Virus record (IMG/VR): IMGVR_UViG_3300020347_000580 | Location: 1-34,465 of that record | Direction: 5' to 3' (one strand) | Length of the DNA: 34,465 bases | DNA from: a virus | Shown: in pieces, positions 1 through 34,465 of the stretch | Numbering within the stretch: position 1 is the stretch's first letter | Layout of the letters: every line of letters begins with the position of its first letter | Translations under genes and position numbers: made by a program | The notes under the pieces: generated by a model | Database searches by the model: none | What the model saw: only the letters and a program-made list of their open reading frames with translations | What the model was told of the DNA's origin: nothing

Positions 1-312
1 TTTTGTTCCCGTTATGTTGGAATCTATAAAACAGTTATCACCCAAGATAGAGTTATCTACGTGTGACTCTGCGGCAAAGTGTATGATACAATCAATATTA
101 TTTTTTTCTGCTATTCTTTTTATAGCCGATGTTTGACATATGTCAACTTGATAAAATTTAAAATTATTATGTGACTTTAGTGTAGACGGGTTTGCGGCGT
201 AAGTCATCTTATCAACGCCTACCACTTTACAGCCTTTCTTTAAGAAAAGTTCTAGCGCATGTCCACCAATAAAACCGGCGCATCCTGTCATAAGGATTCT
301 ACTCTTTTTCAT
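1..312 (-). CDS. rmlB: dTDP-glucose 4,6-dehydratase, N-terminal part (runs off the left edge)
   Basis: The first 104 codons are present; the gene continues beyond base 1. The product would convert dTDP-glucose to dTDP-4-keto-6-deoxyglucose in the cytoplasm, the common precursor of rhamnose, fucosamine and quinovosamine-type sugars. The N-terminus carries a Rossmann NAD-binding motif (TGCAGFIGGH, residues 9-18), then VDKMTYAAN (about 38-46), and HFAAESHVDNSI in the 80s, which is typical of RmlB rather than of generic epimerases. The ATG overlaps the end of the nucleotidyltransferase gene by 14 bases, which suggests coupled translation of RmlA and RmlB. The catalytic Tyr-x-x-x-Lys lies outside the window and cannot be checked. 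Confidence 0.88.
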   Translation of the reverse strand, partial: MKKSRILMTGCAGFIGGHALELFLKKGCKVVGVDKMTYAANPSTLKSHNNFKFYQVDICQTSAIKRIAEKNNIDCIIHFAAESHVDNSILGDNCFIDSNITGTK

Positions 313-1006
313 AAATTAATCCGTTTGTATAATGATAAGACTCCATAGTGCCAGCATCCATCCAGAAATCCTCTAGAACACCATATTCGCATTCGTGATT
401 TCTTAACATATAATTATTGACACTTGTTATTTCATATTCGCCTCTTGGCGATTTTTTTATTTTCTTTAGCGCATTGAAAACCTTATTACTGTACATATAG
501 ATTCCCATACAGCCCAGATTACTCTTGGGTTTTTTAGGCTTTTCTTCTATCTTTGTAAGCTTGTTCTGCTTTGTAAAAGTTCCAACCCCATACCTTTCTG
601 GGTCTTGCACTTCTTTAAAAAATAGTTTTGCGTCACAACTAAAGTTTTCAACATCTTTAGATAAGTCTCTTTCAAAGATATTGTCACCAAGTATAACTAA
701 GCAGCTATCATTATGCACAAAGTTCTTACATAGCTTGAGCGCTCCAGCGATGCCGTCAGGCTTGTCTTGGACTTTAAATGTAAATTGGCAGTCGTAGTCA
801 CTTCCGCTACCTAAAAAAGCTATCATATCGCCCACATGCCCAGTTCCACTGATAATCATTATGTCATCTATACCAGCATTTGTCATGCTAATAATAGGAT
901 AATGAATCATAGGGAAAGACCCTATAGGTAGTAGATGTTTATTTGTAACTTTTGTTAGTGGATATAGGCGACTACCAGTGCCTCCAGCTAGTATTATACC
1001 TTTCAT
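299..1006 (-). CDS. rmlA: Glucose-1-phosphate thymidylyltransferase, short form
   Basis: The 235-residue protein should couple glucose-1-phosphate and dTTP to give dTDP-glucose, feeding the adjacent RmlB. The nucleotide-binding signature GGTGSRLYPLT is at residues 8-18, followed by a K-x-LLPIG segment (KHLLPIG) that positions the substrate, LGDNIF near residue 111, EEKP near 155 and a WMDAGT motif near the end. Classical RmlA is about 290 residues. This one lacks the last 50 or so, which in classical enzymes help form the regulatory and dimer interface, so feedback control by dTDP-sugars may differ. The ATG overlaps the preceding stop as ATGA. A related short NDP-sugar pyrophosphorylase using another base is possible, but the RmlB neighbour favours dTTP. 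Confidence 0.85.
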   Translation of the reverse strand: MKGIILAGGTGSRLYPLTKVTNKHLLPIGSFPMIHYPIISMTNAGIDDIMIISGTGHVGDMIAFLGSGSDYDCQFTFKVQDKPDGIAGALKLCKNFVHNDSCLVILGDNIFERDLSKDVENFSCDAKLFFKEVQDPERYGVGTFTKQNKLTKIEEKPKKPKSNLGCMGIYMYSNKVFNALKKIKKSPRGEYEITSVNNYMLRNHECEYGVLEDFWMDAGTMESYHYTNGLIYEKE

Positions 1007-1965
1007 CTTTCTGCCTTTTCTATATTCAAATCTTTCATAACTTGTAACATTTGATCTATTTTATTATAGTTATATCCTAAATCAAAAGCCTGAGAAATTC
1101 TAGTATCTAGCAAATCTTTTAGGTCTGGTAGCTTGAAATGGTAACATTCTCTGAATATTTTCAAGCCTTCTTCTATAGGGATTTGATCATGATAAGATAT
1201 TGCAGCGCCAACTATTTCCGTAAGTTTATTAAATTCTTCCAGCCATAGTTTTGGATCATGACTAGATTCTATCCAAGTTCTCTGGTCTGGAAAGTGATCT
1301 CCTAAGCTTCCAGACTGCGTTTGTATTCTTTCGCTATATTCATGATGCATCCAAGGGAAATCTCCCCTGTAGCTATTACCAAAAACTGTGTTAAGATAGG
1401 ATGTTGCTTGCTCCACTACTCTAAAATATTGCGGATTTGCAATTTCTATAATTTTCCACATGGCTTGTATATATTTTGTTCTTGCTACATTATGCCAATT
1501 ACTATGGAATCTTTTGGTTTGTTCTACCACTCTTTCCGCAGCGCTACTTTCTATGATGGAGTCTGGATATAGGCTATACATATTGTTGCCCTGCATGTCT
1601 TGCATCAGACCTCTAGCAGAACAATAGCTATGGTCATTCAAGATTTCTACACACTTATTGATACCGTCTACATCAATAAAGTCGTCGTTATCCATCAACA
1701 AAGTCGTATCCGTATCTATTTTCATAGTCGCGCTTGCCATTTTTTTGTAAAAATCTTCAAGCGTAGCGTCAAAAGGATATCTTATGTATTCATAGTTTAG
1801 ATTTTCAAAATTTTGCTTATTTAGTAGCGCTAACTCTACACGATGATCTTGTCCTCCATCAGCTATCCATATTTTATACGGAAACTTTTCAGCGTTCCAT
1901 TTGTTCATAAGTCGCATTGTATAGTGACTTCTGTCTTTTAGAACAAGCAATATAGAAAAATTCAT
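1003..1965 (-). CDS. Glycosyltransferase, GT-A fold with DxD-type motif
   Basis: This 320-residue protein looks like a family 2-type glycosyltransferase. It opens with a beta strand (FSILLVLKDRSHYTMRLM), has IWIADGG in the 30s and a metal and nucleotide-sugar binding DNDD at residues 92-95. Substrate and linkage cannot be told. I start it at the ATG at 1965: AGGAAGG (1972-1978) is well placed upstream and the ATG follows the previous stop by one base. A seven-codon extension to a TTG at 1986 is possible but would overlap the neighbour for no clear reason. The C-terminal half (about 150-320) is helical and aromatic-rich with no domain I recognise. Confidence 0.75.
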   Translation of the reverse strand: MNFSILLVLKDRSHYTMRLMNKWNAEKFPYKIWIADGGQDHRVELALLNKQNFENLNYEYIRYPFDATLEDFYKKMASATMKIDTDTTLLMDNDDFIDVDGINKCVEILNDHSYCSARGLMQDMQGNNMYSLYPDSIIESSAAERVVEQTKRFHSNWHNVARTKYIQAMWKIIEIANPQYFRVVEQATSYLNTVFGNSYRGDFPWMHHEYSERIQTQSGSLGDHFPDQRTWIESSHDPKLWLEEFNKLTEIVGAAISYHDQIPIEEGLKIFRECYHFKLPDLKDLLDTRISQAFDLGYNYNKIDQMLQVMKDLNIEKAER

Positions 1966-1966
1966 A

Positions 1967-2572
1967 CTACACCTTCCTAGTTTCAACGTTTATCATAACA
2001 TCTCTGTCGCCTTTCCACTGAAACTTTTCAATAGATGGCTCACTAAACCCCAGCTTTTTACAAATGGCTTTAATTTTTGGGACAGTGTATGCGTTTTTAT
2101 GAAACTGCCCTTCTCCGTTTTGTGTTCCGAAAATACTGGCAGTTAGATAGCCCCATCTATTCTCTGTGGAGTATGAATAGTTTCCAAACCAATGCTGCTG
2201 CTCTATAGCTTCGTCATCATCTCTAAAAAAATCTTTCCAATTATCTTCTGCCTCTATCCATTTTTTGACACAATCTTCAAAGTCTGGAACGCAAAATCTT
2301 AGTAAGCCGCCAGTCTTTAGCGCTCTTTTAGCTTCATAGAAGAATTTTGACTCTTCTTTAAAAGAAAAATGCTCAATCAACGCATCACATCTTATTTCGT
2401 CTACAGAACCACTAGCAAATGGTAGTGTTAAAACATCTGCTTGCATAAATTCTAAATTGTCTTTGATTTCAATATTGGGATATCTCCTCTTAATATCCTC
2501 TATAGAATCCATATCTATGTTGATATATCCTTCTAGAAGTCTAGAAGCACATCCCAAATTCAATCTAATCAT
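1967..2572 (-). CDS. SAM-dependent methyltransferase (class I, type 11-like)
   Basis: This 201-residue cytoplasmic protein resembles predicted methyltransferases often found in polysaccharide clusters. LNLGCASRLLEGYINIDM (residues 4-21) is the glycine-rich SAM-binding loop of the subgroup whose signature is N-L-G-x-G/C...G-x-x-N-I-D. Further on are QADVLTLPFASGSVDEI (about 44-60), SALIEHF-like motif IV (DALIEHF) and LKTGGLLRFCVPDF (about 85-98). The target is probably a sugar hydroxyl or carboxyl in the locally made glycan, inferred from context. The gene overlaps the preceding RmlD-like gene by 8 bases, and its own end contains the ribosome-binding site of the next glycosyltransferase. Confidence 0.78.
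   Translation of the reverse strand: MIRLNLGCASRLLEGYINIDMDSIEDIKRRYPNIEIKDNLEFMQADVLTLPFASGSVDEIRCDALIEHFSFKEESKFFYEAKRALKTGGLLRFCVPDFEDCVKKWIEAEDNWKDFFRDDDEAIEQQHWFGNYSYSTENRWGYLTASIFGTQNGEGQFHKNAYTVPKIKAICKKLGFSEPSIEKFQWKGDRDVMINVETRKV
1972..1978 (-). promoter_or_regulatory. Ribosome-binding site AGGAAGG setting the start at 1965
   Basis: AGGAAGG lies six bases before the ATG at 1965, inside the end of the methyltransferase gene. It supports that start over the TTG at 1986. Confidence 0.7.
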
Positions 2573-3293
2573 TTAATATTTCCTTTAGTTTAGAGGTATT
2601 CATGCTGGTATCAGGCGCTATGCATACATCTTTTACGTCTTGTCTTGTTATTTTCTTAATCCTTGGATTTTTCTTAGAGGCAAAGTTGTATACGCTTTGA
2701 GAATCGCCTCCTAAATTTATAACGCCTTTTTCGTTCAGTAATTTAAGTATGATCCTAGCAGCTTCAAAATTATACATCAGGCTTTTTTTAACGTCAGTTA
2801 ATGCCTGACCATGAGGAAATGGATGGTCGCATATACAAGTTCTCAGTATTAAAGAGTTATCGTACATTCTTACGGCGCATTCTCCACCAAGCTTTGACCA
2901 CCCATACTTGTTAACACCGTCAGACTTCCCCGTAAAAGGAGAAAGCGCATCATCTTCATTATAGTCTCCATCTGTACCGGGATACACATAATCTGTTGAT
3001 ATATAAACTAATTTAACATTGTATTTCATACACGCTAAAACAACATTAGATGTACCAATTATATTAGCTTCGATGCTTTTATCTGGGTTGTCTTGATGCT
3101 TGTGCATGGGTCTTGTGTATGCAGCAGCATGAATAAACACGTCTGGATTGTGGTGTTTGATTTCATCTTCTATTTCCCACAGATTAGACACATTCATCTC
3201 TTGTCTACTGGGCGCTACAATGTTGTGACCGTTAGACTGTTCTATTATATTTTGGGCAAGATTACCTTTGCCGCCTGATATCATTACTTTCAT
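2565..3293 (-). CDS. RmlD-like NAD(P)-dependent sugar-nucleotide reductase
   Basis: This is a short-chain dehydrogenase of the dTDP-4-dehydrorhamnose reductase superfamily, which reduces the 4-keto group of a nucleotide-activated 6-deoxysugar. From the chosen ATG it has a Rossmann motif (SGGKGNLAQNI), FIHAAAYTRP, the strand with the catalytic Ser/Thr (YISTDYVYPG) and Tyr-x-x-x-Lys in KYGWSKLGGE. At about 242 residues it is shorter than bacterial RmlD (about 290-300). I prefer the ATG at 3293 over the GTG at 3305 because residues MKVMISGG begin the fold, although the upstream Shine-Dalgarno sequence is weak. The 29-base gap before it is the largest non-coding gap in the window. The exact product stereochemistry is unknown. 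Confidence 0.72.
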   Translation of the reverse strand: MKVMISGGKGNLAQNIIEQSNGHNIVAPSRQEMNVSNLWEIEDEIKHHNPDVFIHAAAYTRPMHKHQDNPDKSIEANIIGTSNVVLACMKYNVKLVYISTDYVYPGTDGDYNEDDALSPFTGKSDGVNKYGWSKLGGECAVRMYDNSLILRTCICDHPFPHGQALTDVKKSLMYNFEAARIILKLLNEKGVINLGGDSQSVYNFASKKNPRIKKITRQDVKDVCIAPDTSMNTSKLKEILND

Positions 3294-3322
3294 GAAAACT
3301 TTCACTTTTTAGCGTGATTACT

Positions 3323-3976
3323 TCAGCGAAACACTAAGTCGTTTTTAAATCTAGCTTTTGTAGCTTCGGGATTTGGATCTTCTGTTTCTATTGACCAATA
3401 CATAATCCCTATAGTTTTTCTATCTTTACCCTTGGTGATTTCTGGAAAGCCATGCCAAGAGTTTTCTTCAAACTTAAATATGTTCAATCTGTTAAATTTG
3501 TATTGTAGTCTACAATGCTCTTGCCCGTTATGCAACCTAAGATCGAATGAGTGATCATAGTCTTCTGATAGACCCAAAACAACACTGTACTGCCTTTTCC
3601 AGCTTGGGTTTAGAGCGTGTCTTTCTGCATCAATATGCATACCAAGAAAGCCGCCTTCGTCATTTTTGTTTGGAGTTATCATCATGCCGCCGCCGTACCC
3701 AGATATGTCTGGAAAAGCATTTTTAGTCATTCCTGTCATAAGATTTGGGTCAAAATTAAGAGCTATATAATCTGCGACTAGTGAACACTCTGTTGTCCAA
3801 CTATTTCTAGATGCTGGCGAACACATCTGAATTTGACCATCTTCTTTTCCATAGCGAATCCAAGTCTTTTCATCTATTTTGTCAAAACTTTCAGAAGCAG
3901 CCCTAACGATAGATTCAGACGGAATAAAGTCATCTATATACCAAGCGTTAAAATTTTCATATGGCTTAACTAGCAT
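3323..3976 (-). CDS. 2-oxoglutarate/Fe(II)-dependent oxygenase, prolyl-hydroxylase-like
   Basis: This 217-residue double-stranded beta-helix protein has the facial triad of the 2OG-Fe(II) superfamily: H114-x-D116 in GMHIDAERH and a distal H175 in SWHGFPEI, followed by a likely 2OG-binding arginine near 186 (DRKTIGIMYWS). Such enzymes hydroxylate proteins or small molecules with loss of CO2 from 2-oxoglutarate. Similar proteins are frequent in aquatic phages. Here it sits between the ketoisomerase and the RmlD-like reductase, so a sugar or glycan-linked substrate is reasonable, but a protein substrate cannot be excluded. It starts at an ATG overlapping the preceding gene by 11 bases. Confidence 0.75.
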   Translation of the reverse strand: MLVKPYENFNAWYIDDFIPSESIVRAASESFDKIDEKTWIRYGKEDGQIQMCSPASRNSWTTECSLVADYIALNFDPNLMTGMTKNAFPDISGYGGGMMITPNKNDEGGFLGMHIDAERHALNPSWKRQYSVVLGLSEDYDHSFDLRLHNGQEHCRLQYKFNRLNIFKFEENSWHGFPEITKGKDRKTIGIMYWSIETEDPNPEATKARFKNDLVFR

Positions 3977-4361
3977 TTATAAAGTCCTTCCAATTTGTTA
4001 TGTAATCGTCTTTATTATATTTTGTATTGCAGACAGAAAGCAGTATGGCATCTTCAGATTGATAAATTTGTTCGTCCCAAATCATCTCTGGTATGTATAA
4101 CCCTTTTGTTGGATCGTCTAATAAAAAATCTTTAGAATATCCTTGTCGATCCCTACAGATGCATAATATAGAGCCTGTTAGACAAAACAACATTTGACAG
4201 GTCTTATAGTGTGCGTGGTTGCCTCTTGGATTTTTTGATTGTACTCCAGAAACATAAAAAATTCTTTTAATTTCAAACGGAATATCTTCTATCGGTACAA
4301 GTAATCCGTCTTCAAGAAAACCTTTAAAGTCAAATACTTTTACATCTTCTACTGTATTCAC
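3966..4361 (-). CDS. fdtA: dTDP-6-deoxy-hexulose 3,4-ketoisomerase (FdtA/QdtA family cupin)
   Basis: This 131-residue cupin matches the sugar 3,4-ketoisomerase family, which moves the keto group of dTDP-4-keto-6-deoxyglucose from C4 to C3. Family hallmarks are RGNHAH (H49 and H51, the expected catalytic histidines), QMLFCLTGSI, GLYIPEMIWDEQIYQ and a C-terminal NTKYNKDDYITNWKDF. The usual next step is a PLP-dependent 3-aminotransferase, but none is visible in this window; it may lie past the left edge or come from the host. FdtA (fucosamine route) and QdtA (quinovosamine route) differ in C4 stereochemistry and cannot be separated by eye. Its GTG start overlaps the preceding stop (GTGA). Confidence 0.82.
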   Translation of the reverse strand: MNTVEDVKVFDFKGFLEDGLLVPIEDIPFEIKRIFYVSGVQSKNPRGNHAHYKTCQMLFCLTGSILCICRDRQGYSKDFLLDDPTKGLYIPEMIWDEQIYQSEDAILLSVCNTKYNKDDYITNWKDFINAS

Positions 4362-4759
4362 TTATTCACAACTCCCCAGTCTTCTCCAAAAGATCCCGGA
4401 GGTGTCTTCCATTCATCTTTAGGATTGTATTTATGGGTTAGATAATACATCATGATAGACTCTGGCTGAAGCGCCATATATCCATGCCAAATTCCCGGTT
4501 CTATCGTCAAAACTTTGTGATTTTTATCAGATATATACTCCCATTCTACCTTTACAGAACCATCTGACTGTGGAAAACCAAGCCCCACCTTGAAAGATCC
4601 TTTAGGGCAGAACCAGTAATCTGTTTGTAGAATATGTTTATGCCAAGCTACAATATGCGATGTAGAATTTATATGGGTAATATTAATTTGACCATCTACT
4701 TCTGGAAATATATTTAGAAGTCTTTGACCTCTATCGTCTTCATGGTATTGAACGCTCAT
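4358..4759 (-). CDS. RmlC-like cupin (putative dTDP-4-keto-6-deoxysugar epimerase)
   Basis: This 133-residue cupin resembles dTDP-4-dehydrorhamnose 3,5-epimerase and related sugar cupins. It begins with D-R-G (residues 9-11), then an AWHKHILQTDYWFCPKG strand pair with H40 and H42, an EPGIWHGYMAL turn and a C-terminal NPKDEW motif, as in RmlC proteins that end N-P-x-D. Bona fide RmlC is about 180 residues, so this is a compact relative, and the reaction (3-, 5- or 3,5-epimerisation, or binding only) is uncertain. It sits directly before the ketoisomerase, with overlapping stop and start, so both probably act on the same dTDP-4-keto-6-deoxy intermediate. Confidence 0.65.
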   Translation of the reverse strand: MSVQYHEDDRGQRLLNIFPEVDGQINITHINSTSHIVAWHKHILQTDYWFCPKGSFKVGLGFPQSDGSVKVEWEYISDKNHKVLTIEPGIWHGYMALQPESIMMYYLTHKYNPKDEWKTPPGSFGEDWGVVNK

Positions 4760-5928
4760 AGTAATTTAACCGTAGGGACATGAGTAATAAATTTTCCGTT
4801 AAAATCCTGTTCTTTATTTCTAATTTCTTGAGCAAAATTCCAAGCGCCCAAAAAAGCGAAATCAATAGTGTTATTAAAACCTTGTTCTGGAGGTATGATT
4901 GGTATGTGCATTCCCGGAGAATACTTGTTCTGTTTTTCTGGAGTTGTATCTGTTATATATTGTATCAGACTCGGCCCAATATTACAATAGTTAAATATAG
5001 TTGTAGACTTGGAAGTTGCTCCATAGCTTATAACCTTTTTACCTAGTTCTTCACATCTTATAAGAAGTTGTCTTAAATCAAGCTTGGATTGCTGCACCCT
5101 TTCCGCAAAGCGCTCCATCGTGTTTAGGGTATACAAACCTAAAAGTCTTTCTAGATCCAGATTATTTTGTACACTCTTATGCGGATTTGCAAAGTTAGAT
5201 TTTTTGGCCCAGATCCTATTAGATCCTCCATGAACATTAGTATTGTCAACCTTTACTATAGTCAAGCCATTTCTTTCCAGTATTTTACTTAGAGCAGTTA
5301 CAGAAAAGATGTGTGGATGCTCATCGTATATTTGATCATAGGAGTTTACATTTATCATCTCTACTAAAGAAGGATCTTCAAATACAAATACGCCATTTAA
5401 ACTTAGGATACTTTCTACAGCAGAGAATGCTTCGTCTAGATCTGGTATGTGACACATGCAGTTTGCAGAGAATACTAAATCCATATCTCCATTCTCTACA
5501 AGAATTTTATTTGCTAAATCTTTTGTCCAAAAATCATTATAAGTTTTGTATCCTAGATTATTAGTTTCTTTCGCGAAATTTCCGCATGGCTCTACAGCGA
5601 AAGATGTTTCAGTATCCCAGTTTTTTATAAATACGCCATCGTTACTTCCAATCTCTAAAACTTTAGGCGTAATTGGCAACGTTCTTTTGATATCGTTGCT
5701 AAACCTTGAAAAATGATTTCTCATAGTGGCAGACATAGAGCCTCTATATGAATATTCATCATTAAACATCATGGGCGCATCTACATAGTCCATATGCGTC
5801 ACTAGACATGTTTCTGTATCAAATCCAACTTTAAGATCGTAGAAAAACTCATCTTTAAATTCGTCTTGATTTAAAAAGCGATTTGCTATAGGCTGTCTAC
5901 CTAAGTCTAAAAATTCATGTTTACTCAC
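4756..5928 (-). CDS. Sugar C-methyltransferase (TylCIII/NovU-like three-domain family), N-terminal zinc site reduced
   Basis: This 390-residue enzyme belongs to the SAM-dependent methyltransferases that add a branch methyl at C3 or C5 of keto-deoxysugars. The central Rossmann domain has VLEIGSNDG (90-98). The family-specific YDEHPHIFS (201-209) and NVHGGSNR (231-238) segments, which include the catalytic base region, are intact. The C-terminal domain carries GATSKSTT (303-310). In relatives the N-terminus starts with a Cys-x-x-Cys zinc site before the LDLGxQPxAN stretch. Here the protein starts right at that stretch (FLDLGRQPIAN), with an in-frame TGA four codons upstream of the GTG, so the first cysteine pair is truly absent. 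A GAGG sequence supports the GTG start. The substrate is inferred to be the keto-sugar made next door. Confidence 0.83.
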   Translation of the reverse strand: MSKHEFLDLGRQPIANRFLNQDEFKDEFFYDLKVGFDTETCLVTHMDYVDAPMMFNDEYSYRGSMSATMRNHFSRFSNDIKRTLPITPKVLEIGSNDGVFIKNWDTETSFAVEPCGNFAKETNNLGYKTYNDFWTKDLANKILVENGDMDLVFSANCMCHIPDLDEAFSAVESILSLNGVFVFEDPSLVEMINVNSYDQIYDEHPHIFSVTALSKILERNGLTIVKVDNTNVHGGSNRIWAKKSNFANPHKSVQNNLDLERLLGLYTLNTMERFAERVQQSKLDLRQLLIRCEELGKKVISYGATSKSTTIFNYCNIGPSLIQYITDTTPEKQNKYSPGMHIPIIPPEQGFNNTIDFAFLGAWNFAQEIRNKEQDFNGKFITHVPTVKLL

Positions 5929-6592
5929 AATGCAACCTCACTACTAGTCTTTCTTTCCCCTTTTGACACTTACCACCTTTATGGAAAGTGTTGGTATCAA
6001 ATACAATCAAAGTACCAGCGGGAGCTTCTACAGGTTCCGCAGGATATTCAATAGCTAGATCTGGGTAGTCAAGCTCTATTCTGTTTTTAACCTCTTCGTA
6101 ATCTGGGGTGTTCCAAGCCTTGTGTCTCAAGCCTTCGCCCATAGCCCTAGATCCAACAGAACAAGCAAAAGCGCCTGAACTACTATCTATATCGGTGAGA
6201 TAAATGAAAAACTTTAATCTCCAAAGCCTGTCGAAATGAAGCCATCCGTTTCTAGCAAGCTCACCATCAAACTTGTAATCGTGAGTAGCAAAAACGTTAA
6301 TACCGTATCTATCTGGACTTCCCGTATACAAGCTATGAAGATCTTTCATCCACTTTTTGTTATAGGTTTTTGATATTGCTTTATTTTTTGAATATGTAGA
6401 TAGATCGCCTCCCCTGTAGTTCCTTCCAAATTCATAGTGTCCAGCGTCATGCTGACATCTAGCATATACTTCATCATATAGGCTTGTTAGATCAGAACCT
6501 TTTAGATAATTATCTATCTTAAAAACTCCATCACGAAACAAGGTTTTTCTCATTTCTTCTAGCGGTACATCGGTACTTAAATTTTGTATCAT
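5921..6592 (-). CDS. PhyH-like 2-oxoglutarate/Fe(II) dioxygenase
   Basis: This 223-residue protein of the phytanoyl-CoA dioxygenase superfamily shows the iron triad H119-x-D121 (WLHFDRLW) and H204 (NTFHKGGK), plus an arginine at 215 that would bind 2-oxoglutarate. The segment FFIYLTDIDSSSGAF matches the strand in PhyH proteins that ends in S/N-G-x-F/L. Members hydroxylate small molecules, lipids and sugar nucleotides. The place between a CMP-sugar synthetase and a sugar C-methyltransferase suggests a sugar-linked substrate. This is the second 2OG oxygenase in 3 kb, and the two are not close relatives by eye. The ATG overlaps the preceding stop (ATGA). Confidence 0.8.
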   Translation of the reverse strand: MIQNLSTDVPLEEMRKTLFRDGVFKIDNYLKGSDLTSLYDEVYARCQHDAGHYEFGRNYRGGDLSTYSKNKAISKTYNKKWMKDLHSLYTGSPDRYGINVFATHDYKFDGELARNGWLHFDRLWRLKFFIYLTDIDSSSGAFACSVGSRAMGEGLRHKAWNTPDYEEVKNRIELDYPDLAIEYPAEPVEAPAGTLIVFDTNTFHKGGKCQKGKERLVVRLHCE

Positions 6593-7251
6593 ACTATAGA
6601 CTCCGCATATTTTAAATCTTGTAATGTGTTTATATCCACAGATCTTTCCGGTGGTATTATCACACCTTTAGTAGATCCTTTGAAGAAGTTTTTATTTTCT
6701 AGCAAGTAATTCCATAGCCCCATATAAAAGGCGCCAGAGGGCTTGTAGTAGCTCTTTATAAACTTACTGTTGGTTAGCCCGGCCTCAAGATTGTCGAAGA
6801 CTGGAAGCACATTGTTGCCGCTCATAACACACGCTAGCTGTATAGTTTCAGGAATTTTAGTCATGCTCACTACAGAGTCACACTTACGTTCCGACAATAT
6901 CTCCACCCCTTTTTGTATATCTGACACAGAAACAAACGGACACGTAGGCAAAAAGTAGGCAAATGAATCATAACCTTCTTGAACTTGCATTAAATCTATC
7001 ATAGCATCTAAAACTGTAGCCTTAGCTGTTGCATGGGCCTCTGGTCTTACATGCCTTTCTACAGGCAGATCAGAAACAGTATCAAAATACAAGTCACTAT
7101 CTGTAGATATCAAGACTTTTTCAAAACATCCAGATTCAACAACAGTTTCTGTTATCCATCGGATCAACGGCTTATCTTTTAGGTGATATATATTTTTATT
7201 TATAAATCTCGTTGACCCACTTCTAGCGGGAATTACTGCTAGTGTTTTCAA
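6589..7251 (-). CDS. CMP-sugar cytidylyltransferase (NeuA/PseF-like acylneuraminate cytidylyltransferase family)
   Basis: This 220-residue enzyme activates an acidic nine- or eight-carbon sugar with CTP. It shows the family P-loop-like IPARSGSTRF (7-16), KNIYHLKDKPLIRW, a STDSD motif (about 49-53), the RPEAHA stretch, a LPTCPF motif, PSGAFYMG and, near the end, a conserved D-I-N/D-T (SVDINTLQDLKYAE). KdsA upstream suggests the substrate may be a KDO-like acid, but the protein resembles NeuA/PseF more than KdsB. The start is TTG at 7251, supported by GAGGAAA at 7256-7262 and a TTGA overlap with the small gene upstream. Confidence 0.82.
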   Translation of the reverse strand: MKTLAVIPARSGSTRFINKNIYHLKDKPLIRWITETVVESGCFEKVLISTDSDLYFDTVSDLPVERHVRPEAHATAKATVLDAMIDLMQVQEGYDSFAYFLPTCPFVSVSDIQKGVEILSERKCDSVVSMTKIPETIQLACVMSGNNVLPVFDNLEAGLTNSKFIKSYYKPSGAFYMGLWNYLLENKNFFKGSTKGVIIPPERSVDINTLQDLKYAESIV

Positions 7252-7424
7252 GATATTTCCTCGTTAATTTTTTTAATAGTATCACTTGCCGTAGTAGTGA
7301 AAGTAAAAGGTGCAAATGCATGAATACAACAACAAAAACCAGAAATAATCATTCTAATTCCTATATATGTCGCTTTTTTAAAGTGAGATAAATACGTTAT
7401 ATTATGTTCTTTTAAATGATTCAC
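7248..7424 (-). CDS. Small membrane protein, 58 residues, DUF6356/capsule-associated type
   Basis: This gene is easily missed because it is short and starts with GTG. It fills what would otherwise be a 169-base gap. Its GTG overlaps the KdsA stop (GTGA), and its TGA overlaps the TTG of the cytidylyltransferase (TTGA), so it fits the coupled operon exactly. The protein opens with HLKEHNITYLSHFKKA, then has one hydrophobic segment (about residues 20-41, with CCC and IHAFAPF), then TTTASDTIKK. This pattern, HLKE-N-x-TY-x-x-H then H-A-x-x-PF then T-T-A/G-S-D-T, recalls a small protein family often annotated as capsule biosynthesis protein in aquatic bacteria and phages; that family match is from memory. 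One membrane span is likely. Function is unknown. Confidence 0.75.
   Translation of the reverse strand: MNHLKEHNITYLSHFKKATYIGIRMIISGFCCCIHAFAPFTFTTTASDTIKKINEEIS
7256..7262 (-). promoter_or_regulatory. Ribosome-binding site GAGGAAA for the TTG start at 7251
   Basis: GAGGAAA is four bases before the TTG counted from its end, with its GAGG core seven bases away. The TTG itself overlaps the preceding TGA as TTGA. There is no nearby in-frame ATG that keeps the IPARSGS motif. Confidence 0.7.
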
Positions 7425-8194
7425 TCTACTAAGCTCCCTACGGCCTTTGCTTTATTTATAAGATACTCTAATTTATCTAGATGAATTAAGCATTGGCCGT
7501 CAGAAACAGATGTTTCTGGTACTGGATGCGTTTCAACAAAAACTCCATCATAATTAAAAAGGTCAGCAGAAACAAGATATCTACCCGCTAGCACGGGATC
7601 TCCTTGTGTTCCGTATACAGCCCTTGATCTTTGTGTAGAGTGTGTACAATCCAGTATAACCTTATCATAGTGTTGTTTAAGTTCATCCACTATGCTAAAG
7701 TTTACAAACAAGTCATGATAGCCAAAGTTAGATCCTCTATCGCAAATCCAAGCTTGACAATCTTTATTTGTTTCTTTAATTTTATCTACCGATGCTACTA
7801 CATTATTTGGCCCTAGCCATTGCCCCTTCTTTACATTTATAATTGGAAAATGTTTTGCACACTCTATGATAAGATCTGTTTGCCTAGAGAGAAAAGCTGG
7901 TATTTGAACCATATCAATAACACCCGTCAACTTTTCAACCTGCCAACATTCATGCACATCTGTGGTGAATTTAACATTTGGAAATGCAGAACGTGCTTCT
8001 TGCCATATAGAAACAGCATCATCTAGTCCGGGTCCACGCCCTCCATGAAGAGATGTTCTGTTTGCTTTATCAAAACTAGCCTTCATGTACCAATCATCGC
8101 TGTCGCGCATTATGCTATTTATTCGAGTTAAGCACTCAAAAAACAAGTCTCTATTTTCTATAGAGCAGGGGCCAAGAATCCATACTTTACTCAT
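7421..8194 (-). CDS. kdsA: 3-deoxy-D-manno-octulosonate 8-phosphate synthase, metal-dependent type
   Basis: This 257-residue TIM-barrel enzyme condenses PEP with arabinose-5-phosphate to give KDO-8-phosphate, the first committed step of the LPS inner-core sugar. Signatures are KASFDKANRTS (38-48), RGPGLDD, TTDVHECWQ, QIPAFLSRQTDLI (97-109), NVKKGQW and DRGSNFGYHDL. The four expected metal ligands of the metal-dependent class are present: C10 (LGPCSIE), H185 (DCTHS), E221 (VETHP) and D232 (VSDGQ). The E. coli-type metal-independent enzyme has Asn at the first position. A different aldose phosphate acceptor is possible. Length is close to the family norm (about 260-285). Its ATG overlaps the aldolase stop by 8 bases. 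Confidence 0.93.
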   Translation of the reverse strand: MSKVWILGPCSIENRDLFFECLTRINSIMRDSDDWYMKASFDKANRTSLHGGRGPGLDDAVSIWQEARSAFPNVKFTTDVHECWQVEKLTGVIDMVQIPAFLSRQTDLIIECAKHFPIINVKKGQWLGPNNVVASVDKIKETNKDCQAWICDRGSNFGYHDLFVNFSIVDELKQHYDKVILDCTHSTQRSRAVYGTQGDPVLAGRYLVSADLFNYDGVFVETHPVPETSVSDGQCLIHLDKLEYLINKAKAVGSLVE

Positions 8195-9065
8195 AACTTC
8201 GCACCTCTTTAATTACTGTTGCTAGTTCTAAAAATTCTACGTGGGAGAGTTCCGGCCAAGGCTGTCTATTATAAAAACAAGTAAGGCCCATTTCTTTCAA
8301 AGATGATCTAAGCGCCGAATGCCATCCCATCCTAGAAGTCACATCAAAGAATATTGATTCAACGTCTAGCATTTGCTGCCTATCTTCTTGTGATGACAAA
8401 AACTTGTTTTCCATACTTGGGAATAAATTTCCCAATCCTGCCAAGAAAGAATTTGCACCAGCAGATTCTAAAAACTGAAATCTTCTCATACTACCGCCAG
8501 CAACTATAACATCCAAACCTTCCGGCAGGCTCCTTACAAAATCATAAGACTGCTGAAGACTTGAGTTTTCTTCTTTAATTCCTGCTAAACCCCAAGTAAA
8601 CATAGAAGATATTATTCTAGATGAATATTCATAATCTCCACCTTTACCATTTCTCATCTTGGGTGTATGCAAATATACCTTATCTGTATGATCTGTTACC
8701 GCCTCTAAAAAACTCTCTAATACGCTATCATAGTAATACCTGTCTGGATAAAGAACCATTAGACTTGAGTTTTCATCCAAGTAATCGCCTTTAGCTTGCT
8801 TGATAAACTCAATAGTATGACGTAGAGAAAGCGCAGGAACACCTAATACTTTTTGGCCCTCAAAGCTGGAAACAGCCTTATTAAGTGTGTGAATCTCTTC
8901 TGTACTAAGAAGATTAAATTGAGAAGTGCCTGCCGTTGTCATGACACACTCAGCACCGTTTTGTTTAAGATAATTCAAATAGCTTTTAGTGCTATCTGTT
9001 TCAAGGTCTTCATTTTTATTATAAGAAGGGGGGATTGCTACCACGGGTCTTCTTTTTGCCATCAT
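8187..9065 (-). CDS. Dihydrodipicolinate synthase/N-acetylneuraminate lyase family aldolase
   Basis: This 292-residue TIM-barrel protein belongs to the class I aldolase family that includes DapA, NanA and keto-deoxy-sugar acid aldolases. A GTS motif at residues 46-48 stands where the family binds the pyruvate carboxylate (GTTGE in DapA). Tyrosines sit in LYPDRYYYD, and the Schiff-base lysine is predicted at K164 in AGIKEENSSL. The late GGSMRRFQF and GNLFPS segments match the later barrel strands. With KdsA and a CMP transferase next to it, it may make or trim a 2-keto-3-deoxy sugar acid; this is inference. A role in lysine synthesis is unlikely in a phage. The start has AGGAAAAG upstream of tandem ATGs. 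Confidence 0.75.
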   Translation of the reverse strand: MMAKRRPVVAIPPSYNKNEDLETDSTKSYLNYLKQNGAECVMTTAGTSQFNLLSTEEIHTLNKAVSSFEGQKVLGVPALSLRHTIEFIKQAKGDYLDENSSLMVLYPDRYYYDSVLESFLEAVTDHTDKVYLHTPKMRNGKGGDYEYSSRIISSMFTWGLAGIKEENSSLQQSYDFVRSLPEGLDVIVAGGSMRRFQFLESAGANSFLAGLGNLFPSMENKFLSSQEDRQQMLDVESIFFDVTSRMGWHSALRSSLKEMGLTCFYNRQPWPELSHVEFLELATVIKEVRSYE

Positions 9066-9670
9066 CTTTTCCTTATGTATAAATCAAATATGTCTTCGTA
9101 CAGGTTTATCTTTTTTAATTCGTATCCAGATTGAATTATATCTCTATGAAGCGTTTCTTCGTTATGATAAAACTCATAAGTCATTATATCATACGCTTGG
9201 TACTCTGTAAAGTAACTTTTCTTGTTTGTTAATCTAACCCTTTGTACAAGAATATTATCGGCATTTAGTGCCATCAAATGCCTAAGACATTCGTCTCCAT
9301 TTGGCAAAACGTCACAAATAGCATTGGCTACAACAAAGTCTCCATCGCGTATGTTTTCTGGGCCTAATTCTTGATAGCTTTTGCATACAAAATTTTCTCC
9401 CCAGTTTTCCGTAGCCAAGTCTATAGCGTGTTGTGAATAGTCATATCCTATATAATCAATGTCAAGTTTTTCTGATATAAAACAATAGACACCAGCGCCA
9501 CATCCTACGTCTACAATTCTTTTGGGCGCTAAGTGCCTTGCTATTTCTATAAAGTCAATCCAATGTGGTGGAAATCCGTTTTGTAATTCCTGTTTATTTC
9601 TATCAAGCTGTTGTTTAAAAGCTGATGTAGAGTTTTTCCAAGAGTCTAAATGTTTATAGGTGTTATCCAT
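9062..9670 (-). CDS. SAM-dependent methyltransferase (class I)
   Basis: This 202-residue protein has a clear SAM-binding motif I, RIVDVGCGAGVYCF (51-64), an acidic end of strand 2 (IDYIGYDYS, 71-79), and GDFVVANAICDVLP as motif IV. It lacks any added domain. The acceptor is not evident. Position between a glycosyltransferase and the aldolase suggests O-methylation of a sugar in the same glycan. Its ATG overlaps the glycosyltransferase stop by 8 bases. The N-terminal 45 residues are helical and contain WIDFIEIA, typical of a cap helix in small methyltransferases. Confidence 0.78.
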   Translation of the reverse strand: MDNTYKHLDSWKNSTSAFKQQLDRNKQELQNGFPPHWIDFIEIARHLAPKRIVDVGCGAGVYCFISEKLDIDYIGYDYSQHAIDLATENWGENFVCKSYQELGPENIRDGDFVVANAICDVLPNGDECLRHLMALNADNILVQRVRLTNKKSYFTEYQAYDIMTYEFYHNEETLHRDIIQSGYELKKINLYEDIFDLYIRKR

Positions 9671-10547
9671 TATATTTGCTCAATTGATTGTTGAATTTTT
9701 GTTTTAATTCTTCCATGTTCGCTTTGATAATTTCTGGATGCTCTCCTTCAAAATCTTTGGTACGGCAGACACCTCTATATGATGGTTTAAACTCATGCAC
9801 ACCACGATAACGATCTTCTATTTCATTTTTTTGTTCTTCTTCGCCTAGAACCCAAGGTAGATAGACTTCTTGAAAATAATTATCTATGCAGTTATTTTTA
9901 CTTAAATACTCTTTATAATACTTTAACTTATTAAACACTTGATCTGGGAAGACGTAGGAGTAATGATACATTCTAACACCATACTTTTCCGCAAGCTCAT
10001 TAAAGTTAAGATGCTTTTCAGGCCAAGGGTTGTCAATCTTGTGCGCTATTGTTGGCGGTCTATGTGTTGCCCAATATGAACCGGGATAAACTTTTCTGAT
10101 TCGCATAAATTCTGCACCTTCTTCAAAGCCTCCAAGACACTTGTCAAACCCGCCATAAAATGTTACACTTTTAAATCCTACAGAAGTATATCGTTCTGTT
10201 TCTAGTAAGTTGATGACCTTTTCTATGTCTTTTGGCTTAAATACTTCGTCGCAGTCCAAATTCCAAATGTAATCTGTTTCATCGTCAAGGAATTCCATAT
10301 AGGCATTACATTGATCGTCTTTCTCTAGATATTGAGAGTGGATAATCCTTACTTTGTTATCTGGGTCCGGGAAGTTTTCCAGTATCTCGTTTGTGCCGTC
10401 CGCAGAGGTCGTGTAACCCTGTTGCTGCCAGTATCCGACTGGACCTTCAGCTATAAGAATTTGATGCGCATACGGGTATACGGAAGCCAAGGTTTCTTTT
10501 AAAACCTGATCGCCATTTAAAACAATCATACCAAAAGTTATTTTCAT
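9663..10547 (-). CDS. Family 2-like glycosyltransferase
   Basis: This 294-residue GT-A protein starts with ITFGMIVLNGDQVLKETLASV (3-23), the nucleotide-binding strand and helix of inverting GT2-type enzymes, and has a DCDE motif (98-101, IWNLDCDEVF) for divalent metal and sugar nucleotide. Two long aromatic-rich stretches (about 150-260) form the acceptor side. No membrane span is seen, so it would act in the cytoplasm. Donor and acceptor cannot be inferred. It starts with ATG in an ATGA overlap with the previous gene. The C-terminal 30 residues are charged and may be a helix. Confidence 0.8.
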   Translation of the reverse strand: MKITFGMIVLNGDQVLKETLASVYPYAHQILIAEGPVGYWQQQGYTTSADGTNEILENFPDPDNKVRIIHSQYLEKDDQCNAYMEFLDDETDYIWNLDCDEVFKPKDIEKVINLLETERYTSVGFKSVTFYGGFDKCLGGFEEGAEFMRIRKVYPGSYWATHRPPTIAHKIDNPWPEKHLNFNELAEKYGVRMYHYSYVFPDQVFNKLKYYKEYLSKNNCIDNYFQEVYLPWVLGEEEQKNEIEDRYRGVHEFKPSYRGVCRTKDFEGEHPEIIKANMEELKQKFNNQLSKYNG

Positions 10548-11485
10548 AGCCCGTACCTCTCTTTTGTAGAAATTAATTCGCGCATATAGTTAACATATAC
10601 ATCTGTAACGCCGAAATTGTTATAAATTGGACCCCATTCTCCACCTCTATCAAAAGCAAAGCGTTTGTTTTCATAGTCTGGAGTAAAGTGACTAAAGTGA
10701 TTGAAAACAATATCCTGTTCTAGTTGTTCGCCCTTTTTTAGTACAAACCCGTTAGGATCTCTCCATATAACTTTAGTAGGAGACAAAAACTCAAACATGG
10801 GAAAGTTCCAAGGAGCGCCATTACCAACTTTTCTACAAAGAACTTCTATGTTTTCTTCGCCAAAAAGATCGTCAAACAATTCAAGATACTTTTGATCTCC
10901 GCATGATCCAAATATCTCGGCGTATTCGTTGTCAGAATGTATACAGCAGTTTCTCCAGAAGTTTAAACACTTGCTTCCGGGTTCGTCATTTTTAAAATAA
11001 ATTATCCCTACGTTGTAGTATCCTACATTTGTGGTAGTTTTATCTAGCTTGTTGTGCTTATGGGTAATAATTCCTATACTTTTAGATCCCATAGCATCAA
11101 AAACTTCTTGTACATCTCGATAAAAAAGAATATCAGAATCAACATATAAAACATGAGGTAAATCATAATTACTCATTAGATAGCCAGAAAAGAAAGACGC
11201 TAGCGCCCAGTGAAAGTGACTTTGACCATCACTACTATCTATGGGCCGACTTTCATTATTAGCTTTTAGAGTTTCAAAGTCTGGATCTTCGTAAAGCTCT
11301 TCCATCCTATAGCATTTAAGGTTATCTAACTCCAGAGAACTTAATTCATCATAAGTTTCTTGATTGAGGCAAAGATAGTGTAGTACAAAATCTTTACTAG
11401 TTTTACATAAAGAATCATACAAACACATTCCGTTGATGATATAATTATGGTCACTTAAAGTTACTAGATGTTTAACGTTTGACAT
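10544..11485 (-). CDS. Glycosyltransferase, family 8-like
   Basis: This 313-residue protein resembles retaining GT8-type enzymes. HLVTLSDHNYIINGM (6-20) resembles the family start, HVLYVDSDILFYRDV (111-125) supplies the DxD motif at 116-118, and NVGYYNVGIIYFKN follows, matching the family pattern F-N-S/A-G-V-x-x-x-N. FNHFSHF near the end offers the late histidine seen in this fold. I start it at ATG 11485, which has GGGGAGA at 11494-11500, rather than at a TTG at 11551 that would extend it by 22 residues into the upstream gene. The overlap with the FkbM gene is then 14 bases. Sugar donor is unknown. Confidence 0.8.
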   Translation of the reverse strand: MSNVKHLVTLSDHNYIINGMCLYDSLCKTSKDFVLHYLCLNQETYDELSSLELDNLKCYRMEELYEDPDFETLKANNESRPIDSSDGQSHFHWALASFFSGYLMSNYDLPHVLYVDSDILFYRDVQEVFDAMGSKSIGIITHKHNKLDKTTTNVGYYNVGIIYFKNDEPGSKCLNFWRNCCIHSDNEYAEIFGSCGDQKYLELFDDLFGEENIEVLCRKVGNGAPWNFPMFEFLSPTKVIWRDPNGFVLKKGEQLEQDIVFNHFSHFTPDYENKRFAFDRGGEWGPIYNNFGVTDVYVNYMRELISTKERYGL

Positions 11486-12113
11486 AAAGCGCGTCTCCCC
11501 AGCTTTCTGATTGCCATTCAACTGCAAGTCTTTTAAATCCAAATTCCTCAAGATACGAGTCTATTTCCTCAATCATAGGACAGCCTTCGTACACTTCGTC
11601 TCTGTTTACTTCTGCTATGACAAGCTGTATATTATTAAGCTTGTCGCCCATGCCTTTAAGAACTTCTAGCTCGTAACCCTGAACGTCTACGTTCAATAAG
11701 TTGTGTTCACTTATATCGAGTTGGTTTTCTTCTACGAATTTATCAAATTTTTTTACGTTGATAGATTCTTTTGAAGGAAATGTAACTTCTGGATGTTCTG
11801 TAAGATGTTTCTTAGGTGCTAAGATAGAGCTAGAAGCTCCTGCGCCGTTAGACACGCCGCCTTCTCTGTCAGAGATAAACATGCCTACCACATCTTCTTC
11901 TGACCCTAATGCTACATTAAAGACTTTTTCTTTAATGATGCACTTAGAATTTACAATATCAAAAAGTTTCTTCTGGGGTTCAAACAATATTGTATTTGTC
12001 AACCCTAGCGCTCTGTATTGGGATAGCTCTTCGCCTAAAAAAGCGCCCACATGAATCGCGCCTGTAATTTTTACACCTGTGTGTTGTTCAATAGCATTTA
12101 GATCAAATATCAT
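11472..12113 (-). CDS. FkbM-family methyltransferase
   Basis: This 213-residue SAM-dependent O-methyltransferase shows the FkbM pattern. IHVGAFLGEELSQYRALG (20-37) is motif I, ILFEPQ (about 42-47) ends the second strand, FNVALGSEE follows, and LLNVDVQGYELEVLKGMG (about 138-155) is the diagnostic FkbM block with D and E residues. FkbM proteins commonly methylate sugars in O-antigen and capsule clusters. The N-terminal part is intact and the length is normal. The ATG overlaps the preceding stop (ATGA). The acceptor glycan is presumably the one assembled by the surrounding glycosyltransferases, which is inference from position. Confidence 0.87.
   Translation of the reverse strand: MIFDLNAIEQHTGVKITGAIHVGAFLGEELSQYRALGLTNTILFEPQKKLFDIVNSKCIIKEKVFNVALGSEEDVVGMFISDREGGVSNGAGASSSILAPKKHLTEHPEVTFPSKESINVKKFDKFVEENQLDISEHNLLNVDVQGYELEVLKGMGDKLNNIQLVIAEVNRDEVYEGCPMIEEIDSYLEEFGFKRLAVEWQSESWGDALYVKR
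11494..11500 (-). promoter_or_regulatory. Ribosome-binding site GGGGAGA for the GT8-like gene
   Basis: GGGGAGA is eight bases before ATG 11485 and within the FkbM gene's last codons. It decides the start over the upstream TTG at 11551. Confidence 0.7.
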
Positions 12114-12952
12114 TTTAGTCCTTTTAGTATGTCAATTTCTGTATGTGGACACTTAATATCAGAAAAATCTAGCATATCTAGATCAATTCTACTGCCAGAT
12201 TCATATTTGTCAAGCAAAAACTCTGAACTATAATCATGCACTTCTCCAGATTTATTTTCGTGTGTCTTTTGCACTCTATTGTTGGGGCTATTTACCACAA
12301 CGCTATGCTCTGGAGCCATTATAAAGTTGGGGCCGTTTGTCCAAAATCTTTGTATTGTACTTTCTAAAACGTTTGGAGTATTTCCCCAATTATATCTGGG
12401 TTGTATAAAGCAAAGTTCGTCTATCATGTCTAATATTAAAGGCTTTCTGTAAATATGTCCATCTACAGACAAATCATAAGACCAGTAAGATCCATAGCAA
12501 TGAAAAGTTTTAGGCCAAGCTATCATACCGTTATCAGTCTTCCAACCCTTCTGGCAAGTATCAGGCCCAGTTTGTCCTGCGTGAGATCTTTCTACTATAT
12601 TTAAACCCATTCTTAAAGATAAGCAACTTAAATGTTGATCATTTAAAAAACTATAGTCATTACAGCTAAACTGCCTATAGAATATATCATCATCTGTAAA
12701 GAAACATATAAAGTTATTTTTAGCTCCGGTCACAGCGTGTAAGACATCTTTAAACAACGAGCATGACTGCTGCCAAAACTCTACATCTTGATGTTCTTCT
12801 TGTAGGGTTTCGTGAACTTTATGAAATTGTTCCGAGTTATTATGTATAACAATATTTTGGCTAGAATCTTTAAAGTTTTTCTTTATGCTGTTAAGACATA
12901 AGTCTAACTGAAGTGGTCTATCTTTACTGAATATGATCGAAGTAATCAACAA
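12110..12952 (-). CDS. Putative GT-A glycosyltransferase with DDD motif
   Basis: This 280-residue protein begins with a family 2-like strand (LITSIIFSKDRPLQLDLCLNS) and has CFFTDDDIFYR (83-93) where the DxD metal site is expected. The remainder, rich in Trp, His and Cys (for example GSYWSYDLSVDGHIYRK), is typical of the acceptor half of this fold but does not point to a known specificity. The start appears to be TTG at 12952, with AAGGA about nine bases upstream, inside the last 29 bases of the GDP-fucose synthase gene. The second TTG, one codon later, cannot be excluded. It may use the GDP-fucose formed by the gene in front, but that is only positional inference. Confidence 0.65.
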   Translation of the reverse strand: MLITSIIFSKDRPLQLDLCLNSIKKNFKDSSQNIVIHNNSEQFHKVHETLQEEHQDVEFWQQSCSLFKDVLHAVTGAKNNFICFFTDDDIFYRQFSCNDYSFLNDQHLSCLSLRMGLNIVERSHAGQTGPDTCQKGWKTDNGMIAWPKTFHCYGSYWSYDLSVDGHIYRKPLILDMIDELCFIQPRYNWGNTPNVLESTIQRFWTNGPNFIMAPEHSVVVNSPNNRVQKTHENKSGEVHDYSSEFLLDKYESGSRIDLDMLDFSDIKCPHTEIDILKGLK

Positions 12953-13889
12953 ACTTTTCCTTGTTTTTGTAGTACCAACTTACTGTATCGTGTAATCCTC
13001 TGTCCAAGCCTGTTTTAGACTCAAATCCCAATACCTTAGTTGCCCTAGATGTGTCTAGACATCTTCTTGGTTGTCCGTCTAGACCGTTTGTATTAAAGCC
13101 TATATACCCCTTATAGTTCATCATACGCCCAATTTTATTAGCTAAATCCTTTATTGTACACTCAGAACCAGTTCCTATGTTTATGGGGTGTGGAGTAGTG
13201 TCTATTTCTACCGCTTTTTTAATGGCTGTCGCACAGTCGTCGATATATAGAAACTCTCTACTGGCTTTTCCCGTACCCCAAAGCTCAACAACATCTTCTT
13301 TGTTATCAATAGCTTTGTCTATCTTTAATATGATAGCAGGAATCACATGACTAATCGCAGGATCAAAATGATCGTGCGGGCCGTACATATTTACAGGTAT
13401 AAGATTCGTGCAGTTAAGACCATATTGAGCGTTGTATGCAATCAACATCTCCATCAGAGCCTTTTTAGCAACTCCGTAAGGCGCGTTTGTTTCTTCAGGA
13501 TAGCCATTCCAAATATTGTCTTCTTTGAAAGGGACGGGCGTAAATTTAGGATAAGCACAGACAGTGCCGACCATTACAAACTTTTGAAGTTTACCGTACT
13601 TTCTGGCTGTTTCTATGAGATTCATACCCATAACCAAGTTTTCATACATAAACAAGCCCGGATTATCTTTGTTTGCACCGATACCGCCAACTCTAGCAGC
13701 TAGGTGTACAATCACATCTGGCTCATGCTCTTTGTATAAATAGTCAACTTGTTTTTGGTTTGTTAAATCGTACTCTCTTCTACCGCCAAGAGACACAACA
13801 TCATAGAACAAATTGTCTTTTAGGGTTTTGTTTACAGCTTTACCAAGAAAGCCGCTACCACCTGTAATAATAACTTTACTTTTGCTCAT
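12924..13889 (-). CDS. fcl: GDP-L-fucose synthase (GDP-4-keto-6-deoxymannose epimerase/reductase)
   Basis: This 321-residue short-chain dehydrogenase converts GDP-4-keto-6-deoxymannose to GDP-L-fucose with NADPH. It carries ITGGSGFLGKAV (8-19), AARVGGIGANKDNP (65-78), VGTVCAYPK (107-115) with T109 and C111, and the catalytic Y138-x-x-x-K142 in APYGVAKKA, followed by NLIPVNMYGPHDHFDP. All are hallmarks of this enzyme and the length is normal. GDP-mannose 4,6-dehydratase, which would supply the substrate, is not in this window, so it must be elsewhere in the genome or come from the host. The ATG overlaps the preceding gene by 14 bases. Confidence 0.92.
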   Translation of the reverse strand: MSKSKVIITGGSGFLGKAVNKTLKDNLFYDVVSLGGRREYDLTNQKQVDYLYKEHEPDVIVHLAARVGGIGANKDNPGLFMYENLVMGMNLIETARKYGKLQKFVMVGTVCAYPKFTPVPFKEDNIWNGYPEETNAPYGVAKKALMEMLIAYNAQYGLNCTNLIPVNMYGPHDHFDPAISHVIPAIILKIDKAIDNKEDVVELWGTGKASREFLYIDDCATAIKKAVEIDTTPHPINIGTGSECTIKDLANKIGRMMNYKGYIGFNTNGLDGQPRRCLDTSRATKVLGFESKTGLDRGLHDTVSWYYKNKEKFVDYFDHIQ

Positions 13890-14928
13890 TTAACGCATCC
13901 TTATAAGCTTTCAAAATACCAAAAGACAAATCTTCATAACCAAACTCTTTCATAATTGTTGCAATCCTATGAAAGCCTGTGTGGTTTTCGGAAACAAGCT
14001 TTTGCCCCTTGTACATAATTTCAGGCATGGATAACCTGCCCTCGTCCGTATTTAAATAGTGTTCAATTTTATCTCTAAAATCATTTGGAGAATCCGCAAT
14101 TACAATACCATCACCAAACATCTTGTATGCTTCTACATTATCACTAATACAGAAGCCACCCGCATACAGAATTTTAAATATTCTTTCATTTACATCTATG
14201 CCATATACCTGCGCGTGAGGCTCGCTTAGATTTGGACATATCTTAGCAGAAACAAATAAGTTTTTTACATCTTGGTCATCTATCAGGCCACAGTATTGAT
14301 TTACGCCCCAAGGTTGGTTGCCAAATATTTTTACATTGTAGCGATCAAGTGGATGTAGCAGTGGAGTAAGATAGCGGTCAATCACCTGACCCTTGTAGGG
14401 CCAGTAACCGCCCACAAAACCAATATCACATGTTAGCTTTGGATCGACCTGAGCGCCGCTGTAGACTGCTGTATCCGCACACATCATTAACGATACGGGT
14501 TTGATCCCGATGGTTTCAAAATAGTTATGAGTTCTTTTAATGTCGTCATCACTATAATGAATATGTACAAAGTCTGGTTTTCCTGTTTCGTCTTTAAGTT
14601 TTTTGAGTAATTCTTTTTCTTTTTTGGAGCAGAATAGAATGTTGTATTTTGATTTATCTACTTCCTTTTCTTGATCGCCCCAATCTCCAGCACGTAGACC
14701 AACTTTTAGGTGCGGCCTTTCATATATACATTTTATTAAAGCTTCGTCTAGGTTGTAGGATTGACCTAAAAACAAGTCTGGCTCAAAAGTGTCAAATATA
14801 TCAAACGCCGGAACTGTTTTGCAGTCCCATAGCATAACTTGATGTCCTGTGGCTAAAAAAGCATTAGCCCAAGCCATTCTTTGAAAATAGTGAGCGTGAC
14901 CACCATCACTAGAAATTAAAATTTTCAT
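13876..14928 (-). CDS. GT-B glycosyltransferase, CgeB/group 1-like
   Basis: This 350-residue protein has a two-Rossmann GT-B look. The start is KILISSDGGHAHYFQRMAWA (2-21), a first-domain substrate loop. CDIGFVGGYWPYKG (about 167-180) begins the second domain, and NERIFKILYAGGFCISDN (about 248-265) is the donor-binding region found in CgeB-type and other spore/maturation glycosyltransferases. No DxD is expected in this fold. There is no signal peptide or membrane span. Sugar specificity is unknown. It overlaps the upstream nucleotidyltransferase by 20 bases and the fucose synthase by 14, so it is embedded in the coupled operon. Confidence 0.75.
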   Translation of the reverse strand: MKILISSDGGHAHYFQRMAWANAFLATGHQVMLWDCKTVPAFDIFDTFEPDLFLGQSYNLDEALIKCIYERPHLKVGLRAGDWGDQEKEVDKSKYNILFCSKKEKELLKKLKDETGKPDFVHIHYSDDDIKRTHNYFETIGIKPVSLMMCADTAVYSGAQVDPKLTCDIGFVGGYWPYKGQVIDRYLTPLLHPLDRYNVKIFGNQPWGVNQYCGLIDDQDVKNLFVSAKICPNLSEPHAQVYGIDVNERIFKILYAGGFCISDNVEAYKMFGDGIVIADSPNDFRDKIEHYLNTDEGRLSMPEIMYKGQKLVSENHTGFHRIATIMKEFGYEDLSFGILKAYKDALNEQK

Positions 14929-15637
14929 TCTTTAAATCCTTTATACAATCTATCTCTATTATCGACATGTCTTTTGGTTCGTAGCATTCAAAATTAGCAC
15001 CCATAGAAATCATCTTATTTATTATTTCAAATGATAGAAGTTTCTTTTGACTTCCGTGAAGTTTCTGCAATATACTTCTTAGTATTTTTAACTCTTTACC
15101 AGTAACAAATGCTATTTGACACCACTTAGTAGGAAGTCCGTAAGACAATACTGTAGCTTTATTATTTTGTATCGTCACCCCTATTTCTTTTGGCTTCATC
15201 ATATCTTTATTGTCTACCAGCAGAAAGGACTTTTTGTAATTTAGATTTAAAAAAACCTTTTCATTAAAATATAGATCTCCATGAAAAAATAATATGTTTT
15301 TTTTGTTGGTATTATTTACCGCCAATCTAAGACTTTCTGAATTATTTGTTTCGTAATATATTTGGTTTTCTACCACTCTTAATTTACCAGATATTTTTTT
15401 AATTATCTTTTCTATATTGTATCCAAAAACGCCCACTATTTCCTGATTGTTTATATTGCTATTGATAATATCAATTTGATGCTCTATTAACGATTTAGAT
15501 CCTATCTTTATTAAGCTTCGTGGTTCATTTGATTTTATTCTACTTCCAACTCCCGCAGATAATATAATAACTGTCATATCATTCTTATTATTTTCAGCAT
15601 TTATAGAGGCTGTGATCTGTCTAGTAAATCTACCCAC
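14909..15637 (-). CDS. Sugar nucleotidyltransferase (NTP_transferase family), AT-rich
   Basis: This protein resembles small sugar-1-phosphate or phosphocholine nucleotidyltransferases. VIILSAGVGSRIKSNEPRSL is the nucleotide-binding loop and KIGSKSLIEHQI the following segment. ILFFHGDLYFNEKVF holds the metal-binding Asp. Two starts are possible: GTG at 15637, overlapping the preceding TAG by one base, gives 242 residues, and ATG at 15577 gives 222 and places the conserved loop at the usual N-terminal position. The shorter form is more natural for the fold, but neither has a strong Shine-Dalgarno sequence. The protein is noticeably richer in Asn, Lys and Ile than its neighbours, which hints at a separate origin. 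Confidence 0.68.
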   Translation of the reverse strand: MGRFTRQITASINAENNKNDMTVIILSAGVGSRIKSNEPRSLIKIGSKSLIEHQIDIINSNINNQEIVGVFGYNIEKIIKKISGKLRVVENQIYYETNNSESLRLAVNNTNKKNILFFHGDLYFNEKVFLNLNYKKSFLLVDNKDMMKPKEIGVTIQNNKATVLSYGLPTKWCQIAFVTGKELKILRSILQKLHGSQKKLLSFEIINKMISMGANFECYEPKDMSIIEIDCIKDLKNENFNF

Positions 15638-16425
15638 TAGCGACTACCTAATATTTGGGCGTGTTGCTGGAAAATCTCTGTAGTCATTTTCATAGACTGA
15701 TTTTGACCGCTTTCGTTTACAATAGAAAGAGATTCTGGGACGTGACACATGATACAATAATGTGACAACCGCAACCATAAATCGTAGTCTTCTGTGCAGC
15801 CTATAAAGCCTTGACTCGCGGGACCGTGTAATCTACTGTCAAAGATTTCACCATTAGGAAGAATTACTTTTTCTAAGTATTCTTTTTTAATCAGGGCATT
15901 GCTGTGAACCATACAGCTTTGTGAAAGCCCCCTTCTGCAATATGCGCCTTTTGCTTCGTATTTTACATAGTGCTTGTCGCCATAGCTTCTATGGATGTCA
16001 TAGTCACCATAAGCCACTCCGACTTCTGGATACTCCATTAGTTTTTCTACTAGTTTTTCGACTTTAGTGGGCTTGTAAGCGTCATCAGCATCCAAAACGC
16101 CAATAATATCGGCCCAGTCCCAGCACATGTCAATCGCTACATTACGAGCGACACTGGCTCCAGAGTTTTCGATTCTTTTCCTAAAGAGGACATTATCTGT
16201 AATTTCCTCGACAGTGTTCATCATTGGATTTCCGAATGGGTCTTTATCTTCAAAATATCTTATGCTTGAAATCTTTTCCCAAGAATCGTCAGTCGATCCA
16301 TCGTCCACGACATACAGGCGAATTTCACCCCTATAAGTCTGCCAGCCGAGGACACTTTTCATAGCGGCTTCAATATAGTCACCATAGTTATAATTCGCAC
16401 AAATAATAGCTACTTTAGGAAGCAT
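15637..16425 (-). CDS. Family 2 glycosyltransferase
   Basis: This 262-residue inverting GT-A enzyme shows a textbook family 2 layout. VAIICANYNYGDYIEAAMKSVL (5-26) is followed by YVVDDGSTDDSW (38-49), the nucleotide-binding aspartates; then NSGASVARNVAID (87-99) and the metal-binding DADD in IGVLDADDAYKP (108-119). The late segment GCTEDYDLWLRLSHY supplies the acceptor-side E-D catalytic region (ED at the start of the motif). It acts in the cytoplasm with no membrane span. The ATG overlaps the previous gene by 11 bases. Donor sugar is unknown. Confidence 0.92.
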   Translation of the reverse strand: MLPKVAIICANYNYGDYIEAAMKSVLGWQTYRGEIRLYVVDDGSTDDSWEKISSIRYFEDKDPFGNPMMNTVEEITDNVLFRKRIENSGASVARNVAIDMCWDWADIIGVLDADDAYKPTKVEKLVEKLMEYPEVGVAYGDYDIHRSYGDKHYVKYEAKGAYCRRGLSQSCMVHSNALIKKEYLEKVILPNGEIFDSRLHGPASQGFIGCTEDYDLWLRLSHYCIMCHVPESLSIVNESGQNQSMKMTTEIFQQHAQILGSR

Positions 16426-17230
16426 TAAATTCCTCCCAAGTAATAAGAGTTTCGCCAGTATCGTCTTTCATGTCTTCTACCTTCTCTAGAAACGGTCTTC
16501 CATCAAATTCTAATTCACCGTCATTTGTTTCGTATGCTTTTTTGTGGTTGCCATTTAACATCTTAAACAATGGAGTAGAAAATAGCAGACCGTTAAAATC
16601 ATCATATGGCTTAACAACAGATAGCCTCTTCATATCTACGTTTATTCTTTGATTAATTTTTTCAATCAGTTCTTCATCAATACTTTCTCCAGATGTCGTT
16701 GTGTATATCCACCCATTCTTAGCGTGTCTAAAGCACTCATCAACAAGAAACATTTTGTTTTCTGGCATTTCAGAAACTTTAATTAAATGATGCAAAGTCT
16801 TTTCATGATCAAATTCATTTACAAGCATTTCCTGTATCTCTGTGTTATACTCTGTCTTATCTGTAACAACCATCAAGTATCTGGCCTGATGTAGCGTCTG
16901 GTTTTTAATATCCTTAATAGTTTTTTCAAGGTTTTTCATAGCTACTAATTTTTCGGCAGTGTCTTTGGATGTATCTAAAATAATTAAAAATCCAATTCTT
17001 GGCACGACCTCTTTTAAGGCTACTTGATGCCTTTTTTTATATTGTTCTAAAGATAGTTCAGAAAGCCATTCTTCTGGTCTATATGTGTTACAAAACCTTT
17101 GCAGAACATAACCCCCATCTTCTGTATCGCAAATCCCAAGTTTTTCAGATCTATAAAGTTCGCATCCGGTTTGTTGTTCCTCTTTCTCTATTGCAAAGAC
17201 ACACCCTTTACACGATGTTTGCGCTCTCAT
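16415..17230 (-). CDS. Cys-cluster protein with degenerate GT-A-like domain
   Basis: This 271-residue protein is not confidently assigned. The first 50 residues carry a cysteine set, C7-x-x-C10, C23, C34 and C47, in contexts CKGCVFA, QTGCELYR and RFCNTYRPEEW that look like a metal or Fe-S site; similar N-termini occur in marine phage proteins as far as I recall. Residues about 78-250 read like a family 2 glycosyltransferase fold: a hydrophobic strand FLIILD, then LEKTIKDIKNQTLHQARYLMVVTD, and NGLLFSTPLFKMLNGNHKK near the end. The DxD position is occupied by IYTTTSGESID, with no acidic pair. It may bind rather than transfer sugar. It is flanked by glycan genes with ATGA coupling. Confidence 0.5.
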   Translation of the reverse strand: MRAQTSCKGCVFAIEKEEQQTGCELYRSEKLGICDTEDGGYVLQRFCNTYRPEEWLSELSLEQYKKRHQVALKEVVPRIGFLIILDTSKDTAEKLVAMKNLEKTIKDIKNQTLHQARYLMVVTDKTEYNTEIQEMLVNEFDHEKTLHHLIKVSEMPENKMFLVDECFRHAKNGWIYTTTSGESIDEELIEKINQRINVDMKRLSVVKPYDDFNGLLFSTPLFKMLNGNHKKAYETNDGELEFDGRPFLEKVEDMKDDTGETLITWEEFNAS

Positions 17231-17643
17231 CTTGCTCTCCTTATTTTTAATACAGATAGTGAAGATTCAGATATATACTTCTGCTGTACTTCAAAGTTTT
17301 CCGGTATTATAGATTGTAGCTTGTCTGTATTCATTATAGATTTTTTAGAACTTTCAAAAAATACTTCATTAAAATAAGCTAAATCGACATCGCCCCTCGT
17401 ATACATTCTAAATAAAATATTACAGTCAGGCTCAATTATAGTAACTTCACAGCCAATTCGACACTTTTTTAATACCTCTTTTATTGCCTGCTCCAATTCT
17501 ACAAAAGAAAAAGAAGAAAGGAAACAATCTATCGTTAAAGAAGTTATTTCACTATCAGAAAACGTTCTATCTAGTGACGCTAAATTAGAATGGTGCTTAA
17601 AAGAAGAGTCTGGCGAAGGCTTGTTTGACAAATATACTTTCAT
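17227..17643 (-). CDS. Small protein, possibly a degenerate methyltransferase-like domain
   Basis: The 138-residue product is not clearly recognised. Its middle (SLTIDCFLSSFSFVELEQAIKE, given here in part) and the following CRIGCEVTIIEPDCNILFRM recall the second half of a class I SAM-dependent methyltransferase, where a helix is followed by a strand with the pattern L-R-x-G-G-x-x-x-I. The end, VQQKYISESSLSVLKIRRAR, resembles the last strand pair of such proteins. No glycine-rich SAM loop precedes it, so it would be inactive or act with a partner. It sits between a glycosyltransferase and the Cys-cluster protein, joined by TAATG and ATGA overlaps. Confidence 0.45.
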   Translation of the reverse strand: MKVYLSNKPSPDSSFKHHSNLASLDRTFSDSEITSLTIDCFLSSFSFVELEQAIKEVLKKCRIGCEVTIIEPDCNILFRMYTRGDVDLAYFNEVFFESSKKSIMNTDKLQSIIPENFEVQQKYISESSLSVLKIRRAR

Positions 17644-18662
17644 TATATGTTCCTGTATTCATTTACTGTAGAGTATAATAGATTATTCCAGCTATCAACA
17701 AATCTTTCGAGATTATATTTTTCAACTATGGTTTTTCTGGCGTTACCACCTAGTTCTTTCGCTAAGTTTTCATCTTTAATAAGAAGCTCTAAGAAGCCGC
17801 GCAGTTCTTGTGGGTCATTTGAGATTAGTCCATTCTTGCCGTTCTCAATTATTTCTGGTATCATGCAGTTAGCCGTAGAAACAATAGCGCAACCACAAGC
17901 CATAGCTTCTAATAATACACTAGGAACAGGAGAGTGTAAAGATGTATTATAAAATATTCTTGAACATTTATAAATTTCTCTTAAATGCTCTGTAGAATTA
18001 GCAGGCTCAGAAAGTCCGGGGCTTTTACCAAAAACTTTAATTGGAAGACCTTGAACTGTTTGTTGCCACAGATTATATCCGCAGCACCAATCTCTATTAG
18101 GCCAATCATTCACAACAGAAAGACAGGCATTATCTCTCTCTATATTTTCATCAGGCTTCCAAAAATCTATATCTACTCCATGCTCCACAGCGCTCGCGCC
18201 AGCCGCTCCCCACTGAGCCATATTATACGTCGAGATAAATGAGTCCTTATCTCTCGGATACTGTTGAAATGCCGCGATCTGAGACGGCACGTCAAACCTA
18301 ACGTCAGGAAGAACGTGGGTATGTCTGAGGATAGGGATTCCAGTTTTGTTTCCCTGAGTAACGTCTGAGCCTGCTAGATGTTGGTGAGCCTTAAACATTC
18401 TGTCACATGATGTATGTGTCAAAATTAGGTCAAAATCAATATAGTCAGGTATAGTATTGACGATATGATAATTGTCTGGAACAGGAGCGTAGTCTGTATC
18501 CCAAGTTTTACCAATAGCCAATGAATAAAAGTTATGACCAGTTTTACAAAGGTTTTCTTCGTATCTTTCGTGTGTAGCAAAAGTTAATATGTTCAACTTT
18601 CTATCGGGATCACGCTTTCTCATTATTGCTCTTATCGCTCTTTTGTTCGCATTAGCCGTCAT
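17643..18662 (-). CDS. Family 4-like GT-B glycosyltransferase
   Basis: This 339-residue protein has the C-terminal domain of group 1 glycosyltransferases. PSVLLEAMACGCAIVSTANC (247-266) is the donor-binding motif, followed by IPEIIENGKNGLISNDP and a helical end with NARKTIVEKYNLERF. In the usual E-x7-E motif only the second glutamate (E252) is kept; the first is Ser244, which may affect retaining chemistry. The first 20 residues are strongly basic (KRAIRAIMRKRDPDRK), which could aid membrane association or reflect an added tail. The start codon is ATG overlapping the previous gene by 11 bases. Donor sugar is unknown. Confidence 0.82.
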   Translation of the reverse strand: MTANANKRAIRAIMRKRDPDRKLNILTFATHERYEENLCKTGHNFYSLAIGKTWDTDYAPVPDNYHIVNTIPDYIDFDLILTHTSCDRMFKAHQHLAGSDVTQGNKTGIPILRHTHVLPDVRFDVPSQIAAFQQYPRDKDSFISTYNMAQWGAAGASAVEHGVDIDFWKPDENIERDNACLSVVNDWPNRDWCCGYNLWQQTVQGLPIKVFGKSPGLSEPANSTEHLREIYKCSRIFYNTSLHSPVPSVLLEAMACGCAIVSTANCMIPEIIENGKNGLISNDPQELRGFLELLIKDENLAKELGGNARKTIVEKYNLERFVDSWNNLLYSTVNEYRNI

Positions 18663-19746
18663 TTAAAATCTCCTTGAGCTTCAATCCTATTTCTTTATGA
18701 GAAAATTCTGACGCCCTTTTTAAAGCTTCTCGACTTTCTTCTGTAGCAATTTCTGTATTCCATTTCATAAACACTTCTCTCATAGAAACCATTAAATCCT
18801 CTAGGTCAATTTTTCTCCATTTTTCATTAGCGGTATACAGATAATCTATTGTTGACATAGCGCCAAAACAGGGAATTTCTGAAGACTTAACAGCAGACCC
18901 AGAACAGAAGTCATCCATGCCAGTACCTTCTGTGTAGATTACTGGAATCCCCATAGCCATAGCCTCTAAAGCAGGAATACAAAAACCTTCACCCCGACTA
19001 GGCATTACAAATGAGTGGCACTGAGAAATAGTGGACATGTAATCTTCTTTTCCTAGTTGTCCACATATAACAACTTCTTCTTTGTATTCTTTCCTTAGCT
19101 TTAAACCCTGTTTAATCTGCTTAAAATAATTTTGAACGTAATCTAATGACTGCTGAGAAGTTTTAATATATAGGTTTACAGGTTCATCTGGTTCAAACTC
19201 CATATGAAAGGCTTTAACCAAGGCTTGTATGTTTTTTCTTTCTACAAACTCTCCAACAAAAACAAAATTAAACGTGTTGATTAGGTTGTCTATCTTGGAA
19301 CCTTGATTTAAATACTTTACAGAATTGTATTTGGAAATATCTAAAGAGTGTGGAGCAATTTTTACGGGCTGGGTAATTTCGCTTTGTATACATGCGTTTT
19401 TGCAGGATTGGGTTGGAACCCAAATTTCATCCATCAAGTTAGCATGATGCTGCCAAGAGCTTTCAATAAAGTTACTGGTTTCCGTAGCTATGAAACCTAT
19501 GTTTTTGAATTTCGAGTCGTAAGAATATAGATGGGGAAGTGTATGCTGAATACAGATGTCACAACCAACTTCTGAATTATTTTCAAGCTCTAATATTCTA
19601 TCGGGACAGCTTCCGGCAGAATTGTTAAAGGTTATAGCGCGAGGCACAACCTCTACTCCAACAGCATCTAGCGCTAGTATATTATTTATACATGCATTAG
19701 CCCATCCTGTTCCGTCTTTATAATTTCCTATGTATAAGACTTTCAT
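18652..19746 (-). CDS. Family 4 glycosyltransferase (GT-B)
   Basis: This 364-residue retaining GT-B enzyme has a complete donor site. FVFVGEFVERKNIQALVKAF (161-180) begins the second domain, and MPSRGEGFCIPALEAMAMG (248-266) holds the E253-x7-E261 pair typical of family 4. The following IPVIYTEGTG is the strand that lines the donor phosphate. The first domain begins with KVLYIGNYKDGTGWANACI, including the acceptor-side GTGW loop. It is soluble with no obvious membrane anchor. It is flanked by two further GT-B genes, so three consecutive GT-B enzymes may add successive sugars. The start is an ATGA overlap. Confidence 0.9.
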   Translation of the reverse strand: MKVLYIGNYKDGTGWANACINNILALDAVGVEVVPRAITFNNSAGSCPDRILELENNSEVGCDICIQHTLPHLYSYDSKFKNIGFIATETSNFIESSWQHHANLMDEIWVPTQSCKNACIQSEITQPVKIAPHSLDISKYNSVKYLNQGSKIDNLINTFNFVFVGEFVERKNIQALVKAFHMEFEPDEPVNLYIKTSQQSLDYVQNYFKQIKQGLKLRKEYKEEVVICGQLGKEDYMSTISQCHSFVMPSRGEGFCIPALEAMAMGIPVIYTEGTGMDDFCSGSAVKSSEIPCFGAMSTIDYLYTANEKWRKIDLEDLMVSMREVFMKWNTEIATEESREALKRASEFSHKEIGLKLKEILNDG

Positions 19747-21386
19747 TTAGCACTCATTTCCTGTTGAATTTTTTGTATCCTAATATGTTCCCAGTTATTT
19801 AATTGATTTCTAAAATTAGCCATCTCTTCACAGGCTTGCTGTATAGAAAATGGAGAATTGCTACTTTGATTTTTGATATGGGATTCATTAAAGTAAAATT
19901 GCTTATCCATGTTTTCACATCTGTAACCAAAAGATACGTCTCTTAGTACTCTTTTCCACAAATATCCGCCTATCCATTCCGGCTTATGAAGTATATTTGT
20001 AAATATATAATTAACAGCATCAGTAGTAGAAGACATACCTTGCGGTAGCGAAGGGCTAGGTGCTGGAGCGTTTAGGGGAGAATACCAAGTGGTTGCAGGA
20101 TCTTTATTTTCTACTGTTTTAAAATGTTTAGCCCAAGCATCCGCAGCTTTATCCCAGCTATAATTTTCTAAAGCTCTAGCTCTAGTATTAGCACCCATCT
20201 CTGGAAGTAAATCCCTTTTTTCATGTAGCTGTTTTAGTAAATTGATAAAAGCCTCATTATTTGGTATAGCTCTTTTGCATCCCGTTTCACATTCTACATA
20301 GTAAGAACTTGGAATAACTCCAAATCCTCCAATGTTTTTTACAACAGACTCCATAGCTGAATAGTCTACAGAGATTACCGGAAGTGCAGCATTAGCCGCT
20401 TCCAGTTGAGGCATACCAAAACCCTCGCTGTTCGCGTATTGAACGTAGACATCAAAACAATTATAAACAGCGGCAAGTTCTTCATCCGATATAGGATTAG
20501 CTATGCCTACCATGTGGTTATTTAAAGACTGACAGCTTGAGCAGTTTTGTATTGAGTTTTGAAAGAAGTCTACGGAAACTTTTCCGCAGCTTTTGCACTT
20601 ATAAGTCACCAAAACTCTACTAGCTAGTCCGCTTTCATGAATTAGTTTAGGTAAATCCCATCCTACATCTGGATAATACGTGTGACAGTATAAAAACGCA
20701 TTAGGATCTTGTGTCTGATCAAGAAATTTTCTAAACGACTGCATCAAGTCTGGATATAGTTTTCTTTTTTGATTCCTCATAACTGTTCCGACAATAAAAC
20801 AATCAGGAGAAACTCCCATGCTAGCTTTATGCGCGGGCTTGTCTGGAGCGGGTGTAAAACATTTGCTTGCTGCCGGTGATGCTATGTCTACAAAATTTAT
20901 ATCGTCGCATTGATTAATCATTGTATCTCTTCCAAATTCAGAGTAAGCAAAAACTGAATCAGCAGAAGCGTATGTATTGATCCATTGATCCGCCTGTGGC
21001 GTAGCGTCAACAGTTGGCATGATTGACCAATGAAAGAAATCTCTAAAGGGGGATCGTTGCTCAAACTCCATCATCCACCAGTCTCTAATATCCATAACGA
21101 CATCAGGCTTAAAATCTAGCAACACAGAATTGAATGATTGATCTCCAAATTGGGCAGTTGGATTCGATTTATATGCTGCGTATTCTGGGGAGTCTGGACT
21201 TGGCTTATTGCCATAAAATTTCCAAGGTAGATTTTTTTCTTGTGACTCAGATGTTTCTGCGTAACAGCCTAGTTCCGCCACCTCGAAATCGTCTACTTGG
21301 CAAAGTCTGGATAGAACTTCTTTGGTGTATACGGAATATCCGGTAGCATACCAAGAAGCTTCCGTACAGAAAAGTATTTTTTTCAT
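19743..21386 (-). CDS. Large GT-B glycosyltransferase with inserted zinc ribbon
   Basis: This 547-residue protein is a family 4-like glycosyltransferase with an unusual insertion. The first domain starts KILFCTEASWYATGYSVYT. The second domain begins near residue 196 (FIVGTVMRNQKRKLYPDLM). Just where the donor domain continues, a four-cysteine zinc ribbon appears: C264-x-x-C267 and C282-x-x-C285. The E321-x7-E329 donor motif follows in NSEGFGMPQLEAANAALP. About 120 C-terminal residues after 430 lie outside the fold, with Pro-rich and helical parts. A related architecture appears in some phage glycosyltransferases, from memory. The gene directly follows the polymerase C-terminal gene with an ATGA overlap, so glycan and replication genes share one coupled transcript here. 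Confidence 0.83.
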   Translation of the reverse strand: MKKILFCTEASWYATGYSVYTKEVLSRLCQVDDFEVAELGCYAETSESQEKNLPWKFYGNKPSPDSPEYAAYKSNPTAQFGDQSFNSVLLDFKPDVVMDIRDWWMMEFEQRSPFRDFFHWSIMPTVDATPQADQWINTYASADSVFAYSEFGRDTMINQCDDINFVDIASPAASKCFTPAPDKPAHKASMGVSPDCFIVGTVMRNQKRKLYPDLMQSFRKFLDQTQDPNAFLYCHTYYPDVGWDLPKLIHESGLASRVLVTYKCKSCGKVSVDFFQNSIQNCSSCQSLNNHMVGIANPISDEELAAVYNCFDVYVQYANSEGFGMPQLEAANAALPVISVDYSAMESVVKNIGGFGVIPSSYYVECETGCKRAIPNNEAFINLLKQLHEKRDLLPEMGANTRARALENYSWDKAADAWAKHFKTVENKDPATTWYSPLNAPAPSPSLPQGMSSTTDAVNYIFTNILHKPEWIGGYLWKRVLRDVSFGYRCENMDKQFYFNESHIKNQSSNSPFSIQQACEEMANFRNQLNNWEHIRIQKIQQEMSAK

Positions 21387-22921
21387 ATTTGGCTTGCTTT
21401 ATTTATTATTATGGAAGTTTTGTCTTTTTTAGATACTTCGCCGTTAATTAAAACAGTATTGCCTTCAATAAGAACGTCTTTATGTTCCTTGTAGGCTTCT
21501 GGAAAAACCGTAACAGAATCAAGCTCACCGCTAGAATCTTCAACCGCTAGAAACGCCATCAACTGTCCGGGGCTTTTACCCTTCTTTGTCTTGTACTCTC
21601 TTAGAGAATTTATATGAACAGCAAGCGCTACTTTACCTTTTATAGTACCTTTAGATACGTCTTTGCACATAAAATTTTGGCTACTCATAACATAATCTGT
21701 TTTTGAGCAAGTTATAGAGCAACCGAGAAACTTAAACTCTTGATCCGCTATAGTCGCCGCACTGTCTGAAAGATCATAAAATGGACTATCTAAAGACTTC
21801 TTTATATCTTTTACGGTTTCTATTCTTCTTGATGTGATCTTAAAATTTTCAGTTAGCATTTGTATATTTTGGCTAAGAGATAGTTTACTATCGTAATTCT
21901 CTTCTATGTACTTCTGCTCTCTGGCTGAAAGGTTTTTCCAACTGTCAAACTCATATAGCATTTCCTGTCTGTGCTTACTGTTGTTTGCGCCATTAAAAGC
22001 TCCAACAGAAATCAAAGATATTACAGCCCTTTTGTTTAGCTTACAACCATTTATAACTTTTACAAGAACGTCCATCCAGCTATATTTTGATATATCGTGC
22101 TGAGAAACAAGATCCTCTATCTTTTCACACTCTTTTGTCCCAACGTTCTTGATATGTCTTAGGCCAAAGTAGATTTTATCTTTAGAATCTGTAAAATTTG
22201 TATACATATATTGCAATCTAGGAGGGTAAACCTCTATTCCTTCAAACTTCGCATCCATTACAAGCTGCTTGATTTCAATCTGCGGCTTAGGTTTCCTATC
22301 CGACCTGTTAAGGTAAGACGTATAAAAGTCAAGCATACGATAGTTTTTGCAGTATGCGCTCCAGTATGCGTTGATCGCATAAGAAACGGCGTGAGACTTA
22401 TTAAACGCATAGCGATTAGATTTCTCAATCCAAGAAAAAATTTCTTCAGCAATATCTTTGTTTACAATTCCCTGTTTTTCCGCACCTTCTAAGAAAGACT
22501 TCTTAACTTGCTCCATCAAGTCCGCCTTCTTTTTACCGATAGCTTTCCTTAGTCCATCAGCTTCTTTTAGATCAAAACCAGCTAGCCTTTGAGCCATCAT
22601 CATAGACTGTTCTTGATAAACAAGAACTCCATAAGTCTCTTTCAAGATAGGCTCGATAGATTCATGTTCGTAAACAACGGGATCTAGATTAGCTTTTCTG
22701 TCGGCGTAATGCTGGGTCATACTTTTACCATCTTTAAACGCCTTCAAACATCCCGGCCTGATCAGACTAAGCAAAGCTGCTAGCTCGCTTATGCTTCTTG
22801 GACTAACCTTCTTAGCCCAGTGTCTTCCCAAGTTAGACTCAAGTTGAAATACTCCCTTGGTGCGTCCTTCACAAATCAAATCCCAAACATTATCATCGTT
22901 AAAATCGTTGATATCAAACAT
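21383..22921 (-). CDS. dnaE: DNA polymerase III alpha subunit, C-terminal half (fingers to OB fold)
   Basis: This gene encodes the second half of a split DnaE-type replicative polymerase, 512 residues. It starts at the linker before TKGVFQLESN (21-30), which matches TTAVFQLES of E. coli alpha. It then has the fingers (LIRPGCLKAF, YGVLVYQEQSMMMAQ, RKAIGKKK at 125-132), the YAFNKSHAVSYA segment (171-182), a helix-hairpin-helix near 250 (RHIKNVGTKE) and a C-terminal OB fold (about 410-512, ending SIIINKASQI). It has no catalytic aspartates; those are in the other half. I set the start at ATG 22921, with GGGGA at 22927-22931 and an 8-base overlap with the exonuclease stop. A TTG ten codons further upstream is less likely. 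No clamp-binding motif was identified. Confidence 0.93.
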   Translation of the reverse strand: MFDINDFNDDNVWDLICEGRTKGVFQLESNLGRHWAKKVSPRSISELAALLSLIRPGCLKAFKDGKSMTQHYADRKANLDPVVYEHESIEPILKETYGVLVYQEQSMMMAQRLAGFDLKEADGLRKAIGKKKADLMEQVKKSFLEGAEKQGIVNKDIAEEIFSWIEKSNRYAFNKSHAVSYAINAYWSAYCKNYRMLDFYTSYLNRSDRKPKPQIEIKQLVMDAKFEGIEVYPPRLQYMYTNFTDSKDKIYFGLRHIKNVGTKECEKIEDLVSQHDISKYSWMDVLVKVINGCKLNKRAVISLISVGAFNGANNSKHRQEMLYEFDSWKNLSAREQKYIEENYDSKLSLSQNIQMLTENFKITSRRIETVKDIKKSLDSPFYDLSDSAATIADQEFKFLGCSITCSKTDYVMSSQNFMCKDVSKGTIKGKVALAVHINSLREYKTKKGKSPGQLMAFLAVEDSSGELDSVTVFPEAYKEHKDVLIEGNTVLINGEVSKKDKTSIIINKASQI

Positions 22922-23606
22922 AAATTTCCCCGTTGGCAAACGTCTTTTCAAACTTTACCTTCTTTAATAACGTCCTTTGTAACTTCATAAATTTAATCAT
23001 CAGATTAGCAGTATCTTTTACGTCTTGCAAAGCATCGTGAGCATTGTCTTTGCTGGCTTGACTCATGCCAAAATAGTCGCGCATATAATCCATGTTATAC
23101 TTTTTAACTTCTTGATTGTTTTCAAACCAACAGTAAATATGTTGCATAACATCAATTGTATAGATGGGGTTAAAGATTCCCTGTCTACCATTCTTTGCGT
23201 GAGTAGGTCCGTATTGCTGACACATACGTTCTACGATAGGCATATCGTATCCATTGATATTATATCCAGCAGCTATCGGGGCGTAGTAACTTGTTTTCTT
23301 AAAGTTGTACTTGTCGCAGAACTGAGAGAACTTACGCCAAACAGTTTTGGGCAATGGTGCTTTTGCGAGTTTGTCTCTTGTCTTTCTTGTGATTTTTAGT
23401 GCTTCGTCCTCTAGTGGATCAACTCCTGCCTTAATAGCCTTGTCATCGTCTATAATTGGCCTGATTTCGCTGTTGAATGTGCCTCCGGGCTGAAGTTCAA
23501 GCTTCCTAGCATGGATCGCTACAGCAGCGATCTGAGTAGGTTGACAGCTATATGGGTTTCTGCCACCAGTCTCAAAGTCAAATACTATTATGTCTCTATA
23601 ATTCAT
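22914..23606 (-). CDS. DnaQ-like 3'-5' proofreading exonuclease (DEDDh)
   Basis: This 230-residue exonuclease would remove misincorporated nucleotides during synthesis by the split polymerase that surrounds it. The DEDDh residues are all visible: D10 and E12 in VFDFETGG, D121 in NINGYDMPIVERM, and H190 with D195 in AHDALQDVKDTA. A short C-terminal tail (about 201-230, KFMKLQRTLLKKVKF) is basic and hydrophobic and could bind the polymerase, much as epsilon's tail binds the alpha PHP domain; this is a hypothesis. The gene is joined to the 72-residue gene by ATGA and overlaps the second polymerase gene by 8 bases, so the three products are made in proportion. Confidence 0.92.
   Translation of the reverse strand: MNYRDIIVFDFETGGRNPYSCQPTQIAAVAIHARKLELQPGGTFNSEIRPIIDDDKAIKAGVDPLEDEALKITRKTRDKLAKAPLPKTVWRKFSQFCDKYNFKKTSYYAPIAAGYNINGYDMPIVERMCQQYGPTHAKNGRQGIFNPIYTIDVMQHIYCWFENNQEVKKYNMDYMRDYFGMSQASKDNAHDALQDVKDTANLMIKFMKLQRTLLKKVKFEKTFANGEIYV
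22927..22931 (-). promoter_or_regulatory. Ribosome-binding site GGGGA for the polymerase C-terminal half
   Basis: GGGGA precedes ATG 22921 by five bases and lies within the end of the exonuclease gene. It shows that the second polymerase half has its own translation start, so it is a real split gene and not a frameshifted read-through. Confidence 0.72.
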
Positions 23607-23821
23607 GCTCGTTTTTCCTTTAGTTCTATAAATTTATTAACAGCGTCATCTATATTTTTATATAGCTTGTATTCTTTATGCTTGTCAGACCAAACTTGAT
23701 ATTCATTATCTGCAACAAGTCTTTTATTATAATTTCTTAGGTTGCAAATATGAACCTTATTTGATTCAATAGAGCAGCCAGAAAATATTACGGACTTATA
23801 ATCTTCTGCTGTAGCCTTCAT
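23603..23821 (-). CDS. Unknown 72-residue protein between the polymerase halves
   Basis: I do not recognise this protein. It is charged and mostly polar, with YKSVIFSGCSIESNKVHICN at residues 8-27, basic RNYNKRLVADNEYQVW in the middle and an amphipathic C-terminal helix (DDAVNKFIELKEKR). It has no membrane span. It has a good ribosome-binding site, AAAGGAG, formed by the last codons and stop of the polymerase N-terminal gene, and it ends in an ATGA overlap with the exonuclease, so it is very probably expressed. Its place between the two polymerase pieces makes a bridging or accessory role in the holoenzyme plausible, but nothing in the sequence proves it. Confidence 0.7.
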   Translation of the reverse strand: MKATAEDYKSVIFSGCSIESNKVHICNLRNYNKRLVADNEYQVWSDKHKEYKLYKNIDDAVNKFIELKEKRA

Positions 23822-23822
23822 T

Positions 23823-25394
23823 TTATTCTCCTTTGTTTGTTATTTCCATAATTTTACTTAATAGATCAATAGCTAAAATGTCAAACTTGACATGCCCCTG
23901 AGATTCTAAATCATTCATTTCAAAGCCAACTATGTTTTTACCCGTGGCGTCTTTTACCATAGGACAAACATCTCTAAGCTTAAATTTTGATATGATTACA
24001 CCAGCGGGGTGTTTTCCTTGAGATTTATTTGTGCCTTCAATATTAATAGCCTGTTCAAAAAACTTAGCTAGATCTCCTTCTAGTTCGCCTTCTTCATTTA
24101 TCTTACACCATCCCTTTAGATCTTCTGATTCATTTTCCAATGCCCATCTTATGATAGACCTATCTTCCTTGTCCATCAACTCTAGTTGATCAGAGATAAG
24201 CGCTTCGTCTGGTATACAATCTGTTATCTCATTCATCTCAGAAAATGACACAGCATCACTGATTCTTAACACCTCTTTTAACGCAGACCTTCCTTGTAAT
24301 CTGCCGAACGTAATCATCTGAGAAACATTTTCTTGACCGTATTTTTCCTTGATATAGTCAATAACTTCATCCCTATGCTCCGCAGGAACATCTACGTCAA
24401 TATCGGGAAGGGAAATATAATCATCTGTGTTTCTTCCTTCGTTATAGAACCTCTCAAAAATTAGTCCGTACTCGATAGGATCTACCTCTGTAATCCCTAG
24501 TAGATAAGAGACTAAGCATCCAGCAGCAGAGCCTCTTCCCGGTCCAGCAATCCATCCTTTGTCCTTAACATGGTTTACAATATCCTGCACAATCAAAAAA
24601 TATCCAGATAGTCCAGCCTTAAAAATAACCTCTAGTTCTGTTTTAACTCTATCAAGATATTCTTGTTTGTCTACATCTAAATAAACCTTCTTAGCAGGAA
24701 TCAATTTCTTTTTCCATCCATGACGACAAAGTTCTTTGAGGTATTCGTTCTGATTGAACCCTTCTGGACAATCAAAGTCTGGTAGCATGGGTGGTCCTGC
24801 AAGATCATACTCTTCACACATATCAGCTATCTTGGAAGTTACAGACTTCTTTTTTGTATTTGGTAGATACCAGTTGTCATCCCCATCAAAAAATTGTGAA
24901 AACTCATGATCCACACCCTCTAACTTTGCAAGCGTCTTTTTAAGTTTACTACATAGCATAATCCTATGACAATCTGCATCTTCTTTATCTACATAGTAGA
25001 TAGCCTCCTGAACATAATCTATCTTGATATGGTTGGATTTGAATATTTTAGCGAATCCGTTTTTCTTTGGGGTTACGCATATAACATTACCATTATCCGC
25101 TATTTCTTTTAGAACTTCTACGTTTTGATTTGATACATATTTAACCAAGTCAAACCAACCATCTTTGCTTTTCGCATAAAGAAGGAACCCGTCGAACTCA
25201 CATCCGATGATAGGTTTTACGCCCCGCTTTTTACACTCTTGATGAAATTCTACAGCGCCAGAGACAGTGCCAAGATCAGCTATGCCGCAAGCCGTGTAGC
25301 CGTACTCATCACATCTTTTTGCTAGTTTATCTGTTTTGCAAAACCCTTGCTGTAAGCTAAAGTGTGTTTTACAGTTTATCGGAGTCCAATTCAT
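23823..25394 (-). CDS. dnaE: DNA polymerase III alpha subunit, N-terminal half (PHP, palm and thumb)
   Basis: This 523-residue protein is the catalytic half of a split DnaE-type polymerase. Residues 1-70 are a PHP domain (SGAVEF and KPIIGCEF are clear) whose first metal motif is altered: CKTHFS stands where relatives have H-x-H/D. GPGRGSAAG (284-292) is the palm nucleotide-binding loop. The catalytic aspartates are D331 and D333 in PDIDVD and D505 in VKFDIL, equivalent to E. coli D401, D403 and D555. GRLQGRSALKEV and KHPAGVIIS complete the palm. It ends 18 residues after the third aspartate, at the palm-fingers linker, with a stop codon that doubles as a ribosome-binding region for the next gene. 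No intein sequence is present at either end. Confidence 0.94.
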   Translation of the reverse strand: MNWTPINCKTHFSLQQGFCKTDKLAKRCDEYGYTACGIADLGTVSGAVEFHQECKKRGVKPIIGCEFDGFLLYAKSKDGWFDLVKYVSNQNVEVLKEIADNGNVICVTPKKNGFAKIFKSNHIKIDYVQEAIYYVDKEDADCHRIMLCSKLKKTLAKLEGVDHEFSQFFDGDDNWYLPNTKKKSVTSKIADMCEEYDLAGPPMLPDFDCPEGFNQNEYLKELCRHGWKKKLIPAKKVYLDVDKQEYLDRVKTELEVIFKAGLSGYFLIVQDIVNHVKDKGWIAGPGRGSAAGCLVSYLLGITEVDPIEYGLIFERFYNEGRNTDDYISLPDIDVDVPAEHRDEVIDYIKEKYGQENVSQMITFGRLQGRSALKEVLRISDAVSFSEMNEITDCIPDEALISDQLELMDKEDRSIIRWALENESEDLKGWCKINEEGELEGDLAKFFEQAINIEGTNKSQGKHPAGVIISKFKLRDVCPMVKDATGKNIVGFEMNDLESQGHVKFDILAIDLLSKIMEITNKGE

Positions 25395-26283
25395 CTTTTA
25401 AAACATTCCTCAAATTTTTAAGATACTCTTTAGACGGTTCTAGGTTTTGATGTCTTTGGTGTAAGATATCTTTCATCCTATTAGCTAGGGCGTCTACATT
25501 CAATACGTTATTATTATACATGGCTAAACCCTCAAGTAAACCCCTACATTCACCCCCTTGTAAGAAATTCAACGATTTAGACAAGGTGTTGTCAAGCACA
25601 TCCCAAGCGCCCTTGAAAAATGAAGCCTCTTCATAATACCAGAACTTTGGAATCGCATCTACAACTGGTATAGCGCCCATTAATGTAGATTCAAAAAATC
25701 TAAACGTCTCCATACTGTAAGCTCCCGCAGGACATAGAGATAGTTTAGACTCTGATAAAAGCTCCATATACTCTTTCGGCTCTAAACCCTTACCGAATCC
25801 ATCCGTAAACTCAATTTTGTATTTAAACTTATCGCCAGATTCAGAGACCAGCTTATCTAGACCTCTTTTAAAACAATCCCTAGTTCCGGTGTGGGGTATC
25901 TGTCCCACAAAACTAAAGTCATATTTTCTTTGAGATAATGGCTTTATTTCAATATCTCTATAGTCATCCGTAAACGGACCCAGCGGCAAGGGGTACGTTA
26001 TAGGAGTTTCCAAACAGTGATTCCATCTATCTAGAGCGTGATAATGCTGAAAGATTAAAAATATATCATCATTAAAAAACCCTCTTGGAACTTGGTGATT
26101 CTCTCGCGAGGTTGCTATTAAAATGTTTAGCTTGTTATCGTTAAACTTAGGAACATCTTGTGAATCATACTTTACAATAACTCTGTATTTATCATCTAGC
26201 ATCTCGCTAAATTTAGTAGCTACATCTAGTGTAAACTTGTTTCCTAAATCAAACTCGTTATTTAAATCAATTAATTCTGCCAT
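25369..26283 (-). CDS. Exostosin-like (GT47-type) glycosyltransferase in the replication module
   Basis: This 304-residue protein is foreign to its surroundings. KYDFSFVGQIPHTGTRDCFKR (124-144, shown as two parts: KYDFSFVGQ and HTGTRDCFKR) and YMELLSESKLSLCPAGAYSM with METFRFFESTLMGAIPVVDA match the donor domain of exostosin/GT47-like glycosyltransferases, in which the last conserved glutamate contacts the nucleotide sugar. The first half is less typical. It lies between a Cas4-like nuclease and the polymerase, joined on one side by a TAATG overlap and on the other by a 26-base overlap. It could act on the same glycan as the left island, or on viral DNA or protein. The donor is unknown. Confidence 0.72.
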   Translation of the reverse strand: MAELIDLNNEFDLGNKFTLDVATKFSEMLDDKYRVIVKYDSQDVPKFNDNKLNILIATSRENHQVPRGFFNDDIFLIFQHYHALDRWNHCLETPITYPLPLGPFTDDYRDIEIKPLSQRKYDFSFVGQIPHTGTRDCFKRGLDKLVSESGDKFKYKIEFTDGFGKGLEPKEYMELLSESKLSLCPAGAYSMETFRFFESTLMGAIPVVDAIPKFWYYEEASFFKGAWDVLDNTLSKSLNFLQGGECRGLLEGLAMYNNNVLNVDALANRMKDILHQRHQNLEPSKEYLKNLRNVLKDELDSDKL

Positions 26284-27305
26284 TATCCCGGAGCCTCATA
26301 GTATCCTATGTTAAAACCTTCGTTAGTACATTCTTTAAGTGTTTTTTCATGACCTATTGTATGTAGCTTTTTCTCTACATACTCACACATGGTAGTATTC
26401 GTCCCCGGCCAATTATTTTTATAAAAGTGACAAAGTTTTTGGCATCTAAAATCCCTACGACTATTGCTAATTGGTCTGGGTTTGATGTTATCTTTGATCT
26501 CTTCATATCTTTTTTTAAGCATTTCCAAGAATCTATCTTGGTCTGATTTGTCGAAGCACATGCTAAACGGTCCACCGTCTCTAGTAAAGAAGATAGACAT
26601 AATAGCCTGTTCGTAGTCTGGATAAAGTTTTGATATAGCATAATTATATAATAGTAACTGCGCATCGTCAAGAAGTTTTTCGTATGTTTTTACTTCTCCC
26701 GTAGCCCAGTTTTTTCTTTGTCCTGTCTTCCAATCGACTACCTCAATTATATCGTCATCTATCTTAGTAACTAGGTCAATAGTTCCCTTGATAGCTAAGT
26801 TGCCCTTGATGGTAGTTCCATCTGGCATTTCATATTCATATTTAGCCCAATCTTCTTCAATAGCAATATCGAAAGTAGGTTCTGTGTCAACTATATCTCT
26901 TTTTCTTGGGTCGAATTGACCATCATTAAAATTTAAAGCTGTCTCTATTTGTTTCTCGCAAAACTTAAAATCCGCAGGGTAGTATTTATGACTATCTGTA
27001 GATCCATAGTGTTCGTAACTACGGCTTAGTAGATCGGCAACAAGTTTTTTAGTTTTTAGTTTTCTTGGCGTGAAACTAACTTCTCCGATAGCGTCATCCA
27101 TAATTGACAACTCTTTCTTGTCTGGATTGTCTTGTAGCTCTTTTTTACAAGATGCTAAACATTCCATTACTTTGTGACAGGCAGTTCCTAGCTGGGCCTT
27201 TTTTCCCGATTCTGACCTATATCCTAAAACATAAGTCATAAAATACTGCATTTGGCAAAAATCATAATTACCATAGCTGGAGGATCTGATGTATGTTACT
27301 ATCAT
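26283..27305 (-). CDS. Cas4/RecB-type PD-(D/E)XK exonuclease with Fe-S cysteines
   Basis: This 340-residue nuclease has the PD-(D/E)XK core in the Cas4/RecB arrangement: H44 in GTACHKVME, D177 in IKGTIDLVT and the D191-W-K193 of VVDWKTGQ, followed by a QLLLYNYA helix with the glutamine (DDAQLL) of motif QxxxY. Four cysteines, C17 near the start and C288, C292 and C307 at the end, match the split Fe-S cluster site of Cas4 and AddB. It probably processes DNA ends for recombination and replication with the nearby RecA. No CRISPR array or other cas gene is seen. ATGA overlap with the kinase. Confidence 0.85.
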   Translation of the reverse strand: MIVTYIRSSSYGNYDFCQMQYFMTYVLGYRSESGKKAQLGTACHKVMECLASCKKELQDNPDKKELSIMDDAIGEVSFTPRKLKTKKLVADLLSRSYEHYGSTDSHKYYPADFKFCEKQIETALNFNDGQFDPRKRDIVDTEPTFDIAIEEDWAKYEYEMPDGTTIKGNLAIKGTIDLVTKIDDDIIEVVDWKTGQRKNWATGEVKTYEKLLDDAQLLLYNYAISKLYPDYEQAIMSIFFTRDGGPFSMCFDKSDQDRFLEMLKKRYEEIKDNIKPRPISNSRRDFRCQKLCHFYKNNWPGTNTTMCEYVEKKLHTIGHEKTLKECTNEGFNIGYYEAPG

Positions 27306-28195
27306 TCTGACTCTCTAAACTGATGGATACCGCCAACAAGAACCGGCTCATCTTCTGATGGGGACTCTGGGATTGGAGATCCTAACCATCCCCAGTCTTC
27401 TACTGCTTTTATCAACTCTACATGCGTCTCTTGAATAGACATATCTCTGTTATCAATCACCGCATCAAACTCAAAATCTTCATCAAAAGCATTTTCGCTT
27501 TTATGTGAGTCTTTATGATTTGATCGCATTAGCTTAACCACTTTACCACCAGCATTTTGAATGGCTTCAGCCTCGTTTGGATACCTGCAATCATCAACTA
27601 CTGCAAGCAGCGGACCTTCTGATTCTACATCTTTGACAAGCCTAGAAACCCAAATCTCTTCATAGATTTTTCTACAGACTTCTGAACCAAAGAACTGAAG
27701 AAACTCTCTACCTGTCATCTTTCCCTTTTTATGATACATTAAATCGCCATTATCAATAAGCTTTTTAACAGGTGCGAGTTTGGCAGTTTTAGCGCATGTT
27801 ATGACTCCCGGCATAGACTCCCAAGTGATTGGTATTTTGGCGTTCTTCTGTATGTCAGAACCCCTTACGTTTTCTTCTTTAATGTCAAAAAGTTCTGTTG
27901 CAATATTTTTTAGCGGATCTGCAAAAGAATAGCTTTTTACATAAGGCCACATATTATAAACAGCCCATTCGGAAAACTCTAAGTCTACTCTCTTAACATC
28001 TAGAAGGGCGTGTCCTTGTTCCTTGTCGCCCTTAGAGTCAATAAACTCTGTAGCTACAACAAGCTCACCCTTGTCTGTTATGCTAAAGCCTGATATTATG
28101 TTATGAGATTTAAGCTGATAGCCATGTATAAAGTTACTACATGTAGTCTTACCGGACTGTTTGTTTCCGGCTATGGCTAAAATTCTAGTAGTCAT
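27302..28195 (-). CDS. Deoxynucleoside monophosphate kinase (T4 gp1-like)
   Basis: This 297-residue P-loop kinase would phosphorylate dNMPs for phage DNA synthesis. The Walker A motif is AGNKQSGKTTCSNF (9-22). KSYSFADPLKN follows a shared pattern of this family (S-F-A-D-P-L-K), GREFLQFFGSEVCRKIYEE gives the next block, and VVDDCRYPNEAEAIQNAGG is the C-terminal D-D-x-R-x-x-N-E-A motif, all typical of phage dNMP kinases. A longer middle insert (about 35-70) is unusual. The C-terminal 25 residues are Pro/Glu-rich. It sits with primase and helicase, joined to primase by an ATGA overlap. Confidence 0.87.
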   Translation of the reverse strand: MTTRILAIAGNKQSGKTTCSNFIHGYQLKSHNIISGFSITDKGELVVATEFIDSKGDKEQGHALLDVKRVDLEFSEWAVYNMWPYVKSYSFADPLKNIATELFDIKEENVRGSDIQKNAKIPITWESMPGVITCAKTAKLAPVKKLIDNGDLMYHKKGKMTGREFLQFFGSEVCRKIYEEIWVSRLVKDVESEGPLLAVVDDCRYPNEAEAIQNAGGKVVKLMRSNHKDSHKSENAFDEDFEFDAVIDNRDMSIQETHVELIKAVEDWGWLGSPIPESPSEDEPVLVGGIHQFRESE

Positions 28196-29235
28196 ATCAA
28201 GTTTTCCTTCTGTAATTGGGGGTTAAGCTCTTCGTGAATTTGTTCAATAGTCATTTCACCAATGTCTTTTTTAGAAATTTGTGGCCTAAAATAATTAAAT
28301 CTTCTTCCACACTTTTTTACAATTTGGTTAGCGGCTTTTTTGCCAGCATCATCATAATCCGTTAATATTACCAAGTTTAGAGCGCCGCTTTTTTCTAGTA
28401 CCAATAGCTGATCGTCGCTTATGCTAGAGCCAAAAATACCAACTGAATTTTTAAATCCAGATTCATACATTCTTAGAACATCGCCTTGTCCCTCTAGTAT
28501 AAAAAGAACACCCTTATCTCCCATGAAATTCTGAGCGATATTAAATCCATAAAGAATGTTTTTTTTGAATCCCTTGCTATGTAGCCATTTTGGTTGCAGA
28601 TTTTCATCTATAGCTCTTCCTACGCATCCTACATAATTATAGCCTTCATCATAGATAGGGACAACAACTCTTCCAGACATTGGTTTATTTTTTGCAAAAC
28701 ATGTTCCTATGTCAAATGTTTTTAGGGTTTCTTTGTCATATCCTCTGTTGATGTAATATTCCGCCGGTATATTTATAGTAGATTGTATTTGATCTCTTGA
28801 AATTGTAGGAGGTTTTCTCTCAATCTTTCTCTCAAATACTTCTAGTAGTTTAACTTCTTTGTTTGAACTTTGCTCTTTTACCTGTAGTTTAGATTCATCT
28901 AGATTCAAAAAATCTAAACAAAAATTATAGACAGTATTTAAGGGCAGATCTTTACCTTCCCTGTAGGATAATACCCCTCTTACAAATCCAAATATATTAC
29001 TTTGATAATCTTGTTCGCACTGGTTTGTCCAACATCTCCAGTTTCCTGTAGCCGTATCCCCGTCTGTAAATACGCTACAACCCTCTGGGCTATCGCCACC
29101 ATGAATTGGACAAGGAAAAGAATATCTGTTTGGATATTCCACGCCTTCTATTTCAAAATATTCTAAAAGCGATGGGATGTCTTCCGAAAGCTTATCACAC
29201 ACTGTCAATATCTGATTCTGAGTCAATTTCTTCAT
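28192..29235 (-). CDS. dnaG: DnaG-type DNA primase
   Basis: This 347-residue primase makes RNA primers for the DnaB/PolIII fork. It has an N-terminal CHC2-type zinc ribbon with C42-x-x-H45 and C68-x4-C73, then a short linker with helicase-like basic residues, and a Toprim domain with the catalytic E248 in LFILEGQGDVLRMYESGF and D293-x-D295 in VILTDYDDAGKKAA. It is shorter than bacterial DnaG (about 580), lacking the C-terminal helicase-binding domain, as in many phages. The ATG at 29235 lies 41 bases inside the helicase gene, preceded by a GGAGGG sequence. It is a single-protein primase, not a primase-helicase fusion. Confidence 0.9.
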   Translation of the reverse strand: MKKLTQNQILTVCDKLSEDIPSLLEYFEIEGVEYPNRYSFPCPIHGGDSPEGCSVFTDGDTATGNWRCWTNQCEQDYQSNIFGFVRGVLSYREGKDLPLNTVYNFCLDFLNLDESKLQVKEQSSNKEVKLLEVFERKIERKPPTISRDQIQSTINIPAEYYINRGYDKETLKTFDIGTCFAKNKPMSGRVVVPIYDEGYNYVGCVGRAIDENLQPKWLHSKGFKKNILYGFNIAQNFMGDKGVLFILEGQGDVLRMYESGFKNSVGIFGSSISDDQLLVLEKSGALNLVILTDYDDAGKKAANQIVKKCGRRFNYFRPQISKKDIGEMTIEQIHEELNPQLQKENLI

Positions 29236-30658
29236 TTATTTCAAAACCCTCCTCTCTCGCCCTTGCATTATTATGAAGCTCATTTCTTGTTTGACCTTCT
29301 GATAATTTACCTATACTTCCAAACATATTCATACTAATATAGTCGCCGTCATCTAAACCGCAACCATGTCTAGCTACAACGGGAACAAGTTTCCTGTTTC
29401 CATTTTCTATCTTATCTTCTGCTATCTCTTCTTCTGATTTCATCTTAAAGATAGAGAAGCTAGTACAAAGCCATATCAACCTGTCTGAGCCTGATACTAC
29501 ATCTGTAGACTCCTTGGTAATACCGTCCCTATTTAGCTGTACAAAACTTATACAGGGAACATCGTACTTAACCATAAAGTTATGTAGCTGAGTAATTTGA
29601 AAACCAAGCACTTGATATTCTTGCATGGAGCTACTGATACCCTCAGAACCCATCAGCTTTAGATAGTCATATACAATCAAACAATCATTTGTAACACCGG
29701 CCTCATCAAATCCTACGTGTTGATAGATCCATTTTCTCATGAGGGCTAGTATATTCTCAAAAGACTGTCCAGCAATACTAATGTAGTGATAGGGTATCTC
29801 TTTAAGTTCTTGGGCAGCTTTTTCTACCTTCTCTTTTTCTAGTGGGTTTTCTGTAAACTTACCAGTAGAAATCTTATTTATGTCTACTCCGCTAAGGTTA
29901 GCAAGCATCCTATTAAGATGATCCTCTTTACTCATCTCTGTATCTAACATTAGAACGGGGACTCCCATCCTAGATACATTCATAGCTACCGCATCCCCAA
30001 ACATCGACTTACCAACCTTGGGGCGAGCCGCTATGAGATCAACGCACTTTCTTCTAAGCCCACCACCAATAGCCGCATCATACCTAGGAAACCCTGTAGG
30101 TATACCTACGTTGTCGGATACATTCTCAGAAAGATACTCGATATAATCATCAATATCTTCACCAATGATTTCAGTTTTCTTATTTGATGATTGATATATA
30201 TCGGCAGTGGCGTCAAGAATAGGAGCTTCTACCTTAGATATAAGATCCATAACATCTTCATCGCCATTAGTAGCATCTAGCTCTTTTTCGCAAGCCTTTA
30301 AAGTTTTCTTCAGGTCTCTCGCAAGTTTAAGTTTAGCTATCTTTATGGCGTGAGATTTTGCGTTTTCTTTATGTATAGGAAAATTAAACAAAGATCTTAT
30401 AAAAGAAATCTCATCTTTGTTGTTTATGGACTCATACACACCTAAACTATTTGCAGCAGACAGTATAGAGGCTAGTTCTACTTTTGAGTTTTCAGAAACT
30501 GACTTATAGACACAGTGAAATATCAACTGGTTCATGTCGCTAGTGAAGTGTTCAGCATCTACGAAGTCTATTTCTAAATAACAATCTAGTCCATATTGAC
30601 AAAGAGCCGCAAGTACGGCTCTTTCTGATGCTAGATCTTCTAAAGTTTTTTTTGTCAT
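29195..30658 (-). CDS. dnaB: DnaB-type replicative helicase
   Basis: This 487-residue hexameric helicase has the N-terminal DnaB domain (SERAVLAALC near 11-20, then HFTSDMNQLIF) and a RecA-like motor with Walker A ARPKVGKS (211-218), catalytic E241 in MLDTEMSKEDHLNR, Walker B CLIVYDYLKLMG and a motif with FVQLNRDG near 370. Residues 1-10 are MTKKTLEDLA. The extreme C-terminus is acidic (EEINEEIDSESDIDSV) and shares its DNA with the start of the primase gene. It should unwind the parental duplex in front of the split polymerase. No separate loader is evident nearby, although the upstream zinc protein is a candidate. Confidence 0.92.
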   Translation of the reverse strand: MTKKTLEDLASERAVLAALCQYGLDCYLEIDFVDAEHFTSDMNQLIFHCVYKSVSENSKVELASILSAANSLGVYESINNKDEISFIRSLFNFPIHKENAKSHAIKIAKLKLARDLKKTLKACEKELDATNGDEDVMDLISKVEAPILDATADIYQSSNKKTEIIGEDIDDYIEYLSENVSDNVGIPTGFPRYDAAIGGGLRRKCVDLIAARPKVGKSMFGDAVAMNVSRMGVPVLMLDTEMSKEDHLNRMLANLSGVDINKISTGKFTENPLEKEKVEKAAQELKEIPYHYISIAGQSFENILALMRKWIYQHVGFDEAGVTNDCLIVYDYLKLMGSEGISSSMQEYQVLGFQITQLHNFMVKYDVPCISFVQLNRDGITKESTDVVSGSDRLIWLCTSFSIFKMKSEEEIAEDKIENGNRKLVPVVARHGCGLDDGDYISMNMFGSIGKLSEGQTRNELHNNARAREEGFEINEEIDSESDIDSV

Positions 30659-31056
30659 ATAGACCTTGACCTCAAACAGTTATCACAAACAAAGTTTTCT
30701 CTTTTATGGGTGGGGTGAACTTCAAAGGTGGTATTGCAGGCAGAACATAATTGAGAAACCATTTTAACTGGCTTTCTTTTTCTTTCTGCTAGCTGTATTT
30801 CTGGTGTTTTATTTAGATCATCTTTATGTTCAGTTCCATCGTCGCTAAAAAGGTTAACTCTTTGTTTGACCTCTAGTTGAGTAGAGTTGCTTGATGGCTT
30901 GTCTTGCAACATGGTAAAATCATCTGAGACTGCTGCATTTTTTGTAGGCTTGACCTCCTTTGGTTTATCTTCTTTTAAAAGACTAGCTGCCAACTCTTGC
31001 TTTTGTTCAGGTGTAAGAAGTTGCAACATCTTTTGCACTAAATCTTCACTCATCAT
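30655..31056 (-). CDS. Unknown zinc-ribbon protein
   Basis: This 133-residue protein is not assigned to a family. The N-terminus (about 1-28) is a predicted helix pair with LTPEQKQELAASLL, the middle (35-95) is charged and probably disordered, and the C-terminus is a four-cysteine zinc ribbon, C104-x-x-C107 and C124-x-x-C127. The gene stands between the candidate mediator and DnaB, with ATGA-type overlaps. A role as helicase loader or accessory factor would fit, but the sequence does not show it. It has a good Shine-Dalgarno sequence, AGGAG, before the tandem ATGs. Confidence 0.65.
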   Translation of the reverse strand: MMSEDLVQKMLQLLTPEQKQELAASLLKEDKPKEVKPTKNAAVSDDFTMLQDKPSSNSTQLEVKQRVNLFSDDGTEHKDDLNKTPEIQLAERKRKPVKMVSQLCSACNTTFEVHPTHKRENFVCDNCLRSRSI

Positions 31057-31514
31057 TTTCTCCTAGCCATATTTGTTAATATTTCTGCCATCTTAATTAT
31101 TCTACTGTTTTTACCTTCTAGTGTTCTAACTCTAGCCTCTGCGTGATTTTTAATCTTTAGTATCTCCGCAGCGAGAGGGTTTTCTCTCACAGCAGAGAAA
31201 TACTTCTCTTGCCATTTAGAGTACTGTCCTCCGTACTGATTCATTGTGCTACCTATTATAAACCAAATAGAAGATTCTGCCCACTCTAAAGTGTTTTTTT
31301 CTTTAACCTTTTCTGTTTCAATATACTCTGAGTAAGCGTAGAGCTTGAAGGCATACATGTTACACGTTTCTGCGCTCCAAGATTTAATTGTATTAAAATC
31401 AGCATTGAGAGCAGTAGAAGCTTCTTCTGGCGGTTCTACTTCCGCTAAGTACTTAGAGCTTTTCCAGTCATCAATCGCTTGTAGAAACTCACTTAATCTT
31501 GTTTCGCCACTCAT
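31053..31514 (-). CDS. Small helical protein, candidate UvsY-like recombination mediator
   Basis: This 153-residue protein is predicted almost fully helical, with many aromatic and charged residues (YAFKLYAYSEYIETEKVKEKN in the middle, split by no loop; and EILKIKNHAEARVRTLEGK near the end). T4-like UvsY proteins are of similar size and charge and lie in recombination modules. I rest the idea on size, composition and place between a nuclease and a zinc protein directly downstream of RecA, not on a motif. The alternative is an unrelated phage protein of unknown role. The ATG at 31514 has GAGGA upstream and overlaps the nuclease end by 26 bases. Confidence 0.4.
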   Translation of the reverse strand: MSGETRLSEFLQAIDDWKSSKYLAEVEPPEEASTALNADFNTIKSWSAETCNMYAFKLYAYSEYIETEKVKEKNTLEWAESSIWFIIGSTMNQYGGQYSKWQEKYFSAVRENPLAAEILKIKNHAEARVRTLEGKNSRIIKMAEILTNMARRK

Positions 31515-31884
31515 CTGTATCCTCGTTGTAATTGAATTGCACTATCCTTATGTCGTTTATATTGCACCACTCTATCTTATTTTTATCTCTAGCCTGCGCT
31601 CTAAAAAATGACAGCCTATCTTTAAAGTGAAATGCGTTGAACTTAAAGTGTTGCTGACCATGAACTTCTACAATCAAAGTCCTATTAGGTATATAGAAAT
31701 CCGCTCTCAAAGATTTGTTTTTTACAGTTCTGGTTCCCGGTAGACTAACTTCTTCTAAGATTCTATCATAGGGAAAGCAAGAGTCAAGAACTTTCTTTGC
31801 TTTTTGGTGAAGCTTTGATCTCTTGCCTCCCCCAGACTTAGGGTTCCAGCTATACTCTCGGTCATCTAGCCCGATTACTTTCAA
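31489..31884 (-). CDS. Vsr-like PD-(D/E)XK nuclease
   Basis: This 131-residue protein is a compact nuclease of the Vsr/DUF559 type. E45 (RILEEVSLPG), D62 (LRADFYIP) and E73-x-H75-G-Q77-Q-H79 in IVEVHGQQHFKF form the core, where the acidic residue at 62 and the E-x-H/K motif bind metal. The final part, FRAQARDKNKIEWC, then NDIRIVQFNYNED, agrees with the last helix and strand. Such proteins cut at mismatches, junctions or branched DNA. Directly after RecA, a junction- or branch-cutting role is the simplest idea. The start is TTG at 31884, coupled by TTGA overlap to RecA, with GAGG about nine bases upstream. Confidence 0.7.
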   Translation of the reverse strand: MKVIGLDDREYSWNPKSGGGKRSKLHQKAKKVLDSCFPYDRILEEVSLPGTRTVKNKSLRADFYIPNRTLIVEVHGQQHFKFNAFHFKDRLSFFRAQARDKNKIEWCNINDIRIVQFNYNEDTDEWRNKIK

Positions 31885-32963
31885 TCTAAAGCCTCTTTAA
31901 TCATCGACTCTAAAGACTTTACAAGTTTAGTATTTCTATTTAGAAAACTATAAACCTTGTCCTGTCCTTGAAACTTGAAAGCTTTAGCAATCTTTTCAGG
32001 ATCTTCCACGTCTAAGTCTGGATCAACCTCTTTGGCAAGCTCTTTGTTCATTTCTAAGAAGGGACAAGAAAACCAAGCCCCAGACCTATCAATAAGCCCT
32101 AAGTCTAATGACAATTGAAGAACCTCTTGAGTCGAATCTATGCCGTGACCATATCTGATATAACTTTGCACTTGTCCTCCCGGCGGCCCCATAGACGAAC
32201 ATATAATTTTCCAGTTGACAACTTGACCAATCCTGTTTTTGCTAGCGTCTTCCCAAGGTTTTACTGCGGAGATTTTCTCGCCACCACCAGCAATTTCCAT
32301 TCTAGTATCCGCTTGATACTGAATTTTATTACCGCCATCAGAAAGTTTTGCTTTGCCAAACCCTCCTGTGTTTGCAATGTAGTGAGTTATAGCAATAACA
32401 AGACCTCGTTGTCTTGGTAAAAGCTGTCCAATCTTTTTTGTAAATATAGAAAGGATCTTCGGAAGCCCCGCTCGTCCCGGACTAAAATCTCCATCTAGTT
32501 CTTTGGCCGGAATCAAAGAGGATATAGAATCAATGATTAGAACAGCGCCTTGATAGTCTGAATGACTCATCATCTTATACGCCATTTCTAAAAATTCTTC
32601 TGCCGGTAGGGGCTTATCTTCTGGTGCAATGACTTCTATTTTCTCAGGATCAAAATCGTTTACCTGAAAGTTCATATCTTTAAGGCGACCTTCTGCATCT
32701 AGATAGATGACTGGCCTACCTTCTTTCTGGCAGTTGGTAGCAATCTGCATAGCGGTTGTTGTCTTACCACTTTTAGGATCGCCTGTAAGAGTAACCCAAC
32801 ACCCTTCTCTGACCCCACCGCCAAGCGCTATATCAATAGCGGGACTGATGGAAATTACCTTGTAGTCGCTTTTTTCTTTAAGCACTTCTGTGCCTGTTTT
32901 GATTATGTTTCCGTATTCTTTTATTTGACTTTTCAAATATTCAGGAGTTTTCTTTTTTGCCAT
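31881..32963 (-). CDS. recA: RecA-type recombinase
   Basis: This 360-residue ATPase drives strand exchange and recombination-dependent replication. Walker A is GDPKSGKT (61-68), the catalytic glutamate region is VIYLDAEGRL, Walker B is VLIIDSISSLIP, and LVIAITHYIANTG with SDGGNKIQYQADTRMEI cover the loop L2 and the R-x-E/D core motif that RecA ends in. The first 30 residues match the N-terminal helix of RecA, and a C-terminal segment (about 290-360) completes it. It looks more like RecA than UvsX (391 in T4), though the two are relatives. The overlap with the preceding gene is 23 bases. Confidence 0.88.
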   Translation of the reverse strand: MAKKKTPEYLKSQIKEYGNIIKTGTEVLKEKSDYKVISISPAIDIALGGGVREGCWVTLTGDPKSGKTTTAMQIATNCQKEGRPVIYLDAEGRLKDMNFQVNDFDPEKIEVIAPEDKPLPAEEFLEMAYKMMSHSDYQGAVLIIDSISSLIPAKELDGDFSPGRAGLPKILSIFTKKIGQLLPRQRGLVIAITHYIANTGGFGKAKLSDGGNKIQYQADTRMEIAGGGEKISAVKPWEDASKNRIGQVVNWKIICSSMGPPGGQVQSYIRYGHGIDSTQEVLQLSLDLGLIDRSGAWFSCPFLEMNKELAKEVDPDLDVEDPEKIAKAFKFQGQDKVYSFLNRNTKLVKSLESMIKEALD

Positions 32964-33426
32964 CGGTATCCCTAAGTTTTGACATTAACGTTTTCTTCTT
33001 GTTTCTTTTTCTAGGTTTATATTCTTTATCTTCTGCTATTTCTATAACTTTCTTTGGTTTCTTTGCCTCTATTTTAAGTTCTTCGGATCGTTTTGCAACC
33101 CCATCCTCTACAAATCTAGTAATTAAAACAAACTTTTTAGAGTTATGTAGAAATCCTAAAGAGTATACGTTTCTACCGCTTGAACCATTTAGATAAGACA
33201 CTAGAGATTTCTCTCCGTATTTTTTAATTAACTTAGACGCCAATCTTATTTGAGTTTCATACTCTTGTTTTTGCGACTTATTCCAAAATTTAAATTCAAG
33301 ACTTCCCTTGTTTTCTCGCTCTCTTTTTCTCATACAAACTAATTCTGCACAATATTGTGCAGCACTACAGGGCTGTTTGGTTGATATACTTCTGTACTTC
33401 TGGGTGCTTGATTTTTTCTGAGTCAT
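32941..33426 (-). CDS. Unknown protein, basic C-terminal tail
   Basis: I do not assign this 161-residue protein. Residues 19-50 (PCSAAQYCAELVCMRKRE then GSLEFKFWN) recall a motif seen in phage-encoded unknown proteins, in which an A-E-L/I-V/M-C stretch is followed by FW-N. The middle is KSQKQEYETQIRLASKLI, and the C-terminus (120-161) is strongly basic, with KPRKRNKKK. This might mean nucleic-acid binding. It precedes RecA and overlaps it by 23 bases. The start at 33426 overlaps the preceding gene by 62 bases. The shared motif lies within this overlap, so the overlap is likely genuine rather than a start error. Confidence 0.6.
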   Translation of the reverse strand: MTQKKSSTQKYRSISTKQPCSAAQYCAELVCMRKRERENKGSLEFKFWNKSQKQEYETQIRLASKLIKKYGEKSLVSYLNGSSGRNVYSLGFLHNSKKFVLITRFVEDGVAKRSEELKIEAKKPKKVIEIAEDKEYKPRKRNKKKTLMSKLRDTDGKKENS

Positions 33427-33880
33427 TTTTAAATATCATATATTTAAGATTGTCTTCGGTTACAGATCTAACAGATTTAGCTTTTTCAAATTCGTTGTAA
33501 GGCCAAGTATACTTGGCAACATCTATCCCGGAGCAATCGTCTTTCAGTAAGCACACCGTCAAGGTTTGGAAAGAGGTGGAATGGCTACCGTCCATCGCTT
33601 GATCCTTAGCTATACCTCGCATTACCGCTAGGCCGTCTAGACCGTTAGAATCTTCAAAAAACACTTTGGCAGGAGCGCCAAACATATGAAGCTCTATCTT
33701 TACTGGAGAAACGTTTTGTTCTTTACAATAATTTGAAAGCCTAGACCAAGGATTGTCTAAGTTTGGCCTGTCATAATCACCGTAAACCCGTTCGTTATTA
33801 GATAGAGTAACAATCCAACTAATCATAAGATGCTCCATAATGAGCCTTCTCATGTACCCATCTCTCTTTGTACAAATCAT
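33365..33880 (-). CDS. Unknown protein, 171 residues
   Basis: No family is recognised. The protein has a mixed alpha/beta look: MISWIVTLSNNERVYGDYDRP (19-39, first strand and turn), KIELHMFGAPAKVFFEDSNG (about 61-80), and FQTLTVCLLKDDCSGIDVAKY in the middle. The repeated V/I-strand and turn pattern suggests a small beta-rich fold. It has no signal peptide or membrane span. A strong Shine-Dalgarno sequence, AGAGG, before ATG 33880 supports the start. It overlaps the next gene by 62 bases, the longest overlap in the window. It lies between a putative DNA-binding protein and RecA, so a role in DNA metabolism is possible. Confidence 0.62.
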   Translation of the reverse strand: MICTKRDGYMRRLIMEHLMISWIVTLSNNERVYGDYDRPNLDNPWSRLSNYCKEQNVSPVKIELHMFGAPAKVFFEDSNGLDGLAVMRGIAKDQAMDGSHSTSFQTLTVCLLKDDCSGIDVAKYTWPYNEFEKAKSVRSVTEDNLKYMIFKNDSEKIKHPEVQKYINQTAL

Positions 33881-33881
33881 T

Positions 33882-34178
33882 TTAGTCCTCTTTTATTTTA
33901 TGAATTATACCTTTGTACTTTTTAGGCATAGACGGCCTTTTCCTACTTTCATCACCAGCAGCAGATGCAGCCTCCGTCATTATTGTCGCAACCTTGTTTT
34001 TATCTCTAGCATAAAGGTTGGAAGAGTCTGGAATTTCTTTGTCGTTTTTAACAACCTCTAAGTGTCTTGAAACGACTGATTCAGACCTATCAAGATGTTC
34101 AGCCAAGTCTGTGACTTCTGACTCAGAATTGTCCTCAATATAGGTTTTTTCAGTTTTTGAAAGTGGTCCTTTCTTCAT
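33882..34178 (-). CDS. Small helix-turn-helix protein, putative regulator
   Basis: This 98-residue protein begins with a likely helix-turn-helix: GPLSKTEKTYIEDN (4-17) as the first helix, SEVTDLAEHLDRSESVVSRH (20-39) as the second and recognition helices. The second half (MTEAASAAGDESRKR and a Lys-rich end) looks disordered or is a short interaction tail. Similar small phage proteins start G-P-L-S-K, from memory. It could be a transcription regulator for this one-strand operon, or another DNA-binding protein; no target is visible. GGAGA upstream of ATG 34178 supports the start, with the stop of the previous gene between them. Confidence 0.68.
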   Translation of the reverse strand: MKKGPLSKTEKTYIEDNSESEVTDLAEHLDRSESVVSRHLEVVKNDKEIPDSSNLYARDKNKVATIMTEAASAAGDESRKRPSMPKKYKGIIHKIKED

Positions 34179-34179
34179 T

Positions 34180-34464
34180 TTATTTCTCCATCATAGTTCT
34201 TCTGGCTCTGGTAAGGTATAAAGTATTTTTAGTTTTTAAATACTTCATGTAAAAATCAAAACAGTTCTTTGAAACTTTTCTTAAATTTCTAGTCTGAGAA
34301 GATGATCTAGTTAGTCTATCGTTATAGGCGTCTACAACTTCTGATCTGTCGTAAAGAACGTAGTAAAACGCGCTCTTCCCAGTGTTAGATACTGAAGCAA
34401 AGGCGTTTTTTTCTTCTGTCTCAACACCCCTTGTCCCATAGAATTTTTTTTCTGTAGATTGTGG
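34180..34464 (-). CDS. C-terminal part of an unknown gene (5' end outside the window)
   Basis: The last 94 codons of a gene that starts beyond the right edge are open in one frame up to the TAA at 34180-34182. The end of the protein is rich in Arg, Lys, Ser and Tyr (for example RLTRSSSQTRNLRKVSKN and LYLTRARRTMMEK), with no motif I recognise. Its stop is followed by the start of the helix-turn-helix gene a single base later, and its last codons (ATGGAGAAA) provide that gene's Shine-Dalgarno sequence, so it is the same operon. Product unknown. Confidence 0.68.
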   Translation of the reverse strand, partial: PQSTEKKFYGTRGVETEEKNAFASVSNTGKSAFYYVLYDRSEVVDAYNDRLTRSSSQTRNLRKVSKNCFDFYMKYLKTKNTLYLTRARRTMMEK

Positions 34465-34465
34465 G

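Follow-up and report, generated by a model that had tools for sequence, protein, structure and literature searches.

What does a virus do with a long run of sugar genes placed right beside its replication genes, and does such a run belong to the virus at all? The question is raised by positions 1–21,386 of the IMG/VR record IMGVR_UViG_3300020347_000580, a linear fragment of 34,465 bases (the window).

Gene content and layout of the island

This part of the window holds 27 mechanically called ORFs (g01–g27), all on the minus strand and mostly overlapping, with a coding density of 99.1% and with g01 truncated at the contig end (Table 1). Counted across the whole window, 38 of 43 junctions overlap or abut. 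The sole gap, of 169 bases (7252–7420), is filled by a 58-aa ORF, so that the gene run has no real break. The island follows on directly from the phage replication block, co-directional with the replisome genes and with a 4-base overlap between g27 and the stop of g28, the polymerase gene, which bears out the large same-direction run coupled to replication genes described in the sequence-only reading.

The ORFs correspond to glycosyltransfer, nucleotide-sugar synthesis, methylation and oxidation, and family matches support nearly all of them, although assignments are mostly family-level and several score below curated cut-offs. By family we found nucleotidyltransferases (g02, g11, and g21), epimerase/dehydratase-type enzymes (g01, g05, and g19), glycosyltransferases (g03, g15, g16, g20, g22, g25, g26, g27, and weakly g18), methyltransferases (g04, g14, and g17), and Fe(II) oxygenases (g06 and g10). 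Only g23 and g24 have no family, and their predicted folds are GT-A-like and methyltransferase-like, respectively; g23 also has four N-terminal cysteines (C7, C10, C23, and C47) that are invariant in the alignment. Within the replication block itself there is a GT47-like protein (g32). A split intein at the break in the polymerase was considered and discarded, as visual inspection of the ORF ends showed none and the gene is whole in a sister group. No RNA families or tRNAs were found, and promoter and terminator scans gave no better results with the real sequence than with shuffles.

Table 1. Position of the features in the window and evidence for their assignment.
Feature	Position	Strand	Evidence
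Variable cassette, g17 to g01, truncated at contig end	1..12113	-	Variability among relatives
g01 RmlB-type dTDP-glucose 4,6-dehydratase, truncated	1..312	-	Family match; full-length relative 1.8e-93
g02 RmlA-type glucose-1-phosphate thymidylyltransferase	299..1006	-	NCBIfam 2.1e-62, below cut-off
g03 glycosyltransferase (TIGR04440)	1003..1986	-	NCBIfam 4.2e-33, over cut-off
g04 methyltransferase	1967..2572	-	Pfam 1.4e-9
g05 RmlD-like reductase	2565..3305	-	Pfam 2.2e-31; match spans only N-terminal half of model
g06 2OG-Fe(II) oxygenase	3323..3976	-	Pfam 2e-7
g07 FdtA/QdtA-type dTDP-sugar 3,4-ketoisomerase	3966..4361	-	Pfam 2.8e-33; QdtA, FdtA structures
g08 cupin, weak RmlC/WbuC similarity	4358..4759	-	Pfam 1e-6
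g09 sugar 3-C-methyltransferase	4756..5928	-	Sugar 3-C-methyl transferase / TcaB9 2.5e-82
g10 PhyH-type Fe(II)/2-oxoglutarate dioxygenase	5921..6592	-	Pfam 1.9e-7
g11 CMP-sugar synthetase (NeuA/PseF-like)	6589..7251	-	PseF 4.6e-35; NeuA structure 7e-23
58-aa ORF in sole gap	7248..7424	-	ORF call
g12 3-deoxy-octulosonate-8-phosphate-synthase-like enzyme	7421..8194	-	NCBIfam 8e-69; solved KDO8P synthases 2e-47
g13 DHDPS/KDG-aldolase-like protein	8187..9065	-	Pfam 1.1e-4, just under cut-off; NCBIfam KDG aldolase 1.8e-8
g14 methyltransferase	9062..9670	-	Pfam 7.4e-8
g15 glycosyltransferase family 2	9663..10547	-	Pfam 2.3e-9
g16 glycosyltransferase family 8	10544..11551	-	Pfam 1.5e-5
g17 FkbM methyltransferase	11472..12113	-	Pfam 3.7e-16
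Conserved core, g27 to g18, ten genes directly after polymerase gene	12110..21386	-	Colinearity in relatives
g18 possible GT2-type glycosyltransferase, last core gene	12110..12952	-	Pfam Glycos_transf_2 E 0.07 only; conserved position
g19 GDP-L-fucose synthase (Fcl/WcaG type)	12924..13889	-	NCBIfam GDPFucSynFcl 2.8e-82, below curated cut-off; E. coli GDP-fucose synthetase 1bws 1.1e-62
g20 glycosyltransferase (Glyco_trans_1_2)	13876..14928	-	Pfam 8.6e-17
g21 sugar-phosphate nucleotidyltransferase-like (MobA/GlmU N-domain)	14909..15637	-	Pfam 1.4e-8; GlmU model 1e-11, below cut-off
g22 glycosyltransferase family 2	15637..16425	-	Pfam 2.6e-19
g23 GT-A-like protein	16415..17230	-	Model pLDDT 80; weak Foldseek matches to GT2 enzymes, e.g. 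TarS, TM ~0.4
g24 short, methyltransferase-like fold, no Pfam family	17227..17643	-	Model pLDDT 93; Foldseek to SAM methyltransferases, E 1e-5
g25 glycosyltransferase (Glycos_transf_1)	17643..18662	-	Pfam 5.1e-16
g26 glycosyltransferase (Glyco_trans_1_4)	18652..19746	-	Pfam 2.1e-16
g27 glycosyltransferase (GT-B, Glycos_transf_1)	19743..21386	-	Pfam 8.8e-10; 14/14 relatives have g27
g28 DNA polymerase III alpha, C-terminal half (fingers, HhH, OB)	21383..22951	-	Pfam 7.9e-44
g29 DnaQ-like exonuclease; g30; g31 DNA polymerase III alpha N-terminal half	22914..25394	-	Profile matches
Exonuclease g33, dNMP kinase g34, primase g35, DnaB-like helicase g36, UvsX-like recombinase g40	26283..32963	-	PHROGs; synteny in relatives

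An uncultured lineage of tailed phages

The record belongs to an uncultured tailed-phage lineage, whose genome includes the glycan block. Extension of the contig toward virion genes, which the sequence-only reading had proposed, was achieved through relatives: one contig with 84–97% identity over g02–g13 runs on into phage tail-region genes, and terminase and tape-measure genes appear in longer relatives having the same core. Viral genes flank the island on both sides in relatives, and because these flanks are conserved we are dealing, as the sequence-only reading had it, with a phage genome and not with a bacterial O-antigen locus.

No match to phage records was obtained by megablast with positions 1–25,000 of the window, nor with g20 against 50,697 phage records, and searches for isolates with the polymerase, helicase, g27, g20, and terminase returned distant relatives or none, so no close isolate was found. 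A non-exhaustive literature search found no publication describing the lineage. Moraphages (PMC12619734) were considered since glycosyltransferases are core genes there, and were ruled out by their T4-like virion genes and different replication set. Planctomycetota were also rejected as holder or source of the core, g20 having partial, weak, domain-level matches only, in 39 of 392 genomes.

Conserved core and exchangeable cassette

The comparison with relatives divides the island into two parts, a ten-gene core (g27–g18) and a hypervariable cassette (g17–g01). Of 58 non-redundant viral contigs, 55 have one and the same gene order from g28 through g27 to g18, and g27, g26, g25, g22, g21, and g20 were found in 56 of 56. 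The survey was seeded with g20, and a separate helicase survey finds g27 in long contigs extending as far as this gene. Every surveyed contig covering the region has the core, which comprises five clear and two weak glycosyltransferases, one nucleotidyltransferase, the GDP-fucose synthase, and one methyltransferase-like protein; the cassette alone is accessory. Core identity tracks that of the polymerase g28 (rho 0.72–0.85), and the core is inherited vertically along with the replisome.

The cassette behaves differently, and contigs with g20 86–90% identical may have zero cassette genes in common. It is exchanged horizontally and carries rare-sugar genes, in this case for dTDP-linked deoxysugars and a CMP-linked ulosonate. 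In one relative (L224) it extends ~2.5 kb further, with the rest of RmlB, a 216-aa ORF, a 102-aa ORF, and a DegT/DnrJ aminotransferase. Values of dN/dS were ≤0.23 throughout, pointing to purifying selection on core and cassette alike. It had been an open question (PMC3037559) whether the large "LPS" clusters of phages have a function or are mere filler. In this lineage the selection, the fixed gene order, and the joint inheritance with the polymerase argue for a functional core with the stability of the replisome.

A split GDP-fucose pathway

Three routes (dTDP, GDP, and CMP) had been claimed to occur side by side. The dTDP and CMP routes are indeed both in the window, but the GDP route is only half there, with g19 (GDP-L-fucose synthase) as the second of its enzymes. 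Among relatives, all 8 records having both a GDP-mannose dehydratase (GMD) gene and the terminase (G003, G004, G016–G019, G021, and G024) have the two at a distance of 1.3–1.8 kb. Judging from these gene assignments, GMD near the terminase and g19 in the core would complete GDP-fucose synthesis, as a split pathway with GMD outside this window. Genes for GT7, GT10, sulfotransferase, pyruvyltransferase, and 2OG-oxygenase are also found in relatives among or adjoining the tail genes and on the same strand as those. Both the split pathway and the architecture of conserved core plus swappable cassette are new with respect to the sequence-only reading and visible only through relatives.

What the island makes

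The gene set is large enough for making an oligosaccharide, and to that extent the claim that the virus builds its own is partly supported, with remodelling of the host surface as a rival. The reading we prefer, to which we give an even chance, is a phage-made, fucose-containing oligosaccharide with a core and a strain-specific cassette part, most likely carried by a virion protein (capsid or tail). The enzymes would act in the host cytosol during infection, GMD from the packaging region and g19 providing GDP-L-fucose, the core transferases assembling one conserved fucose-containing oligosaccharide, and the cassette adding a strain-specific outer part. A virion protein is the most likely acceptor because the lineage itself supplies no membrane step and its packaging and tail regions include sugar-modifying genes; no protein-linking transferase was recognised, which counts against it. 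The exchangeable end could generate phage "serotypes" altering adsorption, stability, or recognition. Somewhat more tentatively, the whole lineage may have autonomous virion glycosylation of the chlorovirus kind, with a conserved fucose core oligosaccharide and an exchanged terminal glycan giving rise to serotypes.

The membrane step was assessed with a simple hydropathy scan, which in the positive control, the E. coli K-12 O-antigen locus, detected WbbH (6) and RfbX (9). It revealed neither a flippase nor a polymerase in the islands, nor any further membrane protein with several spans, and ORFs with at least two predicted spans numbered 0 among the 27 window genes, 255 island ORFs, and 415 cassette ORFs. 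The Bac_transf initiating transferase (PF02397) was absent from 15 records (control positive in 9 genomes), while a WecA-type one was covered by the hydropathy scan only.

These results bear directly on a possible but less probable alternative, that the island serves to remodel the lipopolysaccharide or capsule of the infected host and thereby to prevent superinfection or grazing. The host would then export lipid-linked units of its own whose sugars had been supplemented or altered by phage enzymes in the cytosol. This is the published reading of comparable clusters in P-SSM2 (PMC2984593) and pelagimyophages (PMC7029224), LPS-type sugars are implied by g12, g11, and heptose enzymes in a relative, and a hypervariable cassette would suit the matching of host surfaces. 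However, initiating transferase, flippase, polymerase, and exporter appear in no island; peripheral transferases acting on host lipid-linked sugars have no membrane spans either, so this absence is compatible with remodelling. Also against it are the replisome-like conservation of the core, odd if function depends on a particular host surface, and the position of GMD next to the terminase and of glycan genes by tail genes.

We consider it improbable that the sugars decorate phage DNA, shielding it from host nucleases. Such a role would explain why the island is linked to polymerase and dNMP kinase genes and would fit g32 within the replication block, and transferases that glycosylate phage DNA are known (among the works cited in PMC12619734). 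However, genes of the thymidylate synthase/hydroxymethylase type (PF00303) were absent from 24 records and C5-cytosine methyltransferase (PF00145) from 15, all of them fragments, so that nothing in these fragmentary records pointed to a way of making a hydroxylated base; a Tet_JBP search gave no match, its positive control being likewise empty. Amino, C-methyl, and ulosonate sugars also seem excessive for this purpose. Much less credible is a cargo without strong function, serving headful packaging as "stuffer DNA", an idea put forward earlier for the LPS clusters of cyanophages (PMC3037559); it would fit the rapid turnover of the cassette but is disfavoured by the dN/dS values and the fixed core order. 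A bacterial O-antigen locus adjoining a prophage fragment has similar gene types and can be practically dismissed, being refuted by the conserved viral genes on both sides in relatives; the missing flippase and polymerase and the IMG/VR origin also speak against it.

With a defined lineage, in which GDP-fucose synthesis seems tied to the packaging region and the cassette end exchanged like an O-antigen, the question of the acceptor becomes testable. If it is the virion, these phages would build surface serotypes by a pathway of their own.

Comparison with known systems

RmlA/B/D-type enzymes and transferases are shared with the bacterial O-antigen locus rfb of E. coli K-12 (control L116), which has the flippase and polymerase that the phage island lacks. 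Virus-encoded GMD and GDP-fucose synthase, together with several glycosyltransferases, are found in chlorovirus PBCV-1, and chloroviruses have a conserved core glycan common to all (PMC7826918, PMC4691112); the available portions of these two sources describe no exchange cassette of this kind. However, PBCV-1 is an unrelated eukaryotic virus with proven glycans on its major capsid protein, whereas the virion glycans of this lineage are predicted. Phage-encoded transferases glycosylate capsid and tail in mycobacteriophages (Freeman et al., 2023, as cited in PMC12619734), although with few genes (two putative glycosyltransferases in Maravista) compared to the whole pathway of this lineage.

Glycosyltransferases in variable regions near tail genes recall the hypervariable tail-fibre region of pelagimyophages (PMC7029224), which are T4-like and whose LPS-type genes are in part dispersed as pairs or triplets. 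A close parallel is offered by cyanophages P-SSM2, S-SSM7, and S-SM2, likewise tailed and aquatic, in which genes for nucleotide-sugar enzymes, glycosyltransferases, 2OG oxygenases, and methyltransferases form long runs, although the polymerase found here is of the pol III alpha type and not T4 gp43. P-SSM2 has 24 sugar genes in two clusters and S-SSM7 also a large cluster (PMC2984593, PMC3037559), so the weight that the sequence-only reading gave to the size of the block, as against phages with a few such genes, was overstated. The function of these cyanophage LPS clusters is untested (PMC3037559). Like P-SSM2, this lineage has numerous glycosyltransferase and nucleotide-sugar genes side by side in a tailed-phage genome, but the cyanophage clusters are accessory and restricted to a few larger genomes, whereas here all surveyed members have the core after the replisome, joined to an exchangeable cassette. 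Large phage sugar clusters were thus already known, and it is the form of core plus cassette in this lineage that is new.

Gene Organization and Viral Context

All 44 ORFs that we have taken as genes lie on the minus strand, with replication genes followed by a glycan island made of a ten-gene core (g27 to g18) and a cassette (g17 to g01). The sequence-only reading was correct in placing a run of glycan genes at 1–21386 of a phage-like genome, as there are 27 same-strand ORFs there, and the window has a coding density of 99.1% with 38 of 43 junctions overlapping or abutting. The sole gap in the run is occupied by a 58-aa ORF. Of the three sugar routes also proposed, the dTDP and CMP enzymes are present, but the GDP route did not hold for the window, which has only the GDP-L-fucose synthase g19.

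Features of the window and of related viral contigs (L) or records (G)
Feature	Position	Strand	Observation
Phage replication genes	34.5 to 21.4 kb	-	UvsX-like recombinase, DnaB-like helicase, primase, dNMP kinase, exonuclease, DNA polymerase III alpha (two halves), DnaQ-like exonuclease
27 ORFs	21,386 to 1	-	Glycan work assigned to nearly all by family matches
g32	25369-26283	-	GT47/exostosin-like; within replication block, adjoins polymerase; absent or replaced in several relatives
g31 + g28	21383-25394	-	DNA polymerase III alpha split between palm and fingers; 72-aa ORF and DnaQ-like exonuclease gene between
g23	16415-17230	-	Invariant N-terminal cysteines C7, C10, C23, C47
SSB-like short ORF	L120:3272-3577		In many relatives, separates g27 from the C-terminal polymerase half; absent from window and L103
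Four small conserved genes	L224:11751-14079		156, 259, 255, 109 aa; distal cassette boundary in many relatives
g02 (RmlA-like) homologue	L051:14278 (G005)		63% identical; inserted between g33 and g32 in replication block; also L048, L047, L050
Two adjacent DUF1501 proteins	L087:11265-13768 (G005)		
GlmS-like transaminase, fatty acid hydroxylase	L084:16672-18240, L082:6397-6861 (G003)		

The window, a virus fragment from IMG/VR, encodes a helicase that matched 204 related viral contigs, and among the best 80 of these the gene order from g44 to g27 is kept in the long contigs. A separate contig, L224, carries the window's cassette at 84–97% protein identity across g02–g13, then completes g01 and adds three genes and four small conserved ones before reaching convergent phage tail-region genes. 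Matches of the four small genes are weak, HTH/DUF559-like and zinc-ribbon-like. The record G001 shares this core but carries another cassette, beyond which lie tail genes, one of them encoding a tape-measure-like protein of 2,620 aa (labeled from the family match of its G004 counterpart). Terminase genes are found in G004 and in six further long records, and in G003 they are recognizable from clear sequence similarity. The presence of these viral genes in core-bearing relatives therefore excludes a bacterial O-antigen locus beside a prophage fragment, the alternative raised with the original reading.

The split polymerase is common to the lineage, whereas L185, L187, and L189, which form a sister group, have one continuous ORF (1,138 aa in L185); inspection by eye of the g31 and g28 ends revealed no intein. 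The three closest matches of one G005 DUF1501 protein (59–64% identity) all come from Planctomycetota MAGs, a single-gene lead that may point to a Planctomycetota host.

Conserved Core and Variable Cassette

A g20-seeded survey gave 80 contigs, 58 once near-identical ones were dropped, and the order g28-g27 through g18 is colinear in 55 of them, the exceptions being L151 and L156, without g19 at its place, and L184, where the hit out of line is a weak and distant match to g23. All 56 contigs covering them have six of the core genes, and 55 have g23, followed by g19 (46/47), g18 (42/47), and the short, fast-evolving g24 (39/56). Since g20 is itself a core gene, this survey alone cannot prove universality of the core; an independent helicase survey found g27 in the long contigs reaching that far. 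Core identity to the window tracks polymerase identity (rho 0.72–0.85, among contigs kin by descent, so that P-values are not independent). The two core orphans have predicted folds that are GT-A-like for g23, with weak structure matches (TM about 0.4), and methyltransferase-like for g24; the g23 cysteines are possibly a metal site.

Downstream of g18, 415 ORFs from 47 contigs were sorted into 152 families, of which 89 have a single member, a count inflated by partial cassettes at contig ends, and contigs with 86–90% identical g20 may have no cassette family in common. Synonymous divergence between the window and L120 is 1.1–2.8 for g21–g30 versus 0.15–1.1 for g07–g20, indicating more recent sharing of the cassette and the core end than of the other genes. 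The opposite pattern appears against L121 (0.02–0.10 for g26–g30, 0.5–0.95 for g18–g20). Purifying selection acts on core and cassette alike, with dN/dS ≤0.23 in every gene compared (0.04–0.06 for the polymerase).

Sugar Routes and the Membrane Step

The dTDP route is represented by RmlA-like g02, RmlB-like g01, an FdtA/QdtA-like ketoisomerase (g07), a partial RmlD-like g05, and a TcaB9-type sugar 3-C-methyltransferase (g09), and L224 has a DegT/DnrJ aminotransferase just beyond the point matching the window's end. Judged by sequence, this set fits an amino- or C-methyl-branched deoxysugar, with part of a rhamnose route recognized among these genes. The CMP route comprises KDO-8-P-synthase-like g12 and NeuA/PseF-like g11.

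Gene content indicates that the two-step GDP-fucose pathway is complete in the lineage, split between a packaging-region GDP-mannose 4,6-dehydratase (GMD) and core g19. GMD lies 1.3–1.8 kb from terminase in all eight records where both were found (G003, G004, G016, G017, G018, G019, G021, and G024); the long records G020, G022, and G023 have neither a GMD nor a terminase match and probably lack the packaging-side region. Tail genes of relatives are adjoined by GT10 (fucosyltransferase family), GT7, sulfotransferase, pyruvyltransferase, and oxygenase genes.

No ORF with at least two predicted membrane spans was found among 27 window genes, 255 island ORFs, and 415 cassette ORFs, and the initiating-transferase family PF02397 was absent from the 15 records searched; the island is therefore not a self-sufficient surface-polysaccharide pathway. 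Single-span matches were limited to one G003 ORF and a hydrophobic segment of g25-type proteins, which probably belongs to the transferase fold. The same scan detects the polymerase and flippase of the E. coli K-12 O-antigen locus.

Proposed Role and Comparison with Known Systems

We propose that a conserved fucose-containing oligosaccharide would be assembled in the cytosol and terminated by cassette sugars, its most likely acceptor being a virion protein. The host surface is a less likely acceptor, though changing it is the role proposed for the 24 sugar genes, in two clusters, of P-SSM2, one of the cyanophages known to carry large clusters of this kind (PMC2984593), whose function has also been described as unknown or possibly stuffer DNA (PMC3037559). 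Phage DNA is an unlikely one, as thymidylate-synthase-type genes were not found in 24 records, nor C5-methyltransferase genes in 15, these records being fragmentary. A search for Tet_JBP gave no match, nor did its control. In the phage collection there was no isolate near this lineage, the terminase best matches listed being below 30% identity. The closest working analogue is the chlorovirus PBCV-1, which combines a conserved core glycan with a viral GDP-fucose pathway (PMC7826918, PMC4691112).

Follow-up and report, generated by a model that had tools for sequence, protein, structure and literature searches.

A phage DnaE-type DNA polymerase III alpha subunit encoded in two genes, divided at the palm-fingers loop and enclosing an exonuclease gene

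The virus record IMGVR_UViG_3300020347_000580, a 34,465-base metagenome contig that represents a fragment of an uncultured phage and was analysed over its whole length (hereafter the window), encodes a C-family (DnaE-type) DNA polymerase III (Pol III) alpha subunit in two genes, very probably the phage's own replicative polymerase, whose two polypeptides would assemble non-covalently into one active enzyme. Four open reading frames lie on the minus strand at the positions given in a first-pass annotation of the sequence, tightly packed in the order N-half, small gene, exonuclease and C-half (Table 1). A single nucleotide separates the N-half from the small gene, the small gene and the exonuclease overlap at an ATGA, and the exonuclease overlaps the C-half (from its ATG) by 8 nt, with Shine-Dalgarno-like sequences for the small gene (AGGAG), the exonuclease (AAGGA) and the C-half (GGGGA); the own starts and coupled stop/start arrangement claimed earlier for the two in-between genes are therefore present, and coupled translation would deliver the subunits together. 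The longest reading frame of the C-half (21383-22951, 522 aa) opens with a TTG at 22951, which was dropped in favour of the ATG at 22921: the 512-aa protein is the better reading because GGGGA precedes this ATG and because it corresponds to the start in L013, a related locus where another gene sits between exonuclease and C-half. Upstream of the locus lie RecA/UvsX-like, DnaB, primase, dNMP kinase and PD-(D/E)XK genes and a GT47-like glycosyltransferase gene; downstream are glycosyltransferases. The window also has, at 299-17643 on the minus strand, a long cluster of sugar-nucleotide and surface-glycan genes, including a nucleotidyltransferase, RmlD and epimerase families, a DAHP/KDO-synthase family member, a KdsB-like cytidylyltransferase, a C-methyltransferase, PhyH and 2OG oxygenases and several glycosyltransferases.

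Table 1. Coordinates of the split polymerase locus in the window and of related C-halves with an extra N-terminal segment
Feature	Position	Strand	Evidence
N-half of Pol III alpha, 523 aa	23823..25394	-	PF07733 + PF02811; alignment to 2hnh; conserved across split clade
Small gene, 72 aa, predicted alpha-beta4-alpha	23603..23821	-	Homologues in 84/96 split loci; dN/dS 0.03-0.06; model pLDDT 83
DEDDh (DnaQ-like) 3'-5' exonuclease, 230 aa, probable proofreading subunit	22914..23606	-	PF00929 E 7e-14; phrog_192 polymerase exonuclease subunit; motifs in 93/96 loci
C-half of Pol III alpha, 512 aa from ATG 22921	21383..22921	-	PF17657, PF14579 (HHH_6), weak PF01336; alignment to 5fku + 2hpi; start-codon context
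Ribosome-binding-like GGGGAAA before C-half ATG, within exonuclease gene	22922..22933	-	Sequence; L002, L004 and L010 have the same
C-halves with CGC-containing segment (related loci)	L030 10835-12451; L037 10723-12327; L041 10739-12331; L047 10568-12199; L036 12665-14551; L052 8872-10497		

The N-half comprises a remnant PHP domain, the palm and the thumb (PF07733, E 1e-71; partial PHP match to PF02811, E 2e-16) and holds all three catalytic aspartates, D331, D333 and D505, which align with D401, D403 and D555 of the E. coli subunit (2hnh). All split loci retain these residues, L003 included, whose N-half departs from the PDxDxD pattern yet has the aspartates within LDSDVD. The first gene was said to end just past the third catalytic aspartate, and it does so, 18 residues after D505. 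N-halves come in two kinds, long (606-651 aa, 31 loci) and short (515-545 aa, 64 loci, among them the window's): the long ones keep the PHP motifs HxH (28/31) and DHG (30/31), whereas the short ones, from which about 110 residues are missing, have HxH in none of 64 and DHG in two. The near absence of both motifs indicates that the PHP metal site has been lost beside a retained, separate DEDDh exonuclease; no intact N-terminal PHP domain is present in the window's subclade, where the metal ligands are gone, and one is found in the long-N relatives. The PHP domain of E. coli alpha is likewise degenerate, and it binds epsilon, so a gutted PHP does not bar the window's protein from being a DnaE-type Pol III alpha and makes it plausible that the exonuclease perhaps docks on the remnant, as epsilon does in E. 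coli.

The C-half, which from its ATG spans E. coli alpha from about residue 583, contains fingers, HhH and OB in DnaE order, with Pfam matches to PF17657 and PF14579 (HHH_6); the OB match at its C-terminus (PF01336) is weak and below the cutoff, and an OB is present in the predicted structure of a fused relative, L038. No C-terminal tau-binding domain follows. What had been called a whole DnaE-type alpha subunit in two genes is thus indeed in two genes (523 and 512 aa) but is not whole, because the PHP domain is gutted and the tau-binding domain absent; the related statement that almost nothing is lost applies to the cut itself and not to the rest of the protein. Between HhH and OB, where a beta-clamp pentapeptide would be expected, the window has QEMLY, the Q of which varies among relatives, and the C-halves share no clear clamp motif. 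Those of basal subclades open with an extra CGC-containing segment (FxCGCxF-like; Table 1), possibly a small metal-binding knuckle, and in L036 (12665-14551) about 70 additional residues lie within the fingers and split the Pfam fingers match in two.

Together the halves tile TIGR00594 (positions 199-568 in the N-half and 587-1020 in the C-half), and on the fused L038 protein the last residue of the N-half corresponds to 626 and the first of the C-half to 628, a loss of about one residue. In a model of L038 (pLDDT 91.8, pTM 0.83) that matches solved Pol III alpha structures at Z ~36-45, the cut falls in a coil or loop joining two helices. Splicing could in principle bridge such a cut, as introns can occur in phage polymerase genes, and as cyanobacterial DnaE, also in two genes, is interrupted at another site (near FNKSH) by intein halves that ligate the protein. 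A putative split-intein PolB has been reported in phage MIJ3 (PMC6892783). We nevertheless consider it extremely unlikely that the window's halves are joined by a split intein or by a self-splicing intron holding the small and exonuclease genes. The C-half begins at the homologous residue next after the end of the N-half, leaving zero residues for an intein; YAFNKSHA, which contains the FNKSH site, is uninterrupted in the C-half, and intein halves of the cyanobacterial type are absent from the window, which bears out the first-pass annotation on both the site and the missing intein. The single base between N-half and small gene, together with the overlaps elsewhere, leaves no space for an intron core, and it is this lack of space that argues against an intron, not the Rfam search of 19500-27500 in the window, which gave no match at E<=1: that negative is weak because the intron-like dnaE interruptions of L173 are also unmatched by Rfam. 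The latter contig (JAGCPW010000095.1, from a Eubacterium sp. MAG; 3437-9669) carries dnaE in at least three pieces with unrelated open reading frames between them, broken just before the PDIDxD motif and between the F and N of YGFNKSH, an arrangement that looks like introns with endonuclease genes.

Relatives were collected from viral contigs and species genomes, and among loci with both parts 134 were scored as split and 23 as fused. The first-pass annotation had proposed a search for the same gene order, and split loci with an exonuclease between the halves were recovered as 96 distinct sequences from many metagenomes, a set that leaves out Tenacibaculum phage Larrie (L069; cut elsewhere) and the multi-piece L173; identity to the window's C-half ranges across split loci from 99% down to about 37%. 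Fused loci belong to one phage lineage (L038, L039, L045, L049 and L057), to outgroup phages and to bacterial-bin contigs. The two halves always co-occur in loci long enough to show both. Between the window and its close relatives dN/dS is about 0.04 for the N-half, 0.03-0.06 for the small gene, 0.01-0.03 for the exonuclease and 0.04-0.06 for the C-half, and both halves are thus under strong purifying selection. Sixteen related contigs (59-169 kb, maybe incomplete, so that another polymerase could lie outside them) each carry a single gene with fingers and lack PolA, PolB and a beta clamp. Since the window is itself a metagenome contig, the split might have been an assembly or sequencing error, the explanation that the first-pass annotation had singled out as able to undo it, or a decaying pseudogene; the chance of either is negligible, because the same order recurs in 96 loci, dN/dS is 0.01-0.06, catalytic residues are kept and the 16 contigs offer a single fingers gene and neither PolA nor PolB. 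These comparisons support a split that is real and ancient within a large uncultured phage clade. When the proteins of the window, L041 and L038 were searched by tblastn against 50,697 phage records, none from this clade was found, all matches lying below 60% and the best at about 27-36%, and a search for the Gp23 capsid protein, which gave no match in any control genome, carries no information. Four split-clade contigs (L155, L157, L158 and L159) were binned into MAGs assigned to SAR202, Chitinophagia and Lokiarchaeota, and are either host hints or mis-binned phage.

That the halves form one non-covalent enzyme is by far the best reading because of the fused lineage and because no other polymerase is seen in the related contigs; a fused homologue, a 1,139-aa protein with the exonuclease gene immediately upstream, is strong indirect support. 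In such an enzyme the N-half would contribute the palm, the thumb and all catalytic aspartates, and the C-half the fingers, HhH and OB. The lack of a beta-clamp gene in the contigs, and of a clear clamp motif shared by the C-halves, counts against this reading. The other possibility is that the two proteins are not one enzyme, one half having a separate role such as repair while the phage uses the host replicase. Something akin to this has been suggested for the minimal split Pol III alpha of group 2.2 jumbo phages, in which two proteins thought to reconstitute one enzyme may partner PolB in one-strand synthesis or in repair (PMC7824862). For the window we regard it as very unlikely: each half holds only some of the domains that build a single active site, and the halves share the same strong selection, occur together in every locus long enough to hold both and are fused in one lineage; the contigs show no other polymerase.

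The DEDDh exonuclease, with its DxE, NxxxxD and HxAxxD motifs in 93 of the 96 split loci, is by its position in the locus the probable proofreader of the split polymerase. For the small protein, which the first-pass annotation thought might help the halves to pair, the distribution is more equivocal. Homologues occur in 84 of the 96 split loci, always between N-half and C-half, and the fused loci checked have none; its dN/dS is low, and the split polymerase of the Rossellomorea phage phiT1 (see below) also holds a small open reading frame (49 aa), albeit one unmatched by the small-protein profile. Against this, 12 of the 96 lack it, it is absent in basal lineages, and the slot holds an unrelated small open reading frame in L030, L037 and L041 and no gene in L047; the protein is thus no general assembly factor, and a dedicated role for it in assembling or stabilising the split polymerase seems unlikely, if worth keeping in view. 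It has no Pfam, PHROG or NCBIfam family, its best BFVD match (E 0.016) is an unnamed viral protein, and its best PDB match, YkuJ, was rejected as an identity, with a Z of 6.5 in the range of common arrangements. We give little credence to a more elaborate proposal, in which the split is a maintained design that has the proofreader and, mostly, the small protein made between the halves for an ordered palm-exonuclease-fingers assembly, the small protein stabilising or regulating the seam and being dropped on re-fusion. The seam between the halves is a tolerated insertion site: of the 96 loci, 12 carry extra sequence between N-half and exonuclease and 25 carry it between exonuclease and C-half. 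Seven of eight small inserts tested at the latter place are endonuclease-VII-like (PF02945); other inserts include a methyltransferase, sugar-related genes (judged by sequence) and a T5orf172-type protein.

When DnaE sequences of other phages and of bacteria serve as the root, the fused lineage falls within the split clade with the short-N group as its neighbour, and an unrooted helicase tree gives it the same neighbour. The constraint that all split sequences group together cost 24, 16 and 37 log units, respectively, across three sets of taxa (AU p 0.071, 0.117 and 0.005), so that a fused-first history is rejected under the densest sampling (p 0.005, PHP columns omitted) and unrejected under the sparser ones. 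Because the fused lineage nests inside the split clade, these trees favour, but do not settle, a re-fusion of the halves in one lineage. The split itself probably arose when the exonuclease gene inserted into a dnaE that was still in one piece, at a seam where genes, many of them endonuclease-VII-like, continue to be inserted; one lineage would later have re-joined the halves, with the exonuclease just upstream. The window's subclade has lost about 110 residues along with the PHP metal site.

A cultured phage carries a cut at the same place. In Rossellomorea phage phiT1 (PV767480), for which a literature search found no paper, alpha is divided into gp20 (573 aa) and gp18 (469 aa) with gp19 (the 49-aa frame) between them; gp20 terminates in LKVIQNSVDQINQGVAV and gp18 opens with MFDILDIPLDDAKTYKLLCDGNTSGVFQLES, the same junction as in the window. 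phiT1 resembles the window in the palm-fingers loop that is cut, in a C-half starting MFDI and in the small open reading frame in between, and differs in having no exonuclease there, in the small frame itself and in grouping with other phage DnaE. Its place in the tree is among the outgroups, nearest to MTATph1 with modest support (80/82), and MTATph1 is also its best other match among phage records (36%, ranking by identity-weighted coverage); on these two grounds the phiT1 split is probably independent of that of the split clade. Opening of the palm-fingers seam seems to have occurred two or more times, each time at this loop, and to have been reversed once.

Split phage polymerases were already known, and what is new here is the junction, the gene order and the apparent evolutionary reversal; a search of the open-access literature returned other kinds of split polymerase and none like the window's, which is distinct from each of them because family, junction, gene order or mechanism differs. 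With the bacterial DnaE-type subunits of E. coli (2hnh), Taq (2hpi) and M. tuberculosis (7pu7) it shares fold, domain order and catalytic aspartates, but it is in two genes, has a short PHP without metal ligands (in its subclade) and no tau-binding C-terminal domain. As a precedent for such pairing, the halves gp43A and gp43B of the T4-like Aeromonas phage 25 are reported to purify together and to have activity without splicing, their split being attributed to a homing endonuclease or an untranslated insert (PMC2988022). Both cases put a replicative phage polymerase in two genes; gp43A/B, however, is a PolB with another junction, whereas the window's protein is C-family by Pfam, NCBIfam and fold, and endonuclease-VII-like genes occur as additional inserts in some, not all, of the split loci. 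In the jumbo phages (Iyer 2021) the minimal Pol III genes are distant from each other, lack other Pol III domains, place the Mg-binding residues in the C-terminal unit and have PolB alongside; the window has adjacent genes, the aspartates in the N-half and no PolB in the 16 related contigs. Polymerases of OM43 phages are split with a small unknown open reading frame (PMC10580990). Larrie (a Cbastvirus) likewise has Pol III alpha in two adjacent genes, but its cut precedes PDIDSDF and thereby leaves the catalytic aspartates, unlike in the window, in the second gene. The tail of its first gene (locus at 3701-7281) is non-homologous (EYQDRPLYIVTTDTGDELQFPEGTLIRV...NLEEGDTIIKY) and might be an intein-like remnant.

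Bacterial chromosomes are copied by C-family replicases, which are also drug targets. The existence of a natural two-piece version, old and intein-free, means that a replicative enzyme can be opened at the palm-fingers seam. This version provides biochemistry with a ready-made split polymerase, for which phiT1 offers a cultured phage for work on assembly, and the role of the PHP domain becomes testable, since its metal site has gone while a separate exonuclease has stayed. It also cautions that, in a large phage clade, only half of the polymerase is seen by annotation pipelines and single-gene markers. DnaE-type polymerases were found in more than 1,200 phage records (MTATph1, Curly and others), nearly 300 of them Pseudomonas and about 260 Mycobacterium phages, where older surveys had listed only a handful.
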